Shown: one piece after another, positions 1 to 44,365 of the stretch
Numbering within the stretch: the first letter of the stretch is position 1
How the letters are laid out: each line of letters begins with the position of its first letter
Origin: Armatimonadota bacterium
Lineage (GTDB): Bacteria > Sysuimicrobiota > Sysuimicrobiia > Sysuimicrobiales > Humicultoraceae
DNA length: 44,365 nucleotides
Assembly (NCBI GenBank): GCA_031081715.1
Contig: JAVHMA010000028.1
Span: forward strand, 1-44,365
Direction of reading: 5' to 3'
Translations under genes and position numbers: made by a program
The notes under the pieces: model-generated
Database searches by the model: none
Seen by the model: only the letters and a program-made list of their open reading frames with translations
Told to the model about the DNA's origin: nothing

Positions 1-1
1 G

Positions 2-508
2 CACCGAGACCGCGGCGCGCGGTTCTCGGCCCAGCTCGCCGCGCTGCGCGCGCAGTGGGAGGACGAACGATTCGGTCCGCGGCCTGCCCGGCCCGGGGGC
101 CCGGAGCTACTCGTCGGCGGGCAGAGCGACGATGCCTTCGTGCGGGTGGCACGGTACGCGGACGGCTACGTCCACGGCGGCGGCCCGCCGCGGGCGTTCG
201 CGCGGGCGGCCGACCGGGCCCGCGCGGCCTGGGCGGACGCCGGCCGGCCGGGCGGGCCGCGGCTGTGGGGTCAGGTCTACTTCGCGCTGGGCGACGCGGC
301 GGTCGAGGCCGGCACCCGCTACCTGCTCGACTACTACGCGTTCACGGGGCCGTTCGCGCAGCGCATCGCCGCCGGGCTGCTGGCGACCCCACAGGCGATC
401 GTCCAGACCATTCGCGGCTACGAAGACGCGGGCTGCGAGGACCTGGTGCTCCTGCCCACCGTGGCCGACCCGGAGCAGCTCGATCGCCTGGCGGACGTGG
501 TGGCGTGA
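2..508 (+). CDS. LLM-class flavin-dependent oxidoreductase, C-terminal part (5' end outside window)
   Basis: An open frame enters from the left edge in phase with base 2 and stops at TGA 506-508, giving about 168 residues. The segment with LLVGGQSDDAFVRVARYADG, then GVE-type helices and a final helix ending LDRLADVVA, matches the C-terminal half of the luciferase-like (LLM) TIM-barrel family, where a 'GG...A...ADG' strand-helix lies near the FMN or F420 site. The N-terminal half and start are outside the window. The stop overlaps the GTG of the next gene (GTGA), so it belongs to the anthraniloyl-CoA operon. The substrate cannot be told from sequence. A second LLM enzyme closes the same operon (5506-6519), so the pair may act on related flavin-dependent steps; that is inference. 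Confidence 0.75.
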   Translation, partial: HRDRGARFSAQLAALRAQWEDERFGPRPARPGGPELLVGGQSDDAFVRVARYADGYVHGGGPPRAFARAADRARAAWADAGRPGGPRLWGQVYFALGDAAVEAGTRYLLDYYAFTGPFAQRIAAGLLATPQAIVQTIRGYEDAGCEDLVLLPTVADPEQLDRLADVVA

Positions 509-2715
509 AGGTCCTGATCGTCGGCGGGGGCCCGGCCGGGCTCTACTGCGGCCTGCTGATGAAGAAGGCCGACCCCTCGCGCGAGGTCACGGTCGTGGAG
601 CGTAACCCAGCCGACGCGACCTACGGGTGGGGGGTGGTATTCTCCGAGCGCACGCTGGGCGCCCTCGCGGACGCCGACACGAAGACCGCGCGCGCGATCA
701 CCGAGCGCTTCGTGCAGTGGGACGTCATCGACATCCGCTATCGCGACGCGGCGCTCCGGTGCGGCGGCCAGGTCTTCGCCGGCATCTCGCGCAAGACGCT
801 GCTCGCCATCCTGCAGCGACGCTGCGACGAGCTCGGGGTGCGGCTCCGCTTCCGAACCGAGGTCGCCGACCTGCCGGGGCGCGACGAGGCGGACGTGGTG
901 GTCGCCGCCGACGGCGTCAACAGCGCCATCCGGCAGCGCCTGGCCCGCTGGCTGCGCCCGACGATCCGCGAGGGCCGGTGCCGGTACATCTGGTACGGCA
1001 CCGATCGGTGGCTGGATGCCTTCACCTTCGTCTTCCGCGAGAACGCGGCCGGCCTGTTCCAGGTGCACGCCTACCCGTTCGACGGCACCACCGGCACGTT
1101 CATCGTGGAGTGTGACGAGCCAGTCTGGCGGCGGGCCGGCCTCGACCGCATGGACGAGGCGGAGAGCATCGCCTACTGCCGCGAGCTGTTCGCGCCCGAG
1201 CTGGGCGGCCGGCGGCTGCTGTCCAACCACTCGAGGTGGATCCGCTTCGGCACGCTGGTGACCGCGCGGTGGTGGCACGACCGCGTCGTGCTGCTGGGCG
1301 ACGCCGCGCACACCGCGCACTTCTCCATCGGGTCGGGGACGAAGCTCGCGATGGAAGACGCCATCGCGCTCGCCCGCGCGTTCGAGCACCACCGCGACCT
1401 CGACGCCGCCTTCGCCGACTACGAGATGAGCCGCCGGCCCGTGGTGGAAGCCTTCCAGCAAGCGGCCGGCGAGAGCCAGGCCTACTTCGAGGACCTGCGC
1501 CGCTACCTGCACATGGACCCGCCACAGTTCGCCTTCCACCTGCTCAGTCGCAGCGGACGGATGACCTACGACGCGCTCCAGGTGCGCGACCCACACTTCG
1601 TGGACCGGGTGAACCGGTGGTTCGCCGCGGCCGCGGCGGCCGCGGAGCGGTCCGCGCCCGGCCCCGTGGTCGCGCCGCCGCCGATGCTCGCCCCGCTACG
1701 GCTGCGCGGCCTCGAGCTCGCCAACCGCGTGGTGCTGGCCGCGGGCCCGGGCACGGCCGAGGGCGCTGGTATCCCCGGCCCGGCGTTCCGGCGGCGTGTG
1801 GCCGACCTGGCGATGGTGGGCCCCGGGCTGATCCTGACCGGCCCGGTCGCGGTGGAACCCGACGGCCGCATCACGCCTGCCTCACCGGGCTTCTACAGCG
1901 AAGCGCAGCGGGACGCGTGGGCCGGCGTGGCGGCATCGATCCGTGAGCGCTCGGCCGCGCGGCTCGCGGTCACCCTCAACCATAGCGGTCCCCGGGGCGC
2001 GACGCGCCCGCGCGCGGAGGGCCTGGACCGGCCGCTGCGGGAGGGCGCGTGGCCGCTCGTCGCGGCCTCGACGGTGCCCTACGCGCCGTGGAGCGCGCTC
2101 CCGCGCGCGATGGACCGGGGCGACATGGACCGCGTGCGCGACGCGTTCGCGCGCGCCGCCGGCTTCGCCGCGGCCGCGGGCGTCCACATGCTCGTGCTCC
2201 AGTTCGGTCACGGCTACCTGCTGGCGACCTTTCTCTCACCGCTGACCAACCGGCGCGACGACGCCTGGGGAGGCACCCTGGAGGGTCGCCTGCGCTTCCC
2301 GCTCGAGGTGCTGGACGCGGTACGCGCGGCCTGGCCGGCCGACCGACCGCTGGCCGTGGCGTTCACGGCCGACGACTGCGCGCGGGGCGGTCTGGCGCGC
2401 GAGGACGCGGTGGAAGCCGCGCGCCGGTTCCAGGCGCGCGGCGCCGACCTGCTCATCCCGCTGGCCGGGCAGACCATCCCCGACGCCGGCCCGGCCTATG
2501 GCCGCGGGTTTCTCACCCCGCTCGCCGACCTGGTTCGCAACGAAGCGCGCGTGCCCGTCCTGCTCGCCGGCTACCTGGTTACCACCGACGAGGTCAACAC
2601 CGCGCTCGCGGCCGGGCGGGCAGACCTCTGCCTGGTGGATCCCCCGCACCTGCGCGCCCGGGTCGACCAGGAGTCGCGGACGACGGAGCCAAAGGTAGGC
2701 ACCACGTCCCGATGA
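505..2715 (+). CDS. abmA: 2-aminobenzoyl-CoA (anthraniloyl-CoA) monooxygenase/reductase, two-domain flavoprotein
   Basis: A 736-residue protein with two flavin domains. Residues 1-385 form an FAD aromatic hydroxylase domain: a Rossmann GGGPAG near residue 7 and GDAAHTAHFSIGSGTKLA near 265-283. Residues from about 392 form an Old Yellow Enzyme-like barrel (MLAPLRLRGLELANRVV, HGYLLATFLSPLTNRRDDAW, GQTIPDAGPAYGR). This order is that of the 2-aminobenzoyl-CoA monooxygenase/reductase of aerobic anthranilate degradation, often annotated salicylyl-CoA 5-hydroxylase/oxidoreductase. The family both hydroxylates and reduces the ring of the CoA thioester. The GTG at 505 overlaps the upstream stop and places the GGGPAG at the N-terminus, so this start is preferred to longer ones. 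The stop overlaps the next gene's ATG (ATGA). The second domain is divergent at positions expected to touch FMN and the C-terminus appears short (see findings). Confidence 0.88.
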   Translation: MKVLIVGGGPAGLYCGLLMKKADPSREVTVVERNPADATYGWGVVFSERTLGALADADTKTARAITERFVQWDVIDIRYRDAALRCGGQVFAGISRKTLLAILQRRCDELGVRLRFRTEVADLPGRDEADVVVAADGVNSAIRQRLARWLRPTIREGRCRYIWYGTDRWLDAFTFVFRENAAGLFQVHAYPFDGTTGTFIVECDEPVWRRAGLDRMDEAESIAYCRELFAPELGGRRLLSNHSRWIRFGTLVTARWWHDRVVLLGDAAHTAHFSIGSGTKLAMEDAIALARAFEHHRDLDAAFADYEMSRRPVVEAFQQAAGESQAYFEDLRRYLHMDPPQFAFHLLSRSGRMTYDALQVRDPHFVDRVNRWFAAAAAAAERSAPGPVVAPPPMLAPLRLRGLELANRVVLAAGPGTAEGAGIPGPAFRRRVADLAMVGPGLILTGPVAVEPDGRITPASPGFYSEAQRDAWAGVAASIRERSAARLAVTLNHSGPRGATRPRAEGLDRPLREGAWPLVAASTVPYAPWSALPRAMDRGDMDRVRDAFARAAGFAAAAGVHMLVLQFGHGYLLATFLSPLTNRRDDAWGGTLEGRLRFPLEVLDAVRAAWPADRPLAVAFTADDCARGGLAREDAVEAARRFQARGADLLIPLAGQTIPDAGPAYGRGFLTPLADLVRNEARVPVLLAGYLVTTDEVNTALAAGRADLCLVDPPHLRARVDQESRTTEPKVGTTSR

Positions 2716-3503
2716 GCCACGACCTCCTCTATGAGGTGCACGACGGCGTCGCCACGGTGACGCTCAACCGCCCCGACGTCCTCAACGCGCTCACCTTCGA
2801 GGTCTACGCGCAGCTCCGGGACCTGTTCGACGGGCTGCGCACCGACGACCGGGTGCGGGTCGTGGTGCTCACCGGCGCCGGCCGCGGCTTCTGCTCCGGC
2901 GGCGACGTGCACCAGATCATCGGCGAGCTGCTGCGGCGCGACATGCGCGCGCACCTGGAGTTCACGCGGATGACCGGCGCGGTCGTGCGCAACATGCGCC
3001 TGCTGGAGAAGCCGATCGTCGCGGCGGTCAACGGCATGGCCGCGGGCGCGGGCGCGGTGCTGGCCCTGGCCGCCGACCTCCGTCTGGCCTCCGATCGCGC
3101 GCGCTTCGCCTTCCTGTTCACGCGCGTGGGGCTCGCGGGCGCGGACATGGGCGCGGCGTACCTGCTCCCGCGCGCCGTCGGCATGGGCCGTGCGACGGAG
3201 CTGCTCATGCTGGGCGATACCATCGACGCGGCGACCGCGGAGCGCTACGGTCTGGTGAACCGGGTGGTGCCGCACGATGAGCTCGCCGGCACCGCCGCCG
3301 AGTGGGCGCGCCGGCTCGCCGCGGGGCCCGCGCTCGCGCTCGGGCTCACCAAGCGCATGCTGGTCGCCGAGGAGTCCATGGACCTGGTCACGGCGCTGGA
3401 GGCGGAGGCGCAGGCGCAGGCGCTGCTGCTCATGGGCGAGGACCACCGCCTGTTCTACGAGGCCTTCCGCCGCGAGGCGCAGCCGAAGTTCACGGGGCGG
3501 TGA
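2712..3503 (+). CDS. Enoyl-CoA hydratase/isomerase family protein
   Basis: A 263-residue crotonase-fold protein. The oxyanion-hole strand reads GAGRGFCSGGD near residues 53-63 and the second oxyanion region KPIVAAVNGMAAGAG near 100-114. The usual catalytic-glutamate segment is replaced by GLAGADMGAAYLLPRAVG, a pattern found in crotonases of aromatic acyl-CoA pathways, with Asp where ordinary hydratases have Glu. Sitting between the monooxygenase/reductase and a Rid protein, it probably hydrates, hydrolyses or isomerises a non-aromatic cyclic CoA ester made from anthraniloyl-CoA; the precise step is inference. The ATG overlaps the previous stop. The length is normal for the family. Confidence 0.85.
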   Translation: MSHDLLYEVHDGVATVTLNRPDVLNALTFEVYAQLRDLFDGLRTDDRVRVVVLTGAGRGFCSGGDVHQIIGELLRRDMRAHLEFTRMTGAVVRNMRLLEKPIVAAVNGMAAGAGAVLALAADLRLASDRARFAFLFTRVGLAGADMGAAYLLPRAVGMGRATELLMLGDTIDAATAERYGLVNRVVPHDELAGTAAEWARRLAAGPALALGLTKRMLVAEESMDLVTALEAEAQAQALLLMGEDHRLFYEAFRREAQPKFTGR

Positions 3504-3526
3504 GCGCGGGCGGTGCGCGAGACCCG

Positions 3527-3949
3527 ATGGAACGCCTGATCATCCAACCACCGCAGCTGCCGCCGCCGCGGGGCTTCAGCCACGGCATCCTGGTGCGGGG
3601 CGGGGCGGTGCTCTTCCTGGCCGGCCAGGATGCCAGCGGGCCGGACGGCCGCATCGCCGCACCCGAGGACCTGGTGGCGCAGTTCGAACAGGCGCTGCGC
3701 AACCTCCAGGCGGTCGTGCGCGCGGCGGGCGGGCAGCTCCGCGACGTGGTCAAGTTGACCATCTTCGTGCGCGACCGGCGGCGTTACCTGGCATCGCTTG
3801 GGCCCATCGGCGAGGTCTTCCGCCGGTACTTCGAGGGCCACTACCCCGCGATGGCGCTGTTCGAGGTGAGCGGGTTCTTCCGCGAGGACGCCCTCGTCGA
3901 GGTGGAGGGGATCGCGGTCATCGACGAGCTCGAGGCGCGCGCCGAATGA
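3527..3949 (+). CDS. Rid-family (YjgF/YER057c/UK114) protein 1
   Basis: A 140-residue protein of the trimeric Rid fold, with the typical strand-helix run GAVLFLAGQDASGPDG, then FEQALRNLQAVVRAAGGQLR and VVKLTIFVRD. Rid proteins hydrolyse enamines/imines, and the anthraniloyl-CoA ring-reduction product carries an enamine-like amino group, so a deaminating role in this operon is attractive. However the segment equivalent to the RidA 'PARS..EV' active site reads YPAMALFEVSGF, with Met in place of the catalytic Arg. It is therefore not an archetypal RidA. The ATG at 3527 is chosen; a GTG at 3500 overlapping the hydratase stop (GTGA) would add nine residues and is also possible. Confidence 0.82.
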   Translation: MERLIIQPPQLPPPRGFSHGILVRGGAVLFLAGQDASGPDGRIAAPEDLVAQFEQALRNLQAVVRAAGGQLRDVVKLTIFVRDRRRYLASLGPIGEVFRRYFEGHYPAMALFEVSGFFREDALVEVEGIAVIDELEARAE

Positions 3950-5097
3950 ACTTCGCCCTGACGCCGGCACAGCGGGAGGTCCAGGAGCGGGCGCGGCGGT
4001 TCGCGATCGAGGAGGTCGCGCCGATCGCGCGCGCCATGGACGAACGGGGTGAGTTCCCGCGCCACCTGGTGCCGCGCATGGGCGCGCTCGGCCTGCTCGG
4101 CGGGCCGCTGGCGCCGGAGTACGGTGGCAGCGGGATGGACTACCAGAGCTTCGCGCTCGTCTACGAGGAACTCGGCCGCGTGGATGCCTCGGTGCGCGGC
4201 TTCCTGGCCGTGCACGCCGGGCTCGTGGCGCTGTGCATCCGCGACTGGGGCACCGAGGAGCAGAAGCGCCGCTACCTGCCGCGGCTCGCGCGCGGCGAGT
4301 GGATCGGCTGCTACGCGCTCACCGAGCCCGGCGCCGGCTCGGACGCGGCCAGCCTGGAGACCACGGCGACGCCCGACGGCGACGGCTACGTGCTGCGCGG
4401 GGAGAAGATCTGGATCACCAACGGGGGCGTGGCGGACCTGGCGATCGTCTTCGCCACGCGCGACCCCTCCGCGCGCCACCGCGGCATCTGCGCCTTTCTG
4501 GTGGAAACCCCGACGCCCGGGTTGCGGCGGGAACCGATGCCCGGCCGCGAGCTCGGCCACCGCGCCGCCGACCACGCCCGGCTCGTCTTCGAGGACTGCC
4601 GGGTGCCCGCGGCGGCGATGCTGGGCGCGCCCGGGCAAGGGTTCGCGGTCGCGATGTCGGCGCTCGACCACGGCCGGCTCGGCGTGGCCGCGGGCGCGGT
4701 CGGCGTGGCCGCGGCGTGCCTGGACGCGTGCGTGGCGTTCGCGCGCACGCGCCGCCAGTTCGGCCGGCGCATCGGCGACTTCCAGATGATCCAGGCGCAC
4801 CTGGCCGACATGGCCGCCGACGTGGACGCGGCGCGGCTGCTCGTCTACCGCGCGGCCTGGATGAGAGACCAGGGGATGCCGGCGACCCGCGAGACCTCGA
4901 TCGCCAAGCTCTTCGCGACCGAGGTGGCCGCGCGGGCGGCGGGTGACGCGGTGCTCATCCACGGCGGCCGCGGGTACTCGAACGAGTACCCGGTCGAGCG
5001 GCACTACCGCGACATCAAGGGCCTGCAGATCTACGAGGGCACGAGCCACATCCAGCGGATCATCATCGCCCGCGATCTGGTCGGGCGCGAGGGGTAG
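3946..5097 (+). CDS. Acyl-CoA dehydrogenase
   Basis: A 383-residue FAD-dependent acyl-CoA dehydrogenase of standard length. Diagnostic blocks are CYALTEPGAGSDAASLETTA near residues 122-141, GEKIWITNGG near 150-159, RRQFGRRIGDFQMIQ near 267-281, and IHGGRGYSNEYPVER followed by YEGTSHIQRIIIARDL at the C-terminus. The Glu of YEGTS is at the catalytic-base position of short-chain and glutaryl-type dehydrogenases. It overlaps the upstream Rid gene by ATGA. In this operon it most likely oxidises a saturated or ring-derived acyl-CoA during dearomatised-ring beta-oxidation. The exact substrate cannot be assigned; the absence of a thiolase and 3-hydroxyacyl-CoA dehydrogenase means later steps are encoded elsewhere. 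Confidence 0.9.
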   Translation: MNFALTPAQREVQERARRFAIEEVAPIARAMDERGEFPRHLVPRMGALGLLGGPLAPEYGGSGMDYQSFALVYEELGRVDASVRGFLAVHAGLVALCIRDWGTEEQKRRYLPRLARGEWIGCYALTEPGAGSDAASLETTATPDGDGYVLRGEKIWITNGGVADLAIVFATRDPSARHRGICAFLVETPTPGLRREPMPGRELGHRAADHARLVFEDCRVPAAAMLGAPGQGFAVAMSALDHGRLGVAAGAVGVAAACLDACVAFARTRRQFGRRIGDFQMIQAHLADMAADVDAARLLVYRAAWMRDQGMPATRETSIAKLFATEVAARAAGDAVLIHGGRGYSNEYPVERHYRDIKGLQIYEGTSHIQRIIIARDLVGREG

Positions 5098-5098
5098 G

Positions 5099-5509
5099 GT
5101 GCCGACACCGGGCGCCGCAGACGGCCGGCATCGCGACGGCACCGGCTGGGAAGACGAGGCGGGCTACTCCCGGGCGGCGCGGCGAGGGCGCCGGATCGCG
5201 GTCAGTGGCACCACGGCGAACGGACCGGACGGCACGGTCCTCTTTCCCGGCGACACCTTCGCGCAGGTCCGCGCCGCGCTCCGACGCGCGCTCGACGCGG
5301 TGACCGCACTCGGCGGCACGGCGCGCGACGTGGTGCGCACCCGAGTCTACCTGGCACCCGGCGCGGACTGGCAGGCGGCGGCACGAGCACACCGTGAGGT
5401 GCTGGGTGAGGTCAGTCCAGCCAACACCATGCTCTACGTCGGGGGACTGATCGGCGACGGATTCCTGGCAGAGGTGGAGATCGACGCAGAACTCGGAGAA
5501 GGGTCGTGA
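5099..5509 (+). CDS. Rid-family protein 2
   Basis: A 136-residue Rid-fold protein beginning at GTG one base after the dehydrogenase stop. The core reads GRRIAVSGTTANGPDG, then QVRAALRRALDAVTALGGTARDVVRTRVYL, and SPANTMLYVGGLIGDGFLAEVEIDA. The position of the RidA catalytic Arg is Asn here (PANTML), so this paralogue also lacks the classical deaminase residue. The first roughly 20 residues are polar and not conserved in the family, so a later start is possible although no better start codon is evident. It overlaps the next gene by GTGA. Two different Rid proteins in one operon suggests two enamine or lactam-like intermediates, or a hetero-oligomer; this is inference. Confidence 0.78.
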   Translation: MPTPGAADGRHRDGTGWEDEAGYSRAARRGRRIAVSGTTANGPDGTVLFPGDTFAQVRAALRRALDAVTALGGTARDVVRTRVYLAPGADWQAAARAHREVLGEVSPANTMLYVGGLIGDGFLAEVEIDAELGEGS

Positions 5510-6519
5510 GGACCAGCCTCCGGCTGAACAACGACGTCTCCCCGGAGCTGTTCATCCGTGTGGCGCAGGCCGCCGAAGACGCCGGCTTCGACCAGATCTG
5601 GGTGTCGAACGACCTGTTTCTCAGGGCCGCGCCGGTGCTGTTGGCCGCCGCGGCCAGGCACACCCGCAGAATCGGCCTGGGGACGTGCATCCTCAACCCA
5701 TACTCGATGCACCCCGCCGAGATCGCCATGGCCGCCACCACACTGCAGGAAGTCTCCGGCGGCCGGTTTCGGCTGGGCATCGCCGCCGGTGCGCAGGAGT
5801 TCCTCGGCTGGGCGGGGATCGCGCGTGCCGAGCCCCTGGCCCGGACACGTGAGGCCGTGGTCGCCGTGCGCGCGTTGCTCTCGGGCGGCCGGCCGGCGCG
5901 CGTGCCCGGTGCCGGCGAGCGCTGGCACGACGAGGCGTACCTGCGCGTGCCGCCCGTGCCGGCGCCGATCTACGTCGGTGGCATGAGTCCGAGGATGCTG
6001 GAACTCGCCGGCGAGGTGGCGGACGGCGTGCTACCGTTGCTGTTCCCGCCGGAGCACTTCCCCACCGCGCGTGATCAGGTGGTGCGCGGAGCGCTCCGGG
6101 CCGGCCGCGACCCTTCGACCCTCGACGTCGCCGCGTGCATCTGGTGCTCCGCCGACGAGCGCATGGACCGGGCGCACCGGGCGCTCGCGGAGAAGATCGC
6201 CTACTACGGCCCGTCGTTCGCCCCCTACCTACTGCGGCGCGCCGGCCTCGATCCGTCCGCGTTCGACGACATCCGCGCGGCGATGGCGGCGGGCGACCCC
6301 GACCGCGCGGCAGCCCTGGTCACCCCGCCGATGCTCGCGCTAGGCGTCGCTGGATCACCGGAGGCCATCGTGGCGCGATGCCAGCGCCTGGTAGCGCTCG
6401 GCGCACGGCACCTGTCGTTCGGGCCACCGCTGGGTCCCGACGTGGTACGCGCGGTCGAGCTCCTGGGCGCCCGGGTGCTTCCGGCACTCGGCGGTCGGGC
6501 AGGTAGTGTTCCCTGCTGA
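5506..6519 (+). CDS. LLM-class flavin-dependent oxidoreductase (MER-like)
   Basis: A 337-residue complete TIM-barrel protein of the luciferase/F420-dependent methylene-H4MPT reductase group. Landmarks are AAEDAGFDQIWVSNDLFLRAA (the first helix and following loop), RRIGLGTCILNPYSMHPAEIA, GGRFRLGIAAG and PIYVGGMSPRMLELAGEVADG. The start is a GTG overlapping the upstream stop. It is the last gene of the left catabolic operon: a promoter and signal-peptide gene follow directly. Whether it uses FMN or F420 cannot be read with confidence. It may act on an intermediate of anthranilate ring degradation alongside the first LLM protein, or be a housekeeping paralogue. Confidence 0.82.
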   Translation: MRTSLRLNNDVSPELFIRVAQAAEDAGFDQIWVSNDLFLRAAPVLLAAAARHTRRIGLGTCILNPYSMHPAEIAMAATTLQEVSGGRFRLGIAAGAQEFLGWAGIARAEPLARTREAVVAVRALLSGGRPARVPGAGERWHDEAYLRVPPVPAPIYVGGMSPRMLELAGEVADGVLPLLFPPEHFPTARDQVVRGALRAGRDPSTLDVAACIWCSADERMDRAHRALAEKIAYYGPSFAPYLLRRAGLDPSAFDDIRAAMAAGDPDRAAALVTPPMLALGVAGSPEAIVARCQRLVALGARHLSFGPPLGPDVVRAVELLGARVLPALGGRAGSVPC

Positions 6520-6534
6520 ACTCTCGTGCACCGA

Positions 6535-6564
6535 TTGATCGTCCGCACAGGATGCCGATACAAT
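6535..6564 (+). promoter_or_regulatory. Sigma70-like promoter for the Trp-catabolic/peptide-importer operon
   Basis: TTGATC (6535-6540) and TACAAT (6559-6564) are separated by 18 bases, a good sigma70 match in an otherwise very GC-rich setting. It lies just after the LLM gene stop and 44 bases before the binding-protein ATG. A start of transcription near 6571 would give a short leader holding the strong AGGGGGG ribosome site. Confidence 0.6.
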
Positions 6565-6607
6565 GGCGTATCACCGCACGTGCTGCCATGCACAGGGGGG
6601 TGCACTC

Positions 6608-8266
6608 ATGAGCAGCCAGGCAGTCCGCGTCGCGCTCGCCATCGCCGTGTCGCTGTCGGTCCTGGGCGCTTCTGCGCCGGGGCTCGCGGGGCCGTCCGCA
6701 CCGCAACGAGGGGGCATCGTCCGCTTCGGCACGGCGTTTGAGCCGGCGCGCCTGAACCCCACGCTCTACCCGAGCCCGGCGGACCGCCAGGTCACCGAGC
6801 TCGTATACAATCGCCTGCTGAAGCCCGACTACAACATGCGCCTGGTGACCGATCTCGCGGAGAGCTACGAGATCAGCCCCGACAAGCTCGTGATCACTTT
6901 CAAGCTGCGCCGCGGCGTCCGCTGGCACGACGGCACGCCATTCACGGCCCGCGACGTGGCGTTCACATTCAGGAGTCTTGCGCATCCCAACTACGCCGGC
7001 GGGCAGGTGGCGTTCGCCAGCGCGATCCGGGGCGCCCGGGCCTACCGGGAGCGGCGGGCCAGCGACGTTGAGGGCATCCGGGTGCTGGACGACCACACGA
7101 TCCAGTTCACGCTAGAAGAAGTGCACGGACCGGCGCTAGCCAACTTCACCCACCCGATCATCCCTGCGCACATCCTCGGGCCCGTGGATCCCGCGCAGTG
7201 GGATCGGCACCCCACGAACGTCGACCGGCCCGTCGGCACCGGGCCGTTCAAGATCGTGCGCGTCGCGGTCCAGCAGTTCGTCGAGCTCGAGGCCAATCCA
7301 GACTACTTCGGCGGGCGCCCCAACATCGACCGCTTCATCTGGGTCCTGGGCGACGAGGCGGCGCTGCTCTCGTCGCTGCTGGCAGGACGTATCGACGCCA
7401 TGGCCGTGCCGGTGACCGAAGCCAGGACCGTCCGCAACCAACGCCAGCTGGACATCAAAGAGATGAAGGCAAACACCTTCTTCTACATGGGCTTCAACAT
7501 GGCGCATCCCCTCTTTCGACAGAAGCGCGTGCGCCAGGCGTTCGCCCACGCCATCGACCGCGACGAGATCTGTCGGAGCGCGCTCCAGGGGTATTGCCAG
7601 GTGGTGCAGGTACCCATGGCTGCGCCGATGTGGTCGTTCAACCCCGACGCGAAGGGCTACGCATACGACCCGCCTCGGGCCCGCCGCATCCTCGAGGAGC
7701 TCGGCTGGCAGGTCAACCCGTCCACGGGCATCCGCGAGAAGGACGGCCAGCGGCTTCAGTTCGAGATGGTCTACAGCACGCCCATCATGGCCACGTACGC
7801 ACCGCTGATCCAGCAGGACCTCCGGGCGGTCGGAATCGGCATCGACCTGGTGAGGCTGGACTGGCCGACCATGGTGGCGACCAAGCTACTACCGCGGACC
7901 GGGGGCCAGCCGCGTGCGCCCACGGCTCAGGAGCTACAGACGTGGCTGCTGTTCCGCGCGTTGCTGCTGGAACCGCTGGGCGAACTCCACTACGGCTGTG
8001 ACCAGCAGCCGCCCAAGGGCTTCAACTTCACCCAGTACTGCAACAGACAGGTGGACCGTCTCCTGAAGATGCAGCTCGGTACCATGGACCTGTCGGAGCG
8101 CGCGGCGATCTACAAGCGTATCATGGCGATCCTCGCGGACGACATTCCGTGGATCCCGCTGTACTCGAGTGTAGATCTCTACGGGTACAACCGCCGTCTC
8201 CAGAACTTCGAGCCCGGCGTGAACGGCGTGACCCAGAACGTCACCCAGTGGTGGATTCGGCGGTAG
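6608..8266 (+). CDS. ABC transporter solute-binding protein, peptide/nickel (SBP_bac_5) family
   Basis: A 552-residue periplasmic or surface binding protein. An N-terminal Sec signal (hydrophobic VALAIAVSLSVLGASAPGLAG) ends near residue 27, without an obvious lipobox Cys. The mature part starts QRGGIVRFGTAFEPARLNP and contains FKLRRGVRWHDGTPFTARDV, the standard family-5 (DppA/OppA-like) signature. The ATG at 6608 is chosen because AGGGGGG lies a few bases upstream and it begins the signal peptide. Family members bind peptides, sugars, opines or amino acid derivatives. Placement at the head of the operon with the kynurenine-pathway enzymes suggests uptake of a tryptophan- or kynurenine-containing compound, which is inference. 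No cognate ATPase is encoded in the window. Confidence 0.88.
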   Translation: MSSQAVRVALAIAVSLSVLGASAPGLAGPSAPQRGGIVRFGTAFEPARLNPTLYPSPADRQVTELVYNRLLKPDYNMRLVTDLAESYEISPDKLVITFKLRRGVRWHDGTPFTARDVAFTFRSLAHPNYAGGQVAFASAIRGARAYRERRASDVEGIRVLDDHTIQFTLEEVHGPALANFTHPIIPAHILGPVDPAQWDRHPTNVDRPVGTGPFKIVRVAVQQFVELEANPDYFGGRPNIDRFIWVLGDEAALLSSLLAGRIDAMAVPVTEARTVRNQRQLDIKEMKANTFFYMGFNMAHPLFRQKRVRQAFAHAIDRDEICRSALQGYCQVVQVPMAAPMWSFNPDAKGYAYDPPRARRILEELGWQVNPSTGIREKDGQRLQFEMVYSTPIMATYAPLIQQDLRAVGIGIDLVRLDWPTMVATKLLPRTGGQPRAPTAQELQTWLLFRALLLEPLGELHYGCDQQPPKGFNFTQYCNRQVDRLLKMQLGTMDLSERAAIYKRIMAILADDIPWIPLYSSVDLYGYNRRLQNFEPGVNGVTQNVTQWWIRR

Positions 8267-8272
8267 ACGGAC

Positions 8273-8310
8273 GGGAGGGCCCGTCGGCGGGACGCCGCGC
8301 GGGCCTTCCC
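8273..8310 (+). other. Intercistronic hairpin between binding protein and permease
   Basis: GGGAGGGCCCG (8273-8283) pairs with CGGGCCTTCCC (8300-8310), with one G-U pair, and the loop holds a further CGGC/GCCG pairing. There is no T-tract, so it is more likely an mRNA-processing or stability element that keeps the binding protein transcript in excess than a full terminator. The rest of the 95-base gap shows no gene. Confidence 0.5.
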
Positions 8311-8361
8311 CCCACAGGGGCCGCCGGAGCGGAGCCCGTCGGCCACTAGCCTCCTGGCCGC

Positions 8362-9324
8362 ATGTTCACCTTCATCCTCCGCCGCACACTGCAGGCGGTG
8401 CCGATTACGGTCATCGTCACCATGATCGTGTTCATCGTCATGCAGATGACGCCGGGTAACCCCATGAGCACTTTAATCAACCCAGATGCCCCGCCGGAAG
8501 AGATCGTCCGGCGGGAACGGCAGCTCGGCCTCGACCGCCCGCTCTACGTTCAGTACCTGGCCTGGCTGCGCGAGGTCATCCGCGGGAATCTTGGCCACTC
8601 AACCAAGGGCGGCCGGCGGGTCAGCGAGATGATCTGGAGTCGCCTCGGGCCGACGCTCCTGCTGGCGGGCACCGCGATCGCGGTCAGCTTCCTGGTAGGT
8701 GTCCCGATCGGCGTCCTCTCAGCCGTTCGGCGCTACTCAGCGCTCGACTACGCCCTGACGGTCTTCGCGTTCTTCGGACTCTCGGTCCCAAACTTCTTCT
8801 TCGCCATCGGGCTCATCTACGTGTTCGCGGTCCAGCTCGACTGGCTCCCGGCCATGGGGCTCGCCACGATCGCGTCCGGCTACACCGGTTGGGCGTTAGT
8901 GGTCGACCACCTGCGCCACCTCGTGCTGCCCGCGGCCGTGCTGAGCCTGAGCACCCTGGCCACGGTCGTACGGTTCACGCGCTCGGCCATGCTCGAGGTC
9001 CTGGCTGCGGACTACATCCGCACGGCGGACGCCAAGGGCCTCCATCCCCGCGTGGTCGTCTACCGGCACGCCCTGCTGAACGCGCTCATCCCGATCGTCA
9101 CGGTGCTGGGCCTCCTGCTCCCGTTCCTGTTCAGCGGGTCGTTCATCGTGGAGGCGATCTTCGCCTGGCCCGGCCTGGGACAGCTCGGGGTGCAGGCGAT
9201 CTTCTCGCGGGACTACCCGGTGGTCATGGCCATCAATCTCTTCGCGGCGCTGTCGGTGCTCGCTGGGAGCCTGATCGCCGACGTGCTCTACGCAGTCGTG
9301 GACCCGAGGATCCGGTATGAGTAG
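8362..9324 (+). CDS. ABC transporter permease, DppB/OppB type
   Basis: A 320-residue integral membrane protein. The N-terminus MFTFILRRTLQAVPITVIVT...MQMTPGNP is the classical DppB/OppB opening. Later come several hydrophobic spans and the EAA-type cytoplasmic loop ADYIRTADAKGLHPRVVVYRHALLNALIP (interaction site for the ATPase), ending VDPRIRYE. It forms a heterodimer channel with the next gene product. The 3' end overlaps the next start by eight bases, indicating coupled translation. Substrate as for the upstream binding protein. Confidence 0.92.
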   Translation: MFTFILRRTLQAVPITVIVTMIVFIVMQMTPGNPMSTLINPDAPPEEIVRRERQLGLDRPLYVQYLAWLREVIRGNLGHSTKGGRRVSEMIWSRLGPTLLLAGTAIAVSFLVGVPIGVLSAVRRYSALDYALTVFAFFGLSVPNFFFAIGLIYVFAVQLDWLPAMGLATIASGYTGWALVVDHLRHLVLPAAVLSLSTLATVVRFTRSAMLEVLAADYIRTADAKGLHPRVVVYRHALLNALIPIVTVLGLLLPFLFSGSFIVEAIFAWPGLGQLGVQAIFSRDYPVVMAINLFAALSVLAGSLIADVLYAVVDPRIRYE

Positions 9325-10276
9325 ACCCGCCGCGGGCCCGGACGCGGAGGCAGCGGCCGTCGTCGCAGCCCCGACAGCCCGCCGGACGTCGCTGTACGGC
9401 GAGGCGTGGCGCCGGCTCCGCGACCACCGCTTGGCGATGGTGGGGCTTGCCTTCCTCGCGCTGTTCGTCCTCGCCGCCGCGCTCGCCCCCTGGCTGGCGC
9501 CGCACGATCCGTTCGAAATCTTCCGGACGCCCGAGGGCCGCATCCGCATCTGGGAGCCACCGTCGCGCGACCACCCGCTGGGCACGGACCGGTTCGGCCG
9601 TGACGTGCTGAGCCGGGTCATCTACGGGAGCCGCATCTCGCTCCTGGTCGGCCTCTCGGTCGCCCTGATCTCCGCTACCATCGGCGCGCTCCTCGGCGCG
9701 CTGGCCGGCTACGCCGGGGGGCACCTGGACAACGTGGTCATGCGGTTCACCGACGCCGTCATGGCGTTCCCGGTCCTGTTTCTCCTGATCACGGTCGCGG
9801 TCGTCGCCGGCCCCTCGGTGGTCAACGTCATCGTGGTGATCGGGCTCGTCTCCTGGCCACGAATCTGCCGCATCGTGCGGGCCGAGTTCCTCAGGCTGCG
9901 CGAGGCAGAGTTCGTGGTCGCGGCCCGATCACTCGGCGCCTCTGATGCGCGCATCACGGTTCTGCACCTCATGCCGAACTCCGTCGCCTCGATCACGGTC
10001 AACGTCACGCTGGACATCGCACGCGCGATTCTCCTGGAAGCCAGTCTCAGCTTCCTGGGCGTCGGGGTCCCCCAACCCACCGCGACGTGGGGGAACATGC
10101 TCCACGAGGCGATGTCCCTGACCGTCGTTCGGGGCATGCCGTGGCTCTGGCTGGCGCCGGGGACGTGTATCTTGCTGACGGTGCTCAGCCTCAACTTCGC
10201 GGGCGACGGCCTGCGCGACGCGCTGGACCCTCGCACGGCGATCGGCCGCGCGGCTCGGGCGGCGGCTGCCGCGTGA
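9317..10276 (+). CDS. ABC transporter permease, DppC/OppC type
   Basis: A 319-residue membrane protein with the N-terminal OppC_N element (WRRLRDHRLAMVGLAFLALFVLAA) and the DppC hallmark HPLGTDRFGRDVLSRVIYGSR. The EAA loop EFVVAARSLGASDARITVLHL lies near residue 195, and the C-terminus reads NFAGDGLRDALDPRTAIGR. It pairs with the preceding permease. The stop overlaps the next gene (GTGA). Neither of the ATPase subunits (DppD/DppF) is present in this operon, so the importer must use ATPases encoded elsewhere; the second importer of the window also lacks them. Confidence 0.92.
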   Translation: MSRPAAGPDAEAAAVVAAPTARRTSLYGEAWRRLRDHRLAMVGLAFLALFVLAAALAPWLAPHDPFEIFRTPEGRIRIWEPPSRDHPLGTDRFGRDVLSRVIYGSRISLLVGLSVALISATIGALLGALAGYAGGHLDNVVMRFTDAVMAFPVLFLLITVAVVAGPSVVNVIVVIGLVSWPRICRIVRAEFLRLREAEFVVAARSLGASDARITVLHLMPNSVASITVNVTLDIARAILLEASLSFLGVGVPQPTATWGNMLHEAMSLTVVRGMPWLWLAPGTCILLTVLSLNFAGDGLRDALDPRTAIGRAARAAAAA

Positions 10277-11073
10277 CGTGCGGCGAGCCCGGGCCGCCGG
10301 GCGCGCTTCCCCCGGACGAGGTCCTGATCGAGCGGATGACCTGGGAACAGGTGCGCGACGCGATCGCCCGCGGGGCGACGCGGGTGCTCCTGGTCGCCGG
10401 CGCAATGGAGCAGCACGGTCCCCACATGGCGATCGCCACGGACACGCTCCTGGGCTACGCGATCGCCACCCGGCTGGCGCGCCGTCTCGGCCGAACACTG
10501 GTCGCCCCCGCGATCACCGTCGGGGTGTCCGCGGGGCAGCTCTCGCACGCGGGCACCCTGAGTCTTTCGCCGGAGACCTTCGGGCGAGTGCTCGTGGACT
10601 ACTGCGAGTCGCTCGCCGTGCACGGGTTCACCGAAATCATGCTGATTGCGAGCCACGGCGGCAACATCCGGCCTATCGGTGAGAACCTGCCTGAGCTACG
10701 GCGGCGGCTGCCCGGCGTTCGCATCCTGGCCTCGGAGACGGACCCGTCAGTGGTCGCCGGGAAACTCGAGCGCGTCTGTCGAAAGCATGGACTCAACCCT
10801 GCGCTGATCGGATTCCACGCCGGACAGGGTGAGACGTCGATGATGCTCGCGACGCACCCCGACCTGGTGGACATGTGTAAGGCCGTCGAGGGCTTCACCG
10901 GCGACGTCTCGATCCGCTGGCGCGCGGCGACCCCGCCGCCGATGAGCACGATGAGCCCCACGGGCATCCTGGGCGACGCGCGCGGGTCCACGGTTGAGAT
11001 CGGCGAGCTCCTGCTAGAGGAGCGCGTCGCGGAACTGGAGGCGCTTGTGCGCGCCGGAACACCAGAAACCTGA
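10273..11073 (+). CDS. Creatininase-family amidohydrolase (candidate N-formylkynurenine formamidase)
   Basis: A 266-residue protein with the creatininase metal-site motifs: VAGAMEQHGPHMAIATDTLL (Glu, His and Asp ligands) near residues 42-61, ASHGGN near 123-128 and HAGQGETSMML near 184-194. The family hydrolyses cyclic or linear amides; besides creatininase it includes the archaeal FAPy deformylase ArfB, which removes formyl from an aromatic amine. The gene is embedded in an operon with tryptophan 2,3-dioxygenase and a kynureninase-like enzyme, where an N-formylkynurenine deformylase is expected but no KynB or alpha/beta-hydrolase formamidase is seen. A formamidase role is therefore proposed, not shown. 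It starts at a GTG overlapping the permease stop. Confidence 0.8.
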   Translation: MTCGEPGPPGALPPDEVLIERMTWEQVRDAIARGATRVLLVAGAMEQHGPHMAIATDTLLGYAIATRLARRLGRTLVAPAITVGVSAGQLSHAGTLSLSPETFGRVLVDYCESLAVHGFTEIMLIASHGGNIRPIGENLPELRRRLPGVRILASETDPSVVAGKLERVCRKHGLNPALIGFHAGQGETSMMLATHPDLVDMCKAVEGFTGDVSIRWRAATPPPMSTMSPTGILGDARGSTVEIGELLLEERVAELEALVRAGTPET

Positions 11074-11107
11074 CCATCGAGGTGGCTTCGTACGCGGGAG
11101 GAGGGAC

Positions 11108-12055
11108 ATGGGGATGTCCGGCAAGACCACAACAGTCCTGACGGCGCGTGGACCGGCGGGGGAGACGATCGAGGTCCCGGTCGGCCGCGTCACCGGTACC
11201 CGCGACGGCCCGACGATGCTGCTTGTGGCGGGCGTGCACGGCTCCGAGTACGTCGGCATCGAGGCGTGCAAGCGGATCTTCCTCTGGGCCAACCCCGACA
11301 GGCTCTCGGGCACGTTGATCACCGTACCGTGCCTGAACGTTCCCGCGTTCTACGGCTTAGCCGCCCACGTCAACCCGATCGACGGCATCAACCCCGGACG
11401 TGTGTTCCCCGGCCGGCCCGACGGCTCGTACACGGAGCGCATGGTCCACCTGGTCTGGGAGCTGGCGCGGCGCGCGGACTACGTGATCGATCTGCACGGC
11501 GGCGACCTCGAGGAGGAGCTCGTGCACTACAGCCAGATCAACCTGACCGGCAACGCTGCCGTGGATGACGCCGCCGAGGGGCTGGCACGAGCGCTCAACA
11601 TGCCATTCTTTGTCCGGCGTCCGGCCCCGGCGGAGCTCCCGATGGCCAACTCCGGGCTGCATCCCATCGCGGCCAGCCATGGCATTCCCGCGGTGCTGGC
11701 CGAAGCGGGGAGCCACGGCGTGCTCGACGAGAACGAGGTGTCGGTGCTGGTCGGCGCGCTGCGCAACGCGCTCCGCCACGTTGGCCTGATTGCAGAGCCC
11801 CTGGATCCGCCTCGAGAGCCGCTCGTCCTGTGCCGGTTCGAAGGCGTCGCGGCGCCGGCGGAGGGCTTCTGGTACCCGACGGTGGGCAAAGGTGAGATCA
11901 TCCGCAGGGGGCAGCGGGTGGGTGAGATGCGGGGGTTCTTCGACGAGCCGCTGGCCACGGTGACCACGGGCGAGGACGCCGCGGTGCTCGGGGTCATCGC
12001 GACCCCGGCGCGGCGCAAGGGCGACCTGCTGCTGGGCCTGGGAACGCTGGACTGA
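11108..12055 (+). CDS. Succinylglutamate desuccinylase/aspartoacylase (M14/AstE-AspA) family hydrolase
   Basis: A 315-residue zinc-dependent hydrolase. Zinc-site motifs are GVHGSEYVGIEA (His and Glu) near residues 40-51 and DLHGG (His) near 132-136; AEAGSHG near 199-205 is at the place of the catalytic Glu. A C-terminal beta-domain (EGFWYPTVGKGEIIRRGQRV) resembles the lipoyl-like barrel of the family. The ATG at 11108 is preceded by a strong GGAGGAGGG site. Relatives remove acyl groups from N-acyl amino acids or act as carboxypeptidases. In this operon it may release an aromatic amino acid from an N-acyl or conjugated form brought in by the importer, or share formyl-removal with the upstream amidohydrolase; both are inference. 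Confidence 0.82.
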   Translation: MGMSGKTTTVLTARGPAGETIEVPVGRVTGTRDGPTMLLVAGVHGSEYVGIEACKRIFLWANPDRLSGTLITVPCLNVPAFYGLAAHVNPIDGINPGRVFPGRPDGSYTERMVHLVWELARRADYVIDLHGGDLEEELVHYSQINLTGNAAVDDAAEGLARALNMPFFVRRPAPAELPMANSGLHPIAASHGIPAVLAEAGSHGVLDENEVSVLVGALRNALRHVGLIAEPLDPPREPLVLCRFEGVAAPAEGFWYPTVGKGEIIRRGQRVGEMRGFFDEPLATVTTGEDAAVLGVIATPARRKGDLLLGLGTLD

Positions 12056-12071
12056 TGATCAAGGAGGCGCG

Positions 12072-12473
12072 ATGACCGAGACGAGAGCGCGGCCGTGGCC
12101 GTGGCGGATGATCGTGCGGGGTGCGTTCCAGGACGGGTGGTCGCTGGCCACACAGGAGGAGAAGAATCGGGCCTTCCAGCACTGGATCGAGGTGCACCGG
12201 CGCTGGCAGGCGATGGGGTGCCGCTTGATCGTGACGGTGGACGATGAGCTCAACATGGTTGGCCAGCCAGGGGCGCGGCTCTGGAACTTCTACAGCATCT
12301 GGGAGATCCCGGGACCGGACATCGTCTACGACCTGCTGAACCTGTTCCGGTCAGAGGAGCCGGGCGAGGTGCGACTTGACCGGTACTTTCGGTTGGAGAC
12401 GGTGGTGGGCAAACCAATCCTGGGCCTGGAACGCGGCCTCGGCGGCCTCCAGCCGCCGACCTTCGTGCCCTGA
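12072..12473 (+). CDS. Small conserved-looking protein of unknown function
   Basis: A 133-residue protein starting at ATG with a textbook AAGGAGG seven bases upstream, only 16 bases after the previous gene. It has no signal peptide or membrane span. The sequence is rich in Trp and aromatic residues in the first two thirds (WPWRMIVRGAF, AFQHWIEVHRRWQAMGCRL, GARLWNFYSIWEIPG), ending with a charged segment and ILGLERGLGG. The predicted alternation of strands and helices is compatible with a small ferredoxin-like or dimeric alpha-beta barrel fold of the darcynin/YciI sort, but I do not recognise it with confidence. Its place between the AstE-like hydrolase and tryptophan 2,3-dioxygenase suggests a supporting role in the kynurenine branch. 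Confidence 0.75.
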   Translation: MTETRARPWPWRMIVRGAFQDGWSLATQEEKNRAFQHWIEVHRRWQAMGCRLIVTVDDELNMVGQPGARLWNFYSIWEIPGPDIVYDLLNLFRSEEPGEVRLDRYFRLETVVGKPILGLERGLGGLQPPTFVP

Positions 12474-12587
12474 GTGCTGGCGATTCTGCAAGGCCCGGGC
12501 AGCTGCACGGAGGAGTCTTCTGTGCGGTCTGCCAATGATAGGCGCAAGGCCCGCGGACAAACCGGTTCGGACTCCCAGGAGGCTCGC

Positions 12588-13406
12588 ATGGCGGACGCGC
12601 CACCGCTCACCTACGGCCGCTACCTCAGGGTGCCCGACCTGCTGCGGTTGCAGCACCGCCTGACCGAGGCTCACGACGAGCTGCAGTTCATCGTCGTCCA
12701 TCAAGTGTTCGAGCTCTGGTTCAAGCTGCTGCTGTTCGAGCTCGAGGCGATTCGCGCCGCCATCTTCGCCGGCGACGTCGGCGGCGCGCTGCATCTCCTG
12801 CGCCGCGCGCACGAGATCGTCAAGGTGCTGACCACCGGATGGCCGGTGATCGAGACGATGCGCCCGGTGGACTTTCTCGAGTTCCGCTCCGAGCTGAAGC
12901 CCGCCAGCGGGTTCCAGAGCGTCCAGTTCCGCGAGATCGAGTACATCTCGAACCTCAAGGACCCCAAGTATCTGGAGGCGTTCCGCGAGGATGCCGAAGG
13001 GGCCCAACGCCTGCGGGCACGGCTGGAGGAGCCCACCCTCTGGGATGCCTTCGTCGCCCTGCTGCGCTCGCGGGGCAAGCCCGCGGGCAGTGATGAGGAG
13101 ATCCTCCAGACCGTGATCCAGCTCCAGCGCCGTACCGAGGACCACGACCTCTACGAGCTGGTCGAGGCGCTCGTGACCTACGACCAGCTCTTCGCCGCCT
13201 GGCGCGCGCGGCACGTCCTGATGACCGAGCGGATGATCGGCGCCCGGCCGGGCACGGGCCAGCTCGCCGTCGCGAAGGTCGTGGGGGAGGAGGCGCCGGC
13301 GCCCGGCGAGATCGAGTACTTCAGCGGGGTACACTACCTGCGCACCACCACCGACAAGCGCTTCTTCCCGCTACTGTGGGAGTCGCGCACCTTCGTGGAG
13401 CGATAG
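12588..13406 (+). CDS. kynA: Tryptophan 2,3-dioxygenase
   Basis: A 272-residue heme dioxygenase that opens the indole ring of tryptophan to N-formylkynurenine. Family-defining segments are all present: FIVVHQVFELWFKLLLFELE (distal-pocket His of the VHQ motif), VDFLEFRSELKPASGFQSVQ (substrate-carboxylate Arg), the Trp-Arg-Ala-Arg-His run WRARHVLMTERMIGARPGTG with the probable proximal heme His, and HYLRTTTDKRFFPLLWE at the end. ATG 12588 is preceded by CCAGGAGG at ideal distance; the 114 bases upstream hold no other gene. It is followed two bases later by the kynureninase-like gene. The length is normal for bacterial homologues. Confidence 0.93.
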   Translation: MADAPPLTYGRYLRVPDLLRLQHRLTEAHDELQFIVVHQVFELWFKLLLFELEAIRAAIFAGDVGGALHLLRRAHEIVKVLTTGWPVIETMRPVDFLEFRSELKPASGFQSVQFREIEYISNLKDPKYLEAFREDAEGAQRLRARLEEPTLWDAFVALLRSRGKPAGSDEEILQTVIQLQRRTEDHDLYELVEALVTYDQLFAAWRARHVLMTERMIGARPGTGQLAVAKVVGEEAPAPGEIEYFSGVHYLRTTTDKRFFPLLWESRTFVER

Positions 13407-13408
13407 CC

Positions 13409-14566
13409 ATGGCCCAGGTCTCCGAGGACCGCCTGCTCGCCTGGCGCGCCGAGTTCCCGATCCTGGCGCGCACAACCTACCTGATCTCGCACTCGATGGG
13501 CGCGATGCCGCGCCGGGCGGCGGCCTGGCTGGCCCGCTACGGCGAGGAGTGGAGCGCGCAGGGAATCACGGCCTGGGATCGATGGGAACCGTACATCCGC
13601 GAGCACGGCGACCGCATCGCCGCGCTGATCGGCGCGGCGCCCGGCACGATCGTCTTCCACCAGAACGTCTCGACCCTGGTCTCGATCGCGCTCTCGGCGC
13701 TCTTCCAGCCTGGCGGCCGGCGCAAGATCGTCACGACCGACCTGAACTTTCCGAGCATCACGTACAACTTCGCGATGCACGCGCGGCTGGGCCTGACAAC
13801 CGAAATGCTGCGCAGCCCCGACGGTGTCACGGTGCCGCTCGAGCAGTGGGAGACCGCGATCGACGACGACACCCTGGCCGTCGTCGTGGACCACGGGATC
13901 TTCCGCTCGGGAGCCCTGCAGGACGCGGCCGCGATCACCGCGCTCGCGCATCGGCGCGGGGCGCGCTGCCTGGTGGACGTCTATCAGACCGCCGGCTGCG
14001 TGCCGGTCGACGTCACCGCGTGGGGGGCCGACGTCGTGGTCGGCGGTTCGCACAAGTGGCTGTGCGGGGGCCCGGGCGCGGCCTGGATGTACGTCCGCCC
14101 GGACCTCATCCCCACGCTGGAGCCGCGTGTCGTGGGCTGGTTCAGCCACGCCCGCCCGTTCGCGTTCGAGCTCGAGATGGACTACTCGCCCACGGTCATG
14201 CGCTTTGCCACCGGTACCCCGAACATCGCGGCCCTCTACGCCGCGCGGGCCGGGCTGGAGATCATCCTGGAGGTGGGGGTGGAGGCGATCCGGCAGCGGT
14301 CGCTGCGGCTCACGCGGCAGCTCGTCGAGCTGGCCGAGGCGCGCGGCCTGCGCGTGAACACGCCGCGGGCGCCCGAGGCGCGCGCGGGCCTGGTGGCCAT
14401 CGACTTCCCCGGCGCGGCCGAGGCTGAGCGCGAGCTGATCCGCCGGGGGGTCATGCTCGACTACCGGCCGCGCTGCGGCCTGCGGCTATCGCCGCACTTC
14501 TACACGACCGAAGACGAGTTGGACCGCGTCTTCACCGAGATCGACGACATCCGCGGCCGGGGGTAG
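13409..14566 (+). CDS. kynU: Kynureninase-like PLP enzyme (aminotransferase class V fold)
   Basis: A 385-residue fold-type I PLP enzyme. The PLP Lys lies in GGSHKWLCGGPGAAWMYV near residues 210-227, matching the kynureninase KYLNGGPG block. DVYQTAGCVPVDVTAWGAD matches the kynureninase DLSHSAGA..DLT.WGVD strand, and WFSHARPFAFE with RFATGTPNIAAL matches its W.GH..PF.F and GTP segments. The reaction would be kynurenine to anthranilate plus alanine. It is somewhat shorter than typical KynU (about 416) and the N-terminal YLISHSMGAMP differs from YLDGNSLG, so specificity is inferred mainly from context directly after tryptophan 2,3-dioxygenase and before the anthranilate-CoA ligase. A related class V enzyme such as a desulfurase is the alternative. 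Confidence 0.8.
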   Translation: MAQVSEDRLLAWRAEFPILARTTYLISHSMGAMPRRAAAWLARYGEEWSAQGITAWDRWEPYIREHGDRIAALIGAAPGTIVFHQNVSTLVSIALSALFQPGGRRKIVTTDLNFPSITYNFAMHARLGLTTEMLRSPDGVTVPLEQWETAIDDDTLAVVVDHGIFRSGALQDAAAITALAHRRGARCLVDVYQTAGCVPVDVTAWGADVVVGGSHKWLCGGPGAAWMYVRPDLIPTLEPRVVGWFSHARPFAFELEMDYSPTVMRFATGTPNIAALYAARAGLEIILEVGVEAIRQRSLRLTRQLVELAEARGLRVNTPRAPEARAGLVAIDFPGAAEAERELIRRGVMLDYRPRCGLRLSPHFYTTEDELDRVFTEIDDIRGRG

Positions 14567-14585
14567 CCCCGGGGGCCGCCGGACC

Positions 14586-16181
14586 GTGCTCACCTACGCC
14601 GACATCCCGCGTCGCTTCAACCTGACCCGCTACTTCCTGGAGCGGAACCTCGAGGAAGGTCGCGGCCAGCGCGTGGCGCTCTACGCTGGCGGGCGCGCGT
14701 ACACGTTCGCGGAGCTGTCAGGCCTCACGAACCGCATTGGCCACGTGCTGCGCGAGTTGGGCGTGGAACATGAAGACCGCGTCCTGCTGGCGCTGGCCGA
14801 CGGGGTGGAGTTCGTCGCCTCGTGGTTTGCGGTGGTCAAGATCGGCGCGGTCTCCGCCGAGGTCTACACTTTCCTCCAGCCCAAGGACTACGCGTACTAC
14901 CTGAACTACACACGCGCGCGCGTCGTCGTGGTGGACGCGACCACGCGCGAGAAGGTCGCGGCCGTGCGCGCCGAGTGCCCGTTCCTCCGGCACGTGCTGG
15001 TCGTCGGGCTCTCCGCGGGCGGTTCGTTGTCCGCGGCTGGGCCGCCGCCCGGGCCCGGCGAGGTGGATTTCGACCGCCTGGTGGCGCAGGCGCCCGAGGC
15101 GCTCGAGGCCGCCGACACCAGCAAGGACGACGTCGCGTTGTGGAAGTTCACCACCGGCAGCACCGGCGCGCCGAAGGCCGCCGTGCACGCCCACCACAAC
15201 CCCCTGATCAACTTCCACGGCTACGGGCTCGGCGTGCTCGGCCTGACGCAGGACGACATCGTGCTTCCGGTCCCCAAGCTCTTCTTCGGCTACGCCCGCG
15301 ACCTGACCGCGCTCTACAACCTGGGCGTCGGCGGCGCCGGCGTGGTCTTCCCCGAGCGCTCGACGCCCGAGCGCCTGTTCGAGCTCATCGCGCGGCACCG
15401 GCCGACGATTCTGGTGCAGGTGCCGACCATGCTCAACGCCATGGCCGACCACCCCGACGCCGACCGCCATGACCTGCGCTGCCTGCGGCTGTGCACCTCG
15501 GCCGGCGAGGCGCTGCCCGCGGAGATCTACCACAAGTGGAGGCGGCGGTTCGGCGGGGAGGTGCTCGACGGCATCGGGTCGAGCGAGGTCTACCACATCT
15601 ACATCTCGAACCGGCCCGGCCGCGTGCGGCCCGGGAGCGTCGGCGAGCTCGTCCCCGGCTACCAGGCGAAGGTCTGCGACCCCGACGGGCGGCCGCTGCC
15701 CACGGGCGAGGTGGGCGAGCTCTGGGCCGGCGGGGAGAGCACCGCGCTGCTCTACTGGGACGACCACGAGAAGACCAAGCACACCTTCCACGGCGACTGG
15801 GTGCGCACCGGCGACCTGTTCCGCCAGGACGCCGACGGCTTCTTCTGGTACCAGGGCCGTGCCGATGACCTGCTCAAGGTGGGCGGCATCTGGGTCGCGC
15901 CGCTGGAGATCGAGGGCTGCCTGGTCGAGCACGAGGCCGTGGCCGAGTGCGCGGTGGTGGGCTACGAGGAGGCAGGGCTGGTCTTGCCGCGCGCCTACGT
16001 GGTGCTGCGGGCGGGCCGGGCCGGCGGGCCGGAGCTCGCAAAGGCGCTGCAGGAGTTCGTGCGCGCGCGGCTCTCGCCCCACAAGTACCCGCGGGACGTG
16101 CGGTTCATCGAGAGCATGCCTCGTACGCCGTCGGGAAAGGTGGACCGGAAGGCGCTGCGGGCGCCGGACAAGAGGGGCTGA
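14586..16181 (+). CDS. Anthranilate/benzoate-CoA ligase (AMP-forming)
   Basis: A 531-residue ANL-superfamily ligase of the benzoate-CoA ligase group. The P-loop-like motif is KFTTGSTGAPKAAVHAHHN near residues 187-205. YHIYISN and the GYQAKVCDPDG strand surround the acyl pocket; RTGDLFRQDADGFFWYQGR is the adenylate-binding Asp region, KVGGIWVAPLEIE the hinge, and PRTPSGKVDRKALR carries the catalytic Lys near the C-terminus. The aerobic anthranilate pathway starts by activating anthranilate to 2-aminobenzoyl-CoA, the substrate of the monooxygenase/reductase at 505-2715. The start is a GTG 20 bases after the kynureninase-like gene. Benzoate or another aryl acid remains possible as substrate; AbmG of Azoarcus evansii is the functional analogue. 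Confidence 0.87.
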   Translation: MLTYADIPRRFNLTRYFLERNLEEGRGQRVALYAGGRAYTFAELSGLTNRIGHVLRELGVEHEDRVLLALADGVEFVASWFAVVKIGAVSAEVYTFLQPKDYAYYLNYTRARVVVVDATTREKVAAVRAECPFLRHVLVVGLSAGGSLSAAGPPPGPGEVDFDRLVAQAPEALEAADTSKDDVALWKFTTGSTGAPKAAVHAHHNPLINFHGYGLGVLGLTQDDIVLPVPKLFFGYARDLTALYNLGVGGAGVVFPERSTPERLFELIARHRPTILVQVPTMLNAMADHPDADRHDLRCLRLCTSAGEALPAEIYHKWRRRFGGEVLDGIGSSEVYHIYISNRPGRVRPGSVGELVPGYQAKVCDPDGRPLPTGEVGELWAGGESTALLYWDDHEKTKHTFHGDWVRTGDLFRQDADGFFWYQGRADDLLKVGGIWVAPLEIEGCLVEHEAVAECAVVGYEEAGLVLPRAYVVLRAGRAGGPELAKALQEFVRARLSPHKYPRDVRFIESMPRTPSGKVDRKALRAPDKRG

Positions 16182-16182
16182 C

Positions 16183-17214
16183 GTGGAGCTGGCTGACCTC
16201 GTCGCAGAGCTGACCGATCTGTTCGGCCCGAGCGGCGCCGAGGCGCCGGTTCAGGATCGCGTCGAGCAGCTCTGGGCGGACCTCGGTCTGCACCCGCGCC
16301 GCACGCCGACCGGCAACGTGATCGCTGAGACCGGTGACGGCGGCGAGCGGCTGCTCGTCGCGGCCCACGCGGACGAGATCAGCTTCCGCGTGCGCAGCGT
16401 CACGCCAGGCGGGTTCCTCTGGCTGACCGCCGGCCGCGCCATGGGCGAGTCCGTGCCGCCGCAGCCTGTGCCGCTCGGCCACCCGGCTGCGGTGGTGACC
16501 CGAACGGCGGTGCTGCCGGGCACGTTCGTCACGCCGACGGGCCACGTCCTCAGCCGCCCGGGCACCGAGGGCCGTGGCCAGAACTGGGGCGAGTTCCTCG
16601 TGGACATCGGCGTGCGTAGCGCCGGGGAGGCTGCGGCGGCCGGCGTCCATGCGGGCTGTCCGGTCGTACCCGCGGTGCGCACCCGCCGGGTTGGTCCGCT
16701 GCTCGTTGGCAAGGCGATGGACGACCGCGCCGGCCTGGCGGTCATCACGTGGATGCTTCGCCTTCTACGCGGTCAGACGCTACGTGTCCGCGTCCGGGTG
16801 GCCTCGACCGTCCTCGAGGAGGTCGCGCTCGGCGGCGCCCGCGAGGTGGCCGAGGGTTGCGATCGGGCCATCGCCGTCGAGGTCGGCCTGGCTGGCGACG
16901 TGCCGATGGTCGGGCTGGACCAGATGCCCGTACGCCTGGGCGCCGGCCCGGCGCTGCTCCACGCCGACGCGTTGATGCACTATGACCGCGCGCTGACCTA
17001 CTCGCTGGCGGACGCCGCGCAACGCGCCGGGCTGCCGGTGCAGCACGCCGCCTATCCCACGTTTGCGACCGACGGCGCGGAGTGGGTGAAGGAGCGCGTG
17101 CCGACGGCGGTGGTGACGTTCCCGACCCGCTACACGCACAGTGTCTTCGAGACGGTGGACGTAGACGACCTGACGCGCACGGCGGAGCTGCTGGCGGCGT
17201 TCGTGCGGGGCTGA
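16183..17214 (+). CDS. M42-family metallopeptidase (glutamyl aminopeptidase-like)
   Basis: A 343-residue di-metal aminopeptidase of the M42 family. Metal and catalytic motifs are AAHADEISFRV near residues 62-72, AMDDRAGLAV near 177-186, STVLEEVALGGAR near 207-219, and YTHSVFETVD near the C-terminus. The usual Asp at the fourth ligand position appears as Glu (IAVEVGLAGD), a tolerated change in the family. It starts at GTG two bases after the ligase stop and ends the catabolic operon. M42 peptidases form dodecameric tetrahedra that trim short peptides. With the peptide-type importer at the head of the operon, it could release tryptophan from imported peptides; that link is inference. Confidence 0.87.
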   Translation: MELADLVAELTDLFGPSGAEAPVQDRVEQLWADLGLHPRRTPTGNVIAETGDGGERLLVAAHADEISFRVRSVTPGGFLWLTAGRAMGESVPPQPVPLGHPAAVVTRTAVLPGTFVTPTGHVLSRPGTEGRGQNWGEFLVDIGVRSAGEAAAAGVHAGCPVVPAVRTRRVGPLLVGKAMDDRAGLAVITWMLRLLRGQTLRVRVRVASTVLEEVALGGAREVAEGCDRAIAVEVGLAGDVPMVGLDQMPVRLGAGPALLHADALMHYDRALTYSLADAAQRAGLPVQHAAYPTFATDGAEWVKERVPTAVVTFPTRYTHSVFETVDVDDLTRTAELLAAFVRG

Positions 17215-17271
17215 CGCGCAAGGATTCACCCGCGTGAGCAGGGCGCGACGGGACTGAGCGGGTTCACACCC

Positions 17272-17706
17272 TCACGGCTTGGACGTGAGATGCAGGAACT
17301 CCACACCGGGGTAACGGCGGAAGTCGCCGTCGAACGCCACGAGCCGGCATCCGCCCGTCGAAGCAAAGGCTGCGAGGTACGCGTCCGTCCAGTGGCCGCC
17401 CCGGAGGTCGAGCTCACCGCTCCACCGCCCCAACAGCTCGTCCAGGCCGGGCGGTTCACCGAGCAGCGTGATACGGGGCAGGGTCAGCCAGGTCGCGAGC
17501 GCGTGCCACGCCGCGGCACCATCGAGCGCCGCATCGCCGAGAATGCGTGGATTCGTGAGGTGACGCAGCAGCGCGAGGACGGTGACCCGGCAAAACGCGA
17601 GCGCCTCTGCGGCTTCCTCGTCCCAGTAACGGCGAGCCCGCGCGTGGTGGACGTGATCGGGCGCACCCAACGCAACCCAGACGCTAGCGTCGAGCAGATC
17701 GGGCAT
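17272..17706 (-). CDS. vapC: PIN-domain ribonuclease toxin, VapC type
   Basis: A 144-residue PIN-domain protein. The first acidic residue is in MPDLLDASVWVAL (Asp6), and the late acidic pair is in HWTDAYLAAFASTGG and LVAFDGDF. The second acid of classical VapC falls in CRVTVLALLRHLTNP, a subfamily motif without the usual Glu. The start codon overlaps the 3' end of the antitoxin gene by 23 bases, as is usual for vapBC pairs. VapC toxins cleave tRNA or rRNA and are blocked by the partner. The pair separates the convergent catabolic and biosynthetic operons. Base composition is like the neighbours apart from the AT-rich region upstream of the antitoxin. Confidence 0.85.
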   Translation of the reverse strand: MPDLLDASVWVALGAPDHVHHARARRYWDEEAAEALAFCRVTVLALLRHLTNPRILGDAALDGAAAWHALATWLTLPRITLLGEPPGLDELLGRWSGELDLRGGHWTDAYLAAFASTGGCRLVAFDGDFRRYPGVEFLHLTSKP

Positions 17707-17962
17707 GTTTGACCTCGTCCTCTTCTTCCTCCAAACGCCGGAGCCGCGAGCGCGGGATGACCGGGATCGGCACGTTGCGCGGGGGGATGATGACGGGAGG
17801 CGGCTGGCGTCGTCCGGGGCCTGCCTGCGCGGCCGCGGGTGGTTGCCGCAGTCCCTGCTCGATGAAGCGCCGGACGAGGTCGCGCATGGTCACACCGTTC
17901 AGCGCCGCGCGGGCTTTGAGGGAGCGGTAGAGAGCGTCGGGGAGGTCGACGGTGGTCCGCAT
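17684..17962 (-). CDS. vapB: Ribbon-helix-helix antitoxin, VapB type
   Basis: A 92-residue protein. The first 40 residues, MRTTVDLPDALYRSLKARAA followed by LNGVTMRDLVRRFIEQGL, are a ribbon-helix-helix DNA-binding unit; the remainder is Pro/Arg-rich and ends in an acidic stretch (RRLEEEEDEV), likely the toxin-wrapping tail. The start is placed at the Met directly before the RHH strand; an upstream ATG at 17986 would add eight residues unlike the family. VapB represses its own operon by binding upstream, and the sequence before the gene (17960-18005) is unusually AT-rich for this window, fitting a promoter/operator. Confidence 0.8.
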   Translation of the reverse strand: MRTTVDLPDALYRSLKARAALNGVTMRDLVRRFIEQGLRQPPAAAQAGPGRRQPPPVIIPPRNVPIPVIPRSRLRRLEEEEDEVKHARSARR

Positions 17963-18010
17963 ATAAACATCTTTACATATTACCATCTATATGGCAATAG
18001 GGGCTGTGAA
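17963..18010 (-). promoter_or_regulatory. AT-rich probable vapBC promoter/operator
   Basis: The stretch just upstream of the antitoxin is strikingly AT-rich against a 70% GC background. On the minus strand it holds TTGCCA followed by several TA-rich hexamers (TATAGA, TATGTA, TAAAGA). An exact -10 could not be fixed. A self-binding VapB operator is expected here on family grounds. Confidence 0.4.
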
Positions 18011-18022
18011 TCCGGGCACACC

Positions 18023-18997
18023 TCAAGAGGTACCGTCGAGCCGATCTTGCGTCCGGACCCCGGCAAACAGATGCTGCTGCGCATACCCCGCAAGCGGCCC
18101 CCACCGTTCCCGTGCCCACTCCCGAATCGCGCGCGGCGTCCTCGCCCGGCCGCCCAGGTACCACCGCTCCACCGCCCGCTGCACCCACACGTCCACCGGA
18201 AACGCCTCGCGCCGCCCGAACCCAAAGAGCAGCACGCACTCCACGACCTTTTCTCCCACGCCCGGCAGCGCGAGCAGCGCCGCGCGGGCGTCGTCGAAAT
18301 CGAGCCGCGGCACTGCGCCGAGGTCCACGTCGCCGTCGGCCACGTGGCGAGCCAGGACGCGCACGTAGGGCGCGCGGTACCCCAGGATGCACGCCCGCAG
18401 CGCGGCCTCGCTGGCCTGGGCGAGGCGCTCGGGCGAGGGAAAGCTCCAGCCGACCGGGACCGCGGCGCCGCGATGCGCGCCGGCCGGCCGCCCGGCCTGA
18501 ACGCTGGCGGTCTCCCGTGCGCCACGCGCGTAGATCGGCTCCCCGAACCGCCTCGCCAGCGCCTCCACGCTCCGGCAGATCTTCGGGATGTTGTTGAACG
18601 CGGAGATCACGTAGGAGACCAGGCACTCCCAGGGGTCCTGCCGCATGATCGCGATCCCGGAGGTCTGCGCGAGCACACGGCGCAGCACCGGGTCGCGGGC
18701 CAGCTCGCCCTCGATGGCCTCGAGCGGCTGGTCGGCGCCGAGATGGCGCCGCAGCCGGGCGGCGTCACCGGGCGGGCCCTCCCAGGTCACGATCAGCCGG
18801 CCGCCGCGCTGCGCGACGCGGGCGACCGTGCCATTCACGACCCCGCGCGCGACCGTGTGGGCCGTGCCCCCAGACGCGACCGCGGCCGCGACGGTCCAGC
18901 GGAAGCACTGGCCGCTTTGCAGGGTGCGCGCCAGGTGGAACCGCGACGCTGGGACAACTTGGGTGGTCCGTGTGCGCGGGCCGGCGGGCGCGGTCAC
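18023..18997 (-). CDS. ogg: 8-oxoguanine DNA glycosylase (OGG1-like, HhH-GPD)
   Basis: A 324-residue bifunctional-type glycosylase. The N-terminal OGG domain has ARTLQSGQCFRW near residue 25, then WECLVSYVISAFNNIPKICR (the Asn-Asn pair that contacts DNA), and the helix-hairpin-helix LPGVGEKVVECVLLFGFGRR with the catalytic Lys followed by AFPVDVWVQRAVERW with the catalytic Asp. It excises 8-oxoguanine from DNA and can nick the strand. The GTG at 18997 overlaps the upstream Nudix stop (GTGA), which excludes much longer starts. It is the last gene of the trp operon tail, after two Nudix hydrolases, suggesting a small oxidative-damage repair cassette co-transcribed with trp genes. Confidence 0.9.
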   Translation of the reverse strand: MTAPAGPRTRTTQVVPASRFHLARTLQSGQCFRWTVAAAVASGGTAHTVARGVVNGTVARVAQRGGRLIVTWEGPPGDAARLRRHLGADQPLEAIEGELARDPVLRRVLAQTSGIAIMRQDPWECLVSYVISAFNNIPKICRSVEALARRFGEPIYARGARETASVQAGRPAGAHRGAAVPVGWSFPSPERLAQASEAALRACILGYRAPYVRVLARHVADGDVDLGAVPRLDFDDARAALLALPGVGEKVVECVLLFGFGRREAFPVDVWVQRAVERWYLGGRARTPRAIREWARERWGPLAGYAQQHLFAGVRTQDRLDGTS

Positions 18998-19590
18998 GCC
19001 TGCAGGATCCCCGCGTCCACCACCAGTTGCGACCATGTCTCCATCATGGGGTAGACCGCGGCGACCTCCTCGGGCGCGGCCAGCCGCCCGGTCAGCCGGT
19101 CGGTCTCGCGGATCGTCACGGCCCCGGAGGGCACGTCCACGACGTGCACGAGCCCGAAATGCACCTGCCCCACCGGGTTGTCGTCGTCGTTGAGCACGCC
19201 CACCAGCCGCGCCGACCACTCGCCGCCCACGCTCAGCTCCTCCTGGAGCTCGCGCTGCAGTCCGTGCGCCACCGCGTCCGCGGCGCCGGCCACATCGGCC
19301 CGGGCCACGTGGCCGCCCACGCCGATGGAGTAGAGCCCGTGCAGCCGGCCCTCGCCGCCGGCGCGCGTACGCTGGAACAGCATGACGCGCCCATCGCTGC
19401 GCACGACGAGGTAGGGGATGATCTGCTTGAGCGTGGGGTCGTCCTCGACGTCGCCGCGCCGGCGGAAGCGGCCGTGGCGCTGCACGCGCGCCAGGTACTC
19501 GTCCATCTCGGTGGTCCGCACGCCGCGAAACGGCCCCTCCCACAACAGGTCGGCGCGTGGCACGACCAGGATTTCTTCGTCCATGCCCAT
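18994..19590 (-). CDS. Nudix-type predicted phosphoesterase (COG4112-like)
   Basis: A 198-residue protein. It begins MGMDEEILVVPRADLLWEGP and has DDPTLKQIIPYLVVRSDGRV, then YSIGVGGHVARAD, a Nudix-like helix QRELQEEL, and NDDDNPVGQVHFGLVHVVDV, ending with FETWSQ-like METWSQLVVDAG. This layout matches the COG4112 group of predicted Nudix phosphoesterases rather than MutT proper; the Nudix box has an insertion and its first Glu is displaced. The substrate is unknown. A second Met two codons in is an alternative start. It overlaps the glycosylase gene by GTGA and lies 46 bases after the other Nudix gene. Confidence 0.85.
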   Translation of the reverse strand: MGMDEEILVVPRADLLWEGPFRGVRTTEMDEYLARVQRHGRFRRRGDVEDDPTLKQIIPYLVVRSDGRVMLFQRTRAGGEGRLHGLYSIGVGGHVARADVAGAADAVAHGLQRELQEELSVGGEWSARLVGVLNDDDNPVGQVHFGLVHVVDVPSGAVTIRETDRLTGRLAAPEEVAAVYPMMETWSQLVVDAGILQA

Positions 19591-19636
19591 GAGCGGCCGT
19601 GTGCTCCTCGCGCGGCGCTACGTGCCCCGCGCCGCG

Positions 19637-20161
19637 CTACCTGATCTCCGCGGCGATGAGGGTCGCCGGGTCCGCCGACGCGTAGGTGAACTTCGCCAGG
19701 ATCACGCGGTCCTCCTGATCGCGCAGAGTGGGCAGCAGCAGCGGGATGTCCGGCAGCACCGGCAGCGCCGCGACCTCGGCGGGCGCGGCCCAGCACAGCG
19801 GCCCTTCGGCTGAGGCCACCACCGCCGGATCGTGGGCGCGCGCGGCGAACAGGAAGATGATCCAGTGCTCGCCGGTCCGCTCGACCACGACCGTGGCGAC
19901 GCCACGAAAGGCGAGCGGCGCGTCGAGCCCGGTCTCCTCCCGCAGCTCGCGGCGCGCGGCGTCCAGCGGGTCCTCGCCGCGGTCGATTTTCCCACCCGGG
20001 GCGTTCCAGTACCCGGCTTCCGGGTCACGCGTGCGCTGGATGAGCAGCACGCGGTCACCGTGGAAGACGAAGCAGAGCGTGCGGAGGTAAACGACGGTCG
20101 GCCCCTGCGGGTGCGGATGCCCGGCGGGAAGGCTCACCGCTGGCGGCGCGGCGCGAGCCAC
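19637..20161 (-). CDS. Nudix hydrolase (MutT-like)
   Basis: A 174-residue Nudix protein with an intact box: GGKIDRGEDPLDAARRELRE followed at once by ETGL, near residues 56-79, matching GX5EX7REUXEEXGU. The neighbouring strands are TLCFVFHGDRVLLIQRTRD and WNAPGG. The general form is that of 8-oxo-dGTP or nucleotide diphosphate hydrolases. The start shown is a GTG 13 bases after the trpA stop; an internal GTG about ten residues later is possible because the first 20 residues are not conserved. With the OGG-like gene downstream, a nucleotide-pool sanitation role is plausible. Confidence 0.85.
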   Translation of the reverse strand: MARAAPPAVSLPAGHPHPQGPTVVYLRTLCFVFHGDRVLLIQRTRDPEAGYWNAPGGKIDRGEDPLDAARRELREETGLDAPLAFRGVATVVVERTGEHWIIFLFAARAHDPAVVASAEGPLCWAAPAEVAALPVLPDIPLLLPTLRDQEDRVILAKFTYASADPATLIAAEIR

Positions 20162-20174
20162 GCGCCCGGCGGGC

Positions 20175-20980
20175 TCATCGGGCCGGGGCCGGTGCCGCGT
20201 CCACGCCGGCCCGCAGCGCCGCGACGAACGCCTCCAGCGCCGAACCCGCCGCCGCGCCTTCTCGCTCCACGACGGCCACGATCGCGCTGCCCACGATCAC
20301 CCCATCGGCCACCGCCGCGACCTGCCGCGCGTGCTCGGGCGTCGAGACGCCGAAGCCCACGCAGATGGGCAGCGCGGTGACGCGCCGCACGCGCGCGACG
20401 AGACCGCCTACATCCGCGGCCAGGTCGGCGCGCACGCCGGTCACGCCGACGAGCGACACGCAGTAGACGAACCCGCGGCTGACCGCTGCGATCTGCGCCA
20501 GCCGTTCGTCGGTGCTCGTCGGCGCGGCCAGGAAGATCACGTCAAGGCCTTCGGGCTCCGCTATCTGCGCGAGCGCGGCGCCTTCATCCGGCGGTAGGTC
20601 GGGAATCACGACGCCGTCTGCGCCCGCGGCCGCCGCGCGCCGGCAGAACGCCTCGAGCCCGAAGCGCAGGATGGGGTTGTAGTACGACAGTAGCACGACC
20701 GGCCGTCCGACGCGCGGCCGAACATCGGCCACCATCTCGAGCACCCGCGCCAGGGTCGTCCCGGCCCGCAGGGCCCGGTGCGCCGCGCGCGCGTTCACCG
20801 GGCCGTCGGCGATGGGGTCGGAGAACGGCACGCCGACCTCGAGCGCGTCGGCGCCGGCCGCGGTGAACCGCTCGAGGAACGCCGCGGTCGCCTCCAGCGA
20901 CGGGTCGCCGGCCATCACGAACGGGATGAGCGCGCGCCGGCCCGCCGCCCGCAGCCGCTGGAAGACCGCCGCGAGCTCGC

Positions 20981-20984
<4 letters not shown>
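20175..20984 (-). CDS. trpA: Tryptophan synthase alpha subunit
   Basis: A 269-residue TIM barrel that cleaves indole-3-glycerol phosphate to indole. The catalytic Glu is in [19 protein letters not shown] near residues 45-63, with the catalytic Asp in the same segment. [14 protein letters not shown] is the flexible loop equivalent, and [16 protein letters not shown] with VIVGSAIV forms the phosphate site. The GTG start overlaps the trpB stop (GTGTGA). It is the last Trp enzyme of the operon; two Nudix genes and a DNA glycosylase follow without an evident terminator. Confidence 0.95.
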
Positions 20985-22167
<1,183 letters not shown>

Positions 22168-22171
<4 letters not shown>

Positions 22172-22809
22172 CGCCGCGCGCCCTCCAGCCCGGCGGCCGC
22201 CGCGCGCGCCGCGGCGACGAACGCGCGCATCTTCGCCGGGTCCTTGCGGCCGTCGGTCTCGACACCCGAGCTCACATCCACGCCGTAGGGCCGCACCGCC
22301 TCGATCGCGGCGGCCACGTTCTCAGGGGTGAGGCCGCCAGAGAGGATCACCGGCATCACCGCGGCCACCGGCGCCGCCCAGCGCCGGTCGAAGGGTTCAC
22401 CGGTCCCGCCGCGGTGGTCAGGGTGATAGGTGTCGAGCAGTATCGCGGAGATGGGCAGCGCGCGCAGCCCCGCCGGGTCCACCGGCCCGGCCACGCGTAT
22501 CGCCTTGATGACGGTCAGCCCCAGCGCGCCCACGGCCGCACAGTCGGCGGCGGTCTCGTCGCCGTGGAGTTGCACGGCATCGAGACGGACGCTATCGGCC
22601 AGCGCGCGGATTTCCTCCAGTGGCGCGTTCACGAACACGCCCACCTTCGTCACGAACGGCGGCAGGGCGGCCGCGATCCGCCGCGCCTGGTCGGGCGCCA
22701 CACGGCGGCGGCTGGGTGCAAACACGAGCCCGATGGCGTCCGCGCCGGCCTCGGCCGCGGCCTGCGCCGTCGCTTCGTCTATAACCCCGCAGATCTTGAC
22801 CCGGATCAC
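22168..22809 (-). CDS. trpF: Phosphoribosylanthranilate isomerase
   Basis: A 213-residue barrel that isomerises PRA to CdRP. Motifs are VKICGV at residues 4-9 with the catalytic Cys, [45 protein letters not shown] with the catalytic Asp, [14 protein letters not shown] and GVDVSSGVE. The GTG start at 22809 overlaps the trpS stop. Between trpS and trpB, it completes the isomerisation step of the pathway; it is a separate gene, not fused to trpC. Confidence 0.95.
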
Positions 22810-23822
22810 GCCCGCGGCCTGACCCCACGGTAGTACGCCAGGCGCATGGCCGCCCGCGCGCGCTCGAGCGTCTCCGCCGCGATCTCGCGGGCCTTGCGGG
22901 TTCCCTCGACGACGATCTCGTCGATGCGCTCCGGCTGCCGCGCGAACCGGGCCCGGCGCTCGCGGATCGGGTCCAGGAACGCGTTGAGCGCGCGCGCCAG
23001 GCGCTTCTTGACCTCGACGTCGCCCACCGTGCCCTTCCGGTATCGCTCCTTGAGCTCGGCGACCTCCGCCGCGTCGGCGTTGAACGCGTCGTGGTAGGTG
23101 AAGACCGGGTTGCCCTCCACGGTGCCGGGGTCGGTCGGGTGAATGCGCTTGGGGTCGGTGTACATCCGCATCACCCGCTGGGTGACGGTCTCCTCGTCGT
23201 CCGACAGGTAGATCACGTTGCCGACTGACTTGCTCATCTTGGCCTTGCCGTCGGTGCCGGGGAGCGTGCCGACCTCGCCGATGAGCGTCTCTGGCTCGGG
23301 GAAGACCGGCGCGAACGTCTCGTTGAAGCGCCGCGCGATCTCGCGGGTGAGCTCGAGGTGCGACGCCTGGTCCTTCCCCACTGGCACGATCTCCCCGCGG
23401 ACGCTCAGGATGTCGGCGGCCTGGAGCACCGGGTAGTTCAGCAGGCCCGCCGACGGCTGCGTGATGTGCAGGTCCTTCATGACCTCTTTGAGCGTCGGCA
23501 CCCGCTGCAGCCGAGGCACGGTCACCAGCATGGTGAAGATCAGCGTGAGCTCCGCAATCTGCGGCACCCCGGACTGCAGCACGATGGTGGACCGCTCGGG
23601 GTCGATGCCGACGCTCAGGTAGTCGAGCACGATCTCCCGGATGTTGGCCTCGATCTCGTCCAGGTGCTCGAGCCGCGTGGTCAGGATGTGATAGTCGGCG
23701 AGCAGGAAGAAGCAGTCGTACTCGTCCTGCAGCCGCACCCGGTTGGCCAGCGTGCCCACGTAGTGGCCCAGGTGGAGCTTGCCCGTCGGCCGGTCTCCGG
23801 TGAGCAGGCGTCCCTTCTTCAT
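22806..23822 (-). CDS. trpS: Tryptophanyl-tRNA synthetase
   Basis: A 338-residue class I aminoacyl-tRNA synthetase. The HIGH-type motif is PTGKLHLGHYVGTLANRV near residue 12, and KAKMSKSVGN near 197-206 is the KMSKS loop; LHITQPSAGLLNYPVLQAAD and VGKDQASHLELTREIARRF are family blocks. It starts with an ATG overlapping the trpC stop (ATGA). Its placement inside the trp biosynthetic operon is unusual and puts tRNA-Trp charging under the same tRNA-Trp-sensing T-box leader as the biosynthetic genes. No second trpS is in the window. Confidence 0.96.
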   Translation of the reverse strand: MKKGRLLTGDRPTGKLHLGHYVGTLANRVRLQDEYDCFFLLADYHILTTRLEHLDEIEANIREIVLDYLSVGIDPERSTIVLQSGVPQIAELTLIFTMLVTVPRLQRVPTLKEVMKDLHITQPSAGLLNYPVLQAADILSVRGEIVPVGKDQASHLELTREIARRFNETFAPVFPEPETLIGEVGTLPGTDGKAKMSKSVGNVIYLSDDEETVTQRVMRMYTDPKRIHPTDPGTVEGNPVFTYHDAFNADAAEVAELKERYRKGTVGDVEVKKRLARALNAFLDPIRERRARFARQPERIDEIVVEGTRKAREIAAETLERARAAMRLAYYRGVRPRA

Positions 23823-24628
23823 CCGCACAACCCTCCCGTCTCTGTCGATGCACGCGCGAGCTCGCGGAGCCGCGCGGCGGGGTCGGCGCTCGCCATCAGC
23901 GCGGTCCCCACCAGCACGGCGTGCACGCCGGCCCGCCGCGCGCGCGCGACGTCGGCCGGGGTCTCGATGCCGCTCTCGCTGACGACCACGACCCCCTCCG
24001 GCACCCGCGGGCGCAGCCGTGCCGTGGTCTCTGGGTCCACCGCCAGCGTGTGCAGGTTCCGGTTGTTGATCCCGACCACGCGCGCGCCCGCGGCCAGCGC
24101 CTGGTCGAGCTCGTCCTCGGTGTGCGCCTCCACCAACGCCGCCATGCCGAGCGAGGCCGCGCACCCCACGAGCTCCGCGAGCACCGCCGTGGGCACGGTC
24201 CCCGCGACCAGCAGCACCGCGTCGGCGCCGAGCGCGCGCGCCTCATAGACTTGGTAGGCGTCCACGATGAAATCCTTTCGCAGCACCGGCACCCCGACCG
24301 CCGCACGCGCCGCGCGCAGGTCGTCGGGGCTGCCGGCGAAGAAGCGGTGGTCGGTCAGCACCGAGATCGCATCCGCGCCCGCGGCCTCGTACGCCCGCGC
24401 CACGGCGGCGGGATCGGCCTCGAGCCGGATGGCCCCGGCCGCCGGCGAGGCGCGCTTGATCTCGGCGATGATGCGCAGCGGCGGCCCGGCGAGGGCCGCG
24501 GCGAAGTCGCGCGCCGGGGGGGCGCCGGCCGCCCGCGCGCGCACCTCGGCGAGCGGCGCGGCGGCCCGCGCCGCCGCCACCTCGCGACGCTTGTGCGCCA
24601 GGATCTCGTACAGCACCGCCCGGGTCAA
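23819..24628 (-). CDS. trpC: Indole-3-glycerol-phosphate synthase
   Basis: A 269-residue barrel. Family motifs in order: LRIIAEIKRASPAAGAI near residue 51 with catalytic Lys and Glu, ISVLTDHRFFAGSPDDL, VLRKDFIVDAYQVYEARALG with the second Lys, GINNRNLHTLAVD, and VVSESGIETPADVARARRA. It converts CdRP to indole-3-glycerol phosphate. The start is a TTG at 24628, seven bases after the trpD stop, the only junction among the trp enzyme genes without an overlap. Although TTG is uncommon, a weak GAGACGG upstream and the family-typical LYEILAHKRREVAAAR opening support it. Confidence 0.94.
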   Translation of the reverse strand: MTRAVLYEILAHKRREVAAARAAAPLAEVRARAAGAPPARDFAAALAGPPLRIIAEIKRASPAAGAIRLEADPAAVARAYEAAGADAISVLTDHRFFAGSPDDLRAARAAVGVPVLRKDFIVDAYQVYEARALGADAVLLVAGTVPTAVLAELVGCAASLGMAALVEAHTEDELDQALAAGARVVGINNRNLHTLAVDPETTARLRPRVPEGVVVVSESGIETPADVARARRAGVHAVLVGTALMASADPAARLRELARASTETGGLCG

Positions 24629-24635
24629 AGCCGTC

Positions 24636-25642
24636 TCACGCCGCGCGGGTGTGCATCCGCAGCGCCTCCAGCTTCTCGTACGCCGCGCCAGAGTCGACGG
24701 CGCGGCCGGCTAGCGCCATGCCTTCCCGCAAGTCGTCCGCCAGCTCGGCGGCCACGAGCGCCGCGCCCGCGTTGAGCATCACCAGGTCGCGCGCCGGCCC
24801 CGGCGCGCCGCGCAGCACCGCCAGGGTGACCTCCGCGTTCTGCTGGGGGGTGCCGCCGGCGATCGCCTCGGGCGCCGGAGGGGTCAGACCGAGCGCCGTC
24901 GGGTCGATGACGTACGTCTCCACGCTGCCGTCGTGTATCTCGGCGACCTGCGTGAGACCGAGTGTCGAGAGCTCGTCCATCCCGTCGCCGTGCACCACCA
25001 GCGCGCGCCGCACGCCGAGCTCGCCGAGCGCCTCGGCCATGATCCGCACCAGCGCCGGGTCGTAGGCGCCCACGAGCAGGCTGGACGCCGCGGCCGGGTT
25101 GGCGAGCGGCCCCAGGATGTTGAAGACGGTCCGAATGCCGATCTCCCTGCGCGGCCCGGCGGCATGCTTCATCGCCGCGTGATAGATCGGCGCGAACAGG
25201 AACCCGATGCCGATGTCCTCGATGCACCGCTGGACCACGTCTGGCGCGACCTGGATGTTCACACCCAACGCCTCCAGCACGTCCGCGCTGCCGGACTGCC
25301 GGCTGACCGCGCGGTTGCCGTGCTTGGCGACGTAGCCGCCCGCGGCGGCCACCACGAAGGCCGCGGTCGTGGAGACGTTGAACGTGCTCACGCGGTCGCC
25401 GCCCGTGCCCACGACGTCGATGAGGTGGTCCACGCGCGGGACCACCCGCAGCGCGCGCTCGCGCATCGCGCGCGAACAGCCCGCGATCTCCTCCACGGTC
25501 TCACCGCGCATCCGCAGCGCGGTGACGAACGCGGCAATCTGCGCGGGCGTGGCCTCGCCGTCCATGACCTCACCCATCGCCGCCCAGGCCTGCTCCTCGC
25601 TGAGCGTCTGGCCGTCGGCGACCGCGCGGATGGCCTCGCGGA

Positions 25643-25646
<4 letters not shown>
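24636..25646 (-). CDS. trpD: Anthranilate phosphoribosyltransferase
   Basis: A 336-residue enzyme that joins anthranilate to PRPP. Motifs are DVVGTGGDRVSTFNVSTTAA near residues 74-93 (PRPP-binding glycine loop), KHGNRAVSRQSGSADVLEAL, and FNILGPLANPA. A short helical N-terminal domain (LSEEQAWAAMGEVMDGEATP) contributes to anthranilate binding and dimerisation. The GTG start overlaps the trpG stop. It competes for anthranilate with the CoA ligase of the adjacent catabolic island if both are expressed. Confidence 0.95.
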
Positions 25647-26289
<643 letters not shown>

Positions 26290-26293
<4 letters not shown>

Positions 26294-27789
26294 GCCCGCA
26301 ACCCCGCGCGCAGCGGCTCACGCGACCGGCCCACGAGCTCCAGCGCGCGCACCAGCGCCTTGGCCTTGCTCACTGTCTCCACGTACTCCCGCTCGGGCAC
26401 CGAGTCCGCGACGATGCCGGCGCCGGCCTGGAGGTAGGCGCGGTCGCCGGCCATCACGATCGTGCGAATCGTGATCGCCGTGTCCATGTTGCCCGAGTAC
26501 CCGACGTAGCCCACCGCGCCGGCGTAGGGACCCCGCGCGACGGGCTCGAGCTCGTCGATGATCTCCATCGCCCGCACCTTCGGGGCGCCGGTCACCGTGC
26601 CGGCCGGGAAGCACGCGCGCAGCACGTCGAACGCGTCGCGGTTGGCGTCCAGCCGCCCGCGCACGCTGCTCACGATGTGCATCACGTGGCTGAACCGCTC
26701 GATCCCCATCAGCTCGGTCACCTCGACGGTGCCGTAGCGGGAGACCCGGCCCAGGTCGTTCCGGCCCAGGTCCACGAGCATCGTGTGCTCGGCGCGCTCC
26801 TTCTCGTCGGCGAGCAGCTCCGCGGCCAGCCGTCGGTCGTCCGCGCCGTCGAGCCCACGCGGCCGCGTGCCCGCGAGCGGCCGCGTGAGCACCTCGCCGT
26901 CCTCCAGCCGCACCAGCATCTCCGGGGAGGACCCGGCGATCTTCACCCCCTCGAAGTCGAGAAAGAACATGTACGGCGACGGGTTGACCTGCCGCAGCGC
27001 ACGGTAGACGTGCAGCGCGTCCACGCCCGCGGCGCGCGCGGAGAACCGTCGCGACAGCACCACCTGGAAGACGTCGCCGGCGGCCACGTACTCGCGCGCG
27101 CGCTCGACGCCGCGCAGGTAGTCGGCGGCGGTCATCTCCTGGTCCATCACCGGCTCGATGCGGCCCGCGGGCTCGGGCGCGACCAGCGGCCCCCGCAGAC
27201 GTTCGTAGATCGCCTCGATTGCTTCCACCGCGGCCCGGTACGCCTCGGGCGCGCCGCCGTCGGTGCGCGCGTTCGCCACGATGCGCATCGTGTGCGCCAC
27301 GTGGTCGAAAATCACCACCGCGTCGCTCTGCACCAGGTAGCAGGTCGGGAGCCCGAGCGCGTCCGGCGGCGCCGCGGGCAGCCGCTCCCACAGCCGCACG
27401 CAGTCGTAGCCCAGGTAGCCCACCAGGCCGCCGGTGAACCGCGGCAGGCCCGGCCGCGCCACGGGGCGGACGCCGCGCAGCAGGCCGCGCGCGACCTCGA
27501 GCGGATCGTCCTCGGTCGCCGACACACCCGACGGCCCGCGCATCTCGACGCTGCGGCCCCGCGCGCGCAGCCGTGTCGAGGAACCGGCGCCGATGAACGA
27601 GTAGCGCCCCACGGTCTCGCCGCCCTCGACCGACTCGAGCAGGTAGGCCTCGCCGCCGCGCAGCTTCATGAACGCCGAGATCGGCGTCTCCAGGTCGGCC
27701 GTAAGGTCGCACGTCACGGGAATCAGGTTCCCCTGTCGCGCGAGGCTGAGGAACTCGGTCTTGGTCGGTGCGATCGGCAGTCGGCTCAT
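26290..27789 (-). CDS. trpE: Anthranilate synthase component I
   Basis: A 499-residue chorismate-utilising enzyme giving anthranilate. The N-terminal domain includes LETPISAFMKLRGG and AYLLESVEGGETVGRYSFIG, with the Ser/leucine feedback-site region LLES that in other TrpE proteins binds tryptophan. The catalytic domain has NPSPYMFFLDFEGVKIAGSS, LTRPLAGTRPRG, DEKERAEHTMLVDLGRNDLG, FPAGTVTGAPKVRAMEIIDE and GGYVGY-like VGYVGYSGNMDTAITIRT. ATG 27789 follows the T-box terminator by a few bases with a GGAG site, so translation depends on T-box antitermination. First gene of the trp operon. Confidence 0.96.
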
Positions 27790-27802
27790 CAGTGGCGTCT
27801 CC

Positions 27803-27841
27803 GAAAACAACAACACCCCTCGCCCACAAGGGACGAGAGGT
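27803..27841 (-). terminator. Intrinsic terminator of the trpE T-box leader
   Basis: Minus-strand ACCTCTCGTCCC pairs with GGGCGAGGGGT around a TTGT loop (27815-27841), followed by the U-rich GTTGTTGTTTTC (27803-27814). It is mutually exclusive with the antiterminator bulge that binds the tRNA acceptor end. Confidence 0.88.
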
Positions 27842-28112
27842 GATCTCCCGCGGTGCCACCCGGGTTCCGCGGCGGCCCATGGGACGCGCCGCGGCGCTTG
27901 GCCTCCGGTCACGGCGGATCGCCCGGCGGCGCTACCCCGCGTTTGCGGATCGCGCCGCGCCTCCCGGACCCATTCCCCGCCCCGCGGATGCCGCGCTTCC
28001 ACCGTGGCGCGACTCGCTCTCGCCAGCGCCGCCCTGGCGGCGTCGCCGGCGCCCCTTCGGGGAACCGCTGCGAACGGGTACTCTCTCCGGTCGTCGGCGT
28101 ATGCGGTTGTGC
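27803..28112 (-). promoter_or_regulatory. T-box leader (tRNA-Trp specific, UGG specifier) upstream of trpE
   Basis: On the minus strand this leader shows T-box landmarks in order: an AGTA motif (28079-28082), an AGGGCG distal-loop element (28030-28035), a specifier UGG followed by A (27999-28001) right after a CGG that can pair with the CCG following AGTA, and the antiterminator T-box CGGGTGGCACCGCG (27849-27862), then a terminator. The UGG specifier is the Trp codon, agreeing with the downstream gene set, and uncharged tRNA-Trp would stabilise the antiterminator. Specifier identification rests on pairing seen by eye; the T-box motif itself is unambiguous. The whole 373-base gap between tyrA and trpE is occupied by promoter, leader and ribosome site. 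Confidence 0.9.
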
Positions 28113-28117
28113 CGCTT

Positions 28118-28145
28118 ACTATACCACAGGATGCCCGGAGCGCAA
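28118..28145 (-). promoter_or_regulatory. Probable sigma70 promoter of the trpE operon
   Basis: Minus-strand TATAGT (28118-28123) is a good -10; TTGCGC (28140-28145) is a weak -35 sixteen bases away. Transcription would begin near 28111, at the start of the T-box leader. The promoter begins only 18 bases after the tyrA stop. Confidence 0.6.
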
Positions 28146-28162
28146 GCCCCGTAGTCGGCGCG

Positions 28163-28954
28163 CTACCCCTGCGCCAGCAACACCCGCCGGACCGCGGCCA
28201 GTTCCGCTTCGAACCGGTCCAGCGCGCGCAGGATCGCGTCGCGGTTCGCCCGACAGATCGCCTCCCACATGACGGCCGGGCTGCGGGCGGCGCGGGTCAT
28301 CTCCTGCATGGTCGGCCCGCCCACCGTGCGCGCGTCGTCGGCGATCGCGCGGTCGAGCGCCAGGCTCAGCAGGTAGGGCAGGTGACTCACCTGCGCGACG
28401 AACTCGTCGTGCTGCACCGGGTCGAGCAGCACCAGCCGCATCCCCAGCCGCCCGATCACCGCCTCCATGACCGCCACGGCCTCCGGCGCGGTGCGGCTCG
28501 TCGGCGTGAGGATGAAGGCGCGGCCGCGCAGCAGCGCCGCGTCCGCGGCGGCCATGCCGCGGCCCTCGTTGCCGGCCATCGGGTGGCCACCCACAAAGCG
28601 CACCGCGGCGGGCAGCGCCGCCTGCACCGTGGCGACCACGGGCGCCTTCACGCTCGCGACGTCGGTGAGCACCGCGCCCGGCCGCATCCGGCGCGCGGCC
28701 GCGACCGCCACGTCCGCAACGCGCTCGAGCGGTGTGGCGATGACGACCAGGTCGGCGCCGGCGACCGGCGCGAGGTCGGCGGCACCCGACACGATCGCCC
28801 CGCGCTCGCGCGCCAGGGCGAGCGCCGCCGGATCCGGGTCGACGCCGAGCACCTCGGCCCCGGCCGCGCGCAGCGCGAGCGCGAACGAGCCGCCGATGAG
28901 TCCGAGCCCGACGACCGCGGCCGTGCGGGGAAATGAGCCGGGGGCGTCGCCCAC
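28163..28954 (-). CDS. tyrA: Prephenate dehydrogenase (TyrA family)
   Basis: A 263-residue NAD(P)-dependent dehydrogenase. The Rossmann motif is [20 protein letters not shown] near residues 12-31, and [18 protein letters not shown] near 120-137 and [20 protein letters not shown] near 178-197 are the TyrA catalytic and prephenate-binding blocks. It makes hydroxyphenylpyruvate (or arogenate to tyrosine) in tyrosine synthesis. No ACT or chorismate mutase domain is fused. The GTG lies one base after the aroF stop, so it is co-transcribed with aroF and, unexpectedly for a tyrosine gene, would be under the UGG T-box. Confidence 0.93.
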
Positions 28955-28955
28955 G

Positions 28956-29975
28956 CTACAGCTCCCGCCCGATCGCCGCGGCGACCGGCCGCAGCGACGC
29001 CATGAGCGCGGCGAAGTTCTCGACACTCAGCGACTGCGGGCCGTCGCTGAGCGCGTTGGCCGGGTCGGGGTGCACCTCGATGAGCAGCCCGTCGGCGCCG
29101 GCCGCGACCGCCGCGAGCGCCATGGGCGCGACGTACCGCCACTTGCCGGTCCCGTGGCTGGGGTCCACCACCACGGGTAGGTGGGTCAGGCGCTTGAGCA
29201 CCGGCACGGCGGAGAGGTCGAGCGTGTAGCGCGTGTGCCCGTTGAACCCGCGGATGCCGCGCTCGCACAGCATGACCTGATAGTTGCCTTCGTTGAGAAT
29301 GTACTCGGCCGCGAGCAGCAGCTCCTCCAGGGTGGCGCTCGGACCGCGCTTGAGCAGCACCGGCCGCTTCGCCCGCCCGGCCTCGCGCAGCAGGACGTAG
29401 TTCTGCATGTTGCGGGCGCCGATTTGGACGACATCAGCGTAGCGCGCGACCAGCTCGACCTGCGAGGCGTCCATCGCCTCGGTCACCACGGGCAGGCCGG
29501 TCCGTTCCCGCGCCTCCGCGAGCAGCCGCAGGCCCTCCTCTTCCAGGCCCTGGAACGAGTAGGGCGAGGTGCGGGGCTTGAAGGCGCCGCCGCGCAACAC
29601 CGCCGCGCCCGCGGCCTTGACCCCGTCGGCCGCCGCTATGATCTGCTCGCGGCTCTCCACCGAGCAGGGCCCGGCCATCACCGCGATCCGCGCGCCGCCC
29701 ACCGCCGCCGGGCCGACCGCGACCGTCGTGTCTAGAGGGATGAACTCCCGGCTGACCAGCTTGAACGGCTGGAGGATGGCGACGACGCGCTCAACCCCCG
29801 GGGTGCGCTCCAGCGACTCGCGGAGCACATGCTTGGTGCGGTCGTCACCGACCACGCCGATGACGGTGCGGCTCACGCCCACGCTGATGTGCGTGTTGAG
29901 CCCCGCCGCCTTGATGCGGTCCACGACCGCCTGCACCTGCTCCTCGCCGGCGCCCGGCTCCATGACGACGATCAT
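28956..29975 (-). CDS. aroF: 3-deoxy-7-phosphoheptulonate synthase (type I-beta DAHP synthase with N-terminal ferredoxin-like domain)
   Basis: A 339-residue enzyme for the first shikimate step. Residues 1-70 ([20 protein letters not shown]) form the ACT/ferredoxin-like regulatory domain of the Thermotoga-type enzymes. The barrel has [60 protein letters not shown] and [15 protein letters not shown], covering the metal and phosphoenolpyruvate sites. ATG 29975 is preceded by AGGTGG at suitable distance; a GTG three codons upstream is an alternative. The N-terminal domain is the usual site of Tyr or Phe feedback in this class, which would add enzyme-level control to the Trp T-box control of transcription. 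Confidence 0.95.
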
Positions 29976-30036
29976 CGCGGCCACCTGCCTGACCAGAACC
30001 CCATCCCGTGCGTCACCGACCCTCCGCTGAGTGCGC

Positions 30037-30078
30037 GAGAAGCACAAACACCCCTCGTCCACAAGGGACGAGAGGTGT
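30037..30078 (-). terminator. Intrinsic terminator of the aroF T-box leader
   Basis: Minus-strand ACACCTCTCGTCCC pairs with GGACGAGGGGTGT around TTGT (30048-30078), a nearly perfect 13-base stem, then TTGTGCTTCTC. The loop and core stem are almost identical to those of the trpE leader. Confidence 0.85.
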
Positions 30079-30404
30079 GCTCCCGCGGTACCACCCGGAT
30101 TCCGCGCCGCCGCGTGTGTGGCCCAGCGGCGCGGCACTCGTGCTCCCGTATCGGGGGAGCGACCGACGACGCTACGGTGCGGCGGGTCGCGCCCGGCGGT
30201 GCATCCAGGTTGTCGGCCGGGCTCGATATCCCAACACAGTCCCTCGCGTCGTGCCTCGCGGGCGAATTCGCCGCCCGGCGACCGCCGCGCTCCCACCGGT
30301 CCGCGGCTCTCTTCCGCCGGCGACGCCCTGGCGGCGCCCCCGGCGCCCCCGAGGGGGATCACCGTCTGGCGGGTACTGCTCCCGTTCGTCGGCGTATGGA
30401 CGTG
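30037..30404 (-). promoter_or_regulatory. T-box leader (UGG specifier) upstream of aroF-tyrA
   Basis: Minus-strand landmarks are AGTA (30374-30377), AGGGCG distal-loop element (30324-30329), a UGG specifier followed by G (30293-30295) after a CGG that can pair with the CCG downstream of AGTA, the antiterminator T-box CGGGTGGTACCGCG (30084-30097) and a terminator. It shares with the trpE leader an identical 13-base 5' segment, the GCCGCCAGGGCG element, and GGTGG.AGCGCGG around the specifier, so the two are paralogous. Between the terminator and aroF lie about 60 bases with the ribosome site. Specifier assignment is by eye. Confidence 0.9.
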
Positions 30405-30410
30405 GGATGG

Positions 30411-30439
30411 AGTATACGCACGCGCGTCCGGCGCGTCAA
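30411..30439 (-). promoter_or_regulatory. Sigma70 promoter of aroF-tyrA
   Basis: Minus-strand TTGACG (30434-30439), 17-base spacer and TATACT (30411-30416), close to the sigma70 consensus. The predicted start near 30404 begins the T-box leader. This is the best promoter match in the window. Confidence 0.75.
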
Positions 30440-30538
30440 GGGCAGCCGCCGCCGGCACGCGTCTCGGCCCATGCGCAGGAGGGACCCGTAGGGCGACGAA
30501 ATGAGCGTCCTCAAACCGGCCAGCAGGGAGGGTCGTCG

Positions 30539-32185
30539 ATGGCAGATCACGACAGTCTGGACCGGATTCTCGCCCACCTCACCCCCACCACACGGCGCAC
30601 GTTCCTCAAGCAGGCGGCCGCGCTCGGCGTCTCGGCCGCGACCGCTCAGGGGTTGCTGATGAAGGACCCCCTTATCGTCACCGCGGCGCCCGGGCCACGC
30701 CGCGGCGGCACGGTCCGCGTCATGGGCCACCAGGAGGTCGCCAGCCTGAGCCCCGACGACGACGCGCCGTCGGTACACTGGGTCGTCGTCTCGCAGATCC
30801 ACAACGCGCTCATCGAGTACAACGAGTACTTGGTGCCCGAGCGCGTGCTCGCGGAGAGCTACACGGTCGCCCGCGACGGTCTGACCTACACCTTCAAGCT
30901 GCGCCAGGGGGTGCGCTGGCACGACGGCTCGGAGTTCACCGCTGAGGACGTCAAGTACACCTTCGAGTTCCACATGAACCCGGCGAACGCCACGAACAAG
31001 GCGATCTTCTTCAAGCCGGTGGACCGGGTGCAGACGCCGGACAAGTACACCGTCGTCATTCGGATGAAGGAGCCGTTCGCGCCGTTCATCGTGCAGACTG
31101 CGACGCAGTTCATCCTCAACGCCCGCTACCACGGCCGCGTCGGCGAGCGAGGCTACAAGAGCCAGCCGATGGGCACCGGGCCGTTCCGCCTCCGCGAGTG
31201 GCGCGCGGCCGAGTTCACCACGCTGGACGCGTTCGACAACCACTTCCGCGGCCGCCCGAACATCGACGTGTTCCGGCAGGACGTGGTGCCCGAGCCCTCG
31301 GTCCGGGCGATCGCGATCCGCACCGGCACCGCGGACTCCGCGACCTGGCCGCTGCTCGTCGAGGACAACCTGGCCTTCGAGGCCAACCCCAACTTCGTCG
31401 TCTTTCGCACGCCGAGCACCGGTCTCAACCACTTCCCGATCAACAACAAGCTGCCGCAGTTCTCGGACAAGCGTGTCCGCCAGGCCATGATGCACGCCAT
31501 CGACCGCCAGCGGATGATCGATGACGTCTTCCGCGGCACCGCCCAGATTGCGCACTCGATCTACCCACCGTCGATGCGCACCTGGTACGACCGGTCCGTG
31601 AAGACCTACGCGCACGACCCCGCGCGCGCGCGGTCGTTGCTGGAAGAGGCCGGGTGGCGCATGGGGCCGGGCAACGTGCGTGTGCGGGAGGGGCAGCGGC
31701 TCGCGTTCACGTGCGCGGTCATCACCGGCGACCGGGCGCGCCGGCCCCAGGCCGAGATCCTCCAGCAGGAGCTGGCCGCCGTCGGCATCCAGATGAGCAT
31801 CGTGGAGCGGCCCGTGGCGACGATCCTGGCCGGGCTGCCCCGGGGCGAACTAGACGCGTCGCTGTTCAACTGGACTTACAACAGCGGCGCGCTGGAGCCG
31901 GACCCGTCGAACACGCTGCGCACCGGCGCCGTCCGTAACTTCGCCCAGTTCAGCAACCAGCGGATGGACGAGCTGCTGACACAGGGCCTCCGCGAGGTGG
32001 ACACCCGGAAGCGCCAGCAGATCTACAACGAGGTGCAGCGCATCTTCGTCGAGGAGGTGCCGGTCCTCTACATCATGTACTGGGACTGGTTCAACGTGTT
32101 CAACCGGCGCATCAAGGGCCTGCCGACCCAGCCGCAGGACGGCTTCCTGATCTACCGGGGCGCCCGGCGCTGGTCGATCGAGTAG
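30539..32185 (+). CDS. ABC transporter solute-binding protein, peptide/nickel family, Tat-exported
   Basis: A 548-residue family-5 binding protein. The N-terminus has a twin-arginine signal: [20 protein letters not shown], with the Arg pair at residues 19-20, so export is probably folded through Tat. The mature region begins [20 protein letters not shown], and [20 protein letters not shown] is the family signature. ATG 30539 follows a good GGGAGGG site. It heads a three-gene importer with no ATPase gene. The promoter was not found in the 99 bases between it and the divergent aroF promoter. The ligand is unknown; location beside aromatic amino acid synthesis genes is suggestive only. Confidence 0.88.
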
Positions 32186-32199
32186 CCGCGGGTCCCGGC

Positions 32200-32229
32200 C
32201 GGTGGGGGCGGCGGACGCCGCCCCCACCG
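32200..32229 (+). other. Strong intercistronic hairpin between binding protein and permease
   Basis: CGGTGGGGGCGG (32200-32211) and CCGCCCCCACCG (32218-32229) form a perfect 12-base stem closed by CGGACG, itself with a C-G pair. No T-tract follows. The position matches the hairpin in the first importer operon, so it may stabilise the upstream transcript or attenuate the permeases. The remainder of the 101-base gap is GC-rich with no gene. Confidence 0.55.
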
Positions 32230-32286
32230 CGGGACGCCCCTGCGGTGCGCGCCACGCCTGGCGCGGCACCGCGCCTCGACCCGTAG

Positions 32287-33213
32287 ATGCAGCGCTACGT
32301 CGCGACCCGCCTGGCCCAGGGGGTAGTCGTCATCTTCCTGGTCAGCGTCGGCACCTTCGGGATGATGCACCTCATCCCCGGCGACCCGGTCTCCCTGATG
32401 CTCGGGGAGGGGCGCGTCACGCAGGAACAGATCGACCTGATCCGCCGAAAGTGGGGGCTCGACCGCCCAATACACGAGCAGTACCTGACCTGGATGGGCA
32501 ACATGCTGCGCGGCGAGTTCGGGCAGTCGGTGGTGCGCAGCGGGGTGCCCGTGCGGACGATGATCGCGGAGGCGGCCCGGGTGACGATCACGCTCAACCT
32601 GATCGCGTTCGTGCTCTCCATCGCCGTCGCGATCCCGGCGGGCATCTTCGCCGCGGTGCGGCGCTACTCGACGTTCGACTACCTCATCATGGTGGCGGCC
32701 ACCGTCGGGGTCGCCCTGCCCAACTTCTGGGTGGGGCTCATGCTCATCGTGCTGTTCTCGGTGGTCCTCCGGTGGCTGCCGCCCTACGGGCTGGGGTCGT
32801 GGCACGGCTACGTGCTACCCGTCCTCGTCATCGTGATCGGCCAGCTCGCACTGCTGGCCCGCCTCATGCGCAGCTCCACCCTCGACAACCTGGGCGAGGA
32901 TTTCGCCCGCACCGCGCGGGCCAAGGGACTCCGCGAGGGGGCGGTGGTGGTCCGCCACGTCGTGCGGAACGCCCTGCTGCCGATCGTGACCGTCATCGGC
33001 TACCGGCTGGCGTTCATCCTCAGCGGCACGATCGTCGTCGAGACGGTCTTCGCGCTCCCGGGGTTGGGGCAGCTCTTCGTCGAGTCGGTGAACCGCGTAG
33101 ACTACCAGGTCGTCCAGGCGATCGTGCTCCTCCTCAGTGTCCTGGTCGTGCTGGGCAACCTGGCCACCGACATGGTCTACGGGCTGATCGACCCGCGCAT
33201 CCGCATTCGGTGA
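32287..33213 (+). CDS. ABC transporter permease, DppB/OppB type
   Basis: A 308-residue membrane protein with the family opening MQRYVATRLAQGVVVIFLVS and HLIPGDPVSLMLG. It has the LGLDRP-like GLDRPIHEQYLTWMGNML segment, and the EAA loop EDFARTARAKGLREGAVVVR near residues 207-226. The C-terminus is LIDPRIRIR. It pairs with the following DppC-type subunit. It is distinct from the first-copy permease at 8362, so the two importers are diverged paralogues rather than a recent duplication. Confidence 0.92.
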   Translation: MQRYVATRLAQGVVVIFLVSVGTFGMMHLIPGDPVSLMLGEGRVTQEQIDLIRRKWGLDRPIHEQYLTWMGNMLRGEFGQSVVRSGVPVRTMIAEAARVTITLNLIAFVLSIAVAIPAGIFAAVRRYSTFDYLIMVAATVGVALPNFWVGLMLIVLFSVVLRWLPPYGLGSWHGYVLPVLVIVIGQLALLARLMRSSTLDNLGEDFARTARAKGLREGAVVVRHVVRNALLPIVTVIGYRLAFILSGTIVVETVFALPGLGQLFVESVNRVDYQVVQAIVLLLSVLVVLGNLATDMVYGLIDPRIRIR

Positions 33214-33217
33214 CGCC

Positions 33218-34129
33218 GTGAGCCGCGAGGCCGCCGCTCCGATCCCGCGCCTCCCCGCCGCCTACCAGGCGCGGCCCTCGGAGTGGAGCCGCGGGTGGCG
33301 GCGCTTCGCGCGCTACCGGCCGGGCCTCGTGGGCCTGGCGTTCATCCTGGTGCTACTCGTGCTCGCGATCTTCCCCGATACCTTCGCCCCGCACCCGTAC
33401 ACGCAGATCTTCCGCGGGATGCGGGGCGCGCCGCCCACGTGGGGCCACCCGCTCGGCTTCGACCACATCGGCCGCGACGTGCTCAGCCGCATCATCTGGG
33501 GCTCGCGCGTGGCGCTGATCGTCGGCCTGCTGGCCACCGGCATCGCGGTCGTCATCGGCGTCGCGGTCGGCGCGATCGCCGGCTACGTCGGCGGCTGGGT
33601 GGACAGCGTGCTCTCGCGGCTGGTGGACACGCTCATGGCCTACCCGCTGCTGGTGCTCCTCATCACGCTCGCCGCGGTGCTCGGCCCGAGCCTGGTCACC
33701 GTCGTGGTCATCATCGGGCTGACCACGTGGGCGCAGTACGCGCGCGTGGTGCGCGCGGACGTGCTCAGCCTGCGCGAGCGCGAGTTCGTGCTCGCGGCGG
33801 CGGCCGCTGGCGCCAGCGCCGCGCGGATCATCTTCCGCCACGTCGTGCCCAACGTGATGGGCCCTGTGATCGTCCTGGCGAGCCTGGGGATCGGCGGTAT
33901 CATCCTGCTCGAGTCCGCGCTGTCATTCCTGGGACTGGGCGCGCAGCCGCCGACGGCGTCGTGGGGTGGCATGCTGGCCGACGGCCGCGCGTTCATCCTG
34001 ACGTACCCGCAGATCGCCATCGCACCGGGGGTCATGATCTCGCTGACGGTGCTGGCCTTCAACCTGGTGGGCGACGGCCTGCGCGACGCGCTCGACCCGC
34101 GGCAGAAGGACGTCACCATCAACCGCTGA
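33218..34129 (+). CDS. ABC transporter permease, DppC/OppC type
   Basis: A 303-residue membrane protein: OppC_N-like WRRFARYRPGLVGLAFILVL, then HPLGFDHIGRDVLSRIIWGS, several spans, the EAA loop EREFVLAAAAAGASAARIIF, and NLVGDGLRDALDPRQKDVTI at the end. It starts with GTG four bases after the previous stop. The channel is completed with the DppB-type partner; the two ATPases must come from elsewhere. The stop is followed two bases later by the DUF1232 gene. Confidence 0.92.
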   Translation: MSREAAAPIPRLPAAYQARPSEWSRGWRRFARYRPGLVGLAFILVLLVLAIFPDTFAPHPYTQIFRGMRGAPPTWGHPLGFDHIGRDVLSRIIWGSRVALIVGLLATGIAVVIGVAVGAIAGYVGGWVDSVLSRLVDTLMAYPLLVLLITLAAVLGPSLVTVVVIIGLTTWAQYARVVRADVLSLREREFVLAAAAAGASAARIIFRHVVPNVMGPVIVLASLGIGGIILLESALSFLGLGAQPPTASWGGMLADGRAFILTYPQIAIAPGVMISLTVLAFNLVGDGLRDALDPRQKDVTINR

Positions 34130-34131
34130 GC

Positions 34132-34599
34132 ATGCTGCGCGGAGCGCTCTGGCTACTGCGCCTGGAACTCGTCCCGATCCTCGGCCGCCTGCCGGCGTAC
34201 GCGCGCCTGGCGCTGGCGCTGCTGCGGGAGCCCGCGCTGCCCTCCCGCCACAAGGCGCTGCTCGTCGTCGGGGTCTGCTACCTGCTGTCGCCCGTAGACC
34301 TCATCCCGGCCCTGGTCCCGGTGCTCGGGCAGCTCGACGACCTCGCCGTGGCGCTGATCGCGCTGCGGCTGACCCTGCGGGCGATGCCGCCGGAGGTGGC
34401 TGAGCGCCACCTGACCGCGCACGCGCTGTCGTGGGCGCGGCTCGACGCCGACCTCGCGCGCGTGGGCCGCTCGGGACGCCTGGTCGTCCGGGCCGGCCTG
34501 TGGGCGGGCGAGCGCCTGGCCCGTGGCGCCTGGCGGCTGCTGTGCCGATCGGGAACGGCGCTGCTCGACCGCTCCGCCGCCCGGCACCTGACCGCCTGA
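34132..34599 (+). CDS. DUF1232 (YkvA-like) protein
   Basis: A 155-residue protein. Residues about 42-75 (HKALLVVGVCYLLSPVDLIP then ALVPVLGQLDDLAVALIALR) are the DUF1232 signature, including YLLSPVDLIP and the QLDD acidic pair. The N-terminal amphipathic part and the C-terminal helices (RLVVRAGLWAGERLARGAWR) are Arg-rich. Function of the domain is not established. It is the last gene of the second importer operon and converges with the M81 gene across a shared hairpin. Confidence 0.85.
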   Translation: MLRGALWLLRLELVPILGRLPAYARLALALLREPALPSRHKALLVVGVCYLLSPVDLIPALVPVLGQLDDLAVALIALRLTLRAMPPEVAERHLTAHALSWARLDADLARVGRSGRLVVRAGLWAGERLARGAWRLLCRSGTALLDRSAARHLTA

Positions 34600-34625
34600 C
34601 GCGGCGCTCCGCCGCGCCTCAGGCG
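34593..34625. terminator. Bidirectional hairpin at convergent gene ends
   Basis: CGCCTGACGCGGCG (34593-34606), loop CTC, then CGCCGCG, a two-base CC bulge and TCAGGCG (34610-34625) give a 14-base stem. It contains the stop codons of both the DUF1232 gene and the M81 gene. It can fold from either strand; T-tracts are absent, so it may work as a factor-independent-like or RNA-end-protecting structure. Confidence 0.6.
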
Positions 34626-36118
34626 GGGGCGTCCGCCCGCGGCACGTAGGTCGCGTGGCGGTCGAGCGGGTAGATCGGCCGTCGCAACCGCCGGTAGGGA
34701 TACTGCGCCACGTTCGACGTCGAGATGCCGGGGGGATCCGTGGTCACGATGTGACGCGCGATCCCCTCGAACCCGGCACGGAAGTGCGCGCTCGACTTCA
34801 GCCCGACGATCCGGCAGCGTCGCACGTCGATCCCGTGCAGGGCGAACGGCTCGGGGTCCAGCACCTGCGTGCGCACGCTCGCAACGATGATCTCCAGGCC
34901 CTCGCAGGCCAGGCGCGCGGTCTTGCCCAGATTCACCGGCGTCCCGCGCGCCATCGGTGTCGAGAGCCGGAACCGGCCGTCGGACAGGCTCTTCACGTAC
35001 ACCTCGAGGTCGAGCGGGTCGCCGTGGAGCCGGTCGTGCTTGCCGCCCAGGCGCACACGCAGCCGCGCGCCCACACCGGCCTCGTGGCAGCGCGCTGCCA
35101 CCTCGGGGTCGTAGAGTGTCCCGTAGACGCTGTCGGTGAGCCCGGCCAGCACCATGGCACGCAGGAGGTGCGTGCCGTCGCCGGGTGTGCCGCCGCCGGG
35201 ATTGTCGCTCGTCTCGTTGATGACCACCGGGCCGCCGCCGGCCGCCAGCGTCAGCGCCCGGCTGACGGCCTCGGCGGGCTGCGGGTGGCTCACCTGGAAC
35301 GCCTGTCGACGCGCCCAGATCTCCGCGGCCACGGCCTGCGCCGCGCGGCGCGCCAGGTCGCGGTCGGCCTCCGCCGTCGCGATGACCGAGGCACCGACGT
35401 CGCCGACGTCGGTCGCCACGAATCCGTGCACGAACGCGCAGTCGATCACGCCGGGGGTGGCCTCCCAGCGCAGGCAGAGCTCGTTGATCGAGCGCGCCGG
35501 GTCGAGGACCGAGGGCGACGGCGGGACCAGCAGCGGAAGCGTCTCGATCCAGGCCGCCGGGCGCAACCCCCGGTCCAGCACGCGCAGCAGGAACGCCATC
35601 GCCTCCTGCCCCCGCTCGTGCGCGTCGGTGTGCGGGTATTCGTGGACGCTGAACAGCCCGGTCGCCAGGTCCGCCATGCGTGGGTGCAGGTTACCGTGCA
35701 GGTCGAGCGTCACCGCGATCGGCAAATCCGGGCCGACGACCCCGCGCACCGCCTCGAGCACCGCGCTCTCCAGGTCCGGGACGCCCTCCGCCACGCCGGC
35801 GCCGTGGAGGGCCAGGCAGACCGCGTCGAGCGGCATCGCGCGCCGCAGGCCGTCGAGCAACTCGCCGAGCATCGCGTCGTACGCCTCGCGCGTGATCGTG
35901 CCCCAGGGCTCGGTGCTCGCCGCGAAGGTCGGGACCACGCGGATTTGTCTGCGCTCGGCCTCCTCGATCATGCCGCCCAGGTAGCTGCGGACGCCGCGGA
36001 ACCGCTCCAGCAGCGCCTCCCCGCGCACCCAGAGCCGATCCCGGAACATCGCCAGCGTGGTGGGCGGGCTGAAGGTGTTGGTCTCGTGGCTGATCTCGCC
36101 GATCGCGATACGGGGCAC
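34619..36118 (-). CDS. M81-family metallopeptidase (MlrC-like)
   Basis: A 499-residue protein of the MlrC/M81 group, named for microcystinase C. It begins with the family's IAIGEISHETNTFSPPTT (putative zinc His-Glu), and has LALHGAGVAEG, VTLDLHGNLHPRMADLATGL, HEYPHTDAHERGQEAM, INETSDNPGGGTPGDGTHLL and RLGGKHDRLHGDPL. The metal site is predicted from the DLHGN and HxYPHxD motifs. Most members act on small peptides or amide compounds rather than microcystin. The GTG at 36118 puts IAIGEISHETN at the N-terminus. It lies 26 bases after the M24 gene and is probably co-transcribed with it. Confidence 0.9.
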   Translation of the reverse strand: MPRIAIGEISHETNTFSPPTTLAMFRDRLWVRGEALLERFRGVRSYLGGMIEEAERRQIRVVPTFAASTEPWGTITREAYDAMLGELLDGLRRAMPLDAVCLALHGAGVAEGVPDLESAVLEAVRGVVGPDLPIAVTLDLHGNLHPRMADLATGLFSVHEYPHTDAHERGQEAMAFLLRVLDRGLRPAAWIETLPLLVPPSPSVLDPARSINELCLRWEATPGVIDCAFVHGFVATDVGDVGASVIATAEADRDLARRAAQAVAAEIWARRQAFQVSHPQPAEAVSRALTLAAGGGPVVINETSDNPGGGTPGDGTHLLRAMVLAGLTDSVYGTLYDPEVAARCHEAGVGARLRVRLGGKHDRLHGDPLDLEVYVKSLSDGRFRLSTPMARGTPVNLGKTARLACEGLEIIVASVRTQVLDPEPFALHGIDVRRCRIVGLKSSAHFRAGFEGIARHIVTTDPPGISTSNVAQYPYRRLRRPIYPLDRHATYVPRADAPA

Positions 36119-36144
36119 GCGCGCCTCCTCGGTCCCGCCCTGGC

Positions 36145-37335
36145 TCAGCGGTCGATCACGAGGGAGGCCAGGTCGCGGGGGTAGTACGTCAGCATCTCGA
36201 AGCCCCTCTCCGTCACCACGATCGTGTCCGAGTGTCGGAACCCGGCGAACCCGTGCACGTAGATGCCCGGCTCGACGCTGAAGACCATGCCGGGCCGCAT
36301 CTCCGTGGCGTCGCCGATGTCGAGGAAGGGCGCCTCGTGGATCCCCACGCCGAGCGCGTGGCCGACGTGGTGGCGCCAGTACGGCATGAGGTCGTACCGT
36401 TCGAAGAACGCCCGCACCGCGCGGTCCACCTCGCTGCACGGCCGGCCCGGTCGGATGGCATCGAACGCCGCGTCCTGCGCGCCCACCATCAGGTTGAAGA
36501 AGCGGCGCTGCTCGGCGCTTATGGGCGCGACGATCATCGTGCGCTCCAGCTCGCTGGTGTACCCGCCGACGGCCGCCGCGGCGCCGGTGACCAGCACGTC
36601 GCCGCGCTGGATGCGGAGGTTGTTGGTCATCGCGTGCGCGATCGCCGAGGCCTTGCCCACCTGTCCGCGGAAGCCCGCGCGCGCCCCGGGTGCGGTCCAG
36701 GAGAGCGGCCGGTAGGTCGGACCGAGCGCGCGCACCATGGCCTTCGTCGCGTCCGCCGAGGCGCGCTGGCTCACCTCGCTCTCGATCTCGCCCGGAGCCG
36801 TGTAGTCCGCCAGGAGCTGGTGCGCCAGGTGCCCCCAGCGGCACGACTCGCGGATGAGCGCCAGCTCCTCCTCGGACTTGACCATCATCATGTCCTCGAT
36901 CAGGTCCCGCGCGAGGGACACCGACGCGCCGGGCAGGACCTCGCTCAGCCGCGGGCCACGGTACCCCATGATGCCCGGGTAGCCGTCGCCGTCGACGGCC
37001 AGCCGCATCCGGGCCGCGCCCATCGCGGTCAGGAGCTCGGCCAGGCGCAGCATCGGGTGCCGGTCGGCCGGGTACTCCGGGTAGGCGACCACGCGATCTG
37101 CGGCCGCGTACTCCGCCGCGTGCTCCTCTTCCAGGCGCGGCACGAAGAGCACCGTCTCCGCCGCGGTCACGGTCAGCGCGATGGGCCGCTCGGTGGCGAT
37201 GAACGCGAACCCGGTCAGGTAGAAGATGGGGGTCGGGCCGAACAGCACGAGGCCGTCGCAGCCGCGGCGCGTCGCTTCGGTCAGCGCGGCCGCGCGGCGG
37301 CGCAGCAGCTCCCCCCGGCTGATGAAGAGGCGCAC
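36145..37335 (-). CDS. M24 pita-bread-fold hydrolase, creatinase-like
   Basis: A 396-residue protein. The N-terminal creatinase domain (LVLFGPTPIFYLTGFAFIAT) and the C-terminal M24 domain (HHVGHALGVGIHEAPFLDIG, FSVEPGIYVHGFAGFRHSDT) are complete. Of the five usual metal ligands only the His of GHALG and the Glu of VEPGIY are kept; the first Asp is replaced (LVTGAAAAVGGYTSELERTM), the second is Glu, and the last Glu is Ser (RHSDT). The ELERT segment resembles the substrate-binding ALERT of creatinase, which works without metal. A metal-independent C-N hydrolase is therefore more likely than an aminopeptidase P. GTG start; divergent from the Liv operon. Confidence 0.88.
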   Translation of the reverse strand: MRLFISRGELLRRRAAALTEATRRGCDGLVLFGPTPIFYLTGFAFIATERPIALTVTAAETVLFVPRLEEEHAAEYAAADRVVAYPEYPADRHPMLRLAELLTAMGAARMRLAVDGDGYPGIMGYRGPRLSEVLPGASVSLARDLIEDMMMVKSEEELALIRESCRWGHLAHQLLADYTAPGEIESEVSQRASADATKAMVRALGPTYRPLSWTAPGARAGFRGQVGKASAIAHAMTNNLRIQRGDVLVTGAAAAVGGYTSELERTMIVAPISAEQRRFFNLMVGAQDAAFDAIRPGRPCSEVDRAVRAFFERYDLMPYWRHHVGHALGVGIHEAPFLDIGDATEMRPGMVFSVEPGIYVHGFAGFRHSDTIVVTERGFEMLTYYPRDLASLVIDR

Positions 37336-37436
37336 GGGGCATCCTGGTTCGGTCCGGCGTGTACCGACTCCTGTACCGGGAGGAGAGGCCGCCGGAGGCG
37401 TGGAAGCCGCAGCCCGTCGTGGTGATCTTGCAGCCT

Positions 37437-37443
37437 GGGAGGG
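37437..37443 (+). promoter_or_regulatory. Ribosome site deciding the Liv binding-protein start
   Basis: GGGAGGG abuts an ATG at 37444 but stands six bases before the in-frame ATG at 37450. The normal spacing favours 37450. The 108 bases between this point and the divergent M24 gene hold no convincing sigma70 promoter. Confidence 0.6.
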
Positions 37444-37449
37444 ATGACG

Positions 37450-38763
37450 ATGCCAGGTCGGAGGCTCACGCGTAGGGAGGCCCTCAAGGCCGCGGGCGCG
37501 CTCGCCGGTGCCGCCGCCGCCGGCAGGCTCGCCGGTCTGCTGCCCGGTGCGCCCGGCCCGCAGCAGACGGTCCGCGCGGCCGCGCCGTCGGGGACGCCGC
37601 TGCGTATCGGGTTCGAGGTCCACCGCACGGGTATCGGCGCGGTCTACGGCCGGTGGTACGAGCGGACGACGACGGCCGCCGTGCGGTTCATCAACGAGAC
37701 GGGCGGCATCGCCGGCCGGCCAGTGCAGATCGTCGCCGAGGACGACGGCACCGACCCGAAGCGCGGGGTGGAGGTCATCGAGAAGCTGGCGCAGCAGCAC
37801 AAGGTGGACTTCATCTTCGGCACGCTGTTCTCCAACGTCGTCATCGCGAACGCGCCGCGCGCCGGCGAGCTCAAGATCCCCTACTTCGTGGTCAGCGAGG
37901 GCTACCACGTCGCCTCCGGCAAGCTGAACCGCTACACCCTGCAGCCCGGCATCACCGATGTGCGCGCGCAGGTCACGGCGCTGGCGCCGTGGATCGTGAA
38001 CAACCTGGGCAAGCGGATCGCGCTCGTCTACCCGGACTACGCGTTCGGCTACGACCATCGCGACTTCATGGGCGCGCTGGCCCCGCGGCTCGGCGCGACG
38101 ATCGTCGCCCAGGTGCCGATCCCGCCGACGGAAACGTCGTTCACCCGGTACTTCCCGCGCATCCCGGCCAACACCGACGTGATCTACCACGTCATGGTCG
38201 GCCCGGGTGTGCTGACCTTCGTGAAGGAGATGGGCGAGCACTTCGGCGCCCGCAAGCCGAAGATGTTCGGGTTCATCGACTCGCTGGAGGGCGTGGACAT
38301 CGCGGCGCCCGGCCTGGAGTACCTCGACGGCACCTACATCTGGGAGGCGTTTCCCCGCTACGCCGGCGAGTACAACACCCCGCACGAGCGTGCCTATCGC
38401 CAGCGCGTGGGCGTGGGGCCGACCGGTGCCAGCACCGCCGACCCGAAGGACATCTCGACCTACTCGCACATGTTCGGCTGTTGGGAGACGCTGTTCTTCA
38501 TCAAGCGGGTTGTCGAGGCGAGCGGCTACCGCAGCCCGCGGGACTACAAGGCGCTCATCGAGGCCGCCGAGAAGGTCACCGACATCGCGGAGGGCCCGGG
38601 CCACCCCCAGGGACCGAAGCGCTTCGTGGGCCGACTGCACCAGGTCTTCGGCCAGCAGTTCGTCTCGCAGGTGGCGAACAAGCGGCTCAAGGTCGTCCAC
38701 CGGACGAAAATCGAGGACGGGATGTACACGCCGGAGGCCGACTACACGAAACAGCCTCTGTAG
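37450..38763 (+). CDS. Branched-chain-amino-acid-type ABC transporter substrate-binding protein (Peripla_BP_6), Tat-exported
   Basis: A 437-residue LivJ-type binding protein. The N-terminus MPGRRLTRREALKAAGALAG carries a twin-arginine motif (RR at 8-9) and a hydrophobic stretch. The mature domain starts TPLRIGFEVHRTGIGAVYGR and has RFINETGGIAGRPVQIVAED and RIALVYPDYAFGYDHRDFMG, diagnostic of the family. Ligands include leucine, aromatic acids, urea and short amides; nothing fixes it here, though nearby hydrolases act on amides. The stop overlaps the next GTG (TAGTG). Confidence 0.9.
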   Translation: MPGRRLTRREALKAAGALAGAAAAGRLAGLLPGAPGPQQTVRAAAPSGTPLRIGFEVHRTGIGAVYGRWYERTTTAAVRFINETGGIAGRPVQIVAEDDGTDPKRGVEVIEKLAQQHKVDFIFGTLFSNVVIANAPRAGELKIPYFVVSEGYHVASGKLNRYTLQPGITDVRAQVTALAPWIVNNLGKRIALVYPDYAFGYDHRDFMGALAPRLGATIVAQVPIPPTETSFTRYFPRIPANTDVIYHVMVGPGVLTFVKEMGEHFGARKPKMFGFIDSLEGVDIAAPGLEYLDGTYIWEAFPRYAGEYNTPHERAYRQRVGVGPTGASTADPKDISTYSHMFGCWETLFFIKRVVEASGYRSPRDYKALIEAAEKVTDIAEGPGHPQGPKRFVGRLHQVFGQQFVSQVANKRLKVVHRTKIEDGMYTPEADYTKQPL

Positions 38764-39326
38764 TGCAGCCGACGCCGACGCGCCCGGCCGCGGCGCCGCC
38801 GCCCGCGGTGGCGCCGCTGGTCGGCGTCGCGACCGGTCTGGGCGTGCTGGCGCTGGCCACGCGGCCTGCGACGCCCGCGGGGATCGCGCTCGTCTCGGTG
38901 CTGGCCGGCGCGTGCGGCCTGCTCGGACCGTTGCCGGCTCGCCGGGGCGCGCGCCCGCCGGGGACGTGGCTGGCGGCGACCGGGGTCGGACTGGTCGCGA
39001 TGGCGGCGGCCCGGCTCGCGGCCGGGCCGCCGGCGGGGTCATACGCCGCGGCCGCGGTGGCCGCTGCGCTGGTCGCCGCGGTCGCCGAGGAGGTGTTCTT
39101 CCGCCGCCTGCTCTACGGCTGGCTGGAGCCACTGGGGCCGATCGCCGCAATCGGCCTCGCCGCCATCGCGTTCGCGGCCGTGCACGTGCCGGCGTGGGGC
39201 CCGGCCGCGCTGCCGGTGGACCTGGCGGCCGGCGTGCTGTTCGGATGGCAGCGCTGGGCCTCCGGCACCTGGACGGCGCCAGCGGCGACGCACGTTGCGG
39301 CCAACCTGCTCCAGGTGATCGCCTGA
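38763..39326 (+). CDS. CPBP-family intramembrane metalloprotease-like protein
   Basis: A 187-residue membrane protein with several hydrophobic spans. The CPBP (Abi/CAAX-protease-like) motifs are AEEVFFRRLLYGW near residues 108-120, AAVHVPAWGPAAL and THVAANLLQVIA, which together give the Glu-Glu, His and His/Asn metal-site pattern. Members process prenylated or other membrane proteins or serve in bacteriocin immunity; most are of unknown substrate. It is read as part of the importer operon since its GTG overlaps the binding-protein stop. Confidence 0.82.
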   Translation: MQPTPTRPAAAPPPAVAPLVGVATGLGVLALATRPATPAGIALVSVLAGACGLLGPLPARRGARPPGTWLAATGVGLVAMAAARLAAGPPAGSYAAAAVAAALVAAVAEEVFFRRLLYGWLEPLGPIAAIGLAAIAFAAVHVPAWGPAALPVDLAAGVLFGWQRWASGTWTAPAATHVAANLLQVIA

Positions 39327-39329
39327 GCC

Positions 39330-40058
39330 ATGCCGCGCCGCGCCGGAGGTCGGTGGCTGCTCTGGGGCGCGGTCGTCGCACTGGTGTACGTAGTGATCTG
39401 GCTGTCGGCCCCGCCAGGGCCGGCGATCCTGCTCGACGGGTTGCTCCCAGGTGAACCCTATCGGCGCGCGCGCCATCCGTGGCTGCCGTTCCCGTTCGGC
39501 CAGCCCGCGCTGTCCGGGGTGGCCTCGCTCCCGCTGGAGGCCGGCGGGGCGGCGCCCGGATCCGTGCCCACCGGCGACGGGCAGGCGGTCGTGGTCGTCC
39601 CGCGCGGCGGCTTCCCGGGCCAGCCGGGTGGCGCGTCGGTCGTGGTCACGATCGCCCCGCTCCACCTGCGCAGCGTGCCGCCGCCCCCGCCGGGAGTGGT
39701 CTTCGATGGCAACGCGTACCGCGTGGAGGCGCGCTACGACCCGTCGGGCCTGCCGGCCGCACCGGCGCGTCGGCTCACGCTGGTACTGTCGTATCCCGTG
39801 CACGCCGAGGAGGTGATGACGCTCGCCGGCGGCGTCTGGACGCCGCTGCCGACGACCGTCTTCCCGGTCGTGCAGAAGCTGTTCGCGGAGCCCGTAGCCC
39901 TGGGCGTCTTCGTGGCGGCGTCGCCCGCCGGGCGGTTCCACCAGCCACAACCCTGGTGGCCCTACGCCGCGGCCGGCGGCGCGGCTGTGGCGGCGGCCGT
40001 GGCCGCGTGGTGGGCGGCGGCGCGCCTGCGCGGGCTGACGGCCGAGGGCCGCCCGTGA
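39330..40058 (+). CDS. Membrane-anchored protein of unknown function
   Basis: A 242-residue protein not recognised. An N-terminal membrane span or uncleaved signal (LLWGAVVALVYVVIWLSA) is followed by a roughly 170-residue Pro/Gly/Val-rich extracytoplasmic region with repeated beta-like segments (GQAVVVVPRGGF, ASVVVTIAPLHL, RLTLVLSYPVHA), and a C-terminal span (WPYAAAGGAAVAAAVAAWWA) with a short Arg tail. It has no Cys. The middle part looks like an immunoglobulin-type or PapD-like beta domain, a guess. It lies between the CPBP gene and livH with a four-base overlap to livH. Confidence 0.8.
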   Translation: MPRRAGGRWLLWGAVVALVYVVIWLSAPPGPAILLDGLLPGEPYRRARHPWLPFPFGQPALSGVASLPLEAGGAAPGSVPTGDGQAVVVVPRGGFPGQPGGASVVVTIAPLHLRSVPPPPPGVVFDGNAYRVEARYDPSGLPAAPARRLTLVLSYPVHAEEVMTLAGGVWTPLPTTVFPVVQKLFAEPVALGVFVAASPAGRFHQPQPWWPYAAAGGAAVAAAVAAWWAAARLRGLTAEGRP

Positions 40059-40921
40059 TCGCCTCCGGGCACCTCTTCCTGGCGCTCCTGGAAGGCTTGG
40101 TCTCCGGGCTGGTGCTGGCGCTCACGGCGCTGGGGCTGTCGCTGGTCTTCGGGGTCATGCGCATCGTCAACGTCGCGCATGGCGAGTTCTTCATGCTGGG
40201 CGCGGTCATCGCGTGGTTCTTCTCGGCCGCGCTGGGCAGTTTCGGGCTGGCGCTCCTCGCGGCGCCGCTCGCGGTGGGCGCGATCGCGCTGGCCGCCGAC
40301 CGGCTGATCCTGCGGCCGATTCGCTACGCGCCCGAGGCTACCATCGTGGCGACGATCGGGCTGCTCTACATCCTCCAGCAGCTCGTGCTCATGGTCTACG
40401 GCCCGTACGCGCGGCCGGTGGACGCCCCGGTCTACTTCCGGGTCGAGTTCCCCTGGTTCGGCTATTCCGGGTACAAGCTAGTGGTGGCCATTCTCGCGGC
40501 CCTGCTGCTCGGCGCCACCTGGCTGCTCATCTCGCGCACACGCCTGGGCCTCTACATGCGCGCGACCCAGCAGGACCCGGACGTCGCGCGGGCGTTCGGC
40601 GTGCCGACCGAGCGCGTCTACGCGGCCAGCTTCGCGCTCGGCGCGATGCTCACGGCTGTGGCCGGCGCGCTGGTCGTCCCCATCCAGCAGGCGCACTACC
40701 TGATGGGCCTGGACGCGCTGCTGCTCTCGTTCATGGCGGTCATCATCGGCGGGCTCGGCAGCCTGCGCGGCACGCTGGCCGCGGCCCTGCTCATCGGGCT
40801 CGTGGACGGCGTGGTCTCGGTGTTCTTCTCGCCCACCCTGGCAAAGATCGTCGCCTCGGCCCTGGTCGCGCTCGTGCTGGTGGGGCGATCCGGCGGGTTG
40901 TTCGGCGAGGGCGCGACGTGA
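40055..40921 (+). CDS. livH: Branched-chain amino acid ABC transporter permease LivH
   Basis: A 288-residue multi-span permease. Typical LivH blocks are GLSLVFGVMRIVNVAHGEFFMLGA near residues 29-52, RTRLGLYMRATQQDPDVARAFGVP near 159-182 (the ATPase-contact loop), and MAVIIGGLGSLRGTLAAALL. GTG start overlapping the upstream stop. It forms a channel with LivM. Confidence 0.93.
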   Translation: MIASGHLFLALLEGLVSGLVLALTALGLSLVFGVMRIVNVAHGEFFMLGAVIAWFFSAALGSFGLALLAAPLAVGAIALAADRLILRPIRYAPEATIVATIGLLYILQQLVLMVYGPYARPVDAPVYFRVEFPWFGYSGYKLVVAILAALLLGATWLLISRTRLGLYMRATQQDPDVARAFGVPTERVYAASFALGAMLTAVAGALVVPIQQAHYLMGLDALLLSFMAVIIGGLGSLRGTLAAALLIGLVDGVVSVFFSPTLAKIVASALVALVLVGRSGGLFGEGAT

Positions 40922-41877
40922 CCGCGCGCGACCGCCGCGCGGCCTGGCTGCACGTGGCCGTGCTGGCCGGGCTGCTCGCGCTCCAGGCCGTGCTGCCGCC
41001 GTTCCACCACACGATGGTGGCCCGCATCATGGTGCTGGCCGCGTTCGCGGTCGGTTACAACCTGCTGCTCGGCTACACCGGGCTGATGAGCCTGGGCCAT
41101 GCGATGTTCTTCGCCGCCGGGGTCTACGGCGCCGGGCTGCCGGTCTACTACGCCGGCCTCGGCGCCGGCCCGGCGATGGCGCTGGGGGTGCTCGCCGGCG
41201 TCGCGCTGGCCGCGCTGGTCGGAGCGCTGGTGCTGCGAACTTCGGGCGTGGCCTTCCTCATCGTGACCATGATGTTCGCGCAAGTCGTCTTCCTGACCGC
41301 GCTCTACTTCAACCCGATCACCGGCGGCGACCAGGGGCTGGTGCTCACCGGCCGCCTGCCGCCCGTCCACCTGTTCGGCCTGGAGCTGACCGCGGCCAGC
41401 CCCGCGGTGAAGTACAACGTGGCCTGGGGCGTGCTCGCCGCCGCCCTGCTCGTCACGCTCGGCCTGGTGCGCTCCCCGGCCGGCCGCGCGCTCGTGGCCA
41501 TCCGCGAGAACGAGGAGCGCACGCGGATGCTCGGCTACAACACCTTCGCCTATAAATGGCTGGCGTTCGTGACCGCCGGCGGCATCGCGGCGCTCGCCGG
41601 CGCGGCCTACGCCCTGCTGTTCTCGTACGTGGGCGCGACGTTCGCCTCGATCCTCTACTCGATCTACCCGTTGCTGTGGACGCTGCTGGGCGGCGTGGGG
41701 ACCACGCTCGGGCCGCTCGTCGGCACCGGCATCATGACCTACGTGGTGGACGTGGCCAGCGGCATCACCACCAGCTACCTCCTGGTCGTGGGCGCCGTGC
41801 TGGTGCTCCTGATCATGCGCCTGCCCGCCGGGGTCATGGGCGGGGTCCGGCGCCGGTGGTGGCCGTGGCTGCCGTAA
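40918..41877 (+). CDS. livM: Branched-chain amino acid ABC transporter permease LivM
   Basis: A 319-residue multi-span permease with the LivM hallmarks: NLLLGYTGLMSLGHAMFFAA, GGDQGL, RSPAGRALVAIRENEERTRMLGYNTFAYKWL (ATPase-contact loop) and LLGGVGTTLGPLVGT. GTG start overlapping the livH stop (GTGA). Partner of LivH. Confidence 0.93.
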   Translation: MTARDRRAAWLHVAVLAGLLALQAVLPPFHHTMVARIMVLAAFAVGYNLLLGYTGLMSLGHAMFFAAGVYGAGLPVYYAGLGAGPAMALGVLAGVALAALVGALVLRTSGVAFLIVTMMFAQVVFLTALYFNPITGGDQGLVLTGRLPPVHLFGLELTAASPAVKYNVAWGVLAAALLVTLGLVRSPAGRALVAIRENEERTRMLGYNTFAYKWLAFVTAGGIAALAGAAYALLFSYVGATFASILYSIYPLLWTLLGGVGTTLGPLVGTGIMTYVVDVASGITTSYLLVVGAVLVLLIMRLPAGVMGGVRRRWWPWLP

Positions 41878-42608
41878 CGCTGCTGCGCACCGAGGGGCTG
41901 CGGCGTGCCTTCGGCGGGCTCCAGGCCGTCCGGGGCGTGGACCTGGAGCTCGCGCCGGGCGAGATCCGCGCCATCATCGGCCCCAACGGCGCCGGCAAAA
42001 CGACGCTCGTCGGCATGATCAGCGGCCGCGTGGCGCCCACCGCCGGCCGCGTGCTGTTCCGGGGCCGGGACATCACCCGGCTGCCGGCGCACGACCGCGT
42101 GATGCTCGGCATCGTCTACACCTTCCAGATCATGAGCATCTACCGGGCGCTGCCGGTCTTCGACAACCTGGCGCTGCCGGTGCAGCGGCGGCTGATGCGC
42201 ACCGCGCTCGACCGGCTCGCGCTCGACCCGCGCGCGGTGGCCCGCGGGGTGGAGGCGGCGCTGGGGCGCATCGGGCTCCAGGATGTCGCCGCGCAGCCCG
42301 CCGGCGCGCTCCCCTACGGTCACCAGCGCCTGCTCGACATCGCGATGGCGCTCGCGCTCGAGCCGGAGGTGCTCATCCTGGACGAGCCCACGCAGGGGCT
42401 GGCGCCCGACGAGATCGCCCGGCTGCTTGACCTGATCCGGCGGATCGCCTCGGAGGTGACGATCGTGCTCATCGAGCACAACATGCAGGTCGTGCTCGAG
42501 GTGGCCCGACGCGTCACGGTGATGGATGCCGGCCGCGTCCTGGCCGAGGGCACGCCGGCGGAGATCGAGGCGAACCCGGACGTGCAGCGCGTCTACCTGG
42601 GACAGTGA
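41865..42608 (+). CDS. livG: Branched-chain amino acid ABC transporter ATP-binding protein LivG
   Basis: A 247-residue ATPase. Walker A is GPNGAGKTTLVG near residues 38-49, with the LivG-type loop ITRLPAHDRVMLGIVYTFQI; the signature variant is LPYGHQRLLDIAMALALEPE, Walker B LILDEPTQGLAPDE and the switch His IEHNMQVV. GTG 41865 is chosen inside the livM 3' end; a GTG two codons earlier is also possible. It works with LivF on LivHM. Confidence 0.93.
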   Translation: MAAVTLLRTEGLRRAFGGLQAVRGVDLELAPGEIRAIIGPNGAGKTTLVGMISGRVAPTAGRVLFRGRDITRLPAHDRVMLGIVYTFQIMSIYRALPVFDNLALPVQRRLMRTALDRLALDPRAVARGVEAALGRIGLQDVAAQPAGALPYGHQRLLDIAMALALEPEVLILDEPTQGLAPDEIARLLDLIRRIASEVTIVLIEHNMQVVLEVARRVTVMDAGRVLAEGTPAEIEANPDVQRVYLGQ

Positions 42609-43327
42609 TGCTGACCGTCGAGGGGTTGGAGTGCGCGTACGGCGAGGCCCTGGTGCTGCGCGGGGTCTCGCTGCGCCTGGCCCCCGGCCAGGTGCTCGGG
42701 CTGCTCGGCCGCAACGGCGCCGGCAAGACCACGACGCTGCGCGCCATCATGGGCCTGCTGCGGCCGCGCGCCGGCCGCATCGTGCTCGACGGCCGCGACC
42801 TGGGGGCGCTGCGCCCCTACGAGATTCCTCGGCTGGGCGTCGCGTACGTGCCGCAGGGCCGCGGGCTGTTCCCCTTCCTCACGGTGGAGGAGAACCTGCG
42901 GATGGGCCTGCTCGTGCGCGACGGCGATCGGCGGCGGCTGGAGGAGATTTTCGAGCTCTTCCCGGCGCTGCGCGAGCGGCTGCGCCAGCGCGCCGGCACG
43001 CTCAGCGGCGGCGAGCAGCAGATGGTCGCCACCGCGCGGGCGCTGGCCGCCGACCCGCGCTACCTGCTGATGGACGAACCGCTGGAGGGGCTCATGCCCC
43101 TGCTGGTCGAGGCGCTGCTCGGCGTGATCGGGCAGCTCCGGGCGCGCGGGGTCGGCGTCCTGCTGGTGGAGCAGCGCATCGAGGCGGCGTTGCGCGCGGC
43201 CGACGAGGTGGCGCTGATGGAGGTCGGCCGCATCCGGTATCAGGGAACGGCGGCCGAGCTCGCGAACCACCCGGATGTGCTCCAGACGTATCTGGGCGTG
43301 AGGAGGGACCGGCGTGTTGGCGGGTGA
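42605..43327 (+). CDS. livF: Branched-chain amino acid ABC transporter ATP-binding protein LivF
   Basis: A 240-residue ATPase. Walker A GRNGAGKTTTLRAIMGLL near residues 37-54, LivF-type GVAYVPQGRGLFPFLTVEEN, signature LSGGEQQMVATARALAADPR and Walker B YLLMDEPLEGLMP. It starts at GTG (or the next-codon ATG) overlapping the livG stop. It overlaps the cupin gene by 14 bases. Unlike the two peptide importers of the window, this system is complete. Confidence 0.94.
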   Translation: MMLTVEGLECAYGEALVLRGVSLRLAPGQVLGLLGRNGAGKTTTLRAIMGLLRPRAGRIVLDGRDLGALRPYEIPRLGVAYVPQGRGLFPFLTVEENLRMGLLVRDGDRRRLEEIFELFPALRERLRQRAGTLSGGEQQMVATARALAADPRYLLMDEPLEGLMPLLVEALLGVIGQLRARGVGVLLVEQRIEAALRAADEVALMEVGRIRYQGTAAELANHPDVLQTYLGVRRDRRVGG

Positions 43328-43760
43328 GGGACGGACCGGCGGCGGCATCGACCCCGGCGCCGTCGAGGACCTGGACGGCATCACGGTCATCCGGGGCGGC
43401 GGGGGCCCGCGCCACTGGAACAACATCACCTACCTGCAGGGGATGTCGGCGAAGAACGTCGGCTCGGCGCACCTGTCCATCAACATAGCGACCGTGCCGC
43501 CCGGCGGCGTAGCCTACGCGCACATCCACGACGGGTTCGAGGTGATGCTGTTCATCGTGCAGGGCAAAGTACGGCACGACTACGGCGAGGGGCTGGCGAA
43601 GTCGGTGGTCAACGAGGCCGGGGACTTCATCTACATCAAGCCGGGCGTGCCACACGAGGTCTACAACATCGGCGAGCAGCCGCTGGTGGCGTTCGTGGCG
43701 CGGTCGGCGCCGGACGAGTGGGACCGGATCGTGGACTATCCGTTGAGGGCGAGAGGGTAG
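43314..43760 (+). CDS. Small cupin-domain protein
   Basis: A 148-residue single-domain cupin. Cupin motif 1 is AYAHIHDGFEVMLFIVQGKV near residues 65-84, with two His and a Glu for the metal; motif 2 is AGDFIYIKPGVPHEVYNIGE near 103-122 with the third His. The fold is a beta-barrel; activities range from dioxygenases to sensors and isomerases. The start is a GTG overlapping the livF stop region, so it is the last gene of the Liv operon. Its substrate could be what the importer brings in; no more can be said. Confidence 0.88.
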   Translation: MLAGEGRTGGGIDPGAVEDLDGITVIRGGGGPRHWNNITYLQGMSAKNVGSAHLSINIATVPPGGVAYAHIHDGFEVMLFIVQGKVRHDYGEGLAKSVVNEAGDFIYIKPGVPHEVYNIGEQPLVAFVARSAPDEWDRIVDYPLRARG

Positions 43761-43787
43761 ATACGGGATCACAACGCCTCGCGCCCA

Positions 43788-43817
43788 ACACGGCGACCGG
43801 TGCCCACTTCGCCGTGT
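43788..43817 (+). terminator. Possible terminator hairpin after the Liv-cupin operon
   Basis: ACACGGCGA (43788-43796) and TCGCCGTGT (43809-43817) are a perfect 9-base inverted repeat with a 12-base loop, 27 bases after the cupin stop. No T-tract follows, so termination efficiency is doubtful. Confidence 0.45.
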
Positions 43818-43979
43818 AGGGTCCGTGGCGTCACCCGGCGTAGCAGCTCCTCGCGCCCCACCTGAACACCCATCGCGCCTCTCCTGCAGAACCGACGAGG
43901 TCTACATGCAGGACGGAGGGGCAGCGGTGGTCACAGCCCAACACCCGCACGAGCCTCGAGGGCAACCCCGGCGGTGCGT

Positions 43980-44364
43980 GAGAGGCCAGATTGTGACCGC
44001 TTCTTCTGAGCGACTCCTCGAGGGCACCACAGCCTTCACGGGAACAGCCGTCATGAGGCGCTCGCCATCGAGATCTTGTTCCCTGCCCTCTGTTGGGGTA
44101 AGCGAAGTCGGCGCGGACAAACGGGATTCCTCGCTCGTCCTCCACCACGTACTGCTTCTTCGGCTCTGGGAGCCTCGCCGCCCTCATGGCCTGCAGGAGG
44201 CGCGGCTCCTGAGGCGACTCGCAGCCCTCGCGCCGGGCCTCGTCCCACTCAGGTCCCTCGGTGATGTGCGGCGAGACGTGGACTTCCCCGCGGGGCTCGA
44301 TCGACTCTTGAACGGCGGCTTCCAATTTATTGGTCTTTTCATAATGCAGTGACACTCCAGCCAT
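43980..44364 (-). pseudogene. Decayed DUF559/endonuclease-like (restriction-fold) gene
   Basis: On the minus strand, codons from 44220 to 44095 read EPRLLQAMRAARLPEPKKQY and then VVEDERGIPFVRADFAYP, like the segment before the catalytic core of DUF559/AbiEi-linked endonuclease-fold proteins. The expected continuation, an 'IEVDGxRxH' block, appears in another frame as LDGERLM near 44054-44075, and the following part drifts again, which suggests one or two frameshifts. The start side may lie beyond the right edge. The rest of 43818-43979 holds no gene I can support. Local composition is less GC-rich than the rest of the window. Confidence 0.4.
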
Positions 44365-44365
44365 C

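Follow-up and report, generated by a model that had tools for sequence, protein, structure and literature searches.

Aerobic anthranilate degradation through the CoA thioester, as in the Azoarcus evansii pathway (Schuhle et al. 2001, as described in PMC4539516), uses one fused flavoprotein, 2-aminobenzoyl-CoA monooxygenase/reductase (ACMR), with an FAD site for the hydroxylation and an old-yellow-enzyme (OYE) site at which the ring is presumably reduced. The same anthraniloyl-CoA route on pAL1 of Arthrobacter sp. Rue61a is experimentally supported (PMC3534580). Here we ask how the ring would be reduced in an Armatimonadota bacterium whose ACMR-like protein no longer carries active-site residues in its OYE half. 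The window is the whole 44,365-nt stretch of contig JAVHMA010000028.1 (GCA_031081715.1).

Layout of the gene block

A profile search of the window placed all genes of the block on the + strand, with several neighbouring pairs overlapping by 4 bp, among them the ACMR stop and the hydratase start (Table 1). The contiguous same-strand block of the first-pass annotation was thus recovered with its gene families largely as described, including TDO, the kynureninase-like enzyme, the ligase, the hydratase, the dehydrogenase and the M42 peptidase, but two luciferase-like (LLM) genes had been overlooked.

Table 1. Features of the block and the evidence for each
Feature	Position	Strand	Evidence
LLMa, C-terminal 168 aa of luciferase-like (LLM, F420/FMN type) oxidoreductase	2..508	+	PF00296
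ACMR-like protein	505..2715	+	PF01494+PF00724 (FAD_binding_3+Oxidored_FMN)
Degenerate OYE half of ACMR-like protein	1675..2640	+	canonical residue check
Enoyl-CoA hydratase family (PRK08258)	2712..3503	+	383 bits vs cut-off 330
Acyl-CoA dehydrogenase	3946..5097	+	PF00441/02770/02771; 77% identity in G005
RidA-family enamine/imine deaminase	5099..5509	+	PF01042
LLMb, second luciferase-like oxidoreductase (methylene-tetrahydromethanopterin-reductase-like)	5506..6519	+	PF00296, 208 bits
Solute-binding protein (SBP) family 5 (Dpp/Opp type), alternative start 6608	6563..8266	+	PF00496 (SBP_bac_5)
DppB-type permease	8362..9324	+	PF00528
DppC-type permease	9317..10276	+	PF00528/PF12911
Creatininase-family amidohydrolase (HGGN subtype)	10273..11073	+	PF02633
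AstE/AspA-family deacylase, DoeB-like (below cut-off)	11108..12055	+	PF24827
133-aa protein without recognised family	12072..12473	+	profile and PDB searches
Tryptophan 2,3-dioxygenase (TDO)	12474..13406	+	PF03301, 158 bits; PDB 2nox/2nw7
Kynureninase-like PLP enzyme, SHKWLC subtype (aminotransferase V)	13409..14566	+	PF00266+KYNU_C; PDB 1qz9 E 8e-50
Aryl-CoA ligase, probably anthranilate-CoA ligase	14586..16181	+	TIGR02262; PDB 4wv3
M42 aminopeptidase	16183..17214	+	PF05343

Two other elements of that annotation were not borne out. It had counted two Rid proteins, and we found one, the RidA; the 133-aa protein was rejected as a second Rid for want of any match in Pfam, NCBIfam or PDB. It had also given the block its own importer, but the SBP and two permeases stand in the block without the two ATPases of a full set. 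The nearest ATPase genes lie at 41.9-43.1 kb, one of LIV type, and of the 80 other named loci just one (L078) has SBP-DppB-DppC near ACMR.

The OYE half and the LLM genes

The ACMR-like protein joins a VioD-like FAD monooxygenase half (~aa 1-365) to an OYE half (~aa 391-712), and scored 885 bits against PRK08255, under the NCBIfam cut-off of 1078. FAD motifs of the class A monooxygenase half are conserved, as are 22/22 control residues, in contrast to the OYE half, from which the flavin- and substrate-contact residues are gone. There, one of eight canonical residues (SPMxxYS, Gln, HxxH, Arg, ARPH) is kept: the SPMxxYS loop, the FMN-contacting Gln and Arg, the first His of HxxHGYLL and the Arg of xxARPH are all replaced, and the GRAD phosphate-site Arg is still present. 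The predicted structure retains the OYE fold (TM ~0.8 to XenA/YqjM). Judged from residues and predicted structure, the FAD half is intact and the OYE half survives as a fold without active-site residues.

LLMa lies directly upstream of the ACMR gene, the stop and start overlapping by 4 bp (GTGA). Its 5' part falls beyond the contig start (position 1); the remainder is 74% identical to a complete LLM upstream of ACMR in a relative (G005) and belongs to a conserved subfamily. Each of 29 LLM-coupled ACMRs (22 bacterial and 7 haloarchaeal, cases that are not independent) keeps 1-4 of the eight OYE residues, the haloarchaeal loci, which were found after the bacterial set, having 1-3 and likewise an LLM upstream. 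By contrast, 73/73 ACMRs without LLM keep 7-8, namely 69 plus four on actinobacterial plasmids, including pAL1. At least 1 kb of upstream sequence was available for 66 of those 69, and none of the 66 showed an LLM within it. Conversely, when 61 genomes from the order and outside it were compared, close LLM orthologs (at least 67%) occurred in exactly the six with a degenerate ACMR.

By sequence comparison, the OYE half of LLM-coupled ACMRs is under relaxed constraint and faster-evolving: among pairs whose FAD halves share 60-65% identity, OYE halves were 51.5% identical in LLM-coupled pairs versus 66.9% in uncoupled ones. Chance loss of OYE residues was ruled out by this relaxation together with the gap-free separation (at most 4 versus at least 7 of 8). 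In trees, a single branch sets all LLM-coupled ACMRs apart, so the 29 cases may go back to one event, with inheritance and transfer thereafter; several independent OYE losses were also considered, but only one split is seen in the trees.

Could the OYE half instead be divergent yet FMN-binding and active, with the LLM playing an unrelated or auxiliary role such as flavin supply? The OYE fold is predicted, the GRAD Arg is invariant, and some LLM-coupled members retain part of the site (Gln, Arg or both His). However, several members have lost the flavin loop altogether, a wide variety of residues stands in place of the missing ones, and the OYE half is less constrained than the FAD half; we regard an active OYE half as very unlikely. 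The first-pass annotation had read a two-domain monooxygenase/reductase here: the two-domain layout holds, but the reductase domain has degenerated and is accompanied by a separately encoded LLM. That the block is, unchanged, an island with a canonical two-domain enzyme and a dedicated importer agrees with gene families that are largely as described, but, given the degenerate half and an importer without ATPases or co-conservation, its probability seems close to negligible.

The tryptophan branch and the aryl-CoA ligase

In alignments, TDO conserves its heme and substrate residues (distal His, carboxylate Arg, proximal His and GTG loop). Its conserved core starts at ~aa 39, the start codon being uncertain, and it passed the Pfam cut-off while scoring 204.9 bits against TIGR03036, under the cut-off of 390.7. 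The kynureninase call stands in part: the PLP fold and the position next to TDO favour it, and the PLP Lys, conserved Trp and carboxylate-binding Arg are kept, but the score against TIGR01814 (137 bits) is under the cut-off of 246 and the YKYLN (Tyr-Lys-Tyr-Leu-Asn) motif is missing. The Tyr before the PLP Lys is replaced by His (SHKWLC), both in the window and throughout a lineage that consistently adjoins TDO. The aryl-CoA ligase, probably of the anthranilate type, scored 494 bits against TIGR02262 (benzoate-CoA-ligase family; cut-off 375), with the anthranilate-CoA ligase 4wv3 as best PDB match. The block shares with the aerobic bacterial kynurenine pathway (TDO, KynB, kynureninase) a TDO with catalytic residues and a kynureninase-type PLP fold, and differs from it in the SHKWLC subtype and in holding no KynB, although six cyclase-family genes lie elsewhere.

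The window's creatininase was considered as the N-formylkynurenine formamidase: creatininase and KynB genes exclude one another among TDO loci. But the creatininase-like gene co-conserved with ACMR belongs to another subfamily (25-29% identity) and is not its ortholog; in this genome the ortholog of the conserved gene is on another contig, adjoining a RidA gene. The conserved protein weakly matches the IolN model, and formamidase and ring-opening hydrolase are both candidate functions; they are indistinguishable because the gene tracks ACMR as well as TDO. A literature search of papers free of subscription returned nothing relevant on formylkynurenine with creatininase.

TDO, kynureninase and ACMR genes also cluster in further genomes from the order and, outside it, in Actinomycetota, Gemmatimonadota and Pseudomonadota, among others. 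The gene-order check in relatives proposed at first pass therefore came out positive for these three genes, and the linkage of the kynurenine and anthraniloyl-CoA branches, then called unusual, recurs across several phyla. This co-conservation supports what appears to be the natural reading of the genes, tryptophan to kynurenine to anthranilate to anthraniloyl-CoA. The fused protein might act on another aryl-CoA, such as salicylyl-CoA, TDO and kynureninase being near it incidentally; the NCBIfam name of the family is salicylyl-CoA 5-hydroxylase, and several LLM-coupled loci have no TDO within their flanks. Yet many loci from several phyla, among them the LLM-coupled L015, L060, L062, L063, L067 and L072, have TDO and kynureninase close to ACMR, and the ligase's best structural match is an anthranilate-CoA ligase, which makes another substrate decidedly unlikely.

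F420 context and proposed pathway

The sequence itself shows the gene order, the degeneration, the complete coupling to LLM, the relaxed constraint and the presence of F420 genes; we infer the substrate and the reaction and cofactor of the LLM. It is probable that the block encodes a split form of the aerobic 2-aminobenzoyl-CoA pathway, with a separate LLM, probably F420H2-dependent, in place of the OYE reductase. TDO, a postulated deformylase and the kynureninase-like enzyme would convert tryptophan to anthranilate, and the ligase would form anthraniloyl-CoA for aerobic dearomatisation. The FAD half would hydroxylate, the OYE half persisting as a fold only, and the LLM encoded directly upstream would reduce the ring, with F420H2 as the most likely reductant. 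From there, RidA, the hydratase and the dehydrogenase would process 2-amino-5-oxocyclohexene-carbonyl-CoA along the known route. When NADH is limiting, ACMR releases 5-hydroxyanthraniloyl-CoA (PMC3534580), the product expected of an oxygenase without a working reductase half, so the chemistry fits a split pathway. Furthermore, both ACMR types are followed downstream by hydratase and dehydrogenase genes from the same families, and within family f4 similar TDO-kynureninase modules accompany either type; coupled and uncoupled loci should consequently yield the same product.

The LLM's cofactor is probably the rare F420, judging by genome context. An F420-ligase gene, used here as the marker of F420 capacity, occurs in 21/22 LLM-coupled bacterial genomes versus 13/38 uncoupled ones, F420 genes being phylogenetically clustered too. 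The window's own genome has a match (247 bits), and one haloarchaeal locus (Natronosalvus) is flanked by cofH and npdG. An Acidobacteria MAG (L049) has no match, and another MAG (L047) has only a contig-end fragment; both carry some of the least degenerate LLM-coupled members. The LLM ortholog was modelled at pLDDT 91 with LLM-fold structural matches. The complete ortholog in G005 scored 147.7 bits against its best F420 model, TIGR03619, under the cut-off of 166.9, and LLMb is nearest to F420 Mer models, again below cut-off.

By fold, the LLM resembles both FMN-dependent monooxygenases, which rank top among its matches, and F420 enzymes, and the family includes type II Baeyer-Villiger enzymes. 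These matches would also suit an FMNH2-dependent (Baeyer-Villiger or ring-cleaving) monooxygenase serving a new later step, the OYE half having decayed once reduction was superfluous. We hold this unlikely, given that LLM-coupled loci keep the canonical downstream hydratase and dehydrogenase genes and are associated with F420 genes, including the cofH/npdG flanks.

Compared with the ACMR pathway of A. evansii and Rue61a pAL1, the split variant shares the FAD half, the two-domain layout and the aryl-CoA ligase, and in many relatives also the hydratase, acyl-CoA dehydrogenase and RidA neighbours. It differs in the lost OYE active-site residues, the LLM coupled directly upstream and F420 genes in nearly all genomes of the coupled type. 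With F420-dependent luciferase-like hydride transferases (LLHT; PMC8498797) the LLM has fold, family PF00296 and F420-biosynthesis context in common; that review does not contain anthranil-, aminobenzo- or benzoyl-CoA. Our literature search of papers free of subscription gave no precedent for aminobenzoyl-CoA with F420 or LLM. We know of no earlier F420 role in aromatic-ring catabolism via CoA thioesters.

More broadly, we see roughly even chances that this is a second, F420H2-dependent aerobic aryl-CoA dearomatisation in Bacteria and Archaea, with an LLM hydride transferase acting in trans on the product of a monooxygenase that keeps a pseudoenzyme reductase scaffold, possibly channelling the intermediate. 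If so, a fused bifunctional enzyme would have been un-fused in function, one half becoming a pseudoenzyme while another cofactor system does its reaction, and the LLM-ACMR pair would then have been passed from one bacterial phylum to another and on to haloarchaea. F420 would gain a catabolic role beyond the known ones, and the automatic annotation "salicylyl-CoA 5-hydroxylase/oxidoreductase" would need correction for the whole clade. Because the two half-reactions would sit on two separate genes, the reduction step of aerobic anthranilate degradation could be tested alone. The LLM-ACMR pair is present in the cultivated Labedaea rhizosphaerae DSM 45361 and Haladaptatus salinisoli PSR8.

Gene block and its recurrence

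The 44-kb window, one entire contig, comes from a 2.98-Mb genome that is 97% complete. Profile searches recovered most entries of the first-pass gene list, but that list had missed two luciferase-like oxidoreductase (LLM) genes, and its second Rid protein had zero matches in Pfam, NCBIfam and PDB. Neighboring genes for LLMa, the 2-aminobenzoyl-CoA monooxygenase/reductase (ACMR)-like protein and the hydratase overlap by 4 bp each, which suggests that the three are translationally coupled.

Coordinates of features in the window and in compared loci
Feature	Position	Strand	Remark
Confirmed entries of the first-pass gene list	505-17214	+
LLMa	ends 508	+	runs off contig start; profile search
LLMa/ACMR overlap	505-508		GTGA
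ACMR/hydratase overlap	2712-2715		ATGA
Second LLM gene	5506-6519	+	profile search
Claimed second Rid protein	12072-12473
Tryptophan/aromatic biosynthesis operon	18997-30458	-	DAHP synthase, prephenate dehydrogenase, TrpE, TrpD, TrpC, TrpF, TrpB-like, two NUDIX
Second SBP_5/DppB/DppC trio	30008-34129
M81/M24 peptidase and importer region	34622-39381	-
M81/M24 peptidase and importer region	37444-43485	+
Creatininase-family gene, own genome (G000), contig 45	L141:8415-9341
Second ACMR paralogue, genome G005	L016:3637-7308

The linkage had been described as unusual. We found genes for tryptophan 2,3-dioxygenase (TDO), kynureninase and ACMR adjacent in five relatives (G013, G024, G027, G030 and G033). 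We also surveyed the neighborhoods of 80 named loci, retrieved by their ACMR, and observed TDO in the vicinity of ACMR in Labedaea, Actinophytocola, a Melainabacteria record, Gemmatimonadota, Roseateles, Rhizobacter, Niveispirillum and others. These genes are thus truly linked, and the arrangement recurs in several phyla rather than being unusual. The idea that the block has its own importer was not borne out: its Dpp-type trio has no ATPase gene within the block, and SBP-DppB-DppC lay near ACMR in only one of the 80 named loci (L078). Separately, locus L022 (genome G004) carries two neighboring TDO homologues that each share ∼53% identity with the TDO of the window; no relative of ACMR or kynureninase was found in the 20-kb stretch examined.

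Upper pathway

In the alignment with solved TDOs, the window TDO retains both the distal and the proximal His as well as the carboxylate-binding Arg and the GTG loop, whose roles are those known from TDO structures in general. Along its full length, the PLP enzyme aligned to the kynureninase of Pseudomonas (1qz9, E 8e-50); the PLP Lys, Trp and Arg are all present, but SHKWLC replaces the YKYLN of classical kynureninases. Three kynureninase-like lineages, differing by phylum, adjoin TDO: SHKWLC (the window and family f4), YKYLN (Pseudomonadota) and GHSHQAWP...GGGYKYLQ (Actinomycetota and, as a close variant, Gemmatimonadota). Because these lineages adjoin TDO across phyla, gene context, not residues, supports a kynureninase function. 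The ligase scored above the benzoate-CoA ligase cut-off, and its nearest structure is an anthranilate-CoA ligase.

A conserved protein of the creatininase family, its members mostly 46-84% identical, tracks the genomes with ACMR, TDO and kynureninase, being encoded downstream of ACMR in L060, L062, L063 and L067, and also in L015, L017-L020 and the window's own genome, where its gene adjoins a RidA gene. No KynB motif was found in the TDO clusters of genomes carrying this protein, a candidate N-formylkynurenine formamidase or ring-opening hydrolase.

Degenerate OYE half and upstream LLM

In the characterized pathway, a single flavoenzyme, ACMR, converts anthraniloyl-CoA to 2-amino-5-oxocyclohex-1-ene-carbonyl-CoA; short of NADH, it yields 5-hydroxyanthraniloyl-CoA (PMC4539516, PMC3534580). 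The window ACMR-like protein has a normal FAD half, and its old-yellow-enzyme (OYE) half, still predicted to adopt the fold with the usual OYE structural matches, lacks seven of eight residues found in canonical members. Among 91 ACMRs, those with an LLM directly upstream kept 1-4 of these residues (n = 22), whereas those without kept 7-8 (n = 69, or one fewer independent locus, as L124 is from the same genome as G030), with zero overlap. In OYE structures generally, the eight positions contact flavin or substrate. Since the named loci were retrieved via FAD-half motifs, this result was not built into the sampling.

For 66 of the 69 LLM-less ACMRs, 1 kb or more of upstream sequence was available, and no LLM was found nearby. 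Seven loci on haloarchaeal plasmids, found subsequently, obeyed the same rule, as did four actinobacterial plasmid loci without LLM. Across 61 genomes, LLM orthologs of at least 67% identity occurred in exactly the six with a degenerate ACMR. Mean identity was higher in the OYE than the FAD half without LLM (63.9% and 57.4%), and lower with it (51.4% and 61.1%).

In the FAD-half tree, one strongly supported branch separates the two types. Because they lie on either side of it, the association is best read as one split with faithful co-inheritance, not 29 independent events, which bears on its statistics. Haloarchaeal members, added in a single-family quick tree, nest beside a Chloroflexota member, so LLM and ACMR seem to have crossed between domains together, as a pair. 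In family f4, similar TDO-kynureninase modules stand next to the LLM-coupled type in three genomes and to the canonical one in four, an argument that either type can functionally replace the other. G005 also encodes a second paralogue (L016_3637), ∼9 kb from its LLM-coupled copy, with 0/8 OYE residues and no HGYLL motif; its OYE half is even more degenerate, and it groups with the LLM-coupled side.

Proposed mechanism, cofactor and other genes

The sequences show the gene content, the degenerate OYE half and its coupling to an LLM. The best-supported mechanism is a split ACMR, with the substrate, reaction and cofactor that we infer for it: the intact FAD half would be the monooxygenase, the OYE half a pseudo-reductase domain, and the separate LLM the reductase, probably F420H2-dependent. 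A literature search, with most subscription papers outside its reach, found no description of such a mechanism. The LLM fold by itself fits F420 and FMN alike. An F420 ligase was found in the window's own genome and in 21 of 22 LLM-coupled genomes (one as a contig-end fragment only) versus 13 of 38 without LLM. In Natronosalvus halobius, cofH and npdG flank the pair; no relatives of these two genes were found near bacterial loci. In three haloarchaea (plasmid loci L130, L131 and L135), a trpB-annotated gene is situated close to the LLM-ACMR cluster.

Elsewhere in the window, the biosynthesis operon is convergent to the tryptophan-catabolic block, and the second SBP_5/DppB/DppC trio likewise lacks ATPase genes. 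The M81 and M24 peptidase genes lie beside and opposite a branched-chain-amino-acid-type importer.
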